NCBI RefSeq assembly: GCF_012933445.1
Contig: NZ_JABBNC010000034.1
Coordinates: 1-64,000, forward strand
DNA length: 64,000 nucleotides
Source of the DNA: Actinoplanes sp. TBRC 11911
Lineage (GTDB): Bacteria > Actinomycetota > Actinomycetes > Mycobacteriales > Micromonosporaceae
Direction of reading: 5' to 3'
Below the pieces are notes generated by a model. The model was not told the origin of the DNA, did not search any database, and saw only the letters and a program-made list of their open reading frames with translations. This document shows, piece after piece, positions 1 to 64,000 of this stretch (position 1 is its first letter; each line of letters opens with the position of its first letter). The translations under genes were made by a program, and so were the position numbers.

Positions 1-170
1 GGGAGTTGTGGCGGCTGGGTGGGTGTGGCTGTTCACGGCGGGGGTGGTGCCTTGTGGGTGTGGGGAGTTGTGGCGGCTGGGTGGGTGTGGCTGTTCACGG
101 CGGGGGTGGTGCGTTGCGGGTGTGGGGAGCTGCGGCGGCTGGGCTGACGCGGCTGCCCACACCGGGAGCG
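1..170. repeat. 62-bp tandem repeat array, left copy
   Basis: Two nearly identical 62-bp units (1-62 and 63-124) and a degraded third begin with GGGAGTTGTGGCGGCTGGG. The array starts outside the window. The unit is homologous in its first ~35 bp to the 62-bp array at 57008-57255, and both are followed by the sequence GAGAACCAGCTGAACA and the GATGTG module. No reading frame here looks like a protein. Confidence 0.85.
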
Positions 171-261
171 GCAGTATGCGAGCTTCGGAAACCATGACGC
201 CCGGGCGGGTGCAAGTCTCTACACGAGGAGAGGACCGGCATCGGAGTGCGCGAGCGAGAAC

Positions 262-520
262 CAGCTGAACAATCTCATGATGTGAGACGTGCGTCCGTTG
301 TGCGGGACTGACGACCGCATCGTGGTCGCAGGGTCCGCGATGTGAGACCGGAGTCCATTGTAGAGTTTCTTTCGTCCTGTCTCGGGGCTTTTGTCCTCGC
401 GCTTTCCTCGACATTTCGTAGACCTTGGAGAGTTATGGCTCGTATGTGGGTGTCGTATGTGGGCGTAACTCTCCAAGGTCGCGAGAAAGTCCAGGATGTG
501 GTCGGGATTGCCACATAGTG
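262..520 (+). repeat. Structured interspersed element, copy A
   Basis: Central perfect 15-bp stem GACCTTGGAGAGTTA (421-435) with its reverse complement (466-480). The 30-nt loop holds a duplicated CGTATGTGGG. Upstream lie two 23-bp modules GATGTGRGA-N6-GTCCRYTGT (279-301 and 339-361), the second followed by TAGAGTTTCTTT and then a small hairpin with a CTTTTGT loop. Downstream a short stem ATGTGG/CCACAT spans 496-514. GATGTG at 279-284 can pair with CGCATC at 316-321. Copies B, C and D elsewhere in the window carry compensatory changes in these stems. Function unknown: structured RNA or folded DNA are both possible. The strand given is only the orientation shared by all copies. Confidence 0.8.
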
Positions 521-621
521 GGATCGGTGACGAGGTATCAGGCCGTTGCGCTGTCGAGGGCGCGATCACGGCGGTGTCGAAGGGCGCGGTCATGGCGGTG
601 ATGAGGCGTGCGGCGATCGCG

Positions 622-765
622 GTGTCGACGGGCGCGGTCATTGCGATGACGGCGGGGGCGGCCACTGTGGTGTCGACGGGCGCGGTCATTGCGATGACGG
701 CGGGGGCGGCCACTGTGGTGACGGTGGGTGCGGTCATTGCGGTGACGGCGGGTGCGGCCACCGCC
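622..765. repeat. 48-bp tandem repeats, three units
   Basis: Units at 622-669, 670-717 and 718-765, the first two nearly identical (GTGTCGACGGGCGCGGTCAT...). Because 48 is a multiple of 3, open frames run through on both strands and encode repetitive Ala/Val/Thr peptides. None resembles a known protein, so I treat the array as non-coding. It lies between element copy A and the 3' end of the lactonase gene. Confidence 0.75.
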
Positions 766-905
766 GACGTGTGTGCCTCGTCGGTCATCTCGGCAGCCGA
801 TCTCGGTTGCGGGTCGTTGCGAGGCTCGACCCGCACGGCCTTCGCATCCGCCGCGGCCGGCACGGGAACAACCACGACGGATCCGGCCCCGACCCGCAAG
901 GTTCT

Positions 906-1829
906 CTAGCGGGCGGCCCAGATCGGGCGGGTGCCGTTGACGCTCAGCCGGATCGCGTACAGGGTGGTGGTCGCGGCCAGGAACAGGACGTTGCGTTTCG
1001 GGCCGCCGAAGACCAGGTTCGCGACGACCTCGGGGACCAGGATGCGGCCCAGCCGGGTGCCGTCGGGGTGGTAGCAGTGCACGCCGTCGCCCGCGGCGGC
1101 CCAGATGAAGCCGCGGTCGTCGACGCGCAGGCCGTCGAACGAACCCTCGTCGCACTCGGCCACGAGCGAGCCGCCCGTCAGGCTCTGGTCGGCGGCGACG
1201 TCGAAGGCCCGGATGCTGCGCCGGGCGGTGTCCGCCAGATACAGGCGGCGCTCGTCGGGGGAGAAGGCCAGGCCGTTCGGGCGGTCCGCGTCGCGCACCA
1301 CGGCGACGGGCGTCGAAGCGCCCGGGTCCAGCCGGTACACGTGGCTGGCGCCGATCTCGCTCGGCGCCCGGTGCCCCTCGTAGTCGCTGTTGATCCCGTA
1401 CGGCGGGTCGGTGAACCAGATCGAGCCGGTGGAGTGCACCACCACGTCGTTCGGGCTGTTGAAGGGCTGACCGTCCCAGTTGTCGGTCAGCACGGTGATG
1501 CTGCCGTCGTGCTCGGTACGGGTGATCCGGCGCGGTCCCTGCTCGCAGCTGACCAGGCGCGCCTGTGCGTCCAGGGTGTGCCCGTTGGCGTACGCGGAAG
1601 GCTCCCGGAAGACGCCGACGGCGCCGGTGGTCTCGTCCCAGCGCAGGATGCGGTCGTTCGGGATGTCGCTGACGGTCAGGAAGCGGCCGGCCGGATGGTA
1701 GACGGGACCCTCCAGCCAGCGCGCCCCGCTGAACAGGCGTTCCACGCGGGCGTCGCCGAAACACGCGAAGCGCGGGTCCAGCTTGACGATCCGCGCTTCG
1801 ATGGTGTCGGTCGCGAGCCGTGCATTCAC
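906..1829 (-). CDS. SMP-30/gluconolactonase-family protein
   Basis: 307-residue six-bladed beta-propeller of the SMP-30/gluconolactonase/LRE family. These are metal-dependent lactonases that open sugar lactones. Family hallmarks are visible: WLEGPVYHP with the metal-binding Glu near residue 40, FNSPNDVVV (Asn-Asp ligand region), WFTDPPYG, RPNGLAFSPDE and the late SFDGLRVDDRG. No signal peptide is seen, so it is probably cytoplasmic. The GTG start gives MNARLATD. It is a monocistron convergent with the repeat island on its left. The natural substrate cannot be read from sequence. Confidence 0.85.
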   Translation of the reverse strand: MNARLATDTIEARIVKLDPRFACFGDARVERLFSGARWLEGPVYHPAGRFLTVSDIPNDRILRWDETTGAVGVFREPSAYANGHTLDAQARLVSCEQGPRRITRTEHDGSITVLTDNWDGQPFNSPNDVVVHSTGSIWFTDPPYGINSDYEGHRAPSEIGASHVYRLDPGASTPVAVVRDADRPNGLAFSPDERRLYLADTARRSIRAFDVAADQSLTGGSLVAECDEGSFDGLRVDDRGFIWAAAGDGVHCYHPDGTRLGRILVPEVVANLVFGGPKRNVLFLAATTTLYAIRLSVNGTRPIWAAR

Positions 1830-1839
1830 GGCCGTGATC

Positions 1840-2073
1840 CTAGCGGCCCAGCTTCTCCCGCAGGGCGTCGCGGCGCTCGCGCAGCGTGTCGAGGACCGCT
1901 TCCTGCTCGTTGATCTCGGTCATCGCGGCCGCGTAGTCCTCCTGGTCGCCGGTGCCCTCGTCGCGGTTGCCGACGCGGCGGCGTGCCTCGTCGACGCTCG
2001 GCTCGAGGTCGGCGATCTCCTGCTCCAGCCGCTTCAGCTGGTTCTCGGGGCTGAAGTCGTCGTCATCGCTCAT
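1840..2073 (-). CDS. Small charged coiled-coil protein
   Basis: 77-residue hypothetical protein beginning MSDDDDFSPENQLKRL. It is almost entirely helical, with heptad-like spacing of Leu/Ile and Glu/Arg (LKRLEQEIADLEPSV, INEQEAVLDTLRERRDALREKL), suggesting a two-helix coiled coil. The frame extends upstream, but the ATG at 2073 has the best coding character. It lies 10 bp upstream of the lactonase gene on the same strand and may be cotranscribed. No function is recognised. Confidence 0.6.
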   Translation of the reverse strand: MSDDDDFSPENQLKRLEQEIADLEPSVDEARRRVGNRDEGTGDQEDYAAAMTEINEQEAVLDTLRERRDALREKLGR

Positions 2074-2249
2074 CGGATCATCTTGGCAGGCGGCCGGGAA
2101 AGCCGCACGCGCCAGGGTCCCCGAACGATATGGTCCGCTTGACATCACGTCGTGAATGACGCCAAGTAGGCGTATGCCCCGCAGCGTGGCGAGGCCTCCC
2201 CTCGCCACCTCGGTCAACCGCGCGCAACGGCAGGAGAGGGGAAGCGGGC

Positions 2250-2696
2250 ATGCGAATCAGCGACATTCTCCGGGTCAAGGGCGACGAGGTCGTGACGGTG
2301 GCCCCGGATGCCGACGTGAGTGCTCTGCTGGCCGTTCTGGCCGAGCACCGGATCGGTGCGGTGGTGGTGTCCGCCGACGGCCGCCGGGTCGACGGCATCG
2401 CCAGTGAGCGTGACGTGGTGCGGGCGATCGCCCTGCGTGGCGCCGCCGTGCTCACCGAACCGGTCACCGCGATCCACACCGCCCAGGTGCGGTCGGTCGC
2501 CCGCGACGCCCTGGTCGAGGACGTGGAGCGGCTGATGACCGAGCGGCGGTTCCGGCACGTGCCGGTCGTCGAGGACGGCGTCCTGCACGGCGTGGTCAGC
2601 ATCGGCGACGTGGTCAAGTTCCGGATCGACGAGCTGGAGTCCGAGCGCCGCAGCCTGGCCGGCTACATCACCGGCGAACGGGCGTACCCGGCCTGA
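2250..2696 (+). CDS. CBS-domain pair protein
   Basis: 148-residue protein made of two CBS motifs (about residues 1-62 and 70-130). CBS pairs bind adenosyl ligands (AMP, ATP, SAM) and usually act as sensor modules. Here there is no fused enzyme, as in the stand-alone hypoxia/stress CBS proteins of actinobacteria. Repeated signatures are visible: HRIGAVVVSADGRRVDGIASERDVVRA and RFRHVPVVEDGVLHGVVSIGDVVK. A strong ribosome site (CAGGAGAGGGG, 2231-2241) precedes the ATG. TTGACA at 2139-2144 could be a -35 box, but I see no convincing -10. Partner protein unknown. Confidence 0.85.
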   Translation: MRISDILRVKGDEVVTVAPDADVSALLAVLAEHRIGAVVVSADGRRVDGIASERDVVRAIALRGAAVLTEPVTAIHTAQVRSVARDALVEDVERLMTERRFRHVPVVEDGVLHGVVSIGDVVKFRIDELESERRSLAGYITGERAYPA

Positions 2697-2741
2697 CCCG
2701 ATTCACGAGTGTAAGTGCAATCACCCGTGACGGCCATTACA

Positions 2742-2834
2742 AGGTGACGCTGCGGACCACGACTCTCCGCTACTGTCGCCTGGCGCCATTACCTAGAGGA
2801 ATTAGGGGCTTTCCTCCGGCCCCTTGCGGTAATG
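2742..2834 (+). promoter_or_regulatory. Two-hairpin leader upstream of metNIQ
   Basis: Two successive inverted repeats lie in the 160-bp leader of metN. The first is AGGTGAC (2742-2748) with GTCGCCT (2775-2781, one G-U), enclosing GCGG/CCGC (2752-2755/2767-2770). The second is a perfect 7-bp pair CATTACC (2787-2793) and GGTAATG (2828-2834), enclosing GGGGC/GCCCC (2805-2809/2819-2823). The structure ends about 25 bp before the metN GTG. A methionine- or SAM-responsive element would be logical here, but I do not recognise the conserved core of the SAM-I, SAM-II or SAM-IV classes. Confidence 0.45.
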
Positions 2835-2860
2835 ACGCGTGACCTGACCTGGGTGATTCG

Positions 2861-3838
2861 GTGATAGAGATCAACGGCGTCCGCAAGACCTACCGGTCGC
2901 GGCGGCGCACGGTCGTGGCCGTCGACGACGTGAACCTTACCGTGGGCGAGGGCGAGATCTTCGGTGTCGTCGGTCGCAGCGGCGCCGGTAAGAGCACCCT
3001 GCTGCGATGTGCCAACCTCCTGGAGCGCCCGGACGCGGGCACCGTGACGGTCGACGGCGTCGAGCTCACCGCACTCGGCGGGCGCCGCCTGCGCGACGCC
3101 CGGCACCGGATCGGCATGGTGCACCAGCACTTCGCGCTGCTCTCCTCGCGGACCGTGGCCGGCAACGTCGCCTTTCCGATGGAGCTGACCGGGGTGCCCC
3201 GGCCCGAGCGCCGGGCCCGCATCGCCGAGCTGCTGGAGCTTGTCGGGCTGGGGGACCGGGCCGACGCGTACCCGGCGCAGCTCTCCGGCGGGCAGAAGCA
3301 GCGGGTGGGAATCGCGCGCGCCCTCGCCGTACGGCCCCGGGTGTTGCTGTCCGACGAGGCCACCTCGGCGCTCGACCCGGACACCACCGCCTCGATCCTG
3401 GAACTGCTGCGCGACCTGAACAAAGAACTGGGACTCACGATCCTGCTGATCACGCACGAGATGGGCGTGGTCAAGAGCATCTGTCACTCGGCCGCGGTGA
3501 TGCGCGAGGGCCGGTTCACCGAGTCCGGCGAGATCCCCGAGCTGCTCCGGCGGCCCGGGTCCGAGCTGGCCCGCGGCCTGTTCCCGCTGTCCGCGGCGGA
3601 TGCCGGGCCGGGCGAGACGGTGCTCGACGTGACGGTGAGCGGGGGCGGCGCGGACGAGCCGCTGCTGGCCGAGGTGTCCCGCCGGTTCGACCTCGACCTG
3701 CGCATCCTCGGCGGCGGCGTGGAGACCCTCGCGGCGACGCGCGCGGGCCGGCTGCGGATCGCGGTGCCCGGCGCCGAGATCACCGGGCCCCTCGACTACC
3801 TCCGCTCGCGTGGCGCGCTGGTCGAGGTGGCTTCGTGA
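2861..3838 (+). CDS. metN: Methionine ABC transporter ATP-binding protein MetN
   Basis: 325-residue ATPase of the methionine uptake transporter MetNIQ. Walker A GRSGAGKST is at 38-46, the signature LSGGQKQR near 141, Walker B VLLSDE near 160-165 with the D-loop SALD, and an H-loop His in ITHEMG. The last ~80 residues form a NIL domain, the regulatory C-terminal domain that in MetN binds methionine and inhibits transport from the inside. The start is GTG. The stop codon overlaps the GTG start of metI (GTGA), implying translational coupling. A structured leader precedes the gene. Confidence 0.95.
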   Translation: MIEINGVRKTYRSRRRTVVAVDDVNLTVGEGEIFGVVGRSGAGKSTLLRCANLLERPDAGTVTVDGVELTALGGRRLRDARHRIGMVHQHFALLSSRTVAGNVAFPMELTGVPRPERRARIAELLELVGLGDRADAYPAQLSGGQKQRVGIARALAVRPRVLLSDEATSALDPDTTASILELLRDLNKELGLTILLITHEMGVVKSICHSAAVMREGRFTESGEIPELLRRPGSELARGLFPLSAADAGPGETVLDVTVSGGGADEPLLAEVSRRFDLDLRILGGGVETLAATRAGRLRIAVPGAEITGPLDYLRSRGALVEVAS

Positions 3839-4491
3839 GCTGGCCGGACTTACGGGACCTGCTCTGGGAAGGGATCAAGGAGACGGCCTGGATGGTCGGC
3901 GTCTCCACGGTGCTCACCGCGATCGGTGGCCTGCTCATCGGCGTGCTGCTGGTGCTCACCGCCCGCGGCGGGCTGCTGCCGGCCCGGCCGGTGCACGCGG
4001 TGCTCGGCCTCGTCGTCAACGTGACCCGGTCGCTGCCGTTCGTCATCCTGCTGGTCGCGATCATCCCGTTCACCCGCGCCCTGGTCGGTACCACGATCGG
4101 CACCACCGCGGCGATCGTGCCGCTGACCATCGGCGCGATCCCGTTCTTCGCGCGGCTCGTCGAGACCTCGATCCGCGAGGTGACGCCGGACGTGGTCGCC
4201 GCGGCCGTCGCGATGGGCGCGTCGAGGCGGCAGATCGTCGCCAAGGTGCTGCTGCGCGAGGCCCGGCCCGGCCTGATCGCCGGGTTGACCATCACGGTGG
4301 TCGCGCTGCTGGGCTACTCGGCGCTGGCCGGTGTGGTCGGCGGCGGCGGGCTCGGTGACCTCGCCATCCGCTATGGATACCAGCGCTTCGAGACCGGGGT
4401 CATGGTCGCCACGGTCATCGTCCTGATCGTTTTTGTGCAGCTCGTCCAATCAGTGGGCGACCTGATCGTGCGTTTGCTGTCGCACGACTAA
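3835..4491 (+). CDS. metI: Methionine ABC transporter permease MetI
   Basis: 218-residue inner-membrane permease. About five hydrophobic segments are visible, with the cytoplasmic EAA loop (EVTPDVVAAAVAMGASRRQIVAKV, ending in a conserved Gly) that docks on MetN. The GTG start at 3835 overlaps the metN stop, and length and N-terminus (VSWPDLRDLLWEGIKETAWM) match MetI proteins. Together with MetN and the downstream lipoprotein it completes an importer for L- and probably D-methionine. Confidence 0.93.
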   Translation: MSWPDLRDLLWEGIKETAWMVGVSTVLTAIGGLLIGVLLVLTARGGLLPARPVHAVLGLVVNVTRSLPFVILLVAIIPFTRALVGTTIGTTAAIVPLTIGAIPFFARLVETSIREVTPDVVAAAVAMGASRRQIVAKVLLREARPGLIAGLTITVVALLGYSALAGVVGGGGLGDLAIRYGYQRFETGVMVATVIVLIVFVQLVQSVGDLIVRLLSHD

Positions 4492-4526
4492 TAAAGAACC
4501 CACAGCAGGAAGTAGAGAGATTCATC

Positions 4527-5339
4527 ATGAAATTTCGTGCGATAGCCGCGACTGCCGTGCTTCTCGTCGGCCTCGCGGCCTGTGGCAGCAACGAGAGCGA
4601 TTCAAAAAGCGCTGACGCACCCCTCAAGGTGGGAGTCAGCCCGGTCCCGCACGGCGAGATCCTCCAGTACGTCAAGGACAACCTCGCCGCCAAGGAGGGC
4701 CTCAAGCTCGACATCGTCGAGTTCAACGACTACATCCAGCCGAACGTGGCGCTGAGCGAGAAGCAGCTGGACGCGAACTACTTCCAGCACAAGCCGTACC
4801 TGGACGGCGAGATCAAGGACAAGGGCTACCAGTTCACCGCCGTCGAGCCGGTGCACATCGAGCCGCTCGGCGTCTACTCGCACAAGGTCAAGAGCCTGGC
4901 TGAGGTGCCGTCCGGCGGTGTCGTGGCGATCCCGAACGACCCGTCCGACGAGGGCCGCGCGCTCGGGCTGCTCGCCGCCAACGGACTGATCACGTTGACG
5001 CCGGACGCCGGGCTCGAGGCGACCGACAAGGACATCGCCTCGAACCCGAAGAACCTGCAGTTCAAGGAGCTGGAGGCGGCGCAACTGCCGCGCAGCCTGG
5101 ACGACACCTCGCTGTCGGTGATCAACGGCAACTACGCGATCCAGGACGGCCTCAAGCCGGCGACCGACGCGCTGGCGCTGGAGAAGGCCGAGCACAACCC
5201 GTACGCGAACCTGCTGGTCGTGCGCACCGGCGACGAGAGTGACCCGCGGGTGGTCAAGCTGGCGAAACTGCTGCACTCGCCGGAGGTCAAGAAGTTCATT
5301 CAGGACAAATACCAGGGTTCGGTGCTGCCCGCGTTCTGA
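4527..5339 (+). CDS. metQ: Methionine-binding lipoprotein MetQ (NlpA family)
   Basis: 270-residue substrate-binding lipoprotein. It has a signal peptide with lipobox LAAC (Cys19), then the NlpA-family fold: KVGVSPVPHGEILQYVK, NDYIQPNVAL, YFQHKPYL, AIPNDPSDEGRAL and VINGNYAIQDGL. It captures methionine outside the membrane and delivers it to MetNI. It lies 35 bp after metI, with a ribosome site AGGAAG before the ATG. No terminator was identified downstream. Confidence 0.95.
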   Translation: MKFRAIAATAVLLVGLAACGSNESDSKSADAPLKVGVSPVPHGEILQYVKDNLAAKEGLKLDIVEFNDYIQPNVALSEKQLDANYFQHKPYLDGEIKDKGYQFTAVEPVHIEPLGVYSHKVKSLAEVPSGGVVAIPNDPSDEGRALGLLAANGLITLTPDAGLEATDKDIASNPKNLQFKELEAAQLPRSLDDTSLSVINGNYAIQDGLKPATDALALEKAEHNPYANLLVVRTGDESDPRVVKLAKLLHSPEVKKFIQDKYQGSVLPAF

Positions 5340-5465
5340 TCCCCCGCTCGTACGGTCCGTCCCGTGATTCCACCGTAACGGTCAGCTATATGTCCATGTC
5401 TCAATGGATAGGCTGCCGGGATGGTGCCCGGATCCGGGCACCCGGGACGGACCGAAAGGCATGGG

Positions 5466-7037
5466 ATGAGAAAGTTCCTCGCGGCCACGGTCGCCTCAGC
5501 GGCCGGACTTGTCCTGGCGGCCGGCGTGATCCCTGGCGCGGCGCAAGCCCATGATCACGGCGGCGGTGGCGACGGCGGCTGGACCCCGCCGCCGATCACC
5601 TGGTCGTCGTGCTTGAACGGCGCCGCCGAGTGCGGCCTCATGACCGTGCCGCTCGACTACGCGAAGCCGAACGGCACCAAGATCAAAATCGCTGTCTCCC
5701 GCGTACGCCACACCTCGTCCGACTATCAGGGCATCATGCTCGTGAATCCGGGCGGCCCGGGCGCCTCCGGGCTCGGCCTGGCGCGGCTGGGCACGAGCGT
5801 GCCGGACGACGTCGGCGACAAGTACGACTGGATCGGCTTCGACCCGCGCGGGGTCGGTTCCAGCCAGCCGTCGCTGACCTGCGACGACGAGTACTTCGGG
5901 TACAACCGGCCGTACTACGTGCCGGTCACCCGCCAGCTCGAGAAGACCTGGCTGAACAAGGCCGAGAACTACGCCGAGGCCTGCGACCGGGCCGGCGGCG
6001 CGCTGCTCGACCACACGAAGACGACCGACTGGGTCGCCGACATGGAGAGCATCCGCAAGGTGCTCGGCGCCAAGCAGATCAACTACTACGGCTTCTCGTA
6101 CGGGACGTACCTCGGCCAGGTGTACGCCACGCTGCACCCGGACCGCGTGCGCCGGATGGTCTTCGACGGCGTGGTCAACCCGACCCGCGTCTGGTACGAC
6201 GCCAACCTCGATCAGGACGTCCAGTTCGACAAGAACATGGACACCTACTTCTCCTGGGTCGCCGACCACAACGCGGTCTACCACCTCGGCACGAGCGGCA
6301 AGGTGGTCAAGGCCAAGTACTACGCGATCCTGCAGAAGCTCCGGGTCAAGCCGATCCAGGGCAAGATCGGCCCGGACGAGTGGAACGACATCTTCGTCTC
6401 GGCCGGCTACTACGTGTACGGCTGGGCGGACATCGCCACGATGTTCTCCCGCTACGTCAACGCCGGTGACGAGGCGGGCGTGCTCGACTTCTACGCCCCG
6501 CCCGGCGACCCCGGCGCGGACAACACGTACGCGGTCTACCTCGCCGTCCAGTGCACCGACGTGCAGTGGCCGCTGAGCTGGTCGAAGTGGGAACGCGACA
6601 ACTGGCGGATCCACGCCAAGTACCCGTTCATCACCTGGAACAACGCCTGGTACAACGCGCCCTGCCTGGACTGGGGTGCCAAGGCCGGCAAGCCGGTACA
6701 GATCAACGGCAAGAAGGTCCCGCCGATCCTGCTGATCAGTGAGACCAACGACGCCGCCACCCCGTACGGTGGCAGCCTCGAGGTGCGCCAGCGCTTCCCG
6801 CGCTCGGTGCTCATCGAGGGCGTCGGCGGCACCACGCACGCCGGTTCGCTCAGCGGCGTCGCGTGCACCGACGACACCATCGCCAAGTACCTGGACACCG
6901 GCGTCCTGCCGCACCGGGTGCCGGGCAACCGGTCCGACAAGAAGTGCGCCCCGGTGCCGCCGCCTCCGGCCACCGCGGCCGCGACCATGCTGTCCACCGG
7001 TTCCAGCCGGGCCGGCATGCCGCTGCTGGGCCGTTAG
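5466..7037 (+). CDS. Secreted alpha/beta hydrolase, tripeptidyl-aminopeptidase-like (S33)
   Basis: 523-residue secreted serine hydrolase resembling Streptomyces tripeptidyl/proline aminopeptidases. A Sec signal peptide (MRKFLAATVA...) ends near AQA28. The mature start HDHGGGGDGG is His/Gly-rich. The catalytic triad is readable: Ser211 in GFSYG, Asp429 in TNDAATP and His458 in GTTHAG. NPGGPGASG forms the oxyanion region. The frame extends upstream, but the ATG at 5466 restores a proper signal peptide and has AAAGG upstream. It probably removes N-terminal peptides from extracellular proteins. No lipid or wall anchor is visible. Confidence 0.9.
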   Translation: MRKFLAATVASAAGLVLAAGVIPGAAQAHDHGGGGDGGWTPPPITWSSCLNGAAECGLMTVPLDYAKPNGTKIKIAVSRVRHTSSDYQGIMLVNPGGPGASGLGLARLGTSVPDDVGDKYDWIGFDPRGVGSSQPSLTCDDEYFGYNRPYYVPVTRQLEKTWLNKAENYAEACDRAGGALLDHTKTTDWVADMESIRKVLGAKQINYYGFSYGTYLGQVYATLHPDRVRRMVFDGVVNPTRVWYDANLDQDVQFDKNMDTYFSWVADHNAVYHLGTSGKVVKAKYYAILQKLRVKPIQGKIGPDEWNDIFVSAGYYVYGWADIATMFSRYVNAGDEAGVLDFYAPPGDPGADNTYAVYLAVQCTDVQWPLSWSKWERDNWRIHAKYPFITWNNAWYNAPCLDWGAKAGKPVQINGKKVPPILLISETNDAATPYGGSLEVRQRFPRSVLIEGVGGTTHAGSLSGVACTDDTIAKYLDTGVLPHRVPGNRSDKKCAPVPPPPATAAATMLSTGSSRAGMPLLGR

Positions 7038-7098
7038 CCACACCACCGCGCGTCCGGCGGTCCGCCACGGCGGATCGCCGGACGTTAGCGTGTGAGCC

Positions 7099-7821
7099 AT
7101 GACTGACTTCCGGTTGTACGGCGGCCCGACGGTCCTGTTCGAGTACGGCGGGCTGCGGTTCCTGACCGACCCCACGTTCGACGCGCCCGGCGACTATCCG
7201 CGTCCCGGCGGCCGGTTCCTCACCAGGACAGCCCCGCCCGCCGCCGGACCGGAGACGCTCGGCACGATCGACGTGGTGCTGTTGTCGCACGACGAACACC
7301 CGGACAATCTGGACAATTCGGGCCGGGAACTGCTCGGTGGCGTACCGCTGGTGCTGACGACGCCGAGCGCGGCGGGACGTCTCGGCGGAACCACCCGGGG
7401 CCTGCAGCCGTGGGAAGAGGTGCACCTGGACGGCGTGACCGTCACCGCGGTTCCCGCGCTGCACGGGCCGCAGGGCGCCGAGGCCGTCATGGGCGAGGTC
7501 ACCGGCTTCGTGCTGACCGCCGGCGGCCTGCCCACCCTCTACGTGAGCGGCGACAACGCCTCGCTCGACCTGGTCCGGCAGATCGCCGCCCGCTTCGACG
7601 TCGACACGGCAGTGCTGTTCGCCGGCGCGGTACGGATCGGCGTGTTCGACAACGCGGTGCTCACCCTGGACGGCTCGATGGCCGCCGAGGCCGCCGCGAT
7701 CCTGGGTGCCCGCCACGTCGTACCGGCGCATGTGGACAGCTGGAAGCACTTCACCGAGGGCCGCGAGGAGTTCGTCACCGCGTTCGAGAAGGCCGGACTC
7801 GCCGGTCTGCTTGACGCCTGA
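7099..7821 (+). CDS. MBL-fold metallo-hydrolase
   Basis: 240-residue metallo-beta-lactamase-fold protein of the UlaG-like branch. The metal motif is the variant SHDEHPDNLD (His64, His67, Asp69) rather than classical HxHxDH. Further ligands are likely in PALHGPQG and in VPAHVDSW near the end. No signal peptide. Substrate unknown. Its stop codon lies inside the promoter of the following glycine riboswitch, so it is probably not in the same transcript as sdaA. Confidence 0.85.
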   Translation: MTDFRLYGGPTVLFEYGGLRFLTDPTFDAPGDYPRPGGRFLTRTAPPAAGPETLGTIDVVLLSHDEHPDNLDNSGRELLGGVPLVLTTPSAAGRLGGTTRGLQPWEEVHLDGVTVTAVPALHGPQGAEAVMGEVTGFVLTAGGLPTLYVSGDNASLDLVRQIAARFDVDTAVLFAGAVRIGVFDNAVLTLDGSMAAEAAAILGARHVVPAHVDSWKHFTEGREEFVTAFEKAGLAGLLDA

Positions 7822-7839
7822 GACCAGCCCCCATACGGT
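7811..7839 (+). promoter_or_regulatory. Promoter for glycine riboswitch-sdaA
   Basis: TTGACG (7811-7816), 17-bp spacer, TACGGT (7834-7839): a housekeeping-type promoter overlapping the stop codon of the preceding MBL gene. Transcription would start near 7846, about 30 nt before the riboswitch. Inferred from pattern and position only. Confidence 0.5.
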
Positions 7840-7873
7840 CGAGGCACAACCGCATACCGCGCCGCACGAACCG

Positions 7874-8053
7874 CTGCGGGAGAGCCCCGACCACGGGCGC
7901 CGAAGGAGCAAGTCCCTCCCCGGAATCTCTCAGGCCCACGTACCGCTGCCGGTCAGGCGACTCTGGAAAGACGGGACACCGACGTCCCGCACCCACGGTG
8001 CAAGCCGCCCGGCCGGGCGGTGAAGCTCTCAGGTACCGATGACAGAGCGGGAG
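7874..8053 (+). ncRNA. Glycine riboswitch (tandem aptamers)
   Basis: The leader of sdaA carries the hallmark glycine-riboswitch blocks: GCGGGAGAGCC (7876 on), GCGCCGAAGGAGCAAG, GGAATCTCTCAGGC and CGACTCTGGAAAG for the first aptamer. A shorter second aptamer follows with CACGGTGCAAGCC, GAAGCTCTCAGGTACCGATGACAGAGCGGGAG. The RNA ends about 20 nt before the GTG start. Glycine binding would be expected to switch on a serine/glycine catabolic enzyme, since glycine can be turned into serine by GlyA. Confidence 0.9.
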
Positions 8054-8073
8054 GCCAACCAAGGGAGCCTTCC

Positions 8074-9396
<1,323 letters not shown>

Positions 9397-9451
9397 ACTC
9401 GACATGCGCCAGTTGGCGGATTGGCATAACTTTCATGAAGTGAGTGACACG

Positions 9452-10420
9452 ATGCGCGCGGTGGGGTATCGCCGGAACCTGCCCGTTTCCGATCCGGAGT
9501 CGCTGGTCGACATGACCGTGCCGGTGCCGGTGCCCGGGCCGTACGACCTGCTGGTGCGGGTGCGGGCCGTCTCGGTCAACCCGGTCGACGTGAAGCGGCG
9601 CGCCGGCGTCACGGCCGGACCGGACGGGCAGATCCTCGGGTACGACGCGGCCGGCGTGGTCGAGCGGGTGGGTGAGGCCGTCACGCTGTTCCAGCCCGGC
9701 GACGAGGTCTGGTACGCCGGGGCGGTGCAGCGCTCGGGGACGAACGCCGAGCTGCACCTGGTCGACGAGCGGATCGTCGGCCGCAAACCGGCGACGCTGG
9801 ACTTCGCCGAGGCGGCCGCGTTGCCGCTGACGTCGCTGACCGCGTGGGAGTCGCTGTTCGAGCGGCTGCGGCTGACCGCCTCCAGCACCGGGACGCTGGT
9901 CGTGGTGGGTGCCGCCGGTGGGGTGGGCTCGATCCTGGTGCCGCTCGCCCGGCAGCTGACCTCCCTCGAGGTCATCGGCACGGCGTCGCGGCCGGAGTCG
10001 CGCGACTGGGTGCTGGCGCGCGGCGCCAACCGGGTGGTCGGCCACGACGAACTGCCCGAAGGCGTCGACTATGTTTTCACGGCCCACTCGACCGGCATGG
10101 TCGATGAGTTCGCGAGGATTCTCAAGCCGTACGGGGAAATCGTGGCCATCGACGACCCGGCCGGCCTCGACATCAAAGCGTTGAAGGCGAAGAGCATCAC
10201 CTGGCACTGGGAGCTCATGTTCACCAGGCCGCGGCTCGAACCGGAGAGCCGGGCGCAGCATCAGATCCTGACCGAGGTGGCGTCGCTGGTCGACAAGGGA
10301 GTGCTGAGCACGACGATGACCCGGCATCTCGAGGGCATCAACGCGGCCAACCTGCGGGTGGCGCACCAGGCCGTCGAGTCGGGCACGACGATCGGGAAGA
10401 TCGTCCTCGAAGGGTTCTAG
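9452..10420 (+). CDS. Zinc-type alcohol dehydrogenase family / quinone oxidoreductase-like
   Basis: 322-residue MDR-superfamily reductase lacking the catalytic zinc cysteine, so probably an NADPH:quinone or enone reductase of the ZADH type. Visible features are the GroES-like N-terminal domain with SVNPVDVKRRAG and LGYDAAGVVERVG, the cofactor fold VVVGAAGGVGSILVPLARQL and the C-terminal GTTIGKIVLEGF. An upstream in-frame ATG at 9404 exists, but MRAVGYRRNLPV at 9452 matches the family start and GAAGTGAG precedes it. It follows sdaA by 55 bp. Confidence 0.85.
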   Translation: MRAVGYRRNLPVSDPESLVDMTVPVPVPGPYDLLVRVRAVSVNPVDVKRRAGVTAGPDGQILGYDAAGVVERVGEAVTLFQPGDEVWYAGAVQRSGTNAELHLVDERIVGRKPATLDFAEAAALPLTSLTAWESLFERLRLTASSTGTLVVVGAAGGVGSILVPLARQLTSLEVIGTASRPESRDWVLARGANRVVGHDELPEGVDYVFTAHSTGMVDEFARILKPYGEIVAIDDPAGLDIKALKAKSITWHWELMFTRPRLEPESRAQHQILTEVASLVDKGVLSTTMTRHLEGINAANLRVAHQAVESGTTIGKIVLEGF

Positions 10421-10427
10421 GCTCCTT

Positions 10428-11039
10428 TCACGACCGCCGGCGCCGCCGCAGCAGGAGGCCGCCGCCGATCCCGGCCAGGATCAGGACGCCGGCCGCGATC
10501 GCCGCCACCGGGCCGGCGCCCCGGTCCGGCTCGTCGTCGGCGGCCCGGCTGAGCACGGCGGTGGCGCCCGCGCTGGACGTGGCGGTGGGGGCGTGTTTCG
10601 GCAGCGGCGGCGCGATCACCTCCTGGCCGGTCAGCTCGCTCTCGGCGGCCTTGACCGTGAAGCGGTACGACCCCTTGACCTGATGCCCGTCGCGTGAGGT
10701 GACGTCGTAGGCCACGGTGTAGCCGCCGTTGCCCGGCTTCCGGCCGAACGTGACCCGGACCGTGGCGCCGTCGATCGCCGGCTTCGACGTCGCGACCGTC
10801 CGCGCCGCCGCGTCGGTGACCGTGACCCTGGTGGACGCCGGGTCCAGCTTCTGCAGGAACCGCAGCCTCACCTCGGACGGCGCCGCGCTCACCGTGGCGT
10901 TGCGGGCGGGGGAGGCCTCGGCCAGCGAGTTGTGTGCCCAGGCGGGAGCGGCCGGGGCCAGCGCCAGGGCGGCCGTCGTCGCGGTCGTCGTCGCCAGCGC
11001 CGCGAGCACGCTCCGGCCGCGGATGATCAGAGTCGGCAT
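10428..11039 (-). CDS. CopC-domain copper-binding membrane-anchored protein
   Basis: 203-residue protein: signal peptide ending AWA35, a mature N-terminal His36 (the Cu-binding histidine of CopC proteins), a CopC domain (HNSLAEASPARNATV, FLQKLDPAST, SRDGHQVKGSYRFTV with a second His), a low-complexity linker and a C-terminal membrane helix (VAAIAAGVLILAGIGGGLLL) followed by RRRRRS. It is an extracytoplasmic copper-handling protein tethered to the membrane. No copD is next to it, so any partner must be elsewhere. It converges with the reductase gene. Confidence 0.88.
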   Translation of the reverse strand: MPTLIIRGRSVLAALATTTATTAALALAPAAPAWAHNSLAEASPARNATVSAAPSEVRLRFLQKLDPASTRVTVTDAAARTVATSKPAIDGATVRVTFGRKPGNGGYTVAYDVTSRDGHQVKGSYRFTVKAAESELTGQEVIAPPLPKHAPTATSSAGATAVLSRAADDEPDRGAGPVAAIAAGVLILAGIGGGLLLRRRRRS

Positions 11040-11066
11040 GCTTCCGTAGTCGAGCGAAGCGGGGAG

Positions 11067-11882
11067 TTAGTTCCCCGTCATCCCCGCTATCTTGGCGGCG
11101 ACACGGGTGGCGCCGGCGCCGAGCACGATCGTGTAGTGGTTGACGTCGGCGACCAGGGTGGCGTCCATGCCGTCGAGCTGCGCGGCCGCGTACATGCCCT
11201 GGGGTTGGTCCTGCATGCCGCGTGGGGCCCAGAGGATCGGGTGATGCGCGTGCGGCGCGGGGTTCTTCAGCATGTCGGCGGCGTCCGCCCGGATCGCCGT
11301 GACATCGCACGACGATCCGCCGTCGACGTAATCCCGTTCGATGTAGCGGGACATCTCCGCCGACCAGTACCGGCCCATCGCGGGATTCGCCTCGAAGAAC
11401 GCGATGTACGCGTCCAGCGTCGGGAACGTCATCGCCAGACGTTTCATGGCCGGGCCGACCGTGTGCGCGAGCGCGGCGTCCACGTCCATGCCGTCCGGGA
11501 TCGCGAGCGGCACGCCACCGTCGACGAGCAGCACCGACGAAACCCGCTCGGGGTGGCGTTCCGCGGTCTCGGTCGCCACGAAACCGCCCATCGAGTGCCC
11601 CACCAGACCCACGCGACGCACGCCGAGGAAGTCGGCGATCGCCATGATGTCGGCCGCGTGCTGGGCCATCCCGTACGGGCCGGGCAGTTGCGCACTGCGG
11701 GCCCGTCCGCGCAGATCGGGCGCCACGAAGCGGACGCGTCTGTTCAGGGCGCGGGCGACGCGTGCCCAGGACAGGGCGTTCGCGGTGATGCCGTGCAGCG
11801 CGATCACGAGTGGCCCGTCGCCCGGCCACTCGACCACGCGTAACGGGCCGCCGTCGGCGGGGACGTCGAACTCGGCCGGCAT
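11067..11882 (-). CDS. Alpha/beta hydrolase coupled to an SDR
   Basis: 271-residue alpha/beta hydrolase. Readable elements: LHGITANAL (oxyanion His-Gly), the nucleophile elbow GHSMGG and the C-terminal ADVNHYTI His. Its ATG overlaps the stop of the SDR gene by ATGA, so the two are translationally coupled. With a 3-hydroxybutyrate-dehydrogenase-like partner it might cleave a hydroxyacyl ester, but this is inference. The long upstream frame continues as a shadow of the SDR gene and is not used. Confidence 0.85.
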   Translation of the reverse strand: MPAEFDVPADGGPLRVVEWPGDGPLVIALHGITANALSWARVARALNRRVRFVAPDLRGRARSAQLPGPYGMAQHAADIMAIADFLGVRRVGLVGHSMGGFVATETAERHPERVSSVLLVDGGVPLAIPDGMDVDAALAHTVGPAMKRLAMTFPTLDAYIAFFEANPAMGRYWSAEMSRYIERDYVDGGSSCDVTAIRADAADMLKNPAPHAHHPILWAPRGMQDQPQGMYAAAQLDGMDATLVADVNHYTIVLGAGATRVAAKIAGMTGN

Positions 11883-12638
11883 CAGTGCGCCGTCCAGCCG
11901 CCGTCGATGGTGATCGACGAGCCGGTGATGAACTCGGCCGGCGGCGTGCACAGGTACGCGAGCAGCTCGGCCACGTGCTCCGGCTCGATCAGCCGCTTGA
12001 TCGCGGCGCGTTCCAGCAACACCTTCGCCACCACGTCGGCCTCCGGGATGCCGTTGATCCGGGCCTGGTCCGCGATCTGCTGGTCCACCAGAGGCGTACG
12101 GACGAAAGCGGGGTTGATGCAGTTGGCGGTGACACCACGGCCGGCGCCCTCGATCGCGGTCACCTTGGACAGCCCCTCGAGGCCGTGCTTGGCGGTCACG
12201 TAGGCGGCCTTGAACGGCGACGCGAGCAGGCCGTGCACCGAGGAGATGTTCACGATGCGGCCCCACCCGGCGGCGTACATGTGCGGCAGAACGAGTTTCA
12301 CCAGCCGGTAGGGCGCCTCGACCATGACCCGCTGGATGAGCGCGAACTTGTCGTCCGGGAATTCGTGCAGCGGCGCGACCACCTGCAGGCCGGCGTTGTT
12401 GACGAGGACGTCCACCCGGGCGGGCAGCTCGGCGATGCGGTCCAGGTCGGCGAGGTCGGCGGTGATCGCCCGGCCGTTGATGGCGCCGGCGACCTCCGTG
12501 GCGCTTCGCTCGTCGCGGTCCACGACCAGCACGTGCGCGCCGGCGCCGGCTAATCGTCGGGCGCACGCGCGGCCGATGCCGCTTCCGGCGCCGGTCACCA
12601 GGGCGGTCCGGCCGCGCAGATCCAGATCGACAACCATG
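11882..12638 (-). CDS. Short-chain dehydrogenase, 3-hydroxybutyrate dehydrogenase-like
   Basis: About 251-residue classical SDR. Cofactor motif TGAGSGIG, NNAG motif in VDVLVNNAG, catalytic Ser in INISSVHG, Tyr/Lys in YVTAKHG, and the C-terminal FITGSSITIDGGWTAH. The VHGLxAS-FKAAYVTAKHGLEGL pattern is typical of D-3-hydroxybutyrate dehydrogenases, which oxidise 3-hydroxybutyrate to acetoacetate. A start 12 bp further up (12650) is also possible. It is divergent from the hydrolase at 12690 with only ~50 bp between. Confidence 0.85.
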
Positions 12639-12689
12639 AGGATCAACATACGCCGGTGCCCGCCGGTGCAGCCCGGTAGATTTCCGGGC

Positions 12690-13532
12690 ATGGGCGTAAC
12701 GCGACGCGAGCTCGCCGGGCTGACCTTCGCCGAGTGGCACCCGGGCGGGGCGCCGGTCGTCCTTTGCCTGCACGGGTTGACGAGCACGTCCGAGGTGTGG
12801 TCGGCGTTCGCGGCGGCGCTTCCGGACGCCCGGGTGATCGCGCCGGATCTGCCCGGCCGGGGTGGTTCGGTCGACACGCCGGCCGGTCCCGGGCTGGCCG
12901 GGCACGCCGAGGCGGTGGTGCGTCTCGCCGACGAGCTGGCGCTCGACGACATCGTCGTGGTGGGTCACTCGATGGGTGCGTTTGTTGCGCCGCTTGCCGC
13001 GTACGCCTTGGGCAAGCGCGTGCGCAAGGTGGTGCTGATGGACGGGGGAGTGCCGCCGGAGCAGACGCTGGTGGTGCGGCGGCCGGTGGTGCGGGCGGTG
13101 TTCGGGTTGCAGACGCGCTTGCTGGATCGCCGGTGGCGTGATGTGCGGTCCTATGTGGATGCCGTGGAGGGGAAGGCCATCGCGAACCGGGCCGAGTTGC
13201 GGCCGCGGATGGTGGAGTGGGCGGCGTACATGCTCGGCGGGCCGCCGGGGGCGTTGCGGCCGAGGGTGGATTCGGCGCGGCTCGTCGCGGACGCGACCGA
13301 TGCGCTGGCGGGGGAGAAGACGTTGCCGGCGTTGACCGACGTTGATGCGCCGGTGCACGCGATCGTGGCGGCGAACGGGAAGGACGACAACGCCAAGCCG
13401 TTCATCAGCGATCGGGCGCTGGCGGCCGGGCACGTGTGTTTGCCGCGGTTGACGTCGGAGCGGGTGCGCGCCAACCATCTGACGATGCTGTTCGATCCGG
13501 CCGGGCCGGCTGCGGTTCGGGCGCTTCCCTAA
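12690..13532 (+). CDS. Alpha/beta hydrolase
   Basis: 280-residue alpha/beta hydrolase: LCLHGLTSTSEVW (oxyanion region), APDLPGRGGS, the nucleophile elbow GHSMGAF and a C-terminal region ending RVRANHLTMLFDP that supplies the His. The frame is open far upstream, but the ATG at 12690 gives the family N-terminus. Codon use drifts to lower GC3 after about 13000 compared with neighbours. Substrate unknown; ester or lactone hydrolysis is likely. Confidence 0.82.
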   Translation: MGVTRRELAGLTFAEWHPGGAPVVLCLHGLTSTSEVWSAFAAALPDARVIAPDLPGRGGSVDTPAGPGLAGHAEAVVRLADELALDDIVVVGHSMGAFVAPLAAYALGKRVRKVVLMDGGVPPEQTLVVRRPVVRAVFGLQTRLLDRRWRDVRSYVDAVEGKAIANRAELRPRMVEWAAYMLGGPPGALRPRVDSARLVADATDALAGEKTLPALTDVDAPVHAIVAANGKDDNAKPFISDRALAAGHVCLPRLTSERVRANHLTMLFDPAGPAAVRALP

Positions 13533-13582
13533 GCGGGGTTTTCTGGCTTTCTCTTGTCGGCTTCCTAGACGCGAGTGGCTTA

Positions 13583-14128
13583 CTAGGCGCGGGTAGCTGC
13601 TTTTCGCGCGCGGTAGGCGTTGACCGCCGCGCGGTTGCCGCAGCCGGCCTCGCAGAACCGTTTCGACCGGTTGCGGGTCAGGTCGACCACGACGTTGCCG
13701 CAGTCCGGGAACTCGCAGATGCGCAGCCGGTCGAGCTGACCCTCGCGGACCACGTCGACGAACGCCATGGCCGCGTCCACCGCCATCCGAGTCGCGAGCG
13801 GGGCGTCCTGCGGGGTGGCGTGCAGATGGTACGGCCAGTTGTGGTGCCGGACGAGCTGGGGCAACGCGTGGAACTCGCGCAGCAGTCCGTTGACCATCGC
13901 GACGACCTCGTCCTCGCCGCTCTCCCACAGCCGCCGCAGCCGGGGCCGGAGCTCCTGCACCGCGCGCAGCTCGGCCGCCGTGCCCTCGATGCGGCCGGTC
14001 CAGCCCTGATCGACGAAGAAGTGGTCCAGCGCGACCGTGTCCGGCAGCTCCTCACCGTCGCGCCCGGCCGTGTTGACCAGCGCGGCAGCGCCGGCCAGGG
14101 CGGTCTCGGTGTCATGACTAAAAACCAT
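13583..14128 (-). CDS. CGNR zinc-finger transcriptional regulator
   Basis: 181-residue protein with an N-terminal stress-induced ABATE-type domain and a C-terminal CGNR zinc finger: Cys138, Cys143, Cys159 and Cys163 in CEFPDCGN...RFCEAGCGNRAAV. Members of this family act as DNA-binding regulators. An AGGAG ribosome site sits 5 bp before the ATG at 14128, which decides against the longer frame. It is divergent from an EamA exporter, with palindromes in the 86-bp gap, so it probably controls that exporter and itself. Confidence 0.85.
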   Translation of the reverse strand: MVFSHDTETALAGAAALVNTAGRDGEELPDTVALDHFFVDQGWTGRIEGTAAELRAVQELRPRLRRLWESGEDEVVAMVNGLLREFHALPQLVRHHNWPYHLHATPQDAPLATRMAVDAAMAFVDVVREGQLDRLRICEFPDCGNVVVDLTRNRSKRFCEAGCGNRAAVNAYRARKAATRA

Positions 14129-14187
14129 GTTGACTCCTGTCGCAACCCCCACTAGCGTCATGAGCATACCAACCCCTAGCTCATGAC
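14111..14187. promoter_or_regulatory. GTCATGAC-type repeats between CGNR regulator and EamA exporter
   Basis: GTCATGAG (14157-14164) and CTCATGAC (14180-14187) form an inverted repeat with a 15-bp spacer. A third GTCATGAC (14111-14118) lies just inside the regulator gene. CTAGCGTCATGA and CTAGCTCATGA also read as direct repeats. This is a likely operator for the divergent pair, with the CGNR protein as the obvious candidate ligand. Inferred from pattern only. Confidence 0.5.
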
Positions 14188-14214
14188 ACCCCTCTCTCCT
14201 GGCAGGAGGAGCCC

Positions 14215-15210
14215 ATGCGAACCGACCGTTCCGCCGCCGGCTTCGGCCTCGCGCTGGCCCTGGTCTCCGCGGCGACGTTCGGCACCTCGGGCACGTTCGC
14301 TCGCGCGCTGATCGACGCCGGCTGGACGGCCGGCGCCGCGGTCGCCGCCCGCGTCGGCATCGCCGCGGTGATCCTGGCGATCCCGGCCGCGATCGCGCTG
14401 CGCGGCCGCTGGCGAGCGTTCGGCCGGTCGCTGCCGCAGGTGGGCTTGTTCGGCCTCCTGGCAGTCGGCGGCGCCCAGCTGGGCTTCTTCAACGCCGTCC
14501 GTTTCCTGCCCGTCGGCGTGGCGCTGCTGGTGGAATATTCCGGGATCGTCCTGGTCGTCCTGTGGATGTGGGCCCGCCACGGCGACCGCCCCCGCCGCCT
14601 GACGGTCGCCGGCGCCACCGCCGCCGCGATCGGCCTGATCCTCGTCCTGGACGTGGCGTCCGGCGGCGGCCTGAGCCCCGTCGGCATCATCTGGGGCCTG
14701 GTGGCCGCCGTGGGCCTGGCGACGTATTACGTCTTGTCCGCCCGTGTCGACCCCGAGCTGCCGTCCGTGGCCCTGGCGTGCGGCGGCATGGCCATCGGCG
14801 CCGTGGTCCTCCTGCTGCTGGGCGTGGTGGGCCTGCTCCCGCTGCACGCCACCTACGGCAACGTGAGCTTCGGCGGCCACGAGATGAGCTGGCTGCTCCC
14901 GATCGCCGGCCTGTCCCTGATCGCCGCCGTGATCTCCTACGTGTCCGGCATCGGCGCCGCCCGCCTGCTCGGCGCCCCGCTGTCCTCGTTCGTGGGCCTG
15001 ACCGAGGTCCTGTTCGCGGTCCTGTTCGCCTGGCTGGTCCTGGGCGAGTTCCCCACGCTGACCCAGGCCATCGGCGGCGCCTTCATCATCGCCGGCATCG
15101 CCCTGGTCCGCGTCGACCAGCTCAAAGCCGCGCCCAAGCCGCCCCGGGCCGAGGCGCCACCCGCCCACCTCCCCGAGCCGTCGTTGGCGACCCGCGGCCA
15201 AGGGGCGTAA
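14215..15210 (+). CDS. EamA/DMT-family exporter
   Basis: 331-residue drug/metabolite transporter with about ten membrane helices in two EamA halves (residues ~10-145 and ~150-295). AGGAGGAG directly precedes the ATG. The last residues (about EPSLATRGQGA and the TAA stop) are encoded inside the first unit of a 115-bp tandem repeat that continues for 600 bp downstream, so the C-terminal tail seems to have been written by the repeat. Likely an exporter of amino acids or small toxic compounds. Confidence 0.88.
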   Translation: MRTDRSAAGFGLALALVSAATFGTSGTFARALIDAGWTAGAAVAARVGIAAVILAIPAAIALRGRWRAFGRSLPQVGLFGLLAVGGAQLGFFNAVRFLPVGVALLVEYSGIVLVVLWMWARHGDRPRRLTVAGATAAAIGLILVLDVASGGGLSPVGIIWGLVAAVGLATYYVLSARVDPELPSVALACGGMAIGAVVLLLLGVVGLLPLHATYGNVSFGGHEMSWLLPIAGLSLIAAVISYVSGIGAARLLGAPLSSFVGLTEVLFAVLFAWLVLGEFPTLTQAIGGAFIIAGIALVRVDQLKAAPKPPRAEAPPAHLPEPSLATRGQGA

Positions 15211-15795
15211 GCACCCGCGGGGCCGAGTGCCGGCGTCCACCGCCCGCCCTTGCTTGGCGTTCGGGCAGCTGCGGCCCTCTCAGGTCCCAGAGCCGTCGTT
15301 GGTGCCGCGTGCCCGAGGGGGCGTAAGTACCGGTGGGTTGAGTGTCGGCGTCTGCCGCGCGCCTTCGCCTGGCGTTCGGGGAGCTGCGGCCCGTTCAGGT
15401 CCCGGGGCCGTTTGCTGGCGTGGCGTGGCCAAGGGCGTGAGCGCCGGTGGGTTGAGTGTCGGCGTCTGCCGCGCGCCTTCGCCTGGCGTTCGGGGAGCTG
15501 CGGCCCGCTTAGGTCCCCGGGGCGTCGTTGGTGTCGCGTGGCCAAGGGGCGTATGCACCGGTGGGGTTGAGTGCTGGGCGTCCACCGCCCGTCCCCGCGA
15601 GTTGTTCTGGGAGCTGCCACCCCGCTCTGGTCCTGCGGTTGTTGTTCGTGTCGCGTGGCCGCTGCGCGTAGGTATCGGTGTGGCTGAGTGCTGGCGTCCA
15701 CCACTCGTGCGCGCCGGCGTTCTCGGAGGCGCGCTGCTCGGAGCTGTCGGTGGTGACGCGCGGCCGGGCGCCGGGGGACATGTCACGTTAGCGGT
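15172..15795. repeat. ~115-bp tandem array, five units
   Basis: Units counted from a shared GAGTG mark at 15225, 15340, 15454, 15569 and 15686, spaced 114-117 bp. Each holds a ...GGCGTTCGGG.AGCTGCGGCCC... block and a ...GGCCAAGGGGCGTA... block. The first unit overlaps the end of the EamA gene. Open frames within it are low-complexity and differ between units, so no gene is called. Confidence 0.85.
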
Positions 15796-16023
15796 TTTGG
15801 GCGGATCGGCTTTGCCTCGCGCGCCGGTGGGGTGTGTCGGCTTCGCCGGTGGCGTCGATGGTCGTTCATTGGCCGGCCAGGATCGCGACGGGGGCCGGGA
15901 TCGCGGCGCGGGCCAGGATCGCGGCGCGGGCCAGGATGCTGAGCAACATCTGCTGAGCCAAAGTGGGGTTAAGGCGACAAAGCGGTGCTTGACGTCGTGG
16001 TGAAGCGGCGCTCGCTTCCTGCG
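15796..16023. other. Gene-free stretch with short repeats
   Basis: No gene is seen. From about 15880 an 18-bp unit (GATCGCGGCGCGGGCCAG) recurs about three times. The stretch then runs into element copy B. Apparent frames reading through it on either strand are repetitive and lack family features. Confidence 0.6.
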
Positions 16024-16268
16024 AGGTCCATGATGTGGGATCTGCGTCCGCTGTGCGGGATCGGTGACCACATCGTGGCCGCGCTTCCGCCATGTGGGAT
16101 GAGTGTCCACTGTAGAGTTTCTTTCCTCCGCTCTTGCGGCTTTTGTTCGGCCGCTTTCCGCGCTGTTTCGTGGACCTTGGATACTTATGGCTCGCATGTG
16201 GGCGTAAGTATCCAAGGTCGCGAGAAAGTCCACCTTGTGGAAGGGATCGCCGCATAGTGGGATCGGTG
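16024..16268 (+). repeat. Structured interspersed element, copy B
   Basis: Same architecture as copy A. The 15-bp stem is GACCTTGGATACTTA (16173-16187) with TAAGTATCCAAGGTC (16205-16219) and a 17-nt loop ending TGTGGGCG. Relative to copy A two stem positions changed on both arms (G-C to T-A and G-C to C-G), keeping pairing. Modules lie at 16032-16054 and 16091-16113. GATGTGG (16032-16038) pairs perfectly with CCACATC (16068-16074). The distance from TGTAGAG to the stem is 62 bp, identical to copy A. Confidence 0.8.
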
Positions 16269-16870
16269 CCGAGGCTTGCGGCCACTGGAGGCTAGTCCAG
16301 TGCCGGGCCGTGCAATGCCGTGCCGGGGCCCTGCAATCCGGAGCGTGCCGGGCGTGCCGTGCCGTGCACTGCCGTGCGATCCCGGGCGTGCCGGGCCGTG
16401 TCGTGCCGGGCCGTGTCGTGCCGGGCCGTGTCGGGCCGGGTAGCGACGGCGCGTTGTTGTTCGATGGCGAGCGCCCGGTGGGCCGGCACCATCTCGCAAG
16501 TGCGCAGGACCCGGGAGGCCGACGCGCACGGCATCGAGATCCGCCGCGACCTGGCTCGAAAGCGGCACACGCAGATCCGGACCCGGGCCACCCCAAAAGG
16601 GCTATAGCGCCCGCCTTGCCGCATTTGCTGTGAATCGTCCAGGGCCGCCGCCGGCCCCCACCCGTGTCACTGGGTGGGGTCGAGTCAAGCAGGCGGGTAC
16701 GACAACTTTTTCTGGTTGTCCACAGTGGGGGCGGTGGCGGCCAGGCCAGGGCGGCGCCGCGGTGGCGTCCTCGGCGAGAGCGGCCCGGGCTGAGGAGGCG
16801 GTCGGCGGGTGCCTTCGCCGATCGTGGCGGCGGTGGTGGGCGATTGGTGCTTTCGCGCCCTGCCGGGCTG
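16269..16870. other. Gene-free stretch with 15-bp GCCGGGCCGTGTCGT repeats
   Basis: From about 16280 to 16440 the sequence is a degenerate array of CCGTGCCG-like words, ending with three near-perfect 15-bp units GCCGGGCCGTGTCGT. From 16460 to 16606 one plus-strand frame reads like a short basic peptide (ISQVRRTREADAHGIEIRR), which might be the remnant of a small gene, but nothing confirms it. 16620-16870 shows nothing recognisable. Confidence 0.55.
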
Positions 16871-17623
16871 TTAGCGCTTTTGCGCCCTGCCGGGCTCTTG
16901 GGCTCGCGCCTTGCCAGGGTCTTGGGCTCGCTGCTTGCCGGGCTCTTGGGCTCGCGCCTTGCCAGGGTCTTGGGCTTGCGCCTTGGCGGGCACATCGGCT
17001 CGCGTCCGGCCGGGCTCTTCGGCTCGCGCCCCGCCGGGCACATCGGCTTGCGCGTCGCGGGGGGTGGCCAGCAGGGTGACCAGCTCGACCACCGTGCGGC
17101 GGCGGGTCTCGGGGGCGTCGGGCTGGGCGTTCTCGTGGGCCAGCTGGGTCATCGCCGGGCCGGGGTGGGCCATGGAGCGGGACAGCTCGTGGACGGCGTG
17201 GAAAAGGCTGACCGGGTCGACGTCGGGGTTGATGTGGCCGGCGGCCTGGGCCTGGCGGATTTCGTCGATCTTCGGCTGGTACGTCTTGACGCGGCGATCG
17301 TTCGCGTCGGGCTGGTCGCCGAGCCAGTCGTCCATGCGGGCGTACTCGGGATGGGACACGAACAGGTCGAACAGGCGGCCGGCGTAACCGGGCAGGTCGT
17401 CGCCGGTCATCTCCAGCTCCGACGTGGCGTCGGACATGACCTTGTCGATGGCCGCGGCGAACAGGGCCCCCTTGCTCGGGAAGTAGGCGTAGAGCCGTTC
17501 CGTGCTGGCCCGGGCGGAGGTGGCGATGCGGTTGACGCGGGCACCCCCGGGGCCGTACGTCACCAATTCCTTCAGCGTCGCGACCAAGATCCGTTCGCGA
17601 GTCGCCTCACCTGCAGCGCGCAT
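16871..17623 (-). CDS. TetR/AcrR-family regulator with a repetitive C-terminal tail
   Basis: About 250 residues. The N-terminal HTH (TRERILVATLKELVTYG...RVNRIATSARASTERLYAYFPSKGALFAA) is classical TetR, and the middle is a ligand-binding helical domain up to about residue 190. The last 60 residues are seven 8-residue repeats of the type ARAQ-[DE]-PGK, encoded by a 24-bp DNA array that continues past the stop. Such a Pro/Gly/Lys/Arg tail is not a normal TetR feature. It is divergent from the GMC oxidoreductase, with inverted repeats in the gap, and is probably its repressor. Confidence 0.85.
   Translation of the reverse strand: MRAAGEATRERILVATLKELVTYGPGGARVNRIATSARASTERLYAYFPSKGALFAAAIDKVMSDATSELEMTGDDLPGYAGRLFDLFVSHPEYARMDDWLGDQPDANDRRVKTYQPKIDEIRQAQAAGHINPDVDPVSLFHAVHELSRSMAHPGPAMTQLAHENAQPDAPETRRRTVVELVTLLATPRDAQADVPGGARAEEPGRTRADVPAKAQAQDPGKARAQEPGKQRAQDPGKARAQEPGRAQKR
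16886..17053. repeat. 24-bp repeats encoding the TetR tail
   Basis: Seven 24-bp units encode [A/T/Q]-[Q/R]-A-x-[V/E/D]-P-[G/A]-[G/R/K]. Related TGCCGGGCTCTTGGGCTCGC words continue below 16886 through and past the stop codon, so the array is not confined to the gene. Confidence 0.75.
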
Positions 17624-17640
17624 CACACCAGGCTACCTTG

Positions 17641-17669
17641 CCGAAGCGTTTATTTCGGGACTAGCTTCG
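17641..17669. promoter_or_regulatory. Inverted repeats in the TetR-GMC intergenic region
   Basis: CCGAA (17641-17645) and TTCGG (17654-17658) form a 5-8-5 inverted repeat. CGAAGC (17642-17647) and GCTTCG (17664-17669) form a second, wider one. Both lie just upstream of the TetR start in the gap shared with the oxidoreductase gene, the expected place for a TetR operator. Confidence 0.4.
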
Positions 17670-17728
17670 AGGACGGTCGCGGGCGGGTGGGGGGCGCCCG
17701 GGCCGCGGCGAACGGGGGAGAGGACGAC

Positions 17729-19198
17729 ATGAGCTACGACTATGTGATCGTCGGTGGCGGGACGGCGGGTTCGGTGCTGGCGGCGCGGCTGTCCGAGGAC
17801 ACCGACGTGCGGGTGCTGCTGCTCGAGGCGGGCAGCGCCATTCCGCTCGAGGCGATGGCCAATCCGCTGCGGTGGGAGCGGCTTTTCGGCACCAGGGTGG
17901 ACTGGGGTTTCTCGACCACGGCGCAGCGGCACCTCAACGGGGACGAGATCGTCTATCCGCGGGGCCGGGTGCTGGGCGGCTCCAGCGGGATCAACGGGAT
18001 GTACCACATTCGCGGGGATCGGACCGACTACGACGCGTGGGCGGCCGCCGGTGCGCAGGGGTGGGACTACGCCTCGCTGCTGCCGTACTTTCGCCGCAGC
18101 GAGACCGCACCGGGACGCGACCCGGCCTACCGGGGCACCGAGGGGCCGATGCTGGTCAGCGTTCCCGAGGGCCGCAACCGGCTGTGGGAGGCCGGCTACG
18201 AGGCGCTGCTCGAGGCCGGTTACCGGCGGAACCCGGACGGCAACGCGGAGTCCGCCTTCGGCGCCACGTGGAACGAGATGAACGTGGTCGGGGGGACCCG
18301 GCAGAGCGTCTCGGACAACTACCTGAGGTCGCTGCGCCGCGACAACCTGACGGTGCTCACCGAGGCACAGGCGTACCGGGTGATCATCGAGGGGGACCGG
18401 TGCGTGGGCGTGGAGTACGCCGTTCGCGGCGGCGCGGCCGAGACGGTGCGCGCCGACCGGGAAGTGGTGCTCGCGGCCGGTGCCGTCGCGTCGCCGCAGC
18501 TGCTGCAACTGTCCGGGGTCGGGCCGGCGGCGCACCTGCGTGAGGTCGGCATCGAGGTGAAGGTCGATCTGAGCGGCGTCGGCGGCAACCTGCACGACCA
18601 TCTCATGTCCCAGGTCCGCTACCAGACGCCCGAATCGATGACCGCGACGTTCAGCCGCAAACCCCGCCTGCTGGTCGGCGGCATCCAGATCATGTTCGTC
18701 GACGTGGTCATGCATCCGCGGTGGAAGGCCGGCCCGGAGAACGGGTTCTCCATCGTGGCCAGCCTGGAGGTGGCGGAAAGCCGCGGTTCGGTGCGGCTCG
18801 CCAGTGCGGATCCGACGGCGGCCCCGCTGATCGACCCGAACTATCTTTCGGACGAGCGTGACGTGACCGCGCTGCTCGACGGGCTACGGATCGCCCGGGA
18901 GGTCGGCGGGACGGCCGCCCTGAGCGAGTTCCACGGCAAGGAACTGACCAGCGGCGAGGACGACACGGAGTTTCTCCGGCGGATCGTCTACACGCAGTTT
19001 CACCCGGCCGGCACCTGCCGTATCGGCGACGACGAGAACGCCGTCCTCGACCCGGAGCTGCGGGTCTACGGTCTCACCGGGCTGCGCGTGGCCGACGCGT
19101 CGGTGATGCCCTCGTCGATCCGGGCCAATCTGAACGCGACGGTCCTGGCCATCGGCGAGCGTGCGGCCGCCCTCATCCGCGGCGAGACGAACGTGTGA
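17729..19198 (+). CDS. GMC-family FAD oxidoreductase (choline dehydrogenase-like)
   Basis: 489-residue flavoprotein of the glucose-methanol-choline family. Seen: dinucleotide fold YVIVGGGTAGSVLAARL, the GMC signature around YPRGRVLGGSSGINGM, a second signature ending GAVASPQLLQLSG, and the C-terminal catalytic FHPAGTCRIG and RANLNATVLAIGERA. It would oxidise an alcohol to an aldehyde. GGGGGAGAGGA precedes the ATG. Its stop codon lies in the first unit of a 13-bp tandem repeat. The divergent TetR gene probably regulates it. Confidence 0.9.
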   Translation: MSYDYVIVGGGTAGSVLAARLSEDTDVRVLLLEAGSAIPLEAMANPLRWERLFGTRVDWGFSTTAQRHLNGDEIVYPRGRVLGGSSGINGMYHIRGDRTDYDAWAAAGAQGWDYASLLPYFRRSETAPGRDPAYRGTEGPMLVSVPEGRNRLWEAGYEALLEAGYRRNPDGNAESAFGATWNEMNVVGGTRQSVSDNYLRSLRRDNLTVLTEAQAYRVIIEGDRCVGVEYAVRGGAAETVRADREVVLAAGAVASPQLLQLSGVGPAAHLREVGIEVKVDLSGVGGNLHDHLMSQVRYQTPESMTATFSRKPRLLVGGIQIMFVDVVMHPRWKAGPENGFSIVASLEVAESRGSVRLASADPTAAPLIDPNYLSDERDVTALLDGLRIAREVGGTAALSEFHGKELTSGEDDTEFLRRIVYTQFHPAGTCRIGDDENAVLDPELRVYGLTGLRVADASVMPSSIRANLNATVLAIGERAAALIRGETNV

Positions 19199-19235
19199 GA
19201 CGAACGTGTGAGACGAACGTGTGAGACGAACGTGT
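19184..19235. repeat. Four 13-bp direct repeats across the GMC stop codon
   Basis: GAGACGAACGTGT is repeated four times without interruption (19184, 19197, 19210, 19223). The first unit encodes the last residues ETNV and its junction with the second creates the TGA stop. Because 13 is not a multiple of 3, later units are read in other frames, so copy-number change would not alter the protein. Confidence 0.85.
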
Positions 19236-19275
19236 GAAACCTTTCGGGTAATACGGGCTCCTCGGGTCAGTTGTG

Positions 19276-19281
19276 TATATT
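19276..19281 (+). promoter_or_regulatory. Possible -10 box before the STAND module
   Basis: TATATT at 19276-19281 is an isolated AT-rich hexamer 39 bp before the small-protein ATG. No good -35 is seen at 17 bp. It is offered as the likely promoter of the two-gene STAND module. Confidence 0.3.
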
Positions 19282-19319
19282 CCGGACGGTCCCGCCCCCG
19301 TCGTCGAGGAGAATCTCTG

Positions 19320-19646
19320 ATGGACCCGGTCTCGATCGGCGTCGCCGCCGCCGCACTCGCGGGCAGCAAGGCGATGGAAGAATTCGCGACCCAGGCCGGA
19401 TCGACCGCGTGGCTCGCCGTCCAGCGCATGCACACCTCCGTACGCGCACGGCTGTCGCCACGAGCGGGCGAGGAGCCAGCGGACGAGGAGCGGGCCGTCC
19501 TCGCCGGCGAGATCGAGGACGCGGCCCGCGCCGACCCGAGGTTCCGCGAAGAGCTGGAAGGCCTGGTCAGGCAACGAGCGGTAGCGCGCGATCACGCCAA
19601 GCAGGTCAACATCGCCGGCGGCAACAGCGGCCCGATCACCCTCTGA
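19320..19646 (+). CDS. Small helical protein preceding the STAND NTPase
   Basis: 108 residues, unknown family. It has an N-terminal helical part with a moderately hydrophobic start (MDPVSIGVAAAALAGSKAM), an acidic/basic helical middle and a C-terminal motif KQVNIAGGNSGPITL (94-108). Almost the same motif, KQVNVTGDNFGPIYLG, occurs at residues 17-32 of the STAND protein that starts 20 bp downstream. GAGGAG precedes the ATG. Shared terminal motifs of this sort are typical of adaptor and sensor pairs in actinobacterial conflict/signalling NTPase loci, so I infer a partner protein. Confidence 0.75.
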   Translation: MDPVSIGVAAAALAGSKAMEEFATQAGSTAWLAVQRMHTSVRARLSPRAGEEPADEERAVLAGEIEDAARADPRFREELEGLVRQRAVARDHAKQVNIAGGNSGPITL

Positions 19647-19665
19647 CCGGCGAGGATCCGCTGCC

Positions 19666-22101
19666 ATGCCCGGTGGCTTCCGGTGGCTCAAAGCACTAGC
19701 CGGGGGAAACGCCAAGCAGGTCAACGTGACGGGCGACAACTTCGGGCCGATCTATCTGGGCCCGCAGCACGGCCGCCGCAGCGTCCATCAGCTACCGGCC
19801 GACCCGGCCGACTTCTCCGGCCGGACCGCGCTCGTCGACCAGGTGCGCAAGCTGCTCACCGACGGACCCGGGCCGCGCATGGTCAACCTGTACGGCATCC
19901 CGGGCGTCGGCAAGTCCGCCCTGGGTCTGCGGCTCGCCCACGCGGTGAGCGCCGAGCACTATCCGGATCATCAGCTCTACTTCGACCTGCGCGAATACGA
20001 CGACCCGCGGGCCGGCGACCCGCAGGCAGGCGACCGGCGGGCCGGCCACCCGCGGGCCGGCGACGCGAACACCGCCCACGACCTGCTCGGTGGCGCTCTG
20101 GTAGCCCTGGGCACGGCCGCCGCCGAGGTACCCAGCGGGCTAGGGCCACGCGCCGCCGCCTACCGTTCCGCCCTGGCCGCCGACCGCACCCTCGTGATGA
20201 TCGACAACGCGTCCACCGCCGCCGAGGTCGAGCCGCTGCTCCCCGGCCACTACCGGTCGGCGGTCATCATCACCAGCTGGGCGCCGGTCACCGACCTCCC
20301 GGGGGTGCGGGCCGTCGGAGTCCGGGTGGTCGGCGACGACGAGGGCGTCGAGATCCTGCGCACCGTCTCGGGCCGCGACCTGGAGATCGCCGACCGGGGT
20401 GTCGCCCGCGAGATCGTCCGGTGCGCGGGGCACCTCCCACTGGCGCTGCGCGTCGCCGGCGGCCTGCTCAAGGTGCGTCCGGCATGGACCTGGAAGGATC
20501 TCCTGGTACGCCTCACCGGGCCGGACGGTCGCGGCCGCATCGACCGCTTCGCCACCGGCAGACTCGCGGTGGAGAAGACCTTCGATCTCGCGTACGGGGA
20601 TCTCGGCACCGATCTTGCCCGCGCGTACCGTCTTCTCGGATTGGCCCCGTCCCCGCGGATCAGCCGCGAACTCGCCCGCGTCCTCATCGACGCGGACCCG
20701 CTGGTGGCCGACGACCTGACCGACGACCTGACCGGTCGTGGCCTGCTGCAACCCGAGTCGGGCAGCACCCTGCGGATGCACGGCCTGCTCTGGCAGCGGG
20801 CCCGTGACCTGGTCACCGGCGACGACCCGGCGCTGCGCCGGCGGGCGAGCGACCGGATGACCGCCTGGGCGCTCGCCCGGCTCGACAAGGACTACCTCGA
20901 CCACCACGCCGGCGTGGAACCGGAAAGCTTTGTGGACAGCCCGTTGGACACCGGGACTGTGCTCACCGACGTCTTCCCGGCCACGCCGCGGCTGGTGCTG
21001 GTCGCCGACGGCGGCACCGGCAAGACCACCCTGGTCAACCATCTCTGCGTCACCGCGGCCCGGCATCGCCGCAACGGCTACGACGGCCCGGTCCCGCTGA
21101 TCGCGCTGATCCGGGACATCGCCGGCGACGAGGACGCCGACGTCGTCACGCTGCTGCTGCGCACGCTGCGGCACCGCTACGGCCTGGACATGACCGTGGA
21201 CGCGCTGCAGGTCGCGCTGCACGGCGGCCACGCCTTCGTGGTGCTCGACGGCCTCGACGAACTCGCCGACCGGACACTGCGGCGCACGGTCGTCACGGAG
21301 ATCCGGGCCTTTGCCGAGGCGTACCCGGGAGTGCCGTTGCTCGTGACCTCCCGGCCGTATCACACCCTCGACGCGGATCTGCCCGGCTGGACGGCGGTCA
21401 CGATCCGGCCGTGGAGCCGCCGGACGTCCGAGCGATATCTGGCCACGCTGCTGTCCGACCACTCCCCGCGGGAGGCCCGCGACCTGCTGCGGGTCGCCTC
21501 CGAATCGGGCATTCTGCAGGGCCCGCTGGCGCTGCAGATGCTGGTCGTGCACTACCGCCGGCACCGGCGCCTGCCCGCGACGCACTCCGAGCTGCTCGAG
21601 ATGTACATCGCGGACACCATCGCGACCCGGGAGGCGAGCCGCGGCACCCTCTACTTCCCGCCGCAGCACCTGCGCCGGCTGCTGGAGTCGGTGGCCTTCA
21701 CCATGCAGTCGGACGACACCAACCGGGTGACGATCGCCTACGCCGACGTCGTGCGGGCGATGCGGCGGGTCAGCCCGGACACGAAAGAGCTGCTGCTGTC
21801 CGGCTTCGCGGACCGCACCGGGCTGCTGCACGAGATCGGTGACTGGAACGCGCCGGGCCGGTCGGTGTTCGCGTTCACCCACACGATCTACCGGGAGCAC
21901 CTCGCCGCGGCGCATCTCGCGCGCAAACCGGCCAAGGAGGTCGCGGCCAGCATTGTCGAGCACGCCACCGACGCGTCGTGGGAGGCGGTGCTGCGCGGCA
22001 CGCTGGAGATGCGGGAGCCGGACTTCACCGCGGAGGTGGCCGCCCACCTGCGCCGCCGCCATCCCGGCCTGGCCGCGCTGGTCGCCGCCTGGACCACGTA
22101 G
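19666..22101 (+). CDS. STAND protein with two NTPase domains (NB-ARC then NACHT)
   Basis: 811 residues. Layout: adaptor motif KQVNVTGDNFGPIYLG (17-32); NB-ARC with P-loop GIPGVGKS (77-84), Walker B LVMIDN (176-181), HLPL (256-259) and an MHD-like MHG (371-373) at the end of a winged-helix region; then a complete NACHT with P-loop GGTGKTT (449-455), Walker B VLDGLDE (526-532), sensor LLVTSRP and FAFTHTIYREHLAAAHLA. It ends soon after without TPR, WD or LRR sensor repeats. An insert of four 5-residue DPRAG-type repeats (112-133) lies in the first NTPase. Two ATPase switches in one chain without a sensor is unusual. Likely a signalling or defence scaffold (inference). Confidence 0.88.
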   Translation: MPGGFRWLKALAGGNAKQVNVTGDNFGPIYLGPQHGRRSVHQLPADPADFSGRTALVDQVRKLLTDGPGPRMVNLYGIPGVGKSALGLRLAHAVSAEHYPDHQLYFDLREYDDPRAGDPQAGDRRAGHPRAGDANTAHDLLGGALVALGTAAAEVPSGLGPRAAAYRSALAADRTLVMIDNASTAAEVEPLLPGHYRSAVIITSWAPVTDLPGVRAVGVRVVGDDEGVEILRTVSGRDLEIADRGVAREIVRCAGHLPLALRVAGGLLKVRPAWTWKDLLVRLTGPDGRGRIDRFATGRLAVEKTFDLAYGDLGTDLARAYRLLGLAPSPRISRELARVLIDADPLVADDLTDDLTGRGLLQPESGSTLRMHGLLWQRARDLVTGDDPALRRRASDRMTAWALARLDKDYLDHHAGVEPESFVDSPLDTGTVLTDVFPATPRLVLVADGGTGKTTLVNHLCVTAARHRRNGYDGPVPLIALIRDIAGDEDADVVTLLLRTLRHRYGLDMTVDALQVALHGGHAFVVLDGLDELADRTLRRTVVTEIRAFAEAYPGVPLLVTSRPYHTLDADLPGWTAVTIRPWSRRTSERYLATLLSDHSPREARDLLRVASESGILQGPLALQMLVVHYRRHRRLPATHSELLEMYIADTIATREASRGTLYFPPQHLRRLLESVAFTMQSDDTNRVTIAYADVVRAMRRVSPDTKELLLSGFADRTGLLHEIGDWNAPGRSVFAFTHTIYREHLAAAHLARKPAKEVAASIVEHATDASWEAVLRGTLEMREPDFTAEVAAHLRRRHPGLAALVAAWTT
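20005..20066. repeat. Intragenic 15-bp repeats in the STAND gene
   Basis: Four 15-bp units of the type GACCCGCGGGCCGGC encode D-P-R-A-G, D-P-Q-A-G, D-R-R-A-G, H-P-R-A-G inside the NB-ARC domain after the strand LYFDLREYD. The insertion keeps frame and looks like recent slippage. Confidence 0.75.
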
Positions 22102-22151
22102 TGGTACACGAGCGCACCAGCCGCGACGGACGCGATGGTTACCGTCCAGAC

Positions 22152-23288
22152 ATGACACCAACCATCGGTGACCGCATTCAGCGCCGGCGTCTGCTGCGTG
22201 GGTGGAGCATCCGGTACGCCGCCAGCCGTGCCGGCATCTCGCACGCGACCTGGAGCCGTATCGAACGGGGGCTCCAGGCAGCGGACAACCGGTTCGTTCT
22301 CGCGGACATCGCGGCCGCGCTGGACTGCGCACCGGGCGAGCTCGCCGGTGTCGCGGTCCCGGCCGGTGACCGCGCCGCCCGCGACGCGCACGCCGCGGTG
22401 CACGGCATCCGGCAGGCCCTGGTCGAGGTGGACCTCGGTGAGCCGCCGCGGGTGCCGGCCCGGCCGCTGGACGAGGTGCGGCGCACCGCGGCACTGGCCG
22501 ACCAGCTGCGTCAGGCCTGCGACTACGCGGGGGCGGCCCGCCTGCTGCCGGGCCTGCTGCGCGACGCGCACGCCGCCGGGGATCCGCGTCTGCTGTGCGA
22601 CGTGGCGTTCTTCGCGTCCTCGGTGCTGCGCAACCTCGGGCATCCCGCGGAGGCGTGGCTGGGTGCCGAACGCTGCCGCGACGCGGCGCAGGCCACCGGC
22701 GATCCGGTCTTTCTCGCTTATGCCGCGTACGCCCGAGCGACCGCCGCCAGCACCTGCGGATCGATGGACCGCGCCCGGTCGCTGGCCGAAGGCGCCGCCG
22801 CCGAGCTGGGCAGCGACGCTGGCCCGGTGATGCTCGGCTCGCTGCACCTGGTCGCCGCGAACGCGAGCCGCAGCGGGGAGCATCTGGACGAGGCGGCCGC
22901 GCTCGCCGGCCGGACCGGGGAGACCACCACGATGGGCATGTACTTCGGGCCCACCAACGTCGGCATCTGGCAGATCGGGATCGAGGCGGACACCGGCGAT
23001 CCGGGCCGGGCGGTGGCGGTGGCCCGCGAGACGAACCCGGCGATCATCCCGGCCGGGTTCCGGCAGGTGTTCTACTACGCCGAGACGGCTCGCGCGCTGG
23101 CCCGGATGCGCGGCCGCGACCGGGACGCCATCCGGCTGCTGCTCACCGCGGAACGCGTCGCGCCGCAGCACGTGCACACCTCACCGATGGTGCGCGAGAC
23201 CACGCGCGCGCTGCTGGAACGCTCGCGGCGACAGGCCGGCGGCACGGAACTGCGCGGCCTGTGCGCCCGGCTGGACGTCAGCGCCTGA
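22152..23288 (+). CDS. XRE-type HTH regulator with TPR-like domain
   Basis: 378 residues: an N-terminal Cro/C1 HTH (IGDRIQRRRLLRGWSIRYAASRAG, then SHATWSRIERG) and a C-terminal ~280-residue alpha-helical part with TPR-like pairs (AARLLPGLLRDAHAAGD, AYARATAA...ARSLAEGAAA). This architecture is common in actinobacterial regulators. It starts 50 bp after the STAND gene on the same strand and may be cotranscribed, but gives no direct functional link. No ligand can be inferred. Confidence 0.85.
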   Translation: MTPTIGDRIQRRRLLRGWSIRYAASRAGISHATWSRIERGLQAADNRFVLADIAAALDCAPGELAGVAVPAGDRAARDAHAAVHGIRQALVEVDLGEPPRVPARPLDEVRRTAALADQLRQACDYAGAARLLPGLLRDAHAAGDPRLLCDVAFFASSVLRNLGHPAEAWLGAERCRDAAQATGDPVFLAYAAYARATAASTCGSMDRARSLAEGAAAELGSDAGPVMLGSLHLVAANASRSGEHLDEAAALAGRTGETTTMGMYFGPTNVGIWQIGIEADTGDPGRAVAVARETNPAIIPAGFRQVFYYAETARALARMRGRDRDAIRLLLTAERVAPQHVHTSPMVRETTRALLERSRRQAGGTELRGLCARLDVSA

Positions 23289-23296
23289 AAAGCGCG

Positions 23297-24130
23297 TCAG
23301 CGCCGGACGGTGACCTCTCGTACCAGGTCGGCGAAGGCCGCCGGCCGCTCCAGCTGCGGCATGTGGCCGGTCTCCGGGAACAGATACGTGCGGGCGTGCG
23401 GCAACGCGACCCGGGCCGCCGCCAGATGCGCCGCGGGCAGGACCAGATCGTGCTCACCCCAGACCACGAGGGTCGGTTTCGGCGTCTGCCGCACCCGCGT
23501 CAGCAACTCGGCACGCCAGCGCGGCGCGACCCCGCGGAAGCTGCCCAGCGCCCGGGCGATCTCCACATAGACCGGCGCGAAGTCGGGCTGCCGCGCGATC
23601 TCCACCGCCATCCGCACCCGTTCCTCGGTCACCAGCGAACCGTCCACGAACAGGGCCCGCTCGACGCGCCGGGCCGTGCGCGGATCGATCCGGCTCAGCA
23701 ACCGCCGGCCCAGCAGCGGAATCGACAGCACCCGCAGCGCGAACGTCACCTCCCGGCCGAACCCGGCGCTGCCGGCCAGAGTCAGCGCGGACACCCGCCC
23801 CGGATCGTCGACCAGCATCTGCATGGCGACGGCACCACCGAGCGAGTTGCCCATCAGATGCACCGGCCGGGTCTCGCCGAGCGCGTCCAGCGTCTGCCAC
23901 ACCCCGTCGGACAGCGAGCCCAGCGTCGCCGGCACCGGCAGCCGCTGGGACAGCCCGAACCCGGGCATGTCGACGCTGATCACCCGGTGGTCGGCCGCCA
24001 GCAGCGGGTGCTGCGGCAGCCAGTCCTCGAGGCTGCGGCCGATGCCGTGCAACTGCACCACCGGCGGCGCCGCCGGATCCCCGCTCTCGTGGTAACGGAT
24101 TCGCGCGCCGGCCACCTCGACGTGTTTCAC
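23297..24130 (-). CDS. Alpha/beta hydrolase (third gene of mymA-like operon)
   Basis: 277 residues. LHGIGRSLEDW (oxyanion region), VDMPGFGLS, nucleophile elbow GNSLGG, Asp in WGEHDLV and His in ETGHMPQ give a full catalytic triad. The GTG start overlaps the stop of the SDR gene (GTGA). As the last gene of a monooxygenase-SDR-hydrolase unit it could hydrolyse the ester or lactone made by the Baeyer-Villiger enzyme, analogous to the lipase partner in the mycobacterial mymA operon (inference). Confidence 0.88.
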   Translation of the reverse strand: MKHVEVAGARIRYHESGDPAAPPVVQLHGIGRSLEDWLPQHPLLAADHRVISVDMPGFGLSQRLPVPATLGSLSDGVWQTLDALGETRPVHLMGNSLGGAVAMQMLVDDPGRVSALTLAGSAGFGREVTFALRVLSIPLLGRRLLSRIDPRTARRVERALFVDGSLVTEERVRMAVEIARQPDFAPVYVEIARALGSFRGVAPRWRAELLTRVRQTPKPTLVVWGEHDLVLPAAHLAAARVALPHARTYLFPETGHMPQLERPAAFADLVREVTVRR

Positions 24131-24954
24131 CGGACCACCTTCCGCATCACCGCGGCGTGTCCCACCGGCAGCGCGCGGGCGAGCAGATCGGGCACTTTGG
24201 CGCTGACCGCGATCAATACCCGTGCCTTGCGCCGGGCGGCCGCGTCGAGGATCTGCCGGGCCGCCTTCTCCGGCGGAAAGGTGAGCAGTTTCGCGACGAG
24301 CTTGCGGTGCCCTTCGACCAATTCCTTCGGTACGCCGCTGCCGACGCGCGCGTTGTCCGCGATTCTGGTCCGCACCCCGCCCGGATGCACTGTTGTCACC
24401 CCGACGCCGTGCCCACCCAGTTCCGCGTAGAGCACCTGGCTGAGCCCGCGCAACGCGAATTTGCTGGCGCTGTACGCGCTCTGGCCGGCCGGGGCGATCA
24501 ACCCGAACAGGCTGGAGACGTTGACCAGGTGGCTGCCCGGGGTGGCGTACAGGGAAGGGAGAAGGGCGTGGGTGAGCAGCATCGGCGCGCGGAAGTTCAC
24601 GTTCATCACCGTTTCGAACTCGTCGACGGTGACCTGGTCGAAGCGTCCGCCGAGCGCGATTCCGGCGTTGTTGACGAGCATCCCCAACGCGGGGTGGCCG
24701 GTGCGGATCTGCGACGCGAGGTCGGTGACCGACTCGCGGGATGCCAGATCGGCGACGATGGATTCCACGCTCAGTTCCGGATGGGTGGCGCGGATGCGGT
24801 CGGCGACGACTTTCAGGCGTACGTCGTCGACGTCGACCAGCACGAGCCCGCTGCCGCGCGCGGCCAGCTGGTAGCCGAGGTGTTCGCCGATCCCGCTCGC
24901 CGCGCCGGTCACCACGGCGGTCCGGCCGGCGAACCGATAGCGTTCCAGCCTCAT
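24127..24954 (-). CDS. Short-chain dehydrogenase (second gene of mymA-like operon)
   Basis: 275 residues. Cofactor motif TGAASGIG, NNAG, catalytic Ser in NVSSLFG, YSASK, and PGGVRT. The C-terminal extension (LVEGHRKLVAKLLTFPPEKAARQILDAAARRKARVLIAVSAKVPDLLARALP) resembles the membrane-associated acyl-chain SDRs next to MymA-type monooxygenases. Its ATG overlaps the monooxygenase stop (ATGA) and its stop overlaps the hydrolase start. Expected role: interconvert alcohol and ketone for the monooxygenase. Confidence 0.88.
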   Translation of the reverse strand: MRLERYRFAGRTAVVTGAASGIGEHLGYQLAARGSGLVLVDVDDVRLKVVADRIRATHPELSVESIVADLASRESVTDLASQIRTGHPALGMLVNNAGIALGGRFDQVTVDEFETVMNVNFRAPMLLTHALLPSLYATPGSHLVNVSSLFGLIAPAGQSAYSASKFALRGLSQVLYAELGGHGVGVTTVHPGGVRTRIADNARVGSGVPKELVEGHRKLVAKLLTFPPEKAARQILDAAARRKARVLIAVSAKVPDLLARALPVGHAAVMRKVVR

Positions 24955-26378
24955 GCGCTCACCTCGAAACGCATGTCCCGGGTGACGTCCGCGCGCGGCG
25001 TCGTCACCACGTCGCGCAAATAGTTCTGCCGCATGACCCACGGATGGCGGTCGCCCTGCCGGGGGAACAGCGGAAGGGCACGTTGCACGTATCCGGACGA
25101 CAGATTGATGAGCGGTTCACCCTCGGGGCCGTGATAGGAGGGCGTGGCCGTGGCGTAACCGCGCCGGTCCATGTGCCGGAGCAGTTTGACGACGTACCGG
25201 TGCGACAGGTCGGCACGCAGTGTCCACGACGCGTTGGCGTATCCGATGCAGTACGCGAAATTGGGCACCCCGCTGAGCATCAGCCCGCGATAGGCGGCGG
25301 TGCGGCCGAGCGGAACCGGCTCGCCGTCCACGTCGAGGCGCATCCCGCCGGCCGGGCGTAACGACAATCCGGTCGCCGACACCACGATGTCGGCGTCGAG
25401 GCGCCGCCCGGATTCCAGCCGGATTCCTTCGGGTTCGAACGACGCGATCCGATCGGTCACCACGGACGCGTTCCCGGACCGGATGGCGGCGTACAGATCA
25501 CCCGCGGGCAGGACGCATAATCGCTGATCCCACGGGTCGTATCGGGGACGGAAATGCTCGTCCACGTAGGCCTCGTCGTGTAACGCGCGCACGGCCATCG
25601 AACGCAGCATTTTCCGGACCCCGGCGGGCCGGCGCCGGGCGAGCTGATAGAAGCCCTGGGTCAGCAGAATGTTCTTCGCCCGCACGACCCGGCCGGCGGC
25701 GCTTTCCGGCAGGACTTTGCGCAGCGTGTCCGCGATGGCGTCGCGCCCGGGCAGCACGGTCATGTAGGTGGGGGAGCGCTGCAGCATCGTCACGTGCGCC
25801 GCGTCGCCGGCCAGCGCGGGAACGAGCGTCACCGCCGTCGCGCCGCTGCCGATGACGACGATTTTCTTGCCCTGGTACGCCAGATCGGCCGGCCAGAACT
25901 GCGGATGCACCAGCTGTCCGGCGAAATCCGCGAGCCCCGGGAAGTCGGGTTGATAGCCGCTGTCGTAGTCGAAGTACCCCGTGCAGGCGTACAGGAAATC
26001 GCAGTTGATCTCGCGGCCGTCCGCGACGGTGAGCGTCCACGTCCCGGCGGACCACGCGGCCGAGACGACCTTGGCGCCGAACCGGATGTGCTTGTCGATG
26101 CCGGCCTCGGCCGCGGTGTCCTCGATGTAGCGCCGGATTTTGTCGCCGGGGGCGATCGACTCGGCCTCGCGCCACGGCCGGAACGGGTAGCTGAGCGTGA
26201 ACATGTCTGAATCGGAGCGCACCCCGGGGTAGCGGAACAGGTCCCACGTGCCGCCGATCGCGTCGCGCGCCTCCAGGATCGCGTACGTCTTGGCGGGGAA
26301 CGCCTCCTGTAATCGCCAGGCCGCGCCGATCCCGGACAGCCCGGCCCCGATGATCACGACGTCGAAGTGTTCGGCCAT
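24951..26378 (-). CDS. Baeyer-Villiger type flavin monooxygenase, MymA/EthA-like
   Basis: 475 residues. FAD-binding GAGLSG (11-16), an NADPH-binding GSGATA (177-182) and, between them, the Baeyer-Villiger fingerprint FxGxxxHxxxWP as FAGQLVHPQFWP (Phe152, His158, Trp162). The IGGTWD motif is also typical. It inserts oxygen beside ketones to give esters, and relatives oxidise thioamide prodrugs. It heads a coupled three-gene unit with an SDR and a hydrolase, divergent from an AraC-type regulator, the same order as mycobacterial virS-mymA. The ATG at 26378 is preferred over an upstream in-frame start. Confidence 0.92.
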   Translation of the reverse strand: MAEHFDVVIIGAGLSGIGAAWRLQEAFPAKTYAILEARDAIGGTWDLFRYPGVRSDSDMFTLSYPFRPWREAESIAPGDKIRRYIEDTAAEAGIDKHIRFGAKVVSAAWSAGTWTLTVADGREINCDFLYACTGYFDYDSGYQPDFPGLADFAGQLVHPQFWPADLAYQGKKIVVIGSGATAVTLVPALAGDAAHVTMLQRSPTYMTVLPGRDAIADTLRKVLPESAAGRVVRAKNILLTQGFYQLARRRPAGVRKMLRSMAVRALHDEAYVDEHFRPRYDPWDQRLCVLPAGDLYAAIRSGNASVVTDRIASFEPEGIRLESGRRLDADIVVSATGLSLRPAGGMRLDVDGEPVPLGRTAAYRGLMLSGVPNFAYCIGYANASWTLRADLSHRYVVKLLRHMDRRGYATATPSYHGPEGEPLINLSSGYVQRALPLFPRQGDRHPWVMRQNYLRDVVTTPRADVTRDMRFEVSA

Positions 26379-26422
26379 GTCCTCAGTCTTACGGCGATCG
26401 ATCCGGCAGGACTTGCCTTCGC

Positions 26423-26449
26423 GCGACACTCATTTACCCTTAGGCGACA
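26423..26449 (+). promoter_or_regulatory. GCGACA direct repeats 21 bp apart, divergent promoter region
   Basis: GCGACA at 26423-26428 and again at 26444-26449, exactly 21 bp apart (two helical turns), the spacing used by AraC-family dimers. They sit in the 70-bp gap between the monooxygenase and the AraC-type regulator and touch the regulator's start codon. Plausible regulator binding site; not proven. Confidence 0.4.
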
Positions 26450-27465
26450 TGGGATCGATGCTGCGTGCCGCGGGCCTGCGCGGACTGCCCGACCTCATCG
26501 AGGAGCTGGGTGGCGACCGGGAGGCTCTCCCGGCCCGCTACGGCGTGCCGGCCGCGGCCGTCGACTCGGACAACGAGGTGATCAGCTCGAACGACGCGGC
26601 CCGCCTGCTCCAAGGTGCGGCGGCGGCGTTGAACTGCCCCGATCTCGGGCTGCGGCTGGCCGCCCGGCAGGACATCGCGATCCTCGGCCCGCTCGCCGTC
26701 GCGATCGAGAATTCGGCGACGCTCGGTGACGCGCTGGACTGCGCCGGGCGGTTCCTCTTCGTGCACAGCCCGGCCCTCACGATCGACCAGGTGCCGGACC
26801 CGTCGCACCGGCCCGGGGTGATCGGCCTGCGCTACCGCGGCACCGAGTGGGACGCGCTGCCGCCGGTGGCCGCCGATCACGGCCTGGGCCTGCTGCACCG
26901 GATCACGATCGTGCTGATCGGCGGCCGCTACGGGCTGCGGTCGGTGCACCTGCCGCACCGGCCCGCCGCACCGGTCGCGCGCTACACCGAGTTCTTCGGC
27001 GCGGACGTACGCTTCGGCCAGGCCGACGCCCTGTTACGGGTGCCGGCCACGCTCGTCGACGCCCCGATCACCGGGGGCAGCCGGATGCTGCGCGACGTCG
27101 CCCTCGACTACCTGAAGTCACACCTGCCCGCCACCGCGCCGACCCTGGAGGTCCGGGTGCGGCAGCTGCTCACCCGCTCGCTGGGCTCGACCCCGGCCGA
27201 CATCACCGCGATCGCCCGCCACCTGCGCACCCACCCGCGCACGCTGCAGCGCCGGCTCGCCGCGTCCGGCACGACGTTCGACAAAATCCTCGACTCCGTA
27301 CGCCGGGAGGCCGCGCACCGCCTGATCACCACCACGGACGTACCGTTCGCGCAGGTCACCGCCATGGTCGGGCTGACCGAGCAGTCGGCCCTGACACGTG
27401 CGGTCCGCCGTTGGTACGGCCAGGCGCCGCGCGAGTTGCGCAGAAATATCCACCCGGTCCCTTGA
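26449..27465 (+). CDS. AraC-family regulator, VirS-like
   Basis: 338 residues: an N-terminal arabinose-binding-type domain of the VirS/OruR class and a C-terminal double HTH (DITAIARHLRTHPRTLQRRLAASG, then TDVPFAQVTAMVGLTEQSALTRAVRRWYGQAPRELRR). Divergent transcription from a MymA-like monooxygenase matches mycobacterial virS-mymA, where VirS activates the operon in acid. I infer it controls 26378-23297. A second ATG nine bases downstream could also be the start. Confidence 0.88.
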   Translation: MGSMLRAAGLRGLPDLIEELGGDREALPARYGVPAAAVDSDNEVISSNDAARLLQGAAAALNCPDLGLRLAARQDIAILGPLAVAIENSATLGDALDCAGRFLFVHSPALTIDQVPDPSHRPGVIGLRYRGTEWDALPPVAADHGLGLLHRITIVLIGGRYGLRSVHLPHRPAAPVARYTEFFGADVRFGQADALLRVPATLVDAPITGGSRMLRDVALDYLKSHLPATAPTLEVRVRQLLTRSLGSTPADITAIARHLRTHPRTLQRRLAASGTTFDKILDSVRREAAHRLITTTDVPFAQVTAMVGLTEQSALTRAVRRWYGQAPRELRRNIHPVP

Positions 27466-27562
27466 CCCGCACCGGGTGGATCTTGGCTGAGCCGGATCGG
27501 CCGGTGCCGCGGCCGGGGCGCACGCGACACGATGGGCTCGGCCGACCGGACGAGGAGGAGCC

Positions 27563-27751
27563 ATGGACGACGCGCTGCGCGCCTACGACGTGGGCCGGGC
27601 CGACGGGCTCGCCGGACTGCGCGACCACGTCATGGCCACCGACCCGGACATGGGCGCCGACTACCGTGTCGGCCTGGCCGACGGCCAGCTCGAGCTGTTC
27701 CAGAAGAACCTTCTCGCCGCCGTCCGCAGGGCCCTCGGCGACGCGGCCTGA
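27563..27751 (+). CDS. Small protein, paralogue 1 of a tandem pair
   Basis: 62 residues, MDDALRAYDVGRADGLAG..., no known family. It shares its frame pattern with the next gene: MDD-x(2,3)-L-x-AY-x2-GR-x-DG-x2-G, then DYR-[VI]-G-x2-DG-[QR]-LE-[LV]-F. CGAGGAGGAG precedes the ATG. Probably a compact helical protein. Tandem duplication and conserved Gly/Asp positions suggest a real gene pair. Confidence 0.65.
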   Translation: MDDALRAYDVGRADGLAGLRDHVMATDPDMGADYRVGLADGQLELFQKNLLAAVRRALGDAA

Positions 27752-27755
27752 TCCG

Positions 27756-27932
27756 ATGGACGACGAGACCCTGCTGGCGTACTTCACCGGCCGGCTCGAC
27801 GGCATCCTCGGGCGCCGCGACACCGTCCGCTCCGGCGACCCGGACTACCGGATCGGCTTCCTCGACGGGCGCCTCGAGGTCTTCCGCCTCCTCGCCGCGG
27901 TCCGCCGCATCGTCGAAGAGAACGACCGGTAG
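27756..27932 (+). CDS. Small protein, paralogue 2 of a tandem pair
   Basis: 58 residues, MDDETLLAYFTGRLDGILG..., starting 4 bp after the stop of paralogue 1. Alignment by eye gives about 40% identity with the same aromatic/Gly/Asp skeleton (DYRIGFLDGRLEVFR against DYRVGLADGQLELFQ). They may form a heterodimer. Function unknown. Confidence 0.65.
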   Translation: MDDETLLAYFTGRLDGILGRRDTVRSGDPDYRIGFLDGRLEVFRLLAAVRRIVEENDR

Positions 27933-27938
27933 GGCCAC

Positions 27939-29390
27939 TCAGGGCAGGAGGATGCCCGGGTTCAGGATGCCGGCCGGGTCGACCGCCTGCTTCACACCCC
28001 GCAGCATCGCGGCGCCCACCGGGCCGATCTCACCGGCGTACCACGGACGGTGGTCGCGGCCGATCCCGTGATGGTGAGTGATCGTGCCACCGGCGGCCGC
28101 GACCGCGTCGCCCGCGGCCTTCTTCACCGAGCGCCACTGCGCCACCGGGTCGTCGTCACTCTTAGTGGCTAGGGTGTAGTACAGCGAGGCGCCGTTCTCG
28201 TACACGTGCGAGACGTGGCACATCACCACCGCTCGCGGGGCGGCCTCGCGGAGCGCGTCGCGGATGGCGGCGTACGCGTCGGGTACCCGATGCCAGAACG
28301 TCGCGGTCTCGAACGTGTCCGCCCAGCCGCCCGCGTCCAGCAGCGCGTCCCGCAGGTAACCGGCGCCGTAGCGGCCGCGCTGCCACGCGTCGCCGGCCGC
28401 CGCGCCCAGCGGGGTGGCGCCGGGCGGGTCCAGCGGCGGCGCGTCCAGGTCCGGCGACGAGAAGATGGCCAGCGCGCCGTCCACCCCGGACACCTGCGAC
28501 TCCACCTCGTCGGACAGCCGCGCGACAGCGGGCAGCGGACCGTCCTGGGCCAGCGACCGCATCGCACGTAGCCCGTCGGCGAAACTCGGGAAACGCCAAC
28601 CGGCGTACCGCAGCACCGAGGCCGGACGCACCCGGACCGTGACCTGAGTGATGACGCCGAAGACACCCTCCGAGCCGAGCAGCAGCTGGCGCAGGTCGGG
28701 GCCGGCGGCGGACTGCGGCGCCCGGCCGAGGTCGAGGCTGCCGGTGGGGGTGGCGGCCCGCAACGCGACCACCATCTGGTCGAACCGCCCGTACGCCGAC
28801 GAGGCCTGGCCGCTGGATCGGGTGGCCGCGAACCCGCCCAGCGTCGCGTACTGGAACGACTGCGGGAAATGGCCGAGCGTGAAACCGTGCGACGCCAGGA
28901 TCGTCTCCGCCTCCGGCGCGCGGATGCCGGCCTCGAAGGTGGCGGTCCGCGAGATCGGGTCGATGTCGACGAGCCGGTTCATCCGGGCCAGATCCAGGGC
29001 GATGACCCCGGCGAATCCGTTGCGCTCGGCGTGCAGGCCGCCGACCACCGAGGTGCCTCCCCCGTACGGGACCACAGCGACCCGGTATTCCGAGGCGATC
29101 CGCAGGATTTCGAGTATCTCGTCGTGCGTCGCCGGCCGCAGGACGCCGTCCGGCACGCCCGGGACCTGCCCGGACCGGGCCAGCAGCAGGTCCTCGGTGG
29201 ACATTCCGGCCGCGTGCCCCAGTCGCGCCTCGTCGGAGACGTCCGCGCCCGGGAAGGGAAGTGCCCGCGGCGCCGGAAGCGTGACGGGCGCGGGCGGTGG
29301 CGGATTGTCGGCGGCCAGGCCCAGGACGGCCCGGATCTCCGGCGGCAACGTGATGGCGTGAGCGGGTTCTCCCCAGCGGAACGCGGTCAT
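27939..29390 (-). CDS. FAD-binding oxidase, alkyl-DHAP synthase/D-lactate dehydrogenase type
   Basis: 483-residue flavoprotein of the VAO/PCMH superfamily. FAD-binding segment: VVPYGGGTSVVGG and GHFPQSFQYATLGGFAATRSSGQAS; C-terminal signature HHHGIGRDH and the end QAVDPAGILNPG. The GHFPQS and SSAYGRFDQMV stretches are closest to alkyldihydroxyacetonephosphate-synthase-like oxidases common in actinobacteria. Substrate uncertain. It follows the NACHT-HEAT gene (75-bp gap) on the same strand. Confidence 0.88.
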   Translation of the reverse strand: MTAFRWGEPAHAITLPPEIRAVLGLAADNPPPPAPVTLPAPRALPFPGADVSDEARLGHAAGMSTEDLLLARSGQVPGVPDGVLRPATHDEILEILRIASEYRVAVVPYGGGTSVVGGLHAERNGFAGVIALDLARMNRLVDIDPISRTATFEAGIRAPEAETILASHGFTLGHFPQSFQYATLGGFAATRSSGQASSAYGRFDQMVVALRAATPTGSLDLGRAPQSAAGPDLRQLLLGSEGVFGVITQVTVRVRPASVLRYAGWRFPSFADGLRAMRSLAQDGPLPAVARLSDEVESQVSGVDGALAIFSSPDLDAPPLDPPGATPLGAAAGDAWQRGRYGAGYLRDALLDAGGWADTFETATFWHRVPDAYAAIRDALREAAPRAVVMCHVSHVYENGASLYYTLATKSDDDPVAQWRSVKKAAGDAVAAAGGTITHHHGIGRDHRPWYAGEIGPVGAAMLRGVKQAVDPAGILNPGILLP

Positions 29391-29465
29391 GCGTATACCG
29401 TTTCATCCGCCTTTGGAGCGCCCAAGGGGTGATGCCTGCGCCGTTGATCTCACGTGAGGAGCGAC

Positions 29466-32400
29466 TCATGTGAGAACTCGCCCGAGCACCTTTTCCGGCC
29501 GCCGCAGCACCAGCGCGACGACGGGCAGCGGGCTCTCGTTGAGGATCGCCGCGTCCGCGTCGGAGAGCAGGTCGCCCTCGGTGTAGGCCAGCCACCACCG
29601 GCGCAGCCGGGGGATCCGGCGGTCCCGCAGCAACCGGCCGAACAGCGTGCTCGCGGCCCGGCGGCTGAGGACGTCGAGCCGGTTCATCGCGGCGACCCGC
29701 GCGGTGACGTCGGCGTCGCCGGCCGCGATCGCGGTGAGCACGGCCCGCGCCTCGGCGTCCGGCAGCAGGCGGCAGGCCGCAGCCCGCACCAGCGCCGGGA
29801 CACCGTCGGTGGTGGCCAGTGCGGCCAGCCGCGGATCGGTCACCAGCTCGACCGCCGCGGCCCGGTGCCGTGCGGGCGCGGTGTCGTCGAAGGCCAGCCG
29901 GATCAGCGGTCCGGCGTCGTCCAGGATGCCCAGCGCGACGGTGGCCGCCCGCAGCCGCAGCGCCCGCCGGGAGCCGGGCGCGGCGAGTTGGTCGAGGACC
30001 TGCCGGCCCGCGGCCGGGTCGAGCTGGGCGAGCCCGGTCGCGGCCCGCATCCGCGGGCGCCGCCGCGTGCTCCGGCTCCCGGCGGTGCGGCGCAGCCGTT
30101 GCGGGCCGCGCGGATCGCCGAGCGCGGTCAGGGCGATCGCCGCTTCGATGGCCAGGCGCGATCCGGTGCGTCCCCGCGTCCGTCGGTGCAGCACCTCCGC
30201 CGACCGCGCGTCGCCGTTGGCGGCCAGCAGATAGCGCAGATGCAGCTTCTGGAAGGGGGAGAAGCGATGTTTGTCGAGCAGCCGCCGCAGCCGTGGCACC
30301 GACTCGGCGTGGCCCACCTCGAGCAGCCCGGCGAGGATGGTGGCCTCGACCGCGGGCGGCTGCGGATCGTCGAGCAGCCCGGTGAGAGGCCGCACCGCGC
30401 CGAGGGCGGCGAGCCGTCGCGCGGCGGCGAGCCGTATGAGGATCTCGCCCGGCTGGTGGGCCAGCGAGGTCAGCGGCGCCCGGTTCCCGAGGTCGGCGCA
30501 GCGGGCCGCTGCCCCGTACGCCATCGGCAGGTTCGGGCGCGCCCGGGCGACGTCGCGCAACGCCTCGCCGGCGGCCGGATCCCCGCGCTCGTACAGGGCG
30601 AGCGCGGCCGCGTACGTGCTCGGCGGCCACCGCGTGGTGTACGGCCATCCGGCGCCGAGGTTGCGCAGCAGCTCCGGATCTCCGGCGTCGGCCAGCGCCG
30701 ACGCCAGCCGCACGCGATGAAACGCGTCGATTCCCGGGGCCTCGGCCATCGCCCGCAGCGCGGCAGGGTCACCGCCCTCGGCCAGGCGGAACGCCGCGGC
30801 CACCCGCTCGGCCTCGCTGGCCCGCGCATCCGCCACCCGCCGGGTGAGCGCCTCCCGGGCCAGCACCCCGAGAGGCCCGTCCGCGACCGGCACCGCGTCC
30901 GCCGACAACGGCAGCCGCAGATCCGGGTCCGCCCCGGCGCCGCGTTCCTCGAGGGTGTCGGCGATCCACGCCCGCACCACCTCGTCCGCCTGCGCGGCCA
31001 CCGTCCGGAGCAGCTCGTGCCCGTTCGCCGGGTCGATGTCGGCGACCCGGTCCGCCACCAGCGCACGCGTCCACGACGGCAGCGTCGCGTCACCGGCCAG
31101 CTTCGACATGCGCGCCAGCACGTCCGCGTCGATGCTCAGCTCACCCAGGATGCGCAGCGCCTCCGGGGCCTGCTCGGACTCCCCGGCGACCCGGTTCAGC
31201 AGCAGCTCGACGACCCGGTCGCGGGTCCGCGGCGCCACCGCGATCCCGTCGGCGAGCAGGTCGCCCGCAGCAATGGGCTCGTCGCGCAGCAGCGCCTCGA
31301 TCAGCGCGTCCGAGTCGGGCCGCCGCGCGACCGCGAACGCGGCGAGACTGCGCGTGGCGGGGCCGGCCGCCAGCGTGATCCAGGACGCCTCGTCCACGAA
31401 CGACGCCGCGAAGTACTCGGCGAAGCTCTGATGCGCGAACACCACCCGGTCCCGGCGCAGCGTGCACACCCCGGTGGCGAGCAGCAGGTCACGCACCACC
31501 CGATCGCGATCCGGGCCGAGGTCGTGCGGCGCGTGCTCGGCGAGCCAGCCGGCGGCGACGGTGATCAGGCGTACGGAGGGATCGGTCAGCCAGGCCTCGC
31601 CGCAGGCCCGCAACAGGCCCGCCAGGTGCGGCCGGAACGGGTCCGGCGCGCCGCGCCCGTCCAGCAGATGATCGACGAACCGGTCGTACAACGCGGCCCG
31701 GCTGGACGGCAACGCCCGATCGCCGGACGCCTCGTAGACCAGCGCGGCGATGGTCGCCAGCAGCGGAACCCGGGCCACCGGGCCCAGCCGGGCACCCGCC
31801 ACCCGGGCCAGGAAACGCCCGGCCGTGCGGTCCGCGCGGCGCCGGTCGTCCGGGAAGCGCGCGGCGAACCAGCGATGCGCGAACTCGTCCAGCTCCCGCC
31901 GGTCGAAGGGGCGCAGGTCGTAGACGCCGACCGCCGGTCCGTGCAGCTCGGCGAGCTCGGGCCCGGCCAGCGGCCGCCCGGTCAGCACGAACCGGTACGG
32001 GCCGGTGCCGGTGAGCAGCCCCTTGATCCGCCACAGCACCTCGGACCGGCTCTTCGTGCCGGCCACCTCGTCGAGCCCGTCGACCAGCACCCGCCAGCAG
32101 TGGCCGCGGGCCGGCGGCCGCTCGAAGACCGCGGCCGGCAGCTCGACCGCCAGATCACGATGGACGGCACGGGCCAGCGCGTCGCCCAGCGATCGGCCCA
32201 CCAGGTCGGCGGCCGGAACGATCACCGCGATGTCGCCCTGTCTACGCCGGGCGAGATCACCGGCGAAGGTCGCCAGAAACGTGGACTTGCCCGCCCCGGC
32301 GTCACCCAGCAGCACCGCGTGGCGATGCGCGTCGAGGATCCGCGCCGCCGCGACCGTGCGCGGTTTGTCGCCGCCGAGCGTCGCCCGCGACCGCACGTAC

Positions 32401-32621
32401 AGCTCGCTCAGCCGGGGCACGTGCTCGCCGAAGAACCGGTAACGATGGCGTCCCGCGTCGTCGATCTGCGCCGCCAGCAGTGCGGCCAGGCGCGGATCCC
32501 GGCGGCGGCGCCGGCGCTTACCGGCCCGGACGGCGATCCACAGCGCCGCGACACCCGCCACGGCGCCCACGATGGACGCGAGCTTGTCACCGGTGTCCAA
32601 CAGGGATCCGAGGCCGTCCAT
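29466..32621 (-). CDS. Membrane-anchored NACHT NTPase with HEAT-like repeats
   Basis: 1051 residues. N-terminal membrane helix (15-32) followed by a very basic KRRRRRR stretch, then NACHT: P-loop GDAGAGKS (106-113), Walker B LVDGLDE (179-185), FVLTGRP and VVFAHQSFAEYFAA (end of the NACHT module). From about residue 450 to the C-terminus it consists of HEAT-like helical repeats (DPELLRNLGAG, DARSAEVLHRR, DPRGPQRLRR). The layout is a cytoplasmic STAND switch with a protein-binding sensor, tethered to the membrane. It starts 14 bp after a PLP decarboxylase gene. Possible roles: immunity or envelope signalling (inference). Confidence 0.88.
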   Translation of the reverse strand: MDGLGSLLDTGDKLASIVGAVAGVAALWIAVRAGKRRRRRRDPRLAALLAAQIDDAGRHRYRFFGEHVPRLSELYVRSRATLGGDKPRTVAAARILDAHRHAVLLGDAGAGKSTFLATFAGDLARRRQGDIAVIVPAADLVGRSLGDALARAVHRDLAVELPAAVFERPPARGHCWRVLVDGLDEVAGTKSRSEVLWRIKGLLTGTGPYRFVLTGRPLAGPELAELHGPAVGVYDLRPFDRRELDEFAHRWFAARFPDDRRRADRTAGRFLARVAGARLGPVARVPLLATIAALVYEASGDRALPSSRAALYDRFVDHLLDGRGAPDPFRPHLAGLLRACGEAWLTDPSVRLITVAAGWLAEHAPHDLGPDRDRVVRDLLLATGVCTLRRDRVVFAHQSFAEYFAASFVDEASWITLAAGPATRSLAAFAVARRPDSDALIEALLRDEPIAAGDLLADGIAVAPRTRDRVVELLLNRVAGESEQAPEALRILGELSIDADVLARMSKLAGDATLPSWTRALVADRVADIDPANGHELLRTVAAQADEVVRAWIADTLEERGAGADPDLRLPLSADAVPVADGPLGVLAREALTRRVADARASEAERVAAAFRLAEGGDPAALRAMAEAPGIDAFHRVRLASALADAGDPELLRNLGAGWPYTTRWPPSTYAAALALYERGDPAAGEALRDVARARPNLPMAYGAAARCADLGNRAPLTSLAHQPGEILIRLAAARRLAALGAVRPLTGLLDDPQPPAVEATILAGLLEVGHAESVPRLRRLLDKHRFSPFQKLHLRYLLAANGDARSAEVLHRRTRGRTGSRLAIEAAIALTALGDPRGPQRLRRTAGSRSTRRRPRMRAATGLAQLDPAAGRQVLDQLAAPGSRRALRLRAATVALGILDDAGPLIRLAFDDTAPARHRAAAVELVTDPRLAALATTDGVPALVRAAACRLLPDAEARAVLTAIAAGDADVTARVAAMNRLDVLSRRAASTLFGRLLRDRRIPRLRRWWLAYTEGDLLSDADAAILNESPLPVVALVLRRPEKVLGRVLT

Positions 32622-32635
32622 CGACGGCGATCCTC

Positions 32636-34051
32636 TCAGACGGCCCGGCGCGTGAGCTCGCGGACCACCTCAACGAAGACGTCGATGTCGGATTCGGTGG
32701 TGCGCCAGTTGACGATCGCCGGCCGCAGCGCCACCCGCCCGTCGTACACGGTGGTCCCGGCGTACACCCGGCCGTCCTCGATCAACGCGGCGCCGATCCG
32801 CCGGTTGAGCTCGTCCAGAGCCTCCTCCGGCACGCCCGCGGGCCGCGCCCGGAAACAGACGATGCACAGCGGGACGTCGGCCAGGCGTTCCAGTTCCGGC
32901 GCCTCGTCCACCCGGCGGGCCAGGTGCTGCGCCAAATCCAGGTGGCGTTCCACCATCTGCCGATAACCATTGCGTCCGTACGCCGAGAGCGTCGCCCAGA
33001 TGGGCAACGCGCGGGCGCGCCGCGACGACTCCGGCCCGTACAGCGCGTATCCACCGGACGGGTCACCGGGGCCGGGCAGATAGGCGGCACCCGGCATGCC
33101 GAATGCCGCACCGAGCCGCGCGGTGTCCTTCACCAGGGCGAACCCGCTCTCGTACGGGACGTTGAGCCATTTGTGCCCGTCGGCCGCGATGGAGTCGGCC
33201 CGGTCGATGCCGTCGGTCAGGTGCCGGGTGCGCGGCGACAACGCGGCGAACAGCCCGAACGCGCCGTCCACGTGCAGCCAGGCCCCGAACTCCTCGGCCA
33301 GGTCGGCCAGCTCGCCGATCGGGTCGAAGTCGCCCGCGTTGACCTCACCCGCGTTCCCGATGATCACCGCCGGGGCGTTCAGCTCGGCCAGCCGCCGCCG
33401 CATCGCCCCGACGTCGGCCCGGCCGTCCCCGTACACCTCCACCGAGTCCCGGCCGTGGCCCAGCATCTGCAGTGCCTTACGGGCGCTGGCGTGCACGTAT
33501 CCGCCGGACAGCACCGGCATCCGCGGCATCCCGGTCAGCCCTTGACCGACTGTGTCCCGCCCGTGCCGCGCACCCCACCAGTGGGTGGCGCAGCCCAGCG
33601 AGGTGAAGTTGGCGAACGTCGCACTCGCCACCAGCGCGCCGCCCCAGCCCCGGGGCAGGCCGAACAGGTCGCGCAGCCAGTCCAGCACCACGGTCTCGGT
33701 CTCGTGCGCGAACGACGACGACACCCGGGCGAACGCGTTCTGGTCGAGCAGGCTCGCCGTCCAGTCCGCGGCCAGCGCCGCCGGGGTCACCCCGCCGGTG
33801 ACGAAGTGAAAGAAGCGCGGCCCCGACGAGGTGGTCGCCGCCGCGGTGCCGACGCGCAGCAGCCGCTCGACCGTCTCAGCGCCGCCTGCGCCGTCGTCCG
33901 GGAGCGACCCGCCCAGCTCGGGCAGCAGTTTGGCGGCGGCGGGGTCCAGCACCGGCCGGTCCGCGAGGGACGCCAGGTAGGGCCCGGCGGCGGCGTGGAC
34001 GCGGTCGAGCGCGGCGGCGGCGAGGGCGATCTCACCAATCGGGTCGGCCAT
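32636..34051 (-). CDS. PLP-dependent group II decarboxylase
   Basis: 471 residues of the aromatic-L-amino-acid/glutamate decarboxylase family. HVDGAFG carries the PLP-pairing Asp, and ADGHKWLNVPY carries the Schiff-base Lys294. Active-site SGPRFFHFVTGG is also typical. It decarboxylates an amino acid; the exact substrate is not readable. The gene begins beside a repeat island and is followed after 14 bp by the NACHT-HEAT gene, so the two are probably one transcript, an uncommon pairing. Confidence 0.9.
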   Translation of the reverse strand: MADPIGEIALAAAALDRVHAAAGPYLASLADRPVLDPAAAKLLPELGGSLPDDGAGGAETVERLLRVGTAAATTSSGPRFFHFVTGGVTPAALAADWTASLLDQNAFARVSSSFAHETETVVLDWLRDLFGLPRGWGGALVASATFANFTSLGCATHWWGARHGRDTVGQGLTGMPRMPVLSGGYVHASARKALQMLGHGRDSVEVYGDGRADVGAMRRRLAELNAPAVIIGNAGEVNAGDFDPIGELADLAEEFGAWLHVDGAFGLFAALSPRTRHLTDGIDRADSIAADGHKWLNVPYESGFALVKDTARLGAAFGMPGAAYLPGPGDPSGGYALYGPESSRRARALPIWATLSAYGRNGYRQMVERHLDLAQHLARRVDEAPELERLADVPLCIVCFRARPAGVPEEALDELNRRIGAALIEDGRVYAGTTVYDGRVALRPAIVNWRTTESDIDVFVEVVRELTRRAV

Positions 34052-34091
34052 GCCCGCAGCCTACGGAATCGAGGCCGGCCACGGGGTCCGG

Positions 34092-34220
34092 CGCGCGCCC
34101 GCCGGGCGCGCGGTGGCTGCGCCCGGCGGCCGCGCGGTGGCCGTGCCCGCCGGACGCGCGGTGGCCGTGCCCGCCGGCCGCGCGGTGGCCGTGCCCGCCG
34201 GACGCGCGGTGGCCGCGCCC
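34092..34220. repeat. 24-bp tandem repeats upstream of the decarboxylase
   Basis: Five units of GCGCGGTGGCCGTGCCCGCC type, GCGCGGTGG recurring every 24 bp from 34108. They lie 40-170 bp upstream of the decarboxylase ATG, where its promoter would be expected. Both strands stay open (24 is a multiple of 3), but the encoded GHGHRASG-type peptide has no family resemblance. Confidence 0.8.
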
Positions 34221-34330
34221 ACGAAACGGTGGCTCCGGGGCTTGCTGTCGGCCGGCTGCTGACGTCGCCGAGCCGCCGCCGCCAACCGCTGAGGCGGCGA
34301 CGATCAACCGGTGCGCCGTGTCCGCTCCAG

Positions 34331-34890
34331 TGCGTCTCCTTCAGCGGGATATTTCCGACTGCGCCGATCGCCCGGGCACCGGCTAGGAGCCACTGCCGTC
34401 TCACCCGCCTCCTGGTGTCTCCTTCAGCTGGAAATTTCCAACTCTGCTGACCGTCCAGGCACCGGCTAATTAGGAGCCACTGCCGTCTCACCCGCCTCCT
34501 GGTGTCTCCTTCAGCTGGAAATTTCCAACTCTGCTGACCGTCCGGGCGGCGGCCGTGAGCAAGCGTCGCGCTCGCGTGTCTGCTTCAGGTGGATATTTCC
34601 GACTGCGTCAGCGGTCTCGGCGCCGGCTATGAGCGAGCCAGCGCGTCGCATTCGCTTCATGTGTCTGCTGTCACGAGATATTTCCGACTTGTCGGTCGTG
34701 CGGGCGGCGGGCGTGAGCTAGGGCGTCGCGTTCGCTTCGCGTGTCTGCTTCAGACGGATATTTCCGACTCCGCTGACTGGCCGGGCGGCGGGCAGGAATC
34801 GCTGCGCCACGTTCGCCCTGTGTGCCTCCATCAGTTGCAGTTGCAACCGCGACCGGGCCCGAGATTGCATCGAGACATTTCCGATTTTTC
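34331..34890. repeat. 74-87 bp tandem array carrying GGATATTTCC/GGAAATTTCC
   Basis: Seven degenerate units, each starting GTGTCTSCTTCAG. In six, an AT-rich palindromic decamer follows: GGATATTTCC at 34347, 34591 and 34756, GGAAATTTCC at 34430 and 34517, AGATATTTCC at 34676. Spacing is 74-87 bp. The decamer is the best-conserved part, while the GC-rich remainder varies. No open frame here resembles a protein. A binding-site array is a reasonable guess. Confidence 0.75.
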
Positions 34891-34975
34891 GCTTTTATCG
34901 CCTGGCTCGGATGCTGCGGTCTCGCACCCGTCGTCCGGAGGGTGGCCCCCCTTCCGCGACGCCGCGAGGAGGTGT

Positions 34976-35125
34976 CGAGCGATCGGATTTTCGAGACCTT
35001 GGAGAGTTCGGGTTCGTATGTGGGCGTAACTCTCCAAGGTCTCGAAATCGGTCCGAAAATAGTGGCCACAAAAGCCGCGATGTGGATAAAACGACCGTCC
35101 TCTTTGGGCGGTCGTCCATGATGCG
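34976..35125 (+). repeat. Structured interspersed element, copy C
   Basis: The longest stem of the family: TCGAGACCTTGGAGAGTT (34991-35008) with its perfect complement (35028-35045), extendable outward with one bulged T. The loop is CGGGTTCGTATGTGGGCGT. The inner stem equals copy A, and the outer GAGACC/GGTCTC pairs differ from copies A and D on both arms. The 5' modules are not recognisable. Downstream GATGTGGATAAAACGACCG is followed by its own hairpin ACGACCG...CGGTCGT (35091-35115). Confidence 0.75.
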
Positions 35126-35419
35126 GGCGTTCTCGTCCGGATGGTGAGAAGTCCCCTCATCGCGACGCCCGCCTGCCAAGCCGCGCGCAGCGAATGCCGT
35201 ATCACCGCGGCGCGCGCAGCCAATGCCGTCTCACCCCGCCGCGCCCCCATGGGCCCAAAGCATGACTTATACGGTCTATCCGCCCACCACGCCACCCGCG
35301 TGAGATCGATCGCGTCCGCTTTACATGATCAACGGTGCGGGCCCGGGCGCGGACGGGGTGAATGTGATCCGGCCGCTAGTCATGGTCGGTGCCGCCGGGC
35401 TTGGCCTACGGTGTAGAGC
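35126..35419. other. Gene-free stretch before dedA
   Basis: No gene is seen. Two short near-repeats (GCGCAGCGAATGCCGTATCACC and GCGCAGCCAATGCCGTCTCACC, about 35183 and 35213) recall the TGCCGTCTCACCCGCC words of the neighbouring array. The promoter of the DedA gene is presumably in the last 100 bp. Confidence 0.5.
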
Positions 35420-36016
35420 GTGCTGGACACGCTGCTCTCCGTGGTTGATCGGTTCGGGTACGTCGGCGTTTCCGGCCTGGTCTTCGTGGAGAGCTTCGGC
35501 ATCCCGGCGCCGGGGGAGACCGCCATCGTCGCGGGCGCGGCGGCCGCCGGCAGTGGGCACCTCAACGTGTTCGGGGTCGCCGCCGCCGCGTTTGTGGCCG
35601 CCGTCCTCGGTGACAGCATCGGCTGGCTGATCGGCCGGCGCGGCGGACGCCCGCTCGTGCACCGGTTCGGGCGGTATGTCCGGCTGACCCCGGCCCGGCT
35701 CGACAAGGTCGAGCAGTTCATGTCCCGCCAGGGGCCGAAGATCGTGGTCGTCGCCCGCTTCGTCGAGGGCTTACGCCAGTTCAACGGGATCGTGTCGGGC
35801 ATGACCGGGATGCGGTTCCTGGTGTTCGTGACGTGCAACGCGATCGGCGCCGCGCTGTGGGTGTCCGTCTGGTCCGCGGCCGGGTACTTCGCGGGCGACC
35901 ACCTCGACGCGATCACCGGCGCGATCAAACAATACCTGGTGGTGGCCGTCGCCGCGGCCGTGGTGGCCGTCATCGCGTACGTCTGGATGCGCCGCCACCG
36001 CCGCCGCCACACCTGA
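35420..36016 (+). CDS. DedA-family membrane protein
   Basis: 198 residues, DedA/VTT fold. The signature F-[GS]-x(3)-P-[GA]-[ED] is seen as ESFGIPAPGETAIVAGA, followed by GDSIGWLIGRRGGRP and the re-entrant-loop region VVVARFVEGLRQFNGIVSGMTGM. Four to five membrane helices and a basic tail RRHRRRHT. Family members are lipid flippase-like and support envelope and membrane-potential homeostasis. GTG start at 35420. Confidence 0.9.
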   Translation: MLDTLLSVVDRFGYVGVSGLVFVESFGIPAPGETAIVAGAAAAGSGHLNVFGVAAAAFVAAVLGDSIGWLIGRRGGRPLVHRFGRYVRLTPARLDKVEQFMSRQGPKIVVVARFVEGLRQFNGIVSGMTGMRFLVFVTCNAIGAALWVSVWSAAGYFAGDHLDAITGAIKQYLVVAVAAAVVAVIAYVWMRRHRRRHT

Positions 36017-36079
36017 TGTGCTTGACGCGCACATCGACCGATGCCTAACTTCGGGGTCGAACCGGCGAAGGGGCAGCGG

Positions 36080-36535
36080 ATGGTCACGGTAAAGGGCATC
36101 GACGAACTGAGCGCCCTCGTCGGCGAGGAACTCGGCGCGAGCTCCTGGCTGGAAATCACGCAGGAGCGCGTTGACCAGTTCGCCGACTCGACCGGCGACC
36201 ACCAGTGGATCCATGTGGACCCGGCACGCGCGGCGCAGGGCCCGTTCGGCGGCCCGATCGCCCACGGCTATCTCACGCTGTCGCTGGTGATCCCGTTGTT
36301 CGGCGAGATCCTCAAGGTCGACGGCGTCAAGATGGGCGTCAACTACGGCCTGGAGAAGGTGCGTTTCCCCAGCCCGGTCCGGGTCGGCTCGAAGATCCGG
36401 CTGGTCGCCCGGCTCGTGTCGATCGAGGAGTTACCGGAGGGCGCCGCCCAGGGCGTCTTCGACTTCACCATCGAGGTGGACGGCAGCGCGAAGCCGGCCT
36501 GCGTGGCGCGCCCGATCTACCGCTACTTCACCTGA
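36080..36535 (+). CDS. MaoC-family (R)-specific enoyl hydratase/dehydratase
   Basis: 151-residue single hot-dog protein. The catalytic motif is FADSTGDHQWIHVD (Asp and His of the MaoC hydratase dyad), followed by GPIAHGYLTLSL. NodN-like. It would hydrate or dehydrate (R)-3-hydroxyacyl-CoA. GGGGCAG precedes the ATG. Its last 13 bp overlap the end of the convergent methyltransferase gene. Confidence 0.88.
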   Translation: MVTVKGIDELSALVGEELGASSWLEITQERVDQFADSTGDHQWIHVDPARAAQGPFGGPIAHGYLTLSLVIPLFGEILKVDGVKMGVNYGLEKVRFPSPVRVGSKIRLVARLVSIEELPEGAAQGVFDFTIEVDGSAKPACVARPIYRYFT

Positions 36536-37158
36536 CGGGCCGATCCGCACACCCACGTCCACGCGTCGTCGTCGCGCGTCATCGTGCACTCCCAGCCCAG
36601 CCTGCGAAGGCGTACCACCAGGTCGCCGGGGTCGATGAAATTCTTGACCACGCGGAACGCCCGCCCGTCCCGCAGGTGCCGCTCGACCACCTCGTCCGAA
36701 ATGTACGTCTCCTTCGCCCGCTCCGAGACCGGCTCGTCCACGAACAGCACCCGGCCGCCGCCGGCCAGCAGGCCGCCCAGCGCCGCCCAGAACTCGCCGA
36801 ACCGGGCCGCCGGCACGTGCGACAGCCACGCCGAGAAGAAGATCGTGTCGAAGCGGACGCCGGGCCGGTAGGTGAACACGTCCGCCACCTCGAAGCGCAC
36901 GTTCTCCGCGCGCACCCGGTCGCGGGCGATGGCCAGCGCTTCCGGGGCGGCATCGATCGCCGTCACCGAGTCGGCGGCCGCTGCCAGCGCGGACGTCCAC
37001 ATCCCGGTGCCACAGGCGATTTCCAGTACGCGTCCGGCAGGCCGCATCGCCCCGACTATCCGCGCGATACGCTCCGAGGCCGCGGCGACATCCCCAAACG
37101 CCGTCGCGTCGTACTCCCCGGCCCGCAGCCGGTAGTAGTGAAGCTGCTCATCGGTCAC
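36523..37158 (-). CDS. Class I SAM-dependent methyltransferase
   Basis: 211 residues. SAM-binding motif I VLEIACGTGMWT, the acidic ribose-binding region VTAIDAAPEAL and motif FDTIFFSAWLSHVP. GTG start. Last gene of a six-gene minus-strand run from 41423. Substrate unknown; small-molecule O-, N- or S-methylation is likely. Confidence 0.85.
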   Translation of the reverse strand: MTDEQLHYYRLRAGEYDATAFGDVAAASERIARIVGAMRPAGRVLEIACGTGMWTSALAAAADSVTAIDAAPEALAIARDRVRAENVRFEVADVFTYRPGVRFDTIFFSAWLSHVPAARFGEFWAALGGLLAGGGRVLFVDEPVSERAKETYISDEVVERHLRDGRAFRVVKNFIDPGDLVVRLRRLGWECTMTRDDDAWTWVCGSARQVK

Positions 37159-37185
37159 GTCCGCCGCCTCCGCACTCTGACCGGG

Positions 37186-37998
37186 CTAGACGCTCTTGAG
37201 TACGTCGTCGAGGAAGTCGGCGCCGGCCTCGATCAGGGCGCCGATGTCGTCGTGGCCGGTGAAGCAGTGACCGGCCCCGGCGACCGGCAGCAGATCGCAC
37301 CGTACGCCCTGGGCCCGTAACGCCTCGGCCAGGCGCACGCTCTGCTCGAACGGGACCACGTCGTCGGCGGTGCCGTGCACGTTCAGGAACGGCGGTGTCC
37401 CCGGGTGCACGCGGTGCAGCGGGCTGGCCCACGCCGCGAAGTCGCGCCGCTCGGCGATCGGGCCGCCCAGCAGTAGCGCCGGCGCGGTCACCGGGTTCTC
37501 GTCGTCGCCTACGTCCAGCAGGTCGGTCGCGCCGTACCAGTTCACCACCGCCTGGATCGCCGTCTCCCCGTCGCCGGCCACCCCGGCCATCGCGGCGAGG
37601 TGACCGCCGGCCGACTCACCCAGCGTCGCGAACCGCCCGGCGTCGAGCCGCAGCTCGGTCGCGTGGTGCCGCAGCCACCGGATCGCGGACTGCACGTCGA
37701 GAAGCTGGGCCGGGTAGAGAGCCTCGCCGGACAGCCGGTAGTCGACGTCCGCGACGGCATAGCCGCGCGCGAGGAGCCGCGAATGGAACCCGGACGGCTC
37801 GACCGTGTCCGGCATCCACGTGCGGCTGCCCTCCAGCCACCCGCCGCCGTGGATCCACAGCACCACCGGGAACGGGCCGTCGCCCGGCGGCAGGTGCAGA
37901 TCCAGGTGCAGGGGCCGGAAGCCGGCGGGCGCGGACACCGTGCAGTTGGCGTACGTGACGGTCGGACGGGGCGCGGGCACCGGTATGAATTCGATCAC
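37186..37998 (-). CDS. Alpha/beta hydrolase, HGGG carboxylesterase type
   Basis: 270 residues. Oxyanion HGGG (50-53), nucleophile elbow GESAGG (Ser129), Asp in HGTADDVVP and His in GAGHCFTG. A BD-FAE-like esterase for short acyl esters. No signal peptide. It starts 10 bp after the MFS gene ends, within the minus-strand run. Confidence 0.87.
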   Translation of the reverse strand: MIEFIPVPAPRPTVTYANCTVSAPAGFRPLHLDLHLPPGDGPFPVVLWIHGGGWLEGSRTWMPDTVEPSGFHSRLLARGYAVADVDYRLSGEALYPAQLLDVQSAIRWLRHHATELRLDAGRFATLGESAGGHLAAMAGVAGDGETAIQAVVNWYGATDLLDVGDDENPVTAPALLLGGPIAERRDFAAWASPLHRVHPGTPPFLNVHGTADDVVPFEQSVRLAEALRAQGVRCDLLPVAGAGHCFTGHDDIGALIEAGADFLDDVLKSV

Positions 37999-38008
37999 GG
38001 ACGATACA

Positions 38009-39235
38009 TTAGACCGCCGGTACGCGCTGCCGTCCGAACCGGGCCGCCGCCAGCGTGCCCGCGCACAGCGCCGTCGCGCTCAGCCCGAGCGACCAGTGCA
38101 CCCCGACCAGGCCGCCGAACAACCCGACCGTGATGCCGCTGCCGAACCGCAACCCCATCGACGACATGCTGTACACGCCGATCACCCGGCCCCGATCCGC
38201 GGGCGGCGCGAGCAACTGCACCAGCGTCTGCCCGATCGACATCGACGCCAGGCTCGCCACCCCGCCAATCACCAGAAGCAGCAGCGCGAGCGGGTAATTC
38301 GGGCTCCAGGCGAACAGGGCGGTGCTCACGCCGTACACAAATGTGCTCGCGATCGCCGTCCCGACGGTGGCCGGCAGACGCCCGGTCGCCTCCAGCGCAA
38401 TGCCGCCCAGCACGCCCCCGGCGCCATTCGCAAACAGCAATATCCCGTACGCCGCCCCGGCGCTGGAGGCCCCGAGATCCTGCGCGAAGATCGGCATCGC
38501 GGACTGCAGTGACGCCCCCACGAAGAACGAGCCCAGCCCGCCCAGCACGATCAGGCTGACCAGCGTGTGATCGGTGCGCACCTTGCGCAGAACGGCGAGC
38601 GACCCGACAATTCCCACCCGTTCTCTCGGTACGCCTCCGGACCGTACATGCCCGGTGAACCGCGTCCGGAACAGGAAAACGGTCAGCGGCAGGTAGAACG
38701 CGACGTTCGCGAAGATGCCCCAGGTGGGACCGAGCCCGAGCAGCAACGCCGACCCGACGACCGGCCCGAACAGCACCCCGAGACTCCGGAAGGTCGCATT
38801 GAGCCGCACCGCGCTGGGCAGATCGTCGTCGCCCACGAAATCGTGCAGCATCAACTGCTCGGCCGGACCCCACAACGACCCGGCGACGCCGTGCAGAACG
38901 AGCAGCACGCACGCCTCCCACACCCGCAACGTACCGGTCAGGAAAAGCACGCCCCAGGCCGCCGACACCGCCATGAACAACAGTTGCGCGACCTGAATGA
39001 CCCGGCGGCAGTCGAACCGGTCGGCCAGGGACCCGAACCACACCGACAGCAACAGGAACGGCACCCAATGGCTGATGACCTGGAATCCGGCCAGCGCCGG
39101 CGAATGGAACTTCTCCCACAGCTGCCAGTACGTGATCACGTGCTCGATATTGTCGGCCATCATTGCCAGGCCGGTACCGACGAGATAGGGGCGGCAGTCC
39201 GGGTTGCGCAGCGCGGCGAACCGGCGCCCGGTCAT
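38009..39235 (-). CDS. MFS transporter (EntS/TetV-like)
   Basis: 408 residues with about 12 membrane helices. The MFS motif A is seen as GSLADRFDCRRVIQ and a motif C-like segment as GPVVGSALLLG. Similar to exporters of the EntS/macrolide-efflux group. It ends 10 bp before the esterase gene and follows the dehydrogenase gene by 26 bp. Substrate unknown, but the neighbouring esterase and methyltransferase suggest export of a modified small molecule (inference). Confidence 0.87.
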   Translation of the reverse strand: MTGRRFAALRNPDCRPYLVGTGLAMMADNIEHVITYWQLWEKFHSPALAGFQVISHWVPFLLLSVWFGSLADRFDCRRVIQVAQLLFMAVSAAWGVLFLTGTLRVWEACVLLVLHGVAGSLWGPAEQLMLHDFVGDDDLPSAVRLNATFRSLGVLFGPVVGSALLLGLGPTWGIFANVAFYLPLTVFLFRTRFTGHVRSGGVPRERVGIVGSLAVLRKVRTDHTLVSLIVLGGLGSFFVGASLQSAMPIFAQDLGASSAGAAYGILLFANGAGGVLGGIALEATGRLPATVGTAIASTFVYGVSTALFAWSPNYPLALLLLVIGGVASLASMSIGQTLVQLLAPPADRGRVIGVYSMSSMGLRFGSGITVGLFGGLVGVHWSLGLSATALCAGTLAAARFGRQRVPAV

Positions 39236-39261
39236 GAGCTGATCTTCATGTCGCCGACACG

Positions 39262-40041
39262 TTAGGCGGTGCGGTGGTCCGCGCGCAAAGCAAGATCAGC
39301 AAGCCAGTCGCGGCTGGCCCCGGCGACCCGCGGCGCGACGCCCAGCTCGGTGAGCAGGTCCGCGGCCGCGGCCATCTCCTCGGTCCGCCGCACGGCGTGC
39401 GCGTGCGACCCGTCGACGAGGCGATCGAGGGTACCGGCGTCGCTGCGGGTCAGCTCGGCCCGGATATTGCCGGCGAGCCAGTCCTCCAGCCCCGCCGCGC
39501 GCGCCGCTTCGAGGGCCTCGATGACGGCGGCCGCGAGTCCTTTGTAGAACACGCTGCGCAGCAGCTTCCGGGTGGCCGCCTCACCCACGGACCCGTCCAA
39601 AACCTCGATCTCGGCCCCGTACGCCCTGAGGAGTGCGGCCGCGCGCCCCGCCGCCGGCCCGCTCATCGTCATCGGGGTCCGCAGCCCGCGCCCCGGCACC
39701 GGCGCCATCAGCGCCACGTCGACCACGTCGGCCCGCCCGCCCGCGGCGTCCCGCAACGCCGTCTTGAGCGCGGGGGAGGCGGTGTTGAGATCGGCCCAGA
39801 TGGTTCCCGCCCGCAGCGCGGAAAGCGACTGCCGGAGCGCGTCGAGCGCGTCGTGCGCGCTGTTGACGCTGAGCACGAGCCCCGCGTCCCGGCAGGCGTC
39901 GGCATCGCTCGCCGCCGCCCGCACCCCGTCCGGCGCACCCAGCCGCGGATCGAACCCGGCAACCACCGCCCCGGCCGCGGCGAGCTCACCCGCGATGCGC
40001 CCACCCGCCTCCCCGAGCCCGAGCACAGCGATAACCGTCAT
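39262..40041 (-). CDS. NAD(P)-dependent oxidoreductase, 6-phosphogluconate dehydrogenase-like (DUF1932)
   Basis: 259 residues. N-terminal Rossmann motif VLGLGEAGGRIA and the C-terminal helical DUF1932 domain (RKLLRSVFYKGLAAAVIEAL) containing the Lys/Asn region of beta-hydroxyacid dehydrogenases. Such enzymes oxidise 2- or 3-hydroxy acids. Its ATG overlaps the stop of the GntR gene (ATGA), so regulator and enzyme are coupled. Confidence 0.87.
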   Translation of the reverse strand: MTVIAVLGLGEAGGRIAGELAAAGAVVAGFDPRLGAPDGVRAAASDADACRDAGLVLSVNSAHDALDALRQSLSALRAGTIWADLNTASPALKTALRDAAGGRADVVDVALMAPVPGRGLRTPMTMSGPAAGRAAALLRAYGAEIEVLDGSVGEAATRKLLRSVFYKGLAAAVIEALEAARAAGLEDWLAGNIRAELTRSDAGTLDRLVDGSHAHAVRRTEEMAAAADLLTELGVAPRVAGASRDWLADLALRADHRTA

Positions 40042-40691
40042 GCCGGCCCGCCCAGCGACTCGATCGAGCGCAACGCGTCGATCACGCTCGCGATGTGTTC
40101 GCGCATGGCGTCCTCGGCCGCCTTCGGGTCGCGGCTGCGGATCGCCGCGACCACCCGCTCGTGCTGCGGCAGCGACACCTGCGGCCGGCCCGGCAGCAGC
40201 GACAGCGTGAACTGGTGGCGGACCAGCTGGCCGCGCAGCGTCTGCACGATCCGGTCGGCGGTCTGGTGGCCGGAGATCTCGCGGATCGTCGAGTGCAGCC
40301 GCTGGTTCAGATCGCTGTACTGCCGGTGCTCGCCGGCCTCGACCGCCTCCCGCATGCGAGCCGCGATCTCGGAGAGGTCGTCGGCCTGCGACGGCGTGAC
40401 CCGCTCGGCGGCCCGCGCGGCGATCAGCCCTTCCACCACCATGCGCACCTCGGTGATCTCGACCGCCTCGTCGAGCGACACCTTGCGCACGTGCGCGCCC
40501 CGATTGCGTTCCATCCGCACCAGGCCCTCGGCGGCCAGGTCCTGCAGGACCGCGCGCACCGTGAACCGGCTGGCCGAGAACTCCTCGATCAGCTGGGCCT
40601 CGACCAGCCGTTCGCCGGGCAGGTAGTCACCGCGAAGGATCGCCTCCCGCAGATCGTCGCGGACGTGCCCCCGGTCGCGCTCTGTCGCCAT
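40038..40691 (-). CDS. GntR-family regulator, FadR/FCD subtype
   Basis: 217 residues: winged HTH (DLREAILRGDYLPGERLVEAQLIEEFSASRFTVRAVLQDLAAEGLV) and an all-helical FCD ligand domain with metal-ligand histidines (NQRLHSTIREISGH, LPQHERV, MREHI). It probably responds to the acid metabolised by the coupled DUF1932 enzyme. It starts 10 bp after the phosphatase gene. Confidence 0.9.
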   Translation of the reverse strand: MATERDRGHVRDDLREAILRGDYLPGERLVEAQLIEEFSASRFTVRAVLQDLAAEGLVRMERNRGAHVRKVSLDEAVEITEVRMVVEGLIAARAAERVTPSQADDLSEIAARMREAVEAGEHRQYSDLNQRLHSTIREISGHQTADRIVQTLRGQLVRHQFTLSLLPGRPQVSLPQHERVVAAIRSRDPKAAEDAMREHIASVIDALRSIESLGGPA

Positions 40692-40700
40692 CCGCGAAGC

Positions 40701-41423
40701 TTAACGTGGACCGTGACCAAAATTGTCAACAATCATCCGGTCGCGGACCGCGCCGACGTCCGCCGGGGTCAAGCCCGCGTCGCGCAGGCAGGCCGCTACG
40801 TCCACCTCCGACAGCAACGCGTGCAGCGCCGCCGCGATCGTCGTGCCGCGCGCCGCCAGCCGTTCGGCGACCGGATCGTCGTCGCGCTCGAAATGGCGGC
40901 GCAGCCTTTCCCCGCTGAGCGCGTAGTCCTCGATGATGGCCGCCGGCGTCACCCCGGCCAGCGCGAGCAGCAGCAACGCGATCAGCCCGGTGCGGTCGCG
41001 GCCGATCCCGCAATGAATGACAACCGCGCCCGCCCCGGCCCGCGCCACCGCCCGCACCGCCGCGGCACAGCGATCCGCCTTGCGTTCCAGGAAAGGCCGG
41101 TAATAGAGCGGCGTCCCGTCGATGTCGTCGTCGGTGACCCGATACCAGAACGCCGTATCCGCGTTGTCGTCCACCGGCGCGTGCACCACGGTGATCCCGG
41201 CGGGCCGGGCGATATCCGGGGACCTTTCGTCGTCCTCGCGCAGATCGACAACCGTCCGTACGCCGTACGCGGAAAGGGAATTCCATCCCGCGGGCGTGAG
41301 CCGATCGAGACTGTCGGCCCGCACGACCGACCGCCACCGGGTCGCCCCGCCGCCCGTCAGCGGCAGCCCGCCGAGATCGCGCACGTTGCGGCAACCAGCC
41401 CATTCGAGATGCCGTTCAGCCAT
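40701..41423 (-). CDS. Tyrosine/dual-specificity protein phosphatase
   Basis: 240 residues of the Y_phosphatase3 family. The active-site loop is HCGIGRDRTG, i.e. CX5R with Cys138 and Arg144. The N-terminal NVRDLGGLPLTGG and VDLREDDE with a general-acid Asp region are typical of PtpB-like actinobacterial phosphatases. An in-frame start 18 bp upstream exists. First gene of the minus-strand run and divergent from the iminopeptidase gene. Confidence 0.9.
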   Translation of the reverse strand: MAERHLEWAGCRNVRDLGGLPLTGGGATRWRSVVRADSLDRLTPAGWNSLSAYGVRTVVDLREDDERSPDIARPAGITVVHAPVDDNADTAFWYRVTDDDIDGTPLYYRPFLERKADRCAAAVRAVARAGAGAVVIHCGIGRDRTGLIALLLLALAGVTPAAIIEDYALSGERLRRHFERDDDPVAERLAARGTTIAAALHALLSEVDVAACLRDAGLTPADVGAVRDRMIVDNFGHGPR

Positions 41424-41463
41424 CGACCCGCCTAGGCTCATCCGGGGGAGAGGGGGAAAGGCA

Positions 41464-42420
41464 ATGTTATCGATCAGCGACTATCTGGACTACTCCGGGC
41501 GCGACGACGCCCTCAGCGGCGGCGCCCGCAAAATCCCGATCACCACCCCCACCGGCACGTACGGCGTGTGGGTCAAGCGGATCGGCAACAACCCCCGGCT
41601 GCGGGTGCTGCTGCTGCACGGCGGCCCGGGCGCGACCCACGAGTACCTGGAGGCGTGCGACAGTTTCCTGCCCGCCGCCGGCATCGAGTATTACTACTAC
41701 GACCAGCTCGGTTCCGGGTTCAGCGACCAGCCGGACGAGCCGTCGCTGTGGGAGCTGGACCGGTTCGTCGACGAGGTGGAGCAGGTCCGGGTGGCGCTCG
41801 GGCTGGGCCGCGACGACTTCGTGCTCTACGGCCAGTCGTGGGGCGGGCTGCTCGCCCTCGAATACGCGTTGACCTACCAGCGGCACCTGCGCGGGCTGGT
41901 CATCTCGAACATGGTGTCCAGCGCCGCTGCGTACGGGAAATATGCCCTTGAGGTGTTGATGCCGCGCATGGATCAGGGTGCGCTCGCCGAGATCGTGGCG
42001 TTCGAGGAGAAGGGCGACACCGGCGATCCGCGTTACATGGAACTGCTGATGGAGCAGCATTACGTGCACCACATTCTGCGGATGCCCGCGGATCAATGGC
42101 CGGAGCCGGTGGTCCGCGGATTCGCGCACATCAATCCGGCGATCTACGTGCCGATGCAGGGCCCCAGCGAGCTCGGACTCGCGAAGGACGCGAAACTGGC
42201 CGGTTGGGAACGCACCGAGCGGCTCGGCGAGATCGACGTGCCCACGCTGGTGATCGGCGCGCGGCACGACTCGATGGACCCGGCGTACATGGAGATGATG
42301 GCCGGCCGCCTGCCGCAGGGCCGCTACCTGTTCTGCCCGGACGGCAGCCACCTCGCGATGTACGACGATCAGCGGGTCTACTTCACCGGGCTGATCGACT
42401 TCCTGGAAAGCCTGCCATGA
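41464..42420 (+). CDS. pip: Proline iminopeptidase (S33 family)
   Basis: 318 residues. LLHGGPGATHEYL (HGGPG oxyanion motif), the DQLGSGFSDQP segment of prolyl iminopeptidases, nucleophile elbow GQSWGG, Asp in GARHDSMDP and His in GSHLAMYD. Cytoplasmic. It removes N-terminal proline from small peptides. GGGGGAAAGG precedes the ATG. The stop overlaps the start of a 15-codon frame that looks like the beginning of a lost gene. Confidence 0.9.
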   Translation: MLSISDYLDYSGRDDALSGGARKIPITTPTGTYGVWVKRIGNNPRLRVLLLHGGPGATHEYLEACDSFLPAAGIEYYYYDQLGSGFSDQPDEPSLWELDRFVDEVEQVRVALGLGRDDFVLYGQSWGGLLALEYALTYQRHLRGLVISNMVSSAAAYGKYALEVLMPRMDQGALAEIVAFEEKGDTGDPRYMELLMEQHYVHHILRMPADQWPEPVVRGFAHINPAIYVPMQGPSELGLAKDAKLAGWERTERLGEIDVPTLVIGARHDSMDPAYMEMMAGRLPQGRYLFCPDGSHLAMYDDQRVYFTGLIDFLESLP

Positions 42421-42464
42421 CGCGATTCGACGTACGGGCGATCGGCGAGCTGCGCGACGAGTAG
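42417..42464 (+). pseudogene. Possible 5' remnant of a coupled gene
   Basis: ATGA overlap with the iminopeptidase stop starts a frame MTRFDVRAIGELRDE followed by TAG. The peptide looks like the first residues of a normal protein and the coupling is typical of an operon partner, but the rest is missing: a convergent small-protein gene ends at 42468. It could also be a chance frame. Confidence 0.25.
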
Positions 42465-42467
42465 GGC

Positions 42468-42686
42468 CTATCGGCGCGGCGATCCCCGCCAGGCCTGGGC
42501 CACGCACGCCAGCAGCAGGAGATCGAGCAACGCCATTACCATGGTGGCCACCCACGTCGGGGCGGGCCGCAGGGCGACCATGCCGAGGATCGCGCACAAC
42601 AGCAGGCACAGCGCCGCGGCCAGGATGTAGTCGTTGATCGGCGTCCGCTGGGACCGCCGCAGGTGTCGCGTCACGAGTCCGCGCAT
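42468..42686 (-). CDS. Small two-helix membrane protein
   Basis: 72 residues starting MRGLVTRHLRRSQRT, with two hydrophobic segments (DYILAAALCLLLCAILGMVAL and TWVATMVMALLDLLLLACVA) and basic ends. Hypothetical, no family recognised. A start nine codons upstream is possible. It lies head-to-head with the histidine kinase gene. Confidence 0.6.
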   Translation of the reverse strand: MRGLVTRHLRRSQRTPINDYILAAALCLLLCAILGMVALRPAPTWVATMVMALLDLLLLACVAQAWRGSPRR

Positions 42687-42757
42687 CCAGACCTCCGCCC
42701 CTCGGTCCGACAAGTCTTACCCAGCGTGGCCGGGCGCGACACCCTCAGCATTTGCGG

Positions 42758-44710
42758 GTGCCGTCCGAATGGACGAACGTGCCGGATCAGCTCTACCTGC
42801 TCGGCAACCTGGTGATCATGATCAGTTACGCCGGGATCATGGTGGCGATCATCGTGCCCGTCACCCGGGCCGGTCAGCTGCGTACCAACCATCTCGCGCT
42901 GACCACCGGCCTCATCTTCTTCAGCTGCGCCGTGGGCCACGGCCTGCACGCGATCCTGGCCTGGCGCACCCTCACCTCGGCGCACCCCGGCGGTCACGTC
43001 ACCGGCATCGGCTGGTCCTGGGTGCTGGCCTCGTGGGATCTGACCACCGCGGGCATCGGTGTCTACTACTGGTCGCTGCGCCGGCACTACGGCGTGCTGC
43101 TGGGCAAGGGGTCGATCTACGTGTCGCCGGGGGAGAAGCACCGGCTGGACGAGGCCGACGCCCGCGAACGCGCCGCCCGTGACACGCTCTCCGCGGTGGC
43201 CGAGCACACCGAGACGGCCATCATCGGTGTCACCCTCGACGGCGTCGTCACCGCGTGGAACGGCGGCGCCGAGCACCTGTTCGGCTACCGCGCCGACGAG
43301 GCGATCGGCCGGCCGGTGTCGATGTTCACCGACGACTCGGGTGCGGACGAGCAGCGCGCGATCCTGGAACGCATCCAGAGCGGCGAACGCGGCGTGTTCT
43401 ACGAGACGCAACGCGTGCACAAGGACGGCTCGCCGCTGGAGGTCGCGCTCAACGTCGCCGGCATCAAGGACAGCACCGGCCGGGTCACCGGCGTGTCGGT
43501 GGTGGCCCGCGACATCAGCGCCGCCAAGGAGGCCGCCGAACGGCAACGGGCGCTCGAGGAACGCACGCACCAGGCGCAGCGCATGGAAAGCCTCGGCAAG
43601 CTCGCCGGCGGTGTCGCGCACGACTTCAACAACATCCTCGCGATCATCGTCAACTACACGGAGTTCGCGGCGGAGGAGACCCGCGATCCCTCCGTACGCG
43701 ATGACCTCGCGCACGTGCGTACGGCCGCCGATCGCGCCATGAACCTGACCCGGCAGCTGCTCACCTTCACCCGCGGCGACACGATCCAGCCGCGCGAGAT
43801 CGACCTGAACGCATCGATCGCCGAGGTACGCGCGATGCTGGAGCGCACGATCGGCGAGGACATCACCCTGTTCGCGAACCCGGCCGCCCAGCCCGCCGTG
43901 GTGCTGGCCGACCCGGGCCAGATCCACCAGGTGCTGCTCAACCTCGCGATCAACGCGCGCGACGCGATGCCGGCCGGCGGCACCCTGGTCATCGAGGCCG
44001 ACCTGGTCGACCTGGCCGGCGCCGAGGTCAGCGTGGAACCGGCGGTCCCGCCCGGCCGCTACGCCCGGCTGCGGGTCAGCGACACCGGCGAGGGCATGGC
44101 GCCGGAGGTGGCCGAGCACATCTTCGAGCCGTTCTACACGACCAAGCCGCAGGGCAAGGGCACCGGTCTGGGGCTGGCCACCGTCTACGGCATCGTCACC
44201 GAGGCCGGCGGCGGCATCGACGTGTTCTCCGAACCGGGCGTCGGCACCACGTTCCGCATCGTGTTGCCGCTGGCCGGCGCGCTCCGCGAGGCGGCACCCG
44301 CCGTCGCTCCGCTTCCCTCGCCGCCGTCCGGGGAGGGCCGCACCGTCCTGGTCGTCGAGGACGAGACCGCGCTGGCCCGGGTGGTCACCCGCATCCTGAC
44401 CACCGGTGGCTGGCACGTGCTCGCCGCCGCGCACGGCCCGGAGGCCCTCGCCCTGCTCGACGGCAAGGACTGCGACCTTCTCCTCACCGACGTGATCATG
44501 CCGGAGATGTCCGGCCCGCGACTCGCCGAGCTGATCCACGAACGCCGGCCCGGCCTGCCCGTGGTCTACATGTCCGGCTACAGCAACGGCCTGCTCGGCA
44601 GCACCCGGGTGCTGGATCGGGACACCCCGTTCCTGGAAAAGCCGTTCACCGCCGACGACCTGTTACGCAAGGTGCACGAGGCGGTCACGGAGGCCACGTT
44701 AAGGTATTGA
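42758..44710 (+). CDS. Hybrid sensor histidine kinase (TM-PAS-HisKA-HATPase-REC)
   Basis: About 650 residues. Three N-terminal membrane helices, a PAS domain (about 142-250, AIIGVTLDGVVTAWNGGAEHLFGY), HisKA with phospho-acceptor His288 in GGVAHDFNNILA, an ATPase domain (N box NLAINARDAM, G boxes DTGEGMA and GKGTGLGLAT) and a C-terminal receiver with Asp578 in LLTDVIMPEMSG. The receiver lacks an output domain. The GTG at 42758 or a TTG two codons earlier may be the start. No partner regulator is adjacent, so the target is elsewhere. Confidence 0.92.
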   Translation: MPSEWTNVPDQLYLLGNLVIMISYAGIMVAIIVPVTRAGQLRTNHLALTTGLIFFSCAVGHGLHAILAWRTLTSAHPGGHVTGIGWSWVLASWDLTTAGIGVYYWSLRRHYGVLLGKGSIYVSPGEKHRLDEADARERAARDTLSAVAEHTETAIIGVTLDGVVTAWNGGAEHLFGYRADEAIGRPVSMFTDDSGADEQRAILERIQSGERGVFYETQRVHKDGSPLEVALNVAGIKDSTGRVTGVSVVARDISAAKEAAERQRALEERTHQAQRMESLGKLAGGVAHDFNNILAIIVNYTEFAAEETRDPSVRDDLAHVRTAADRAMNLTRQLLTFTRGDTIQPREIDLNASIAEVRAMLERTIGEDITLFANPAAQPAVVLADPGQIHQVLLNLAINARDAMPAGGTLVIEADLVDLAGAEVSVEPAVPPGRYARLRVSDTGEGMAPEVAEHIFEPFYTTKPQGKGTGLGLATVYGIVTEAGGGIDVFSEPGVGTTFRIVLPLAGALREAAPAVAPLPSPPSGEGRTVLVVEDETALARVVTRILTTGGWHVLAAAHGPEALALLDGKDCDLLLTDVIMPEMSGPRLAELIHERRPGLPVVYMSGYSNGLLGSTRVLDRDTPFLEKPFTADDLLRKVHEAVTEATLRY

Positions 44711-44712
44711 CC

Positions 44713-45909
44713 ATGGCGGATCAGGTGGTCGGCGTCGTGGGGGCCGGAATTGTCGGGCTGGCCATCGCGCGGGAGTTGACGAGGCGGATGCCCGGCGCGC
44801 GCGTCGTCGTCGTGGACAAGGAGGCACGGGTCGCCGCGCACCAGACCGGCCACAACTCCGGGGTCGTGCACGCGGGCATCTACTACCGGCCGGGCAGCCT
44901 CAAGGCCGAGCTGTGCACCCGCGGCCGGGCGCTGTTGCGGGAGTATTGTCAGGAGCGCGAGATCCCGTACGAGGAATGCGGCAAGCTCGTCGTCGCCGTC
45001 CGCCGTGACGAGCTGGGCCGGCTGGAGGCCCTGGCGAGCCGCGCCGGCGAGAACACGGTGCCCGGCCTGCGCCGCGTCGGCCCCGGCGAGATCAAGGACA
45101 TCGAGCCGTACGCCACCGGCCTGTCCGCATTGTGGTCACCGAAAACCGCGATCACCGACTATGTACGCGTCGCCGAGTCCTTCGCTCGCGATGTGACCGA
45201 GGCCGGGGGCGAGGTGCTGTTGCGTTTCCCGGTGGATCGGGTGACGCCGTCGGCGGGTGGGCGGCTGGACATCGGTTCCGGTTCGCAGTCCCTTTCGGTG
45301 GATCGCCTGGTGGTCTGCGCCGGCATCCAGAGCGACCTGGTCGCGGGCCTCGCGGGCGACGTCGCCACGCCGCGGATCATCCCGTTCCGCGGCGAGTACA
45401 TGTTAATAAATCCCGATAAGTCGGACATGGTGCGCGGGTTGATCTATCCGGTGCCCGACCCGCGCTACCCGTTCCTGGGGGTCCACTTCACCCGCCGCGT
45501 GGACGGCACCGTCGAGGTCGGACCCAACGCCGTGCTCGCCACCGCCCGCGAAGGTTACCGCCGGGGCAATGTGAACCTGCGCGAGCTGGCCGGCATCGCG
45601 TCGTACCCGGGAATGTGGCGGATGGCCGCGAGGCACTGGCGTACCGGCGTACGGGAGATGTATGGGTCGGTGTCCAAGCGCGCTTATATGCGGGCGGCGC
45701 GCCGTTATGTGCCGGAGATCGGCCCGGGGGATGTGGTGCGGGCCGGTTCGGGGGTGCGGGCGCAGGCGCTGGACCGGAACGGGGCGCTGGTGGACGACTT
45801 CCGTATCCATCAGTTGGGCGCGGTGACGGCCGTGCGGAATGCGCCGTCCCCGGCGGCGACGTCGAGCCTCGCTATTGCTGAGCATGTGGCGGACGCGTTG
45901 AACGCCTAG
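44713..45909 (+). CDS. lhgO: L-2-hydroxyglutarate oxidase
   Basis: 398-residue FAD oxidase of the DAO fold. GAGIVGLAIARELT for FAD binding, the LhgO signature HQTGHNSGVVHAGIYYRPGSLKAELC, and FRGEYMLI/FLGVHFTRR in the substrate domain. It oxidises L-2-hydroxyglutarate to 2-oxoglutarate, a metabolite-repair role. ATG two bases after the kinase stop codon, so probably cotranscribed with it. Confidence 0.93.
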   Translation: MADQVVGVVGAGIVGLAIARELTRRMPGARVVVVDKEARVAAHQTGHNSGVVHAGIYYRPGSLKAELCTRGRALLREYCQEREIPYEECGKLVVAVRRDELGRLEALASRAGENTVPGLRRVGPGEIKDIEPYATGLSALWSPKTAITDYVRVAESFARDVTEAGGEVLLRFPVDRVTPSAGGRLDIGSGSQSLSVDRLVVCAGIQSDLVAGLAGDVATPRIIPFRGEYMLINPDKSDMVRGLIYPVPDPRYPFLGVHFTRRVDGTVEVGPNAVLATAREGYRRGNVNLRELAGIASYPGMWRMAARHWRTGVREMYGSVSKRAYMRAARRYVPEIGPGDVVRAGSGVRAQALDRNGALVDDFRIHQLGAVTAVRNAPSPAATSSLAIAEHVADALNA

Positions 45910-46244
45910 ACGGGTAAGTCCTGAGCCGAGTCAGTGGCCGTGGCCGAGTCAGCACAACGGCAACCGGACGTGGCCCGCCGTCGCCTGCAGTCCGAGCTGA
46001 CTTCAGTGGCCGTAGGCGAGTCAGTGATCTGATCGCCGTCAGTCCGTCAGCCCCGCCATCGCCGTCCCGCATATCCGATATTTCCTGATATTTGTTGGAT
46101 CGGCTGGGCCGCTGGACGGGCCGGCTCGCCGCGCGGCCGCGCGGCGCTTCCATTCCGTGAGACGGGCGTCCGCCTGCTGAGAGGCTTTCGCACGCTTCGA
46201 CGGTGGGGGGCCGACGGCCCGCGCCCGCATCATGGACTCACTGC
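45910..46244. other. Gene-free stretch with GAGTCAGTGGCCG words
   Basis: No gene is seen. CGAGTCAGTGGCCGTGGCCGAGTCAG (45929 on) is partly repeated near 46003 (CAGTGGCCGTAGGCGAGTCAGTG). At 46074-46095 CATATCCGATATTTCCTGATATTTG recalls the GATATTTCC decamer of the array at 34.3-34.8 kb. The stretch leads into element copy D. Confidence 0.55.
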
Positions 46245-46440
46245 CCGCGATGTGGGAGTAACGTCCATTGTAGAGAGTGCTTTTGTCACGTAACGAGGCT
46301 TTCGCCCGGCGGGTTTTTCCGGCCGAATGTGAACCTTGGAGAGTTATGGTTCGGAAGTATGCGGGCGCAACTCTCCAAGGTTCACAAAAATCAACGATGT
46401 GACCGCAGTGTCCACATAGCCCACATAGCGCGTCGGGTGC
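46245..46440 (+). repeat. Structured interspersed element, copy D
   Basis: Perfect 17-bp stem GTGAACCTTGGAGAGTT (46329-46345) with AACTCTCCAAGGTTCAC (46369-46385); the loop ends TATGCGGGCG. Compared with copies A-C the outer pair G-C has become A-T on both arms. The 5' module GATGTGGGAGTAACGTCCATTGT is at 46249-46271, followed by a mini-hairpin GTG-CTTTTGT-CAC. On the 3' side GATGTG...GTCCACATAG (46396 on) allows the ATGTG/CACAT stem. The stem starts 63 bp after TGTAGAG, against 62 in copies A and B. Confidence 0.8.
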
Positions 46441-46560
46441 GGGCCGCAGCGGGTGGCCCCTGATCACGCTGGGCCGCCCCACGCTCGCGAGCTGACCCGC
46501 GGATCAGCCGAGGACGACGCCGGATCCGGCGACCCGCAGCGGCTCCCCGGGACGGATCGT

Positions 46561-47502
46561 TCAGCGGCCCGCCAGCCGGATCGCTTCGACGTCGCCGTCG
46601 AGGCGGAGCGGGCCCGAGGCGTACGGGATGAGCAGGGTGTTGCCCTTGCGCACCGTCACGTCGTCACTGTTGCCACGCAGCGTGCCCTCGCCTTCGGTCA
46701 CGATCAGTACGCTGAAGCCGCTCACGGTGGCGCCGCCGTGCAGCGGCTCCGCCGTGAAGAACTCGTCCGCGGCCGCCGGGAGCAGGCCGTCCGTGCCGCG
46801 CAGGCCGTCGAGCCGCGCGGCGTCCCAGGCGCTGCGGTCCACGCACTGCAACGCGACGTCGTAACCGAGCCCCAGATCGCCGCCTTCGAGCCCGAACCGT
46901 TCGTATTCGAGCATCACCGAAAAGTCGGTAGGCTCCTGCACCTCGACCAGCAGAATCCCGTCACCGATCGCGTGCGGCACCCCCGCCGGGCACAGGATCG
47001 CGTCACCGGCCGTGACCGGAATGCGGTTCGTCGCCGACAGCAGCGCGCCGACGTCCTGCGAGTCGACCCACCCGGCCAGCTCGCCCGCGCTGACGTCGCG
47101 CGCGAAGCCGAGATGCACATACGCGCCGGGCCGCGCTTCGACGATCATCCACGCTTCAGTCTTCCCGTACGCCGAAGCGAGATGGCTGGCCGCGAACCCC
47201 CTGTCCGGATGCACATGCACCGGCAACCGCTCCCCGGCGTCAAGCAGCTTGACCAGCACCCCGGTCTCGGCACGGCCGGGCCCCAGCCAGTACGCCCGAT
47301 CCGCGTCGATCGCGTCGGCCAGCACCCGCCCGTCCGGCAGCGTGGTCAGCCCCGACGGCCCCAGCCCGAACCGCGGCGTCACCGACCCGACCCAGTCCTC
47401 CGGCCGGTCCGCTAATCCGTCACCGCCACGAAACGCGGCGATCCGCCCCGCTCCGCGGTAGAAGGTCTCAGGCTGGTTCGCCGGCAGCGCTACAACGGTC
47501 AT
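46561..47502 (-). CDS. manA: Class I mannose-6-phosphate isomerase-like protein
   Basis: 313-residue two-cupin protein. The zinc site is in VHVHPDRGFAASHLASAYGKTEAWMIVEA (two His, Glu) and a later AGVPHAIGDG. It interconverts fructose-6-phosphate and mannose-6-phosphate, feeding GDP-mannose glycan synthesis. It is shorter than the classic ~400-residue ManA and resembles the compact actinobacterial type. ATG at 47502 facing a 70-bp gap to the GNAT gene. Confidence 0.88.
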   Translation of the reverse strand: MTVVALPANQPETFYRGAGRIAAFRGGDGLADRPEDWVGSVTPRFGLGPSGLTTLPDGRVLADAIDADRAYWLGPGRAETGVLVKLLDAGERLPVHVHPDRGFAASHLASAYGKTEAWMIVEARPGAYVHLGFARDVSAGELAGWVDSQDVGALLSATNRIPVTAGDAILCPAGVPHAIGDGILLVEVQEPTDFSVMLEYERFGLEGGDLGLGYDVALQCVDRSAWDAARLDGLRGTDGLLPAAADEFFTAEPLHGGATVSGFSVLIVTEGEGTLRGNSDDVTVRKGNTLLIPYASGPLRLDGDVEAIRLAGR

Positions 47503-47574
47503 GATCTAATGCATACCCGTTTTCCCGGCTTGTTTCACCGAGCCCGCGCACGTCGGCGATTCGGGTCGCGCGGG

Positions 47575-48117
47575 TCACGTTGCCGGTTTCCGGAGCTCGG
47601 TAACGATGTCGGTCCCGGTCTCTCCGGGGGCCTGCGGTTCCCGCTCGATCCGGCGCACCTCGGCAAAGCCGTTCTTGCGCGCGACCGCCGCCGACCCCGC
47701 GTTCGACGCGTCAAACCGGATCGCCACCCGCTCGATCTCCGGCAGGGTGAGCGCCACCCGGGTGATCTCCCGAACCGCGGCGGTCATGTACCCCCGCCCG
47801 GCGTACGCGCTGCGCATCCAGTAGCCGACCTCCATGATCCCGGGCCCCATCCGAGTCATCAGCCCAACCGACCCGACAAGCTGCCCGTCATCGTCGAAGA
47901 TCCCGTAGTTGAACTCGGTGCCCTCGGCCCAGTTCTTGGACGACGTCTCCAGGAAGGCGCGCGACGCCTCCTCGTCGTAGGCCTCACTGGCCCACGGCAT
48001 GTACTGCATCAGCTCCGGCAGCGACTCCCGCACGGCCGCAGCGGCCTCCGCGGCCCACACCGGCTCCCAGCGCCTCAGCACCAGCCCATCACCATTGATC
48101 ACCTCAGGCGGTTCCAT
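47575..48117 (-). CDS. GNAT N-acetyltransferase, RimJ/RimL type
   Basis: 180 residues. Acetyl-CoA binding signature YAGRGYMTAAVREITRVAL and ASNAGSAAVARKNGF, with the N-terminal LVLRRWEPVWAAEAAAA typical of the RimJ/RimL group that acetylates protein or amine substrates. The ATG at 48117 (MEPPEVINGDGL) is preferred over a start 60 bp upstream. Confidence 0.9.
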   Translation of the reverse strand: MEPPEVINGDGLVLRRWEPVWAAEAAAAVRESLPELMQYMPWASEAYDEEASRAFLETSSKNWAEGTEFNYGIFDDDGQLVGSVGLMTRMGPGIMEVGYWMRSAYAGRGYMTAAVREITRVALTLPEIERVAIRFDASNAGSAAVARKNGFAEVRRIEREPQAPGETGTDIVTELRKPAT

Positions 48118-48222
48118 GGCGCAGAGCTTGGCCCGCCCCACGGCCCGACGCAAACTCTTTCGCGCCCGCCCGGACATCCCAAACGGCTCGCTTGTCGCAG
48201 GCCTGCCGAATGTCGCAATCGG

Positions 48223-49596
48223 TCAGAGCTCGGCCCGGCCACCCGAAGCGCCGACATTCGGTCGGGCCCCGGCTTGCCCGATACGTCGGCATGTCAGGTC
48301 ACCGCGTTCGTCACCGACTTCATGGTCACCCCGCACTGGCGGCACGGCTGCCACTAAACCGACCCGCCCGGTGGCGCGCCCGCCGCCACCGGGCGCGTCA
48401 TGCGGCACGCCGAGGGCTCCGCTACGCCTGGCCCGGCCCGCAGGTGGTGCGCCTGCCCCCGGGCGCCCGCGATGTCGCCGATTCGGCACCGCCCGGCGGA
48501 CCGAACCGAAACGCCAGCGATTCGCCAGGCGTGGGGTGCCGACGCAGGCACCCACCAAGCTCAGCCAGGGGCCCTCGGGGCCCTCGGCAATCCGTGACGC
48601 CCGGCGCTTGCTGGTGTGTAGCCCGTGCGGCTTCCAGGAGATGTTCGGCGCCGATCTCTGCGAAGACTCGATGACGGGTGTCCCCGTGGGCCGAGTCAAG
48701 TGTGGTGGCCGATCGCGACCGTCGGGGCGGCGGCGCGCATCGGCGATCCCCGGTGGCGCTCGCTGCCCATCATCGATCGGGCATTCCCGCGCCGGGCCTG
48801 CGACCGCGCGCCGGGTAGGACCCGCTGGCCGGGCATCAGCCGCGAGCCTGGTGTCGCTCGCGGTGGGTGCGTCGTTCGTCGGGCGCGCGGCTTTCGCTCG
48901 CTGGGTGTCGCCGGCTGCCTGCGGGTCATCTGACGGCTGAGTGTCGCTCGTTGAGCGTGGGTCGTTCGTCGGGCGTGCGGCTTTCGCCCGCTGGGTGTCG
49001 TCCGCTGCCTGCGGGTCATCTGACGGCTGCGTGTCGCTCGTTGAGCGTGGGTCGTTCGTCGGGCGCGCGTGACCGGCCTGACGAGTGTCGCCGGCTGCCT
49101 GCGGGTCATCCGTCAGCGGAGTGTCGTCCGCTGTCCATGGGCCATCCGTCATCCGCGCGTCACTCGCCGGCCGGGCGGCACCCGCTGACGCGCCGCGGCC
49201 GGGTCGCGCACCACCTGCATGATGCCCGGCTGGCGCTGATCCGTCGCCCGGCTCGGGCGCACCACCCGCCGGGGCGGCCGCAGACTGGTCGGACCGACGC
49301 GGTTCAACGGGCGGGCCGGAGCGTCGGTCGGCACGGGCGGGTTCCGGCCGGGGCGGGCGCGGCATCGGAGGCGATGGGTGCGGTTGTGGACTGTCGGGTG
49401 GCTTGGAATTCTGCTCGCGCGTGGCGGAGTTTCGTAGTCTGCGCAATTTCGCGGCGTGTCTCTGCTGCAAACCCCACGCGCGATGACGCTCGTGTTCGCG
49501 GCGGACTTCGTCACGCTCGGGAGAATAGTTTCGTGACCGCGTCCGATCACGCATCTGCGCCAACTCTGCCGAAGTGAAGAACTGTAACTGCCGCAC
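48223..49596 (-). CDS. Conserved hypothetical protein with long repetitive C-terminus
   Basis: Only the first ~95 residues look conserved: RQLQFFTSAELAQMRDRTRSRNYSPERDEVRREHERHRAWGLQQRHAAKLRRLR, an actinobacterial-type basic helical segment. This is followed by a Pro/Arg/Ala-rich tail and three 30-residue repeats (ARPTNDPRSTSDTQPSDDPQ...) made by a 90-bp DNA array. The final ~150 residues (48223-48700) have no support, and one plus-strand frame there is equally open, so the true C-terminus is uncertain. The GTG at 49596 or ATG at 49623 may be the start. Confidence 0.5.
   Translation of the reverse strand: MRQLQFFTSAELAQMRDRTRSRNYSPERDEVRREHERHRAWGLQQRHAAKLRRLRNSATREQNSKPPDSPQPHPSPPMPRPPRPEPARADRRSGPPVEPRRSDQSAAAPAGGAPEPGDGSAPAGHHAGGARPGRGASAGAARPASDARMTDGPWTADDTPLTDDPQAAGDTRQAGHARPTNDPRSTSDTQPSDDPQAADDTQRAKAARPTNDPRSTSDTQPSDDPQAAGDTQRAKAARPTNDAPTASDTRLAADARPAGPTRRAVAGPARECPIDDGQRAPPGIADARRRPDGRDRPPHLTRPTGTPVIESSQRSAPNISWKPHGLHTSKRRASRIAEGPEGPWLSLVGACVGTPRLANRWRFGSVRRAVPNRRHRGRPGAGAPPAGRARRSGALGVPHDAPGGGGRATGRVGLVAAVPPVRGDHEVGDERGDLTCRRIGQAGARPNVGASGGRAEL
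48851..49125. repeat. 90-bp tandem repeats, three units
   Basis: GTGTCGCTCG recurs at 48851, 48941 and 49031, exactly 90 bp apart, each unit with GTCGTTCGTCGGGCG and GCTGCCTGCGGGTCATC blocks. 90 is a multiple of 3, so the array stays in frame in the minus-strand gene. Confidence 0.85.
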
Positions 49597-49623
49597 CAGA
49601 GAATTCTCGCACACCCCGCGCAT

Positions 49624-49883
49624 GATCGCCTTACCAGAAAATCAATCGATCATGCCAAACAAAATTGCTGACGAGCGTATATCGCGCTATGGTTCAGGCG
49701 GGTCGGTCGCGGCGGGCTCTGCTGTGGAGGGTCACGAGGCAAGTGGCGGAGCCGAGCAGCTTCCGTCCGCTGCCTTTGCTCGGCGAAACTTGTCGGGCAC
49801 CTCGGCCGGTCGACGGTCACGTCGTGTGGCCGCTCGGCTGGCGCACCATAGGAAACGGCTACTAGGCCGCTGTCAGCGCCACG
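49624..49883. other. Gene-free stretch before the 46-bp array
   Basis: No gene is seen. 49624-49690 is unusually AT-rich for this genome (CAGAAAATCAATCGATCATGCCAAACAAAATTG) and contains ATCGAT-type words. It may hold the promoter of the minus-strand repeat-tailed gene, whose start lies at 49596-49623. Confidence 0.5.
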
Positions 49884-50275
49884 TAATGCTGCGAGGGGCG
49901 TCGGCCGCGTTGCGGCGGTCAGCGCCATTCGACGCCGCGAGGGGTGTCGCCACGTCGCGGCGGTCAGCGCCATTCGACGCGGCAAGGGGTGCGGGCCACG
50001 ACGTGGCGGTCAGTGCCACGTGACGCCGCAAGCGGTGTCGACCACGACGTGGCGGTCAGCGCCATTCGACGCCGCAAGCGGTCCAGGCCACCACGCGGCG
50101 GTCAGCGCCATTCGACGCGGCAAGGGGTGCGGGCCACGACGTGGCGGTCAGTGCCACGTGACGCCGCAAGCGGTGTCGACCACGACGTGGCGCTCAGCGC
50201 CACCCGACGCCGCAAGCGGTCCAGGCCACCACGCGGCGACCAGCGCCACCCCACCCCGCATGCGGTCCCGGCCAC
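49884..50275. repeat. 46-bp tandem array, eight to nine units
   Basis: Units begin GACGCSGCAAG at 49976, 50022, 50068, 50114, 50160 and 50206 (exactly 46 bp apart), with degraded units before (49931) and after (50252). A higher-order 138-bp period (three units) is visible: 49976-50113 is repeated almost exactly at 50114-50251. Each unit contains CCACGACGTGGCGGTCAG or a variant. There are no unique spacers, so it is not CRISPR. Confidence 0.88.
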
Positions 50276-50293
50276 GAAAACCCCACCCCCTCC

Positions 50294-50584
50294 TCACCCA
50301 TGCGCACGGATCTGCAACACCAAATGCGACACCAAAACAACCATGAACGCCCCACTCAACCCGACATACACCACCCCGGTCGCCCCCTCCCACCCCTTCG
50401 GGACCAGCTCCTCGGACACCGCCAGCCGCACCAACCCCGACAAGCCCAGACACACCACACCGACCCCCCACATGCGCGGCCGGTGCAGCGGGCGTCCGAA
50501 CAACCGGGCCTGCGGCCCCCGCACGAACGCCACCACGGCCAGCACGATCGCCGCCACGCACAACCCCGCCAGCAGAACACTCAT
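50294..50584 (-). CDS. Small three-helix membrane protein
   Basis: About 96 residues starting MSVLLAGLCVAAIVLAVVAFVRGP, with three hydrophobic segments and a short C-terminal cytoplasmic end (QIRAHG). Hypothetical. It is divergent from the aldo/keto reductase gene and shares the 64-bp gap holding the MerR-type promoter. Confidence 0.6.
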   Translation of the reverse strand: MSVLLAGLCVAAIVLAVVAFVRGPQARLFGRPLHRPRMWGVGVVCLGLSGLVRLAVSEELVPKGWEGATGVVYVGLSGAFMVVLVSHLVLQIRAHG

Positions 50585-50610
50585 CACGGCCGACACTGTA
50601 GCGACATCCC

Positions 50611-50641
50611 TTGACCTGGAGCGCACTCCAGGTCATAACGT
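50611..50641 (+). promoter_or_regulatory. MerR-type promoter of the aldo/keto reductase gene
   Basis: TTGACC (50611-50616) and TAACGT (50636-50641) are separated by 19 bp, the overlong spacer typical of MerR-activated promoters. The spacer region holds a perfect inverted repeat, GACCTGGAG (50613-50621) and CTCCAGGTC (50626-50634), 4 bp apart, as in promoters bound by MerR-family activators of aldo/keto reductases. Transcription should start at about 50648, at the ATG itself, giving a leaderless mRNA. No merR gene is in this window. Confidence 0.8.
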
Positions 50642-50648
50642 CGCATTC

Positions 50649-51683
50649 ATGCAGATGATCGAACTGGGACGCACCGGCACGCGGATCAGCCAGATGGCGC
50701 TGGGTGCGATGCAAATGGGAAACGCCACCGACGAGGCCGATTCCACCTACATGCTGGACCGCTTTCTGGACGCGGGTGGATCCTTCATCGACACGGCCGA
50801 CGCGTACGAATGGTGGGCGCAACGGGACAGCCGCGGCGGCCACAGCGAGGAACTTCTCGGCCGATGGATGCGCAATCGGGGCAACCGGGACCGCGTCTTT
50901 CTCGCGACAAAGGGAAGTGCCTTACCGGAATATTCACCGCACTTATGGGCCGCCGACGGAACAGCGAATTGGGACCTGGCCCGCCGCACCTTCGCCGGGG
51001 CCGGGGCGAAAACCCTCACCGACGCGCTGACCGGCAGCCTGCGCCGGCTCGGCACCGACCACGTCGACCTTTACTACATTCACGTCGACGACCCCCGTAC
51101 GCCGCTGGAAGAGACCCTCGAGACACTGGCCGGCTTCGTGCGCGACGGCAAGGTCCGCTACCTGGGCTGGTCGAACGTGCGAACCTGGCGCCTGGAACGC
51201 ATCCGGCAATTGTGCCTGCGCCACGGCTGGCCGCTGCCGGTCGCCGTGCAGCAGGAACATTCGTACCTGCGGGCGCGCGCCGGCGACACCAACGTCGCGG
51301 TGGCGGGGGTCGAGATGCTCGACTACCTGCGGGCCAACGGCGATCAGACGCTGGTCGCGTACTCACCGATCCTCAAGGGAATCTACGACGCGCCGGCAAA
51401 AAACCATCACATCATGCACACGTACGCCGGCCCGGACACTGACGCCCGCCTGGCCGCCGTGGCGCGGGTGGCCGCCGAGACGGGTGCCACCCCGGGCCAG
51501 GTGGTCCTCGCCTGGCTGATGCAGCAGAGCGCGCCCCGCGTCGTCCCGCTGATCGGCCCCCGTACCAGGCAGCAGTTCGACCTGGCCCTGTCCGCGGTCG
51601 ACGTGAAGCTCGGCGCCGAGCAGCTCACTTTCCTGGGAGACGCTTCACACAAACCCAAAGAGGGCAAGCCGGGTGTGAGCTAA
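50649..51683 (+). CDS. Aldo/keto reductase
   Basis: 344-residue TIM-barrel NADPH reductase. The catalytic tetrad is readable: Asp and Tyr in DTADAYEWW, Lys in FLATKGS and His in YYIHVDD. The cofactor-binding C-terminal VVPLIGPRTRQQF is also clear. It reduces carbonyl compounds such as aldehydes. The MerR-type promoter suggests induction by electrophile or aldehyde stress. The mRNA appears leaderless because the predicted start point coincides with the ATG. Confidence 0.92.
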   Translation: MQMIELGRTGTRISQMALGAMQMGNATDEADSTYMLDRFLDAGGSFIDTADAYEWWAQRDSRGGHSEELLGRWMRNRGNRDRVFLATKGSALPEYSPHLWAADGTANWDLARRTFAGAGAKTLTDALTGSLRRLGTDHVDLYYIHVDDPRTPLEETLETLAGFVRDGKVRYLGWSNVRTWRLERIRQLCLRHGWPLPVAVQQEHSYLRARAGDTNVAVAGVEMLDYLRANGDQTLVAYSPILKGIYDAPAKNHHIMHTYAGPDTDARLAAVARVAAETGATPGQVVLAWLMQQSAPRVVPLIGPRTRQQFDLALSAVDVKLGAEQLTFLGDASHKPKEGKPGVS

Positions 51684-51746
51684 TTCGCGGACGGGTTCTT
51701 GACAAGCGCATAGTCAAAATGGGTCCCGGACACGAGTCTTGCTCGC

Positions 51747-52667
51747 ATGACTTCGTTCGATCGTGGCCTGTCGCGTAACAGCGCTGAGCACCTACGCAGC
51801 AAGCGGCTCGAGCTGTCCACCCTGGAGATCCCCGAGGGGCGCGGCTGGGCGCCCATGAAACAGAAGGTCGCCGAGACCCTCACCGGGACGCCGGAGCGGA
51901 TCGGTGGTGTGATCGACCGGCTGGTGTCGGTTCAGTCGATCATGGATGCGTTGCCGCCGAGCCCGTTGCAGAACCGTGTCTCGGCCTTCAACCAGCTGTA
52001 CCTGAAGATCACGCGCCGGGTGGACGGCGCGCTGGCCACGGCAACGTCGCCGGGGTTCCTGGAGCTGCTCGACATCGAGTTCGCGAAACGCTACTTCGCC
52101 GCGCTGACCCTGTGGAACGACGACAACCCGGACACCCCCGACGTGTGGGAGGTCCTGTTCAAGCGAGCCGGCGACATGGAGCTCAGCCGCCTCATGGCCG
52201 CCGTGCTCGGGGTCAACGCGCACATCAACCACGACCTCTCGCTGGCGCTGATCAGCACCTGGGAGAAGGTCGGCGTGCCCGGCGAGGACGACCCGATCCA
52301 CCCCGACTATCTGCTGGTCAACGACATCTTCTACGAGGAGATCCCGATCCTGCGGCAGAGCTTCTCGGACCAGTGGCAGCTCGACCTCGACCACATGGTC
52401 GGCGGGCTGGACGACTGGAGCCAGCGGATCCTGGTGCGGGTGACCCGGGCGCACGCCTGGGAGCAGGGCCTCGACCTGTGGAAGCTGAAGGACAACCCGA
52501 AGGACTTCGAGCAGGCGCGCTTCACCATGGACCGGGCGGCCTCGCTGCTGGCCGAGTTCGCGATCGGCGGCGACCGCCTGATCAACGACGCCGGCGACGC
52601 CTGGGACCGCCTGCGCCGGGTGTTCGACGGCGACGACGACGCCGAGAAGGACACCGGCAAGCAATAG
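51747..52667 (+). CDS. DUF5995-family protein
   Basis: 306 residues, mostly helical, no signal peptide. The central block ALTLWNDDNPDTPDVWEVLF...LMAAVLGVNAHINHDLSLAL (with the conserved NAHINxDL) is the hallmark of the DUF5995 family of actinobacteria, whose function is unknown. His/Asn/Asp clustering suggests a metal or catalytic site. Upstream, TTGAC (51699) and GTCAA (51713) form a short inverted repeat. No ribosome site is obvious. Confidence 0.8.
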   Translation: MTSFDRGLSRNSAEHLRSKRLELSTLEIPEGRGWAPMKQKVAETLTGTPERIGGVIDRLVSVQSIMDALPPSPLQNRVSAFNQLYLKITRRVDGALATATSPGFLELLDIEFAKRYFAALTLWNDDNPDTPDVWEVLFKRAGDMELSRLMAAVLGVNAHINHDLSLALISTWEKVGVPGEDDPIHPDYLLVNDIFYEEIPILRQSFSDQWQLDLDHMVGGLDDWSQRILVRVTRAHAWEQGLDLWKLKDNPKDFEQARFTMDRAASLLAEFAIGGDRLINDAGDAWDRLRRVFDGDDDAEKDTGKQ

Positions 52668-52676
52668 ACAGCGGGC

Positions 52677-54041
52677 GTGGCCGATGATCTGAGGATGACC
52701 GGACCTTCACGGGGACTCGCGCTTCTCGTCGCGGGCGCCTTCTTCATGGAGATCCTGGACGCCACGGTCATCGCGCCCGCCGCCCCGCACATCGCCGCCG
52801 ACTTCGGCGTTCCCGCGGTGGCCGTCAACGTCGCCATCACCGCGTACGTCCTGACCCTCGCCGTCCTCATCCCGATCAGCGGGTGGCTCACCGACCGGTT
52901 CGGCGCCCGCCGCATCTTCATGACCGCGCTTGTCGTGTTCACCGTCGCGTCGGCGGGCTGCGCGCTCGCCACCAGCCTGCCCGCGCTGGTCGGCACCCGG
53001 GTCCTGCAGGGTGTCGGCGGCGCGATGATGGTCCCGGTCGGCCGCCTGGTCGTGATCCGCACCACCGCCAAGACCGAGCTGGTCCGGGCGATCGCCTATC
53101 TGACCTGGCCGGCGCTGGTCGCGCCGCTCGTCGCTCCCGCGCTGGGTGGTTTCCTGAGCACGTACGCCTCCTGGCGCTGGATTTTCGTGCTCAACATCCC
53201 GCTCGGCCTCGCCGCGCTGCCGATCGCCCGTCGCCTGGTCCCGCCGGTGCGCGCCGACGAGCCGGCCAAGCTCGACTGGCGCGGCTTCCTGCTCACCGCC
53301 GCCGGGATGGCCGCCCTCGTCATCGGCCTCGAGGTGGCCGGGCTCGTGCTGGTGCCGGCCGCGGCCGCGATCACCGCAGCGATCCTCTATCTGCTGCGCA
53401 CCCGCCGCCGCCCGCTGCTCGACCTGCGCATCGTCCGGGTCCGCACGTACCGGGTCACCGCGCTCGGCGGCTCGGTCTTCCGGGCCGTCATCACCGCGAT
53501 CCCGTTCCTGCTGCCGCTGTTCTTCCAGCTCGGCTTCGGCTGGACCGCCGCCCAGGCCGGCCTCGTGGTGATCGCCCTGTTCGCCGGCAACGTCGGGATC
53601 AAACCGGCCACCACGCCGCTGATGCGCCGCTTCGGCATCCGCACGGTCATGCTCGGCTCGGTGACCGCCTCCGCGGCGTGCCTGCTGGCGATGGCGTTCC
53701 TGCAGGCCACGACGCCGCTGCCGGTGCTGCTGGCATTGCTCGCGTGCAGCGGGATCGTCCGGTCGACCGGCTTCACCACGTACAACACGATCGCCTTCGC
53801 GGACGTCCCGTCCGACCGGATGACCAGCGCGAACACCCTCATGTCGACGGTCCAGGAGGTGGGCAGCGGCCTGGGCGTCGCGGTGGGCGCGCTGCTGGTG
53901 CGCTTCGGCGAGTCGCTGACCGGCGGCGACGGCGGCTACCGGGTGGCGTTCGTGGCCCTCGCGGTGCTGCTGGTCGTTCCGGCGGTGGAGGCGATCACGC
54001 TCCCGCGTACGGCCGGGAATGTTCTCACCGGGCGAGGCTGA
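52677..54041 (+). CDS. MFS drug transporter, DHA2 family
   Basis: 454 residues, about 12-14 membrane helices. Motifs: FMEILDATVIAPAAPHIAADF (helix 1, with the conserved D of DHA2 pumps), GWLTDRFGARRIF (motif A) and GVGGAMMVPVGRLVV. A likely multidrug proton antiporter. GTG at 52677 or ATG at 52695 may be the start. The last 17 bp overlap the convergent amino-acid-oxidase-like gene. Confidence 0.9.
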   Translation: MADDLRMTGPSRGLALLVAGAFFMEILDATVIAPAAPHIAADFGVPAVAVNVAITAYVLTLAVLIPISGWLTDRFGARRIFMTALVVFTVASAGCALATSLPALVGTRVLQGVGGAMMVPVGRLVVIRTTAKTELVRAIAYLTWPALVAPLVAPALGGFLSTYASWRWIFVLNIPLGLAALPIARRLVPPVRADEPAKLDWRGFLLTAAGMAALVIGLEVAGLVLVPAAAAITAAILYLLRTRRRPLLDLRIVRVRTYRVTALGGSVFRAVITAIPFLLPLFFQLGFGWTAAQAGLVVIALFAGNVGIKPATTPLMRRFGIRTVMLGSVTASAACLLAMAFLQATTPLPVLLALLACSGIVRSTGFTTYNTIAFADVPSDRMTSANTLMSTVQEVGSGLGVAVGALLVRFGESLTGGDGGYRVAFVALAVLLVVPAVEAITLPRTAGNVLTGRG

Positions 54042-55176
54042 ACGTCCGGACGAGCTCCGGCGTGCGCCCTTCGCTGATCCAGCCGGCGACGGCCTCGCCG
54101 GTCGCGGCGGCCATCATGATCCCGGTGGTGAAGTGCCCGCCCGCGAACCAGCCGTTGCTCACCTCCGGCAGGCGGTCCACGACCGGCTGACGACCTTCCA
54201 CGTACGGGCGGAAGCAGCACCATCGATGCGAGATGCGCGCGCCCGCGGCCTTCGGCACCAGCGTGGCGAGCGCTTCGGCCATCGGGTCGGACACCTCCGG
54301 CCGTACGTCGGGAGTGTTGTCGCCCTCGTCGAAGCTCCCGCCGCAGAAGATCGTCCCGTCGCCGAGCGGGGTGCCGCCGCCGAGCGGTCCGGCGAGGACG
54401 CTGCCGAGCCGCCACGGGCCGGGCGCGACCGCCACCATGTGCCCCTTGACCCAGCGTTGCCGCGTCCGCCACGGCTCCGGCAGCAACCCGGTGGCCATCA
54501 CCACCGCGCCCGGCGTGAAATCCCCGGCGGTGGTGCGCACGGTGATGATGCGATCGCCGGTGCGTTCCACCCCCAGCATCCGTACGCCGGTGACGACCGT
54601 TCCCGCTCTGGCCGCCAGGGCCGCGACGAGGCGTTGCGGGTTGACGCCGAGCTGACCGTCCACGAGGACGGCGGTGCCGCCCTCGGGCAGGCGCACGTCC
54701 GGCTCGAGCTCGCCCAGTTCGCCCTCGCCGATCGGCTGGAACTCCTCGGGCAGTGGGCGTGCCTCGATGTCGCCGGGCGCCTGCCGGGAGACCAGCGGCC
54801 CCTCGCCGGCGGGAAAGATGTTGAGCCAGCGCGTCGGCCACGTGCCGATCGCACCGCCCCATTCGGCGTCCCACTCTCGGTACAGCGCACGACTGCGCCG
54901 CCCGAACGCCACCATCTCCGGCGGGTCGGTGAGCAGGTGCATGTCCGGGGCGATGGCGCCACCGTTCGATCCGGACGCCCCGCTCGCCAGGCGCGCGGCC
55001 CCCTCGATCGTGACGACCTGTCCGAGCCCGGCCCGGCGGCACGCGGCCGCGACGGCGAGCCCGACGGCGCCGCCGCCCACGACGAGGACGTCCGGCGACC
55101 GGTTCAGGTCGTCCGGCTGTCCGGGCTGCAGTGCTTGGCGGGCGGCGTCGTCGAGACGGTCGTCCCAGAAGGTCAC
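54025..55176 (-). CDS. FAD-dependent oxidoreductase, glycine/D-amino-acid oxidase (DAO) type
   Basis: 383 residues. FAD motif VLVVGGGAVGLAVAAACRRAG, SGSNGG (adenine/phosphate loop) and a C-terminal GGHFTTGIMMAAATGEAVAGWI. It oxidises a secondary or D-amino acid; the substrate is not defined. The GTG start overlaps the stop of the Asp23 gene (GTGA), so the two are coupled. Confidence 0.88.
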   Translation of the reverse strand: MTFWDDRLDDAARQALQPGQPDDLNRSPDVLVVGGGAVGLAVAAACRRAGLGQVVTIEGAARLASGASGSNGGAIAPDMHLLTDPPEMVAFGRRSRALYREWDAEWGGAIGTWPTRWLNIFPAGEGPLVSRQAPGDIEARPLPEEFQPIGEGELGELEPDVRLPEGGTAVLVDGQLGVNPQRLVAALAARAGTVVTGVRMLGVERTGDRIITVRTTAGDFTPGAVVMATGLLPEPWRTRQRWVKGHMVAVAPGPWRLGSVLAGPLGGGTPLGDGTIFCGGSFDEGDNTPDVRPEVSDPMAEALATLVPKAAGARISHRWCCFRPYVEGRQPVVDRLPEVSNGWFAGGHFTTGIMMAAATGEAVAGWISEGRTPELVRTFSLAR

Positions 55177-55562
55177 AGCGAGGGCGTGGCTTCCTGCGGC
55201 ATCTCGATGTCGTCGACCTTGACGTTGACCCCGGTCACGGTCAGCCCGTACGCCGTGACGGCCTCGGTCACCTTGGCCTGCACCGCGCGCGCGACGTCGG
55301 CCACGATGCTGCCGGTCGCCATGACCACCACCACATCGATCTCGACGCTGGCGCCCTTCACGTGCGCCTGCACGCCGCGGGTGGCGTCGCCGACCTCGTC
55401 GAGACCGACGGCGTCGAGCACCTTGTTGAAGAACCGGGCCACGTCGCCGCCGAGGTCCACGACCCCGGGGACCTCGCGCGCCGCGGACGCCGAGATCTTC
55501 TCGACGACCTCGCGCTCGACACTGTTGACCCCGGCCCTGGCCGTCCCTGCATCGTCAGTCAT
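55173..55562 (-). CDS. Asp23/Gls24-family envelope stress protein
   Basis: 129 residues. The Asp23 domain occupies most of the chain (VVEKISASAAREVPGVVDLGG...VEIDVVVVMATGSIVADVARAVQAKVTEAVTAYGLTVTGVNVKVDDI). Asp23-like proteins form membrane-associated filaments with small transmembrane partners in Gram-positive bacteria and respond to envelope or alkaline stress. The ATG at 55562 is chosen because the upstream extension lacks coding character. Confidence 0.9.
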   Translation of the reverse strand: MTDDAGTARAGVNSVEREVVEKISASAAREVPGVVDLGGDVARFFNKVLDAVGLDEVGDATRGVQAHVKGASVEIDVVVVMATGSIVADVARAVQAKVTEAVTAYGLTVTGVNVKVDDIEMPQEATPSL

Positions 55563-55916
55563 GGTTCTCGCGTTTCCCTTCAGCCCCACCGGCGCGCACG
55601 AGCGTAGCAGCGATTTCTCCCACCGGTGATCACCGCCCGCGACGGAGATTCCACCCATATCGTGTCTGCCTTGGACAGTTGTGGACGTACCGATGATCTA
55701 GCGCGGGGCCGCGGGGCTCCCGGGTGTTTGCGCCTTCGCGGCGGATGACCGGGGATTGCTCCGGCGTGTGAGGCGCCCGGTGTTCGCCGCTTCGCGGGGC
55801 GGCCGAGTCGGCGAATGTGGGACTGGCCAGCCGGGCTTGCGAATGCGCGGGAACGCCGGAAGGATGCGGGTCCGGATCGACAACACCACAGTCGCCTCGC
55901 GGGAGCGAAACCTCTG

Positions 55917-56819
55917 ATGCCCGAAGATGAGAACCGCGATGGTCTGCGCATCGGCGGCTGGGTTCCCCCCTATCGCGACGCCGCCCCTCATCCGATCGAG
56001 CCGGAGGCGCGCCGCGGCCGGCCCCGCCGGATGCCGGCCTTCATGCGCCGCCGCCAGCCCGCCCTGGCCGACGCACCGGGGTTGCCGCCTTTCGACGAGT
56101 CCGGGATGGATCCGACGCGGCGCAGCCGGCTCGTGCTCGCCGCCGCGGCCGGTGTCGTGGTCGCGGTGATCGTCGGGTTCGCGCTGGCCGGCATCCGGCA
56201 GGCGCCGCCACCGCAGACCCCCGGCAGCCTGGAGCAACCCCCGCCGCCGGCGCCGATCGCGGTCCCGTCGGCCGCCGTGTCGATCCTGCCGAAGCCGAGC
56301 CCGTCGCCCTCCCGCAAGCCGACCTCGAAACCGACACCGTCGAAGACGAAGCCGAAAACGACCGCACCTCCCAGAAAAACCGCACCGCCGCCCGGGGTCC
56401 TGGTCGCCGGCTCGACGATCGGCCTCGAGATCGCCGGCTACGGCGGCTACCGGGTCGAGCACGACGGCCCCGACGTCGACGTGGACCGCATCGACGCGGA
56501 CGCCGACCCCGACGAGAAGGCGGCCGCCAGCTTCGTCGTACGCAAGGGCCTGGCTTCGCCGTCCTGCCTGTCGTTCGAGGCGCTCGACGCCCCCGGCCAC
56601 TTCCTGCGGCACCGCGACTTCGAGCTGCGGCTGGACGAGCGTGACGGCTCGACGCTGTTCAACCAGGACGCCACCTTCTGCCCCCAGCCCAGCCGCGACG
56701 GCCCCGGCGTCCTGCTGCGCTCGGTGAACTATCCGGACAGGGCACTCTCGGTACGCCACGGCGAGATCCGCCTCGACGACGACAGCGCCACAACGTTCGA
56801 GCCAAGGCCACCCCTGTAA
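55917..56819 (+). CDS. Membrane-anchored AbfB (arabinose-binding) domain protein
   Basis: 300 residues: cytoplasmic acidic/basic N-terminus (1-80), one membrane helix (LVLAAAAGVVVAVIVGFALAG), a Pro/Ser/Lys/Thr linker (PSPSPSRKPTSKPTPSKTK) and an extracytoplasmic AbfB beta-trefoil (SFEALDAPGHFLRHRDFELRL...LRSVNYPDRALSVRHGEIRL). AbfB binds arabinose side chains, so this could sense or bind arabinan or arabinogalactan at the wall. No catalytic domain. ATG at 55917. Confidence 0.85.
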   Translation: MPEDENRDGLRIGGWVPPYRDAAPHPIEPEARRGRPRRMPAFMRRRQPALADAPGLPPFDESGMDPTRRSRLVLAAAAGVVVAVIVGFALAGIRQAPPPQTPGSLEQPPPPAPIAVPSAAVSILPKPSPSPSRKPTSKPTPSKTKPKTTAPPRKTAPPPGVLVAGSTIGLEIAGYGGYRVEHDGPDVDVDRIDADADPDEKAAASFVVRKGLASPSCLSFEALDAPGHFLRHRDFELRLDERDGSTLFNQDATFCPQPSRDGPGVLLRSVNYPDRALSVRHGEIRLDDDSATTFEPRPPL

Positions 56820-57007
56820 GACCAGCCCCCGCCGTACGCCTCCACCGGCCAGCACCCGCTCCCACCCGCAGACGCCGACAGCCCAGGGCTCCGCGCCGGT
56901 CGGGCCGGGGCCCCTATCACACGTTCGCCTACGCGGGGAGTCCCCGTGCGAGGCGGCGCCGCCGGGCCGGGCAGGTCCCAGCTCCCCACAGTGGCCGCCC
57001 CACTCGA
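56820..57007. other. Gene-free stretch before the 62-bp array
   Basis: No gene is seen. 56950-57007 is a degraded unit of the array that follows (AGGTCCCAGCTCCCCACAGTGGCC). Confidence 0.5.
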
Positions 57008-57255
57008 GTGTGGGCAGTAGCGACGCCTGGGGGGCTGTGGCTCCCCACACCGCGGCCACCCGCACCCACGTGTGGGGAGTCGCGGTGGCTGGGAGGCCGT
57101 GGTTCCCCACACCGCGGCCACCCTCACCCACGTGTGGGGAGTCGCGACGGCTGGGAGGCCGTGGTTCCCCACACCGTGGCGAACCCACAGCGGGTGTGGG
57201 CACCCGTCACGGCCGGAACGTCCCAGCTCCCCACAGCCACGGCCCTCAGGTCCGC
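57008..57255. repeat. 62-bp tandem repeat array, right copy
   Basis: GTGTGGGSAG recurs at 57008, 57070, 57132 and 57194, exactly 62 bp apart. The two central units are nearly identical. Each contains TGTGGGGA and its complement TCCCCACA about 40 bp later, so each unit can fold. The unit matches the 62-bp array at 1-124 in its first ~35 bp. The array is followed by the GATG module of the structured element, as at the left edge. Confidence 0.85.
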
Positions 57256-57282
57256 CACGCAAGGCCAACGCATCGCAGGGTG

Positions 57283-57350
57283 AGCGGCGAGAACCAGCTG
57301 AACAGTTCCACGATGCGACCTCCGCGTCCGGATAGTGGGACGGCCGCTGC
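57283..57350 (+). repeat. Partial copy (E) of the structured element, 5' end only
   Basis: GCGAGAACCAGCTGAACAGTTCCACGATGCGACCTCCGCGTCC parallels 255-296 of copy A (GAGAACCAGCTGAACAATCTCATGATGTGAGACGTGCGTCC). The GATGCG module is at 57312-57336. No central ACCTTGG hairpin follows, so this is a truncated or decayed copy. Confidence 0.6.
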
Positions 57351-57704
57351 CCGGTGCCGCCAGCACGTGCCCGCTGGCTCCGCGCCAGGGCTGTCCAAGT
57401 CCGCCTTATGCGGACAAACCAGTCACCGTTGTCCGCTTCGGTCAGCGAAACGGGCGGCGACGGCCGCCGCAGTCAGTCACGCGGCCGCCGTGACAGTGCG
57501 GCGACTTAGTGCCGCGTTGTGGAGCCCCGGCGCACTGACGGCGTCGCGGGGTCGACGTGATCGGCCGTCCTCTGGGAGCTTGGTGAGTGAACACCGCGGG
57601 CGGCGGGGCGGACACTTCGCGGCCCGGGAGGAGCCGGAGATCTTTCACCGACGAGATGGGCCTGACATCCCGTGACGCTGTCTCGTCGTAGGGGGGTGAT
57701 ACCG
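57351..57704. other. Gene-free stretch before the ECF41 sigma gene
   Basis: No gene is seen. The stretch presumably holds the sigma gene promoter. TGACATC (57663) and CGTC (57684) are near its start, but the spacing does not fit the ECF41 consensus, so no promoter is called. Confidence 0.5.
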
Positions 57705-58550
57705 ATGAGCGAACGGCAACGGCTGATCAACCTCGCGTACCGGCTCCTCGGGTCCGTCGCGGACGCCGAGGACGTCGTGCAGGAGACGTACGCCCGCTGG
57801 TACGCGATGACCCCGGACCAGCGCGACGCCATCGAGTCGCCGGCCGCCTGGGCGACGACCGTGGCCAGCCGGATCTGCCTGGACCTGCTGCGGTCGGCGC
57901 GGGTGCGGCGGGAGCGCTACGTCGGCTCGTGGCTTCCCGAGCCGGTGCCGGAGGACGCGCCGTCGGACGACCCGGCCGACCGGGTGACGCTCGACGAGTC
58001 GGTCAGCATGGCGTTTCTCGTGGTGCTGGACGAGATGACCTCCGCCGAGCGGGTCGCGTTCATCCTGCACGACGTGTTCCGGTACTCGTTCGCCGAGGTG
58101 GGGGAGATCGTTGGGCGTACGGCGGGAGCTTGCCGGCAGTTGGCGTCCTCCGGCCGGCGGCGGGTGCAGGAAGCGCGCGCACCCGAGACGCCGGGGCGGG
58201 ATCGGGCCGAGATCGTGCGGGCGTTCAAGCGGGCCTGGGAAGCACGCGACATCGGCGCCCTCATCGGCGTGCTCGACCCACAGGTGAAGGCGGTGGCCGA
58301 CGGCGGTGGGCTGGCCAGCGCCGTGCCCCTGGTCGAGGGCCGCGACGCGGTGGCCCGGCTGCTGGTGGAGCTGGCCGGGACCGGCGTGATGCCGACGTTG
58401 CAGGAGCGTACGGTCAGTGGCCAGCCCGGCCTGGTGATGGAACAGGACGGCGTGGTGGTGACGGTGATCGCCTTCGACGTGGCCGGCGACCGGATCAACC
58501 GCATCTGGACGGTCCGCAACCCGGACAAGCTCCGCGCGTGGACCCCCTAG
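57705..58550 (+). CDS. sigJ: ECF41-type RNA polymerase sigma factor (SigJ-like)
   Basis: 281 residues: sigma2 (LINLAYRLLGSVADAEDVVQETYARW), sigma4 (VAFILHDVFRYSFAEVGEIVGRTAGACRQLASSGRRRV) and a fused SnoaL-like C-terminal domain. ECF41 markers are present: WLPEP in the linker, DGGG and the terminal NPDKL. In ECF41 factors the C-terminal domain replaces an anti-sigma factor. The usual carboxymuconolactone-decarboxylase-like partner is not adjacent. ATG at 57705. The stop shares the CTAG tetranucleotide with the convergent prepilin stop. Confidence 0.92.
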   Translation: MSERQRLINLAYRLLGSVADAEDVVQETYARWYAMTPDQRDAIESPAAWATTVASRICLDLLRSARVRRERYVGSWLPEPVPEDAPSDDPADRVTLDESVSMAFLVVLDEMTSAERVAFILHDVFRYSFAEVGEIVGRTAGACRQLASSGRRRVQEARAPETPGRDRAEIVRAFKRAWEARDIGALIGVLDPQVKAVADGGGLASAVPLVEGRDAVARLLVELAGTGVMPTLQERTVSGQPGLVMEQDGVVVTVIAFDVAGDRINRIWTVRNPDKLRAWTP

Positions 58551-58990
58551 GCGCAGGTGTCCAGCGACAGCGTCCCGGCCGCGGCCTTCACCGACCCGCC
58601 GCCGGTGCTGTCGTACAGATACCAGTTTCCGCTGCCGCCGCTGTTGCTCGCGCAGAGCAGGTAGCCCTGGCCGTTCTTCACGTAGCCGAGCTGGGTCTTG
58701 TCCGAGAGCGTGATCGTCTGCGTGGTCGGCCCGGTCAGCGACGCCGCCGTCAGCGTGATCGGGCTGCCGGTCGTGCTCTTGTTCGTGTCCGGCAGGGTGT
58801 TGCCGTTCGAGCCGTAGAACTGCTCCACCGCGCTCACCCCCGCGCGCACGTCTGACTGGGCCGATTTGTCCGCCGCACCCTTGCGGTAGTTGAGATACAC
58901 CGGGACGGCGATCGCCACCAGCACCCCGATGATCACCACGACCACCAGCAGCTCGATCAGGGTGAAACCGTCGTCGTTCTTGGTGCGCAC
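58547..58990 (-). CDS. Type IV prepilin-like protein
   Basis: 147 residues. Class III signal MRTKNDDG|FTLIE with cleavage after Gly8, Phe9 as first mature residue and Glu13 at +5, followed by the hydrophobic pilin helix (LLVVVVIIGVLVAIAVPVYLNY). The rest is a Ser/Thr/Gly-rich globular part with two Cys (LLCASN and LDTCA), a possible disulfide loop. GGAGGAG precedes the GTG. No peptidase, ATPase or platform gene is nearby, so the assembly genes lie elsewhere or the gene is an orphan. Confidence 0.9.
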   Translation of the reverse strand: MRTKNDDGFTLIELLVVVVIIGVLVAIAVPVYLNYRKGAADKSAQSDVRAGVSAVEQFYGSNGNTLPDTNKSTTGSPITLTAASLTGPTTQTITLSDKTQLGYVKNGQGYLLCASNSGGSGNWYLYDSTGGGSVKAAAGTLSLDTCA

Positions 58991-59084
58991 GTGTTCTCCT
59001 CCGCTCTCGTGGACGCGGAGATGATCGGCGCGGCGTAGCCGAACCTGAGTAAAACGGTTGCCGCGAGGTTGCGGGTGTAGGTTC

Positions 59085-59223
59085 GCGCTCGTCGCGACGT
59101 ACCTGGGCGCCTCTGTCCCACCCGCTCGCCAAGCGGATCGGCGGCTGGCCCTCGGTCCTGGCCGTCTCCGCCCTGACCGCAGGCGTCTCGTACGCCCTGG
59201 CAGACCGCCAACCGCAGCGCTGA
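59085..59223 (+). pseudogene. Frameshifted remnant of a small membrane protein
   Basis: Two frames join into one sensible small protein: FALVATYLGAS (ending about 59111) in one frame and LSHPLAKRIGGWPSVLAVS followed by ALTAGVSYALADRQPQR and TGA (59221) in the next. One extra base at about 59112 separates them. The second part has a clear membrane helix and high GC3. Probably a decayed gene or a sequencing error; homologues would decide. Confidence 0.35.
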
Positions 59224-59246
59224 CCCACCCGCACCGCGCGCCGGAC

Positions 59247-60206
59247 TCAGCGCTGCAGCACCCGCACGAACCAATGCGTCCGCGCCTCATTCAACCGCGC
59301 CGTCAACTCCGCCTGCGGCGCGATCGTGTCCCACGTGTGATACCCCCCGGCCCACACGTGCAGCTCCGCATCCCCGCCGGCCGCCCACAGCCCGGAGGCG
59401 TACGCGATGTCCTCGTCCCGGAAAAGATCCGCGGACCCGCAGGCCACAAACGTAGGCGGTAGCCCCGACAGATCCGTCGCCCGCCCCGGCGCCGCGTAGA
59501 TCGACACGTCCGAGGTCCCGCGCCGCTCACCCAGCAGCGCCGTCCACGAGGTCGCGTTGCTGCCGCGCGTCCACACCCCCACACCGTCGAACTGCTCAAC
59601 CGAGACGCCCTGGTCACGATCGTCGAGCATCGGATAAAGCAGCATCTGCCCCTTCACCGCCGGCCCTTGGCGGTCGCGAGCCAGCAGCACCGTCCCCGCC
59701 GCGACCCCGCCACCGGCGCTCGAACCCAGCACCACCAGCCGATCCGGGTCGATGCCGAGATCGGCGGCGTTCGCGGAAGTCCAGACCAGGCCGGCATAGC
59801 TGTCCTCGACCGGGTACGGGTCCGGATACTCGGGGGCGAGGCGGTATTCCACCGTCACGCACACCGCGTCGAAGCCCTCGATCCAGTCGATGACCTGGCC
59901 GAGCCCGAGGAACCGGTCGCCGAACATCAGGCCCCCGGCGTGCAGGAAGTAGATGCCGGGTCCGCGCCCGGCGTGGTCGGTGCGCTGGATCACCGACACC
60001 TCGATCTCGTCACCGCGGTACCCGGGGATCGTCACCGTCCGGTGCGTCACCGGACGGTGGCCGATAATTCCGGCGATGGTGCCGCCGAGCGGGGGAGCCT
60101 GGCGCAGCATCGGGATCATGTCGCGGGTCACCACCGGCGGCGGCGCCATCGGAAGGGACTCGAGGACATCGCGGAGTTCCGCGTCGAACGGTGGTCTGAC
60201 GGTCAT
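59247..60206 (-). CDS. Alpha/beta hydrolase, hormone-sensitive-lipase family
   Basis: 319 residues. Oxyanion motif FLHAGG (variant of HGGG, His89), nucleophile elbow GSSAGGG (Ser163), Asp in CGSADLFRDE and His in AGGYHTWD. The helical cap and VTVEYRLAPEYP are typical of the HSL esterases. Cytoplasmic esterase for short or medium acyl esters. The ATG at 60206 is chosen; an upstream extension has no coding character. Confidence 0.9.
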   Translation of the reverse strand: MTVRPPFDAELRDVLESLPMAPPPVVTRDMIPMLRQAPPLGGTIAGIIGHRPVTHRTVTIPGYRGDEIEVSVIQRTDHAGRGPGIYFLHAGGLMFGDRFLGLGQVIDWIEGFDAVCVTVEYRLAPEYPDPYPVEDSYAGLVWTSANAADLGIDPDRLVVLGSSAGGGVAAGTVLLARDRQGPAVKGQMLLYPMLDDRDQGVSVEQFDGVGVWTRGSNATSWTALLGERRGTSDVSIYAAPGRATDLSGLPPTFVACGSADLFRDEDIAYASGLWAAGGDAELHVWAGGYHTWDTIAPQAELTARLNEARTHWFVRVLQR

Positions 60207-60342
60207 GCGTCCATGCTCCCGACCGGGGACATCGTCGCTCCAGGCCCCGTTTCGGCTACATCGAGATGCGTAAAGGCATGTCCCCGGCCGCGGGTTCCAA
60301 GGACGCCGAAACTTCCGGCAAATCAGCACCGCGACCTGGCGC

Positions 60343-61215
60343 TCAGGCCCGGACGAGACCCAGGATCACGTCCATCGCCTTGAGCCGCTCCGCCCCGGTG
60401 CCGAGGAAGCCGTCCGGCACGATCAGCTCGTCCAGGCCGATGGCCCGGTACGCGGCGATCGTGGCGGCCAGCTTCTCCGGCGACCCGCCGATCACCGGCC
60501 GCGTGCCGGCGTCCGGGAGCGGGCCGTCCACCACGACCATCGCCTGCGCGGTCCGGGCGATCGTCTTCGGGTCGCGTCCGACGCGCGCGCAGAAATCGTC
60601 CAGCACGCCCGACTTGTGCGCGATCAGCTCCGGGTGGCCCCAGGCGTTCCAGGCGTCCGCGTACTCGGCGACGATGCCCAGCATCCGCTTCTCGCCGCTG
60701 CCGCCGATCAGCAGCGGCATCCGATCCTGCACCGGCTTGGGCTCGCACACCGCGTCCGCAACCTGGTAATACTCGCCGTCCACAGTAGTTCGCGGAGCAC
60801 GCAACAATCCGCGTAAGATGCGTAACGCCTCGACGAAACGGTCCAGCCTCCGCTTGACCGAGGGCAGCTCCAGGCCGTATTGCTGATGTTCGTTGACCTG
60901 CCACCCGGCCCCGACACCCAGCGTGAACCGGCCGCCCGAGATGTGGTCGGTGGTCGCCGCCATGTTCGCCAGCACGGCCGGATGCCGATACGTGTTGCCG
61001 TACACCAGCGACCCGATGCGCACTCGCGGCACCACCGCGCTGAGCCCGGCGAGCAGCGCCCCGCATTCCAGCGTCGGCCGGGTGTCGTCGGCCGCGTTCG
61101 GCATGAAGTGATCGGCGATGTAGAGACCGTCCCAGCCGGTGTCCGCCGCGTGCCGGGCGGCCTCGAGGATGGAAGCATAGGGCTGCCCGAGTCCGGGCCA
61201 GATCGAAACGCGCAT
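60343..61215 (-). CDS. Luciferase-like (LLM) F420-dependent oxidoreductase
   Basis: 290-residue TIM-barrel enzyme of the bacterial luciferase superfamily. Typical segments: SIWPGLGQPYASILEAARHAADTGWDGLYIADHF, TDHISGGRFTLGVGAGWQVNEHQQYGL and PLLIGGSGEKRMLGIVAEYADAWN. In actinomycetes such proteins usually use coenzyme F420 rather than FMN. Substrate unknown. Divergent from the 2H phosphoesterase gene with a 34-bp gap. Confidence 0.9.
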   Translation of the reverse strand: MRVSIWPGLGQPYASILEAARHAADTGWDGLYIADHFMPNAADDTRPTLECGALLAGLSAVVPRVRIGSLVYGNTYRHPAVLANMAATTDHISGGRFTLGVGAGWQVNEHQQYGLELPSVKRRLDRFVEALRILRGLLRAPRTTVDGEYYQVADAVCEPKPVQDRMPLLIGGSGEKRMLGIVAEYADAWNAWGHPELIAHKSGVLDDFCARVGRDPKTIARTAQAMVVVDGPLPDAGTRPVIGGSPEKLAATIAAYRAIGLDELIVPDGFLGTGAERLKAMDVILGLVRA

Positions 61216-61249
61216 GGCCGATACCTTGCCACCGCGAGGTGAGAGGATC

Positions 61250-61777
61250 ATGTACGTGCCGTACGGAGTGGTCCTGTTGCCGTCCCGCCAGACCCGCGCC
61301 CGCTTCGCCGCCTTCGCCGCGGCGGTCGCCGGCCCGTCCCCGGCGCACGTCCTGGGCTCGCGCGCTCCGGCGCACGTCTCGGTGGCCCACTTCGACGGCT
61401 CGCCCGCACAGGCCGCGTCCCTTTCCGCACGCGTGTCGGCCCGTACACTCCCGGTCAAAATCATCGGTCTCCTGTACGCCATCACCCCGCCGGGCGACTA
61501 TTACTTCCCGGCCGGTGGCGTCTATTTCGGGCTGGAGGTGGTGCGCCGCCCGTCGCTGGACGCCCTGCACCGTGAGGTCCTCGGCTGGATCCGGGACGCC
61601 GGCGCGACCCCGCTCGGCCAGGTGGGCGACGACTTCCGTCCCCACGTGACGTTGGGCTTGGCCGAGTCCCCGGCGCTGCCTGCGTGGCCCGACATCCCCC
61701 GCGGCGAGTTCGACGCCACGCTGGCGTTCGGCGAGCTGGGCCCGTACGGCACGTTCCCCGGCCTGGCCGGCGCCTGA
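61250..61777 (+). CDS. 2H phosphoesterase / LigT-like protein
   Basis: 175 residues with the two diagnostic H-x-[ST]-x motifs: HVSV (His42, Ser44) and HVTL (His132, Thr134), about 90 residues apart, as in 2'-5' RNA ligases and cyclic phosphodiesterases. Sequence outside the motifs is divergent from bacterial LigT, so the substrate (cyclic phosphate RNA or nucleotide) is open. GGTGAGAGG precedes the ATG. Confidence 0.8.
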   Translation: MYVPYGVVLLPSRQTRARFAAFAAAVAGPSPAHVLGSRAPAHVSVAHFDGSPAQAASLSARVSARTLPVKIIGLLYAITPPGDYYFPAGGVYFGLEVVRRPSLDALHREVLGWIRDAGATPLGQVGDDFRPHVTLGLAESPALPAWPDIPRGEFDATLAFGELGPYGTFPGLAGA

Positions 61778-61949
61778 CCATCCCGTCCCGACGCAGCGTC
61801 TGGCGCGTGGGGCGAGGCCGTGGTCACCGACCTCGGCACGCACCGAAAGATTGATCGTGCCGCGGATGAAGATCTTCGCTCGTGATCCGTTTGTCGAGGG
61901 CGAACGACGGTGACGGGCGCCGTCGATGCCGTGGCGAACGGAGTGAAGC

Positions 61950-63224
61950 ATGGCGGGGTCAGGAACCGCGTACGTACTCGGCGGTTCCCTCGCCGGGCTA
62001 CTCACGGCCGTGGTGCTGTCCGAGCGATTCGACCGCGTGGTGGTCCTGGAACGCGACCGGGTTCCCGACGGTGCCCGGGCTCGCCGCGGCGTCCCGCAGA
62101 GCCGGCATCTGCACGCCCTGCTGAGTCGTGGACTGACCACACTGGAGGAGCTTCTCCCCGGCTTCCTCGCGGAGATGGTGCGTGCCGGCGCGGCCACCGG
62201 CGACCTGATGGAAGATGTGCAGTGGTTCGTCGAGGGCAGGCCGGTCAGCCGCCGCCCCGCCGGGATCACCGGGCTGTCGGCCAGCCGGCCACTGCTCGAG
62301 TGGGTGGTGCGCCGCCGGATCACCGAGCGGCCAGGAATCGTTTTCGTGCCCGGCTGTGTCGTCGACGGCTTGATCACCACGCCGCACCGGCGACGGGTCG
62401 TGGGCGTACGGGCAAATGTCGCCGGAAAGGTCCGCGAGTGGACCGGTGCCGACCTGGTCGTCGACGCCACCGGACGGGCCACCTTATCGCCGCGATGGCT
62501 CGAGGAGATCGGGTGCTCGATCCCGGTCGAATCACAACAAATCCGTCTCGCGTACGCCTCCCGGCCGTATCGCCGGCATGGCCAGGACCTCGGCGGCCAC
62601 CTCGGCACCGCCTCCTGGGCGTACCCGGGCCATCCCTACAGCGGGTTCGTGTTCGCTGAGGAGGGCGACCGCTGCATCCTGATGATGGCCGGCTACTCCG
62701 GAGCCCCGCTGGCCACCGATGACGCCGGGCTGCTGGAGGTTGCGAACCAACTGCCCACCGACGTCCTGTCGCGTCTCCTTCGCGGCGGCACACCACTTGG
62801 CCCCGCCGCTCTGATGCGGTTTCCTGCCGAACGTCGCTACCGCTTCGACCGCACCAGCCGGCTGCCCGCCGGTTTCCTCCCGATCGGAGACGCGATCTGC
62901 TCGTTCAACCCGTCGTACGGGCAGGGCATGACGGTGGCGGCGATGGAAGCGCGATTGTTGCGGGACCTGCTCGCGGGAGCCGGCGACGATCTGCCGCAAC
63001 GGTTCCTGGCCGAGTCGGCCCCGATCATCGACGTGCCGTGGCAGCTGGCCACCGGCAACGACCGCAGGTTCGAGCCAGGCTACGACCCGGCCGCGGACCC
63101 GATGGCACCTCTTCGGGCCGGGGTGAGCCGGGACCGGGAGCTGGCGCTCGCCTTCCTGCGGGTTGCACAGCTCATCGATCCGCCGTCGCGGTTCGGCGAT
63201 CCGGACATCCTGGCCCGCGTGTGA
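61950..63224 (+). CDS. FAD-dependent monooxygenase/epoxidase-like protein
   Basis: 424 residues. N-terminal FAD fold YVLGGSLAGLLTAVVLSERFDRVVVLERD with a degenerate first motif (GGSLAG), then RRGVPQSRHLHALLSRG, and the second FAD motif LPIGDAICSFNPSYGQGMTVAAMEA. This resembles FAD monooxygenases of the squalene-epoxidase/PHBH-like group seen in secondary metabolism. The tryptophan-halogenase WxWxIP motif is absent. Substrate unknown. Confidence 0.85.
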   Translation: MAGSGTAYVLGGSLAGLLTAVVLSERFDRVVVLERDRVPDGARARRGVPQSRHLHALLSRGLTTLEELLPGFLAEMVRAGAATGDLMEDVQWFVEGRPVSRRPAGITGLSASRPLLEWVVRRRITERPGIVFVPGCVVDGLITTPHRRRVVGVRANVAGKVREWTGADLVVDATGRATLSPRWLEEIGCSIPVESQQIRLAYASRPYRRHGQDLGGHLGTASWAYPGHPYSGFVFAEEGDRCILMMAGYSGAPLATDDAGLLEVANQLPTDVLSRLLRGGTPLGPAALMRFPAERRYRFDRTSRLPAGFLPIGDAICSFNPSYGQGMTVAAMEARLLRDLLAGAGDDLPQRFLAESAPIIDVPWQLATGNDRRFEPGYDPAADPMAPLRAGVSRDRELALAFLRVAQLIDPPSRFGDPDILARV

Positions 63225-63234
63225 ACGGTGTCGC

Positions 63235-63335
63235 TCACCGGGCCCGAGTCCTTGTGCCGCCACTCGTCCGGCGATAACCCGAACTCCCGGCGGAAGGCAC
63301 GGTGAAACGTCCGTATCCCTGCTGGGATCCGTGCG
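63235..63335 (-). pseudogene. Remnant of an AraC-family regulator C-terminus
   Basis: Reading the minus strand, GSQQGYGR in one frame is followed one frame over by TFHRAFRREFGLSPDEW and RHKDSGP. Together these match the second HTH and end of an AraC-type regulator (G-[FY]-x-S-Q-x(4)-R-x-FHRAFRREFGLSP). The frameshift lies at about 63310 and the rest of the gene is missing. Too short to be functional. Confidence 0.55.
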
Positions 63336-63459
63336 CCCTGGACGGACTGGTGCGCTCCTTGATCAACCTGACCTGAGCCGCCGTTGCCGGAAGTACATCA
63401 GCTGACGCGGGATCCGACACTCCGGTGAACGCGGGCGCTGGTGCGGCGTTCCTAGCAGT

Positions 63460-63948
63460 ATGAGGACCTTTCCCGAAGACTTCGAGGACCGCGGCCAATT
63501 GGTCACCGTCGTGGTTCGGACCGATTACTCGGACAATGTCGCCTGGCGGCGCGTCCGGGCTGCGCTCGACAATACGGGCCCCACGTTTGTGATAGAGGGA
63601 CCGGAATGGGACGGCGCGACCGTCGACGAGGTGCTCGAGGCGTCCGCCCCGCACGCCGTCCTCGCGGTGGTTTTCATCGCCGACGCGCAGACCATGTCGT
63701 CGGCCGAATATCCACTTCTTGCGGTTGCCTCCATAACGCCCGACCACGACGACTATGAGGAGACGATCTGGAACGGCCGGGACTTCCGCACGCTGCCGCG
63801 CGCCTCGCATGAGATCCATCGGGGCCTCGAACTGCTCACCGACGCTTTCGCCAGCCTCGCGTCGGTCGCCCATTCTCATCCTGGCGTCGTCTTTCGCGGA
63901 CGACAGTTCAGCGGTCGCGGGCCGGCCGGGGCCAAACCGTCCGCGTAG
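63460..63948 (+). CDS. DUF6924-like hypothetical protein
   Basis: 162 residues starting MRTFPEDFEDRGQLVTVVVRTDYSDN. The pattern (VVRTD[FY]SD near the start, a central AVLAVVFIADAQTM, LLAV and a late FR-x-LP-x(5)-IHRGLELLTDAF) resembles the DUF6924 family of actinobacteria. Alpha/beta fold likely, no membrane segment. Function unknown. The tail after residue ~140 (HPGVVFRGRQFSGRG) is compositionally different. Confidence 0.65.
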   Translation: MRTFPEDFEDRGQLVTVVVRTDYSDNVAWRRVRAALDNTGPTFVIEGPEWDGATVDEVLEASAPHAVLAVVFIADAQTMSSAEYPLLAVASITPDHDDYEETIWNGRDFRTLPRASHEIHRGLELLTDAFASLASVAHSHPGVVFRGRQFSGRGPAGAKPSA

Positions 63949-64000
63949 CCGGAGCGACGCAGGGAGAGCCCCGATCCTTCAGACGGATGACGATGATCAC

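Follow-up and report, generated by a model that had tools for sequence, protein, structure and literature searches.

A 47-bp palindrome family of about 280 copies in Actinoplanes sp. TBRC 11911 with a Micromonosporaceae-wide range and, in relatives, frequent placement at gene ends

Results

A high-copy family of near-fixed length

The genome of Actinoplanes sp. TBRC 11911 (G000; 9.66 Mb, a draft of 97 contigs) carries a multicopy interspersed family built on a strong palindrome and amounting to about 280 copies. The core has the form GACCTTGGANANTT-19-AANTNTCCAAGGTC and spans 47 bp. The initial annotation had described four look-alike hairpins in the window, the 64,000-nucleotide stretch of DNA analyzed, and all four are present, with cores at 421–480 (island A), 16173–16219 (B), 34995–35041 (C) and 46332–46382 (D). 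The family is much larger than first noted. The islands comprise the following features:

274..366, + strand: island A, upstream array of five small palindromes U1–U5 (ATGTGGGAC / GTCC type, ~19–20 bp apart)
421..480, + strand: island A, core palindrome, class I, with a 13-bp loop duplication
481..527, + strand: island A, downstream small palindromes U6–U7
16027..16118, + strand: island B, upstream array U1–U5
16173..16219, + strand: island B, core palindrome, class I, arms GGATACTT/AAGTATCC
16220..16266, + strand: island B, downstream small palindromes
34988..35048, + strand: island C, core palindrome, class III, stem lengthened by TTTTCGA/TCGAAAT, without upstream array
35091..35127, + strand: island C, downstream small palindromes of GTCC/GGAC type, identified by eye
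46148..46275, + strand: island D, upstream array, class II, broken up by other sequence
46332..46382, + strand: island D, core palindrome, class II (AACC...GGTT, 4-bp loop insertion)
46383..46430, + strand: island D, downstream small palindromes

The search of the remaining genome and of relatives yielded further copies in both, in this genome far beyond chance. At up to three mismatches, the 47-bp core gave 278 matches in this genome, compared to 0–7 for the same pattern in 66 congeners. A strict hairpin pattern returned 250 copies and none for the reversed control, with one match in one of the 66 congeners. Stretches totaling 800 kb, chosen blind to the copies (contig C1, 1–680000; C2, 1–120000), contained 28. 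For detailed analysis we used a sample of 91 copies, obtained by removing two chance candidates from 93. Each copy was scored by its arm mismatches, with one point added if its length was unusual; the scores ranged from 0 to 4, and the two chance matches scored 8 with nothing in between, though the search tolerated seven arm mismatches. Based on their flanks, 43 copies belong to class I, 32 to class II and 16 to class III.

The core was exactly 47 nt long in 86 of the 91 copies; within the window, copies A (60 nt, owing to its loop duplication) and D (51 nt, owing to its insertion) are longer. The reported spacing from TGTAGAG to the stem, starting at 359, 16111 and 46269, was confirmed as 62 bp in A and B and 63 bp in D; island C lacks this upstream part and belongs to another flank class. 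The orientation shared by the four window copies does not extend genome-wide, where 120 copies are forward and 114 reverse. The mini-hairpin with a CTTTTGT-type loop is, by the consensus, mainly a class I feature; pairs within the small palindromes mostly do not covary.

Constraint within the genome acts mainly on sequence

Using the 86 copies of standard length (the five with other loop lengths were left out of the 47-mer counts), we found 24 of the 47 positions to be identical throughout. The motif CTTG...A.TT and its mirror were invariant or almost so, and are also conserved among relatives. Pairing was less strictly kept, with stem mismatches in 37 of 86 copies. Where it varies, stem pair 10/38 mispairs in 13 of 19 copies and pair 12/36 in 23 of 36, the latter occurring as GC (50), CC (15), GG (8), TG (7) and CG (6). 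A certain excess of double changes persisted: outside the outer pair they numbered 15 compared to 7.7 in shuffles (1/1000 as high), 10 compared to 6.2 in the 66 distinct cores (30/1000) and 13 compared to 7.8 within class I (42/1000). The double substitutions noted between copies A and B are real for those two copies, but they are not representative of the genome. The proposed selection on structure is mostly unsupported here, as changes at the two most variable inner pairs disrupt the pairing in most cases, and finds support across the hairpins of relatives. What is visibly constrained in this genome is mainly the sequence of the two arms and the loop.

The core is also far better conserved than its surroundings, with a pairwise identity within class I of 88% for the core and 63–70% for the flank parts. 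Core and flank identities correlate (r=0.35 and 0.55; Mantel p=0.006 and 0.002), which lends no support to an exchange of cores independent of their flanks. With 93% identity in the most similar flank pair and a joint descent of core and flank, a recent burst of copies seems unlikely.

Relatives share a covarying stem of constant length

Covariance model R1 matched in 25 of 67 genus genomes, the own genome included, and in none of the other 42, two of which (G041 and G047) gave weak matches with model R2. Any function must therefore be dispensable. Covariance-model matches were found in 105 of 200 family genomes, again including the own, and hardly any elsewhere in the phylum. The palindrome of the relatives occurs in other sequence variants, and one relative carries arrays of up to 10 hairpins. 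In an alignment of 55 hairpins, of which 51 come from other genomes, covariation of the 18-bp stem scored 0.265 compared to 0.142 for shuffled alignments (0/500 as high) and at most 0.104 for slid controls. At the four inner pairs, which lie outside the first search model, both sides changed 23 times, with 73 of 220 cells unpaired. The length of the palindrome is kept as well. This wider-scale covariation indicates that the palindrome has been maintained over evolutionary time.

We found five syntenic gene neighborhoods in stretches of G021, G038 and G010, within which no arm was detected at up to one mismatch. The clearest case is a 448-bp gap between co-directional genes in G000, corresponding to ~65 bp between the aligned ends of the G010 orthologues. 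In the one 6-kb region compared, the best congener match was ~78% identical. The syntenic places viewed lack the islands without showing legible insertion boundaries.

Cores avoid genes and favor convergent gaps

Gene positions were predicted with a simple, purpose-made codon-bias caller. None of the 87 sampled cores with both neighbors visible overlaps a predicted gene; 40 lie in convergent, 32 in tandem and 15 in divergent gaps, an enrichment of convergent gaps with an odds ratio of 3.7 (p=2e-8). The distances from core to nearest gene are large (medians 520 and 419 bp), unlike in many relatives. There, 40 loci, taken as the best-scoring matches and not as a random sample, comprised 19 convergent, 12 tandem, 2 divergent and 7 unresolved gaps, with an overlap of a predicted gene in three. 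Sixteen of 54 gene 3' ends, but none of 18 gene 5' ends, fell within 23 nt of the hairpin. The hairpins of relatives frequently lie ~25 nt or less from stop codons, a reading that disregards the short loci L208 and L211 and counts L207 as the same locus as L188, and in four convergent pairs (L148, L171, L188, L191) the hairpin occupies almost the entire gap. This frequent placement at gene ends points to a possible boundary or stop signal that has been conserved.

In their position close to stop codons between convergent genes, the hairpins of relatives may resemble bidirectional intrinsic terminators. Such terminators are expected to carry a U-tract, whereas in the Actinoplanes genome neither side of the hairpin does, the T fraction being 0.14–0.16 in the 12 nt beyond it and TTTT occurring in 0 and 2 of 91 copies. 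Furthermore, termination by a hairpin alone requires neither the conserved sequence nor the conserved length observed here.

Small palindromes form regular arrays next to the core

In most of the 61 copies that could be aligned (the other 30 of the 91 had no recognizable U5 or too little flank), small palindromes follow each other in regular steps of 18.5–20.5 bp (medians 18.5–20) with conserved GTCC/GGAC positions in the array consensus. An HMM built solely from the upstream array gave 75 matches in the genome, 70 of which adjoin a core. The other five are accounted for by contig ends (two) and by an inserted MITE parting array and core (three), so that no HMM-detected array stands without a core. 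The same HMM found no match in the congener loci scanned.

The pairs of the small palindromes barely covary, several of them frequently being disrupted (C-A in 22 of 60 and 27 of 61 copies), and of the 28 highest-ranking covarying column pairs listed for the two classes I and II none formed a helix. Compared with its shuffles, island A reaches a better fold (z=−3.8, 1/200 equally good), with a centroid fold dominated by the core hairpin. A structured RNA formed by the array was dropped for want of convincing covariation.

Comparison with known elements

The family shares with REP and BIME elements of the GTAG and CGTC superfamilies, as described in PMC3733652 and PMC2817692, the nature of short, high-copy extragenic palindromes, lineage-specific expansion and composite islands. 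PMC1525189 describes REPs as targets of other mobile elements, which also holds for the present islands. REPs measure 20–40 bp, in contrast to the 47 bp of the core, and the family is likewise set apart by how much better its core is conserved than the flanks. Nor is the unpaired GTAG or CGTC tag of REPs a family feature: GTAG spans the stem foot, its final base already belonging to the stem, in 29 of 43 class I copies and in none of the 32 class II and 16 class III copies, and the 51 aligned hairpins of relatives show neither tag at their feet, where about two bases outside the stem were covered. PF01797, the Y1 domain of RAYT-type transposases, is absent from the genome. Within the genus it occurs in 21 of 67 genomes, namely 7 of 25 hairpin-positive ones (including the hairpin-rich G011 and G040) and 14 of 42 hairpin-negative ones. 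With no such domain in the genome and no association across the genus, we rejected mobilization of the RAYT/REP kind. According to PMC3733652, no dedicated transposase accompanies the CGTC REPs, so the missing Y1 bears on the GTAG REPs.

MITEs are similarly non-coding, interspersed and amplified in particular lineages, but neither terminal repeats at the island ends nor a target duplication were identified here; a genuine MITE does occur, as an element of its own inserted into these islands. No Rfam family exceeded its gathering score at the islands, the best match at island A being mir-77, which reached 23.4 bits where 83 is the gathering score, and the sole match elsewhere in the window is a glycine riboswitch. 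Island A had no match among plasmids, and core patterns of own and relative type had none in viral contigs, in searches possibly not covering records very near this genome; plasmid and viral origins were rejected. An integron attC site was dropped because its conserved boxes do not fit the core ends. A search of an open-licence paper library listed no paper on a repeat family of this kind.

Discussion

We tentatively propose, as a reading close to an even call, that the 47-bp palindrome acts throughout the family as a two-way boundary at gene 3' ends, and that amplification in this species brought it to about 280 copies. Two inverted half-sites GAYCTTGNNNANTT, kept 19 bp apart and 47 bp overall, would most likely be recognized by a sequence-specific DNA- or RNA-binding factor, either as a dyad or as the hairpin formed by either strand. 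This putative factor would halt or insulate transcription between neighboring, mainly convergent, genes. In this Actinoplanes most copies, judged by the sample, lie within composite islands with ordered small palindromes, to which they would have come by amplification.

A broader form of this proposal seems rather unlikely to us, although the genomic pattern is consistent with it: the elements may constitute a RAYT-independent superfamily of individually kept gene-boundary dyads with a dedicated putative factor, a bacterial insulator or terminator site, which in one species would lie mostly in composite boundary islands with ordered, regularly spaced arrays.

The intergenic and convergent bias could be mere insertion tolerance. 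A non-autonomous mobile repeat of REP or MITE type, moved by a putative enzyme, lacking host function and tolerated by selection between genes, is a plausible account against which we lean. It would fit the very uneven copy number among congeners, the islands missing at syntenic places, the avoidance of genes and the hairpin arrays of one relative. It accords poorly with the absence of decayed copies despite strongly diverged flanks, of near-identical recent copies and of any identified target duplication, with the Y1 findings, and with a conservation that peaks in the middle of the element and not at its ends.

We regard it as improbable that the core is a chromosome-organizing site for a nucleoid, condensation or partition protein with the small palindromes as an extended binding array. 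The dyad of near-fixed length, with arms that for the most part vary independently of each other in this genome, and the regular steps with conserved GTCC/GGAC would agree with such a site, but it is missing from many congeners, its array has no counterpart in the congener loci scanned, and its orientation is balanced. A multicopy expressed structured RNA of ~250 nt, to which the folding of island A and the family-wide stem covariation might point, is very improbable given the dominance of the core hairpin, the poor covariation of the array and the Rfam result.

Should the boundary reading be correct, the Micromonosporaceae, a large actinobacterial family known as antibiotic makers, would carry a conserved repeat at gene ends. 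The repeat would also allow a clean test of two questions, namely what lets repetitive palindromes persist when no RAYT transposase is at hand, and whether they are selfish or serve as boundary elements, with the genus, divided into genomes with and without R1 matches, providing a natural contrast.

Copies of the core and their constraint

The window forms the start of contig 28 of the 9.66-Mb draft genome of Actinoplanes sp. TBRC 11911 (G000), and reading its sequence confirmed the four islands as described in the initial annotation. Each island comprises a core, a palindrome typically of 47 bp with two inverted half-sites 19 bp apart, and flanking small palindromes. The proposed family indeed extends further, as a strict hairpin pattern yielded 250 copies in G000 (reversed control, 0; a single match in one of 66 congeners) and the pattern with up to three mismatches 278. 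The latter pattern also matched in seven congeners (G063, 7; G019, 5; G011, 4; G028, G040, G045 and G064, 1 each), and the complete G000-type core was found in 1 of 396 genomes of the phylum sample, G000 itself.

We read 1.63 Mb of G000, consisting of 800 kb read whole (28 copies), the window (4 copies) and the remainder around known copies; 93 candidates yielded 91 copies, 86 of them exactly 47 nt long. The most abundant intergenic 14-mers of this copy-enriched sample are those of the core. Contigs C6, C7 and C11 end inside a core hairpin and contigs C4, C18, C22 and C58 carry a core within ~450 bp of their start, so that the assembly may break at these repeats.

By a simple rule, the flanks of the 91 copies fall into classes I (43), II (32) and III (16). 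The array was alignable in 61 copies, all of class I or II, with five small palindromes upstream and two downstream at median centre-to-centre steps of 18.5–20 bp. Within the core, 24 of 47 positions were invariant across all 86 cores, among them the loop motifs GG, AT and TGGGC, and 28 reached 97% conservation or more when the 61 copies were aligned.

The stem covariation claimed initially is weak within G000, where variable arm positions of the 86 cores often disrupt pairing. Pair 10/38 varies in 19 copies (non-standard in 13) and pair 12/36 in 36 (non-standard in 23); the 14-bp stem is fully standard in 49 of 86 copies, with one to three mismatched pairs in the other 37. Double changes exceeded shuffles over all copies (15 vs 7.7, outer pair left out), an excess that was weak among distinct cores or within class I. 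By APC-corrected covariation for class I (36) and class II (25), none of the 28 highest-ranked pairs listed formed a helix, and small-palindrome pairs mostly behaved as shuffled, apart from a few in the upstream palindromes U1 and U3.

Class I copies share 63–70% pairwise identity in their flank parts and 88% in the core, and the closest flank pair, of class II, is 93% identical. No decayed core was found among the 93 candidates. Searching for arrays independently of the core gave 75 matches, of which 70 adjoin a core, 2 are truncated by contig ends and 3 have a MITE inserted between them and their core. From the diverged flanks beside a conserved core, the lack of decayed cores and the lack of arrays without a core of their own, the core is old and maintained in place in G000, an argument presupposing near-neutral flank positions outside the motifs; a fresh mobile burst would look different.

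The MITE is a separate element of 329–647 bp with ends AACTGTTCAGCTGGTT, present in 20 paired copies in the 1.63 Mb, and its insertion site is the small palindromes of the islands. A target duplication of at least 7 bp, most often 10 bp, accompanies 14 of the 20 copies and is absent in 6. Every one of these paired copies has a core no more than 630 bp away. The MITE ends matched at 52 places, 48 of which have a core within 1 kb; predicted genes hold 3 of the 52.

MITE and riboswitch features in G000
L082 (contig C16), 17601–17999: MITE, example copy
L072 (contig C12), 17537–17941: MITE, example copy
Window, near 259–275: single MITE end
Window, near 57292–57307: single MITE end
Window, 7867–7955, + strand: glycine riboswitch (RF00504), 61.9 bits

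Distribution in relatives

Covariance-model searches recovered the hairpin well beyond G000. The first model (R1, built from 16 hairpins; E ≤ 0.01) matched 25 of 67 genus genomes including G000 and gave 0 in 42, with very uneven counts over both strands, which are lower bounds because scoring stopped at 88 candidates (at least 88 in G000, 87 in G011, 84 in G064, 81 in G063, 65 in G040 and 53 in G028). The second (R2, built from 55 hairpins; E ≤ 0.001) matched 105 of 200 family genomes including G000, spanning 23 of 44 genera; G041 and G047, negative with R1, gave weak matches. At E ≤ 1e-4, R2 matched 8 of 296 phylum genomes, namely G000, G069 of the same family and six others (best 7.7e-8).

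The relatives' hairpins are constant in length to within a few bases and retain the half-site CTTG...A.TT. Between relatives the stem does covary (55-hairpin set), with three caveats: a pairing-rewarding model, which left out the inner four pairs, supplied most of the hairpins; tandem copies from a single genome are each counted; and unpaired cells make up 15% of the total. Hairpin arrays also occur, one of 10 within ~1 kb, another of 7 at 104–137 bp steps, and a tandem array of four at 141-bp steps (L202, on G063 contig C30; 1588–2061 of L202). GTGGGAC-type small palindromes following the latter are similar by eye to those of the G000 islands; an array HMM found nothing at L202. Hairpins at loci L168 (G044) and L166 (G033) have loop motifs like TATGTGGGCGTA in common with the G000 core, and no small-palindrome array was found at either.

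Placement relative to genes

None of the 87 G000 cores with both neighbours visible overlaps a predicted gene. Cores are enriched in convergent gaps (40/87 vs 262/1287 adjacent pairs overall; odds ratio 3.7, p = 2e-8) and not in divergent ones (odds ratio 0.82, p = 0.58), and median gap lengths are 984–1600 bp for core-bearing and 10.5–177 bp for other gaps. Core-bearing gaps carry roughly double the tandem-repeat density of the remaining gaps of 400 bp or more (220 vs 108 bp per kb); such repeats occur in 58/87 vs 27/96 gaps, which average 1164 vs 909 bp in length.

Among 40 loci of relatives, selected as best matches, 19 were convergent, 12 tandem, 2 divergent and 7 unresolved, with overlap with a predicted gene flagged at 3; the hairpin lay within 23 nt of 16/54 gene 3′ ends and 0/18 5′ ends. 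A later set (19 of 21 loci used, one convergent locus shared with the first) gave 9 convergent, 6 tandem, 2 divergent, 1 overlapping and 1 unresolved, with 9/26 gene 3′ ends within 26 nt of the hairpin and one 5′ end at 15 nt.

Origin and possible role

Five syntenic neighbourhoods of G000 islands were located in stretches of relatives, where no arm with up to one mismatch was found, indicating that these islands were gained in the G000 lineage or lost elsewhere. In the clearest case, a 448-bp gap with an island separates co-directional G000 genes, and the G010 orthologues have ~65 bp between aligned ends; no target duplication could be made out.

A fresh mobile burst is not what the old, in-place core of G000 looks like. 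Selfish mobility of the element is a serious possibility, which we rank a close second. The element works like a REP (repetitive extragenic palindrome) but departs from REPs in two respects, the tag and the RAYT, the Y1 transposase tied to them. No Y1 transposase was found in G000, and across the genus it showed no association with the hairpin (7/25 hairpin-positive and 14/42 hairpin-negative genomes).

In relatives, many of the hairpins are positioned as bidirectional terminators would be; from an intrinsic terminator the G000 hairpin differs in one feature, the U-tract, none being found there in G000. That the half-sites are conserved and their spacing nearly fixed suggests that the core is recognised in a sequence-specific manner. 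We tentatively prefer, at somewhat short of even confidence, a role of the core at gene boundaries, which it may exert via a putative factor.
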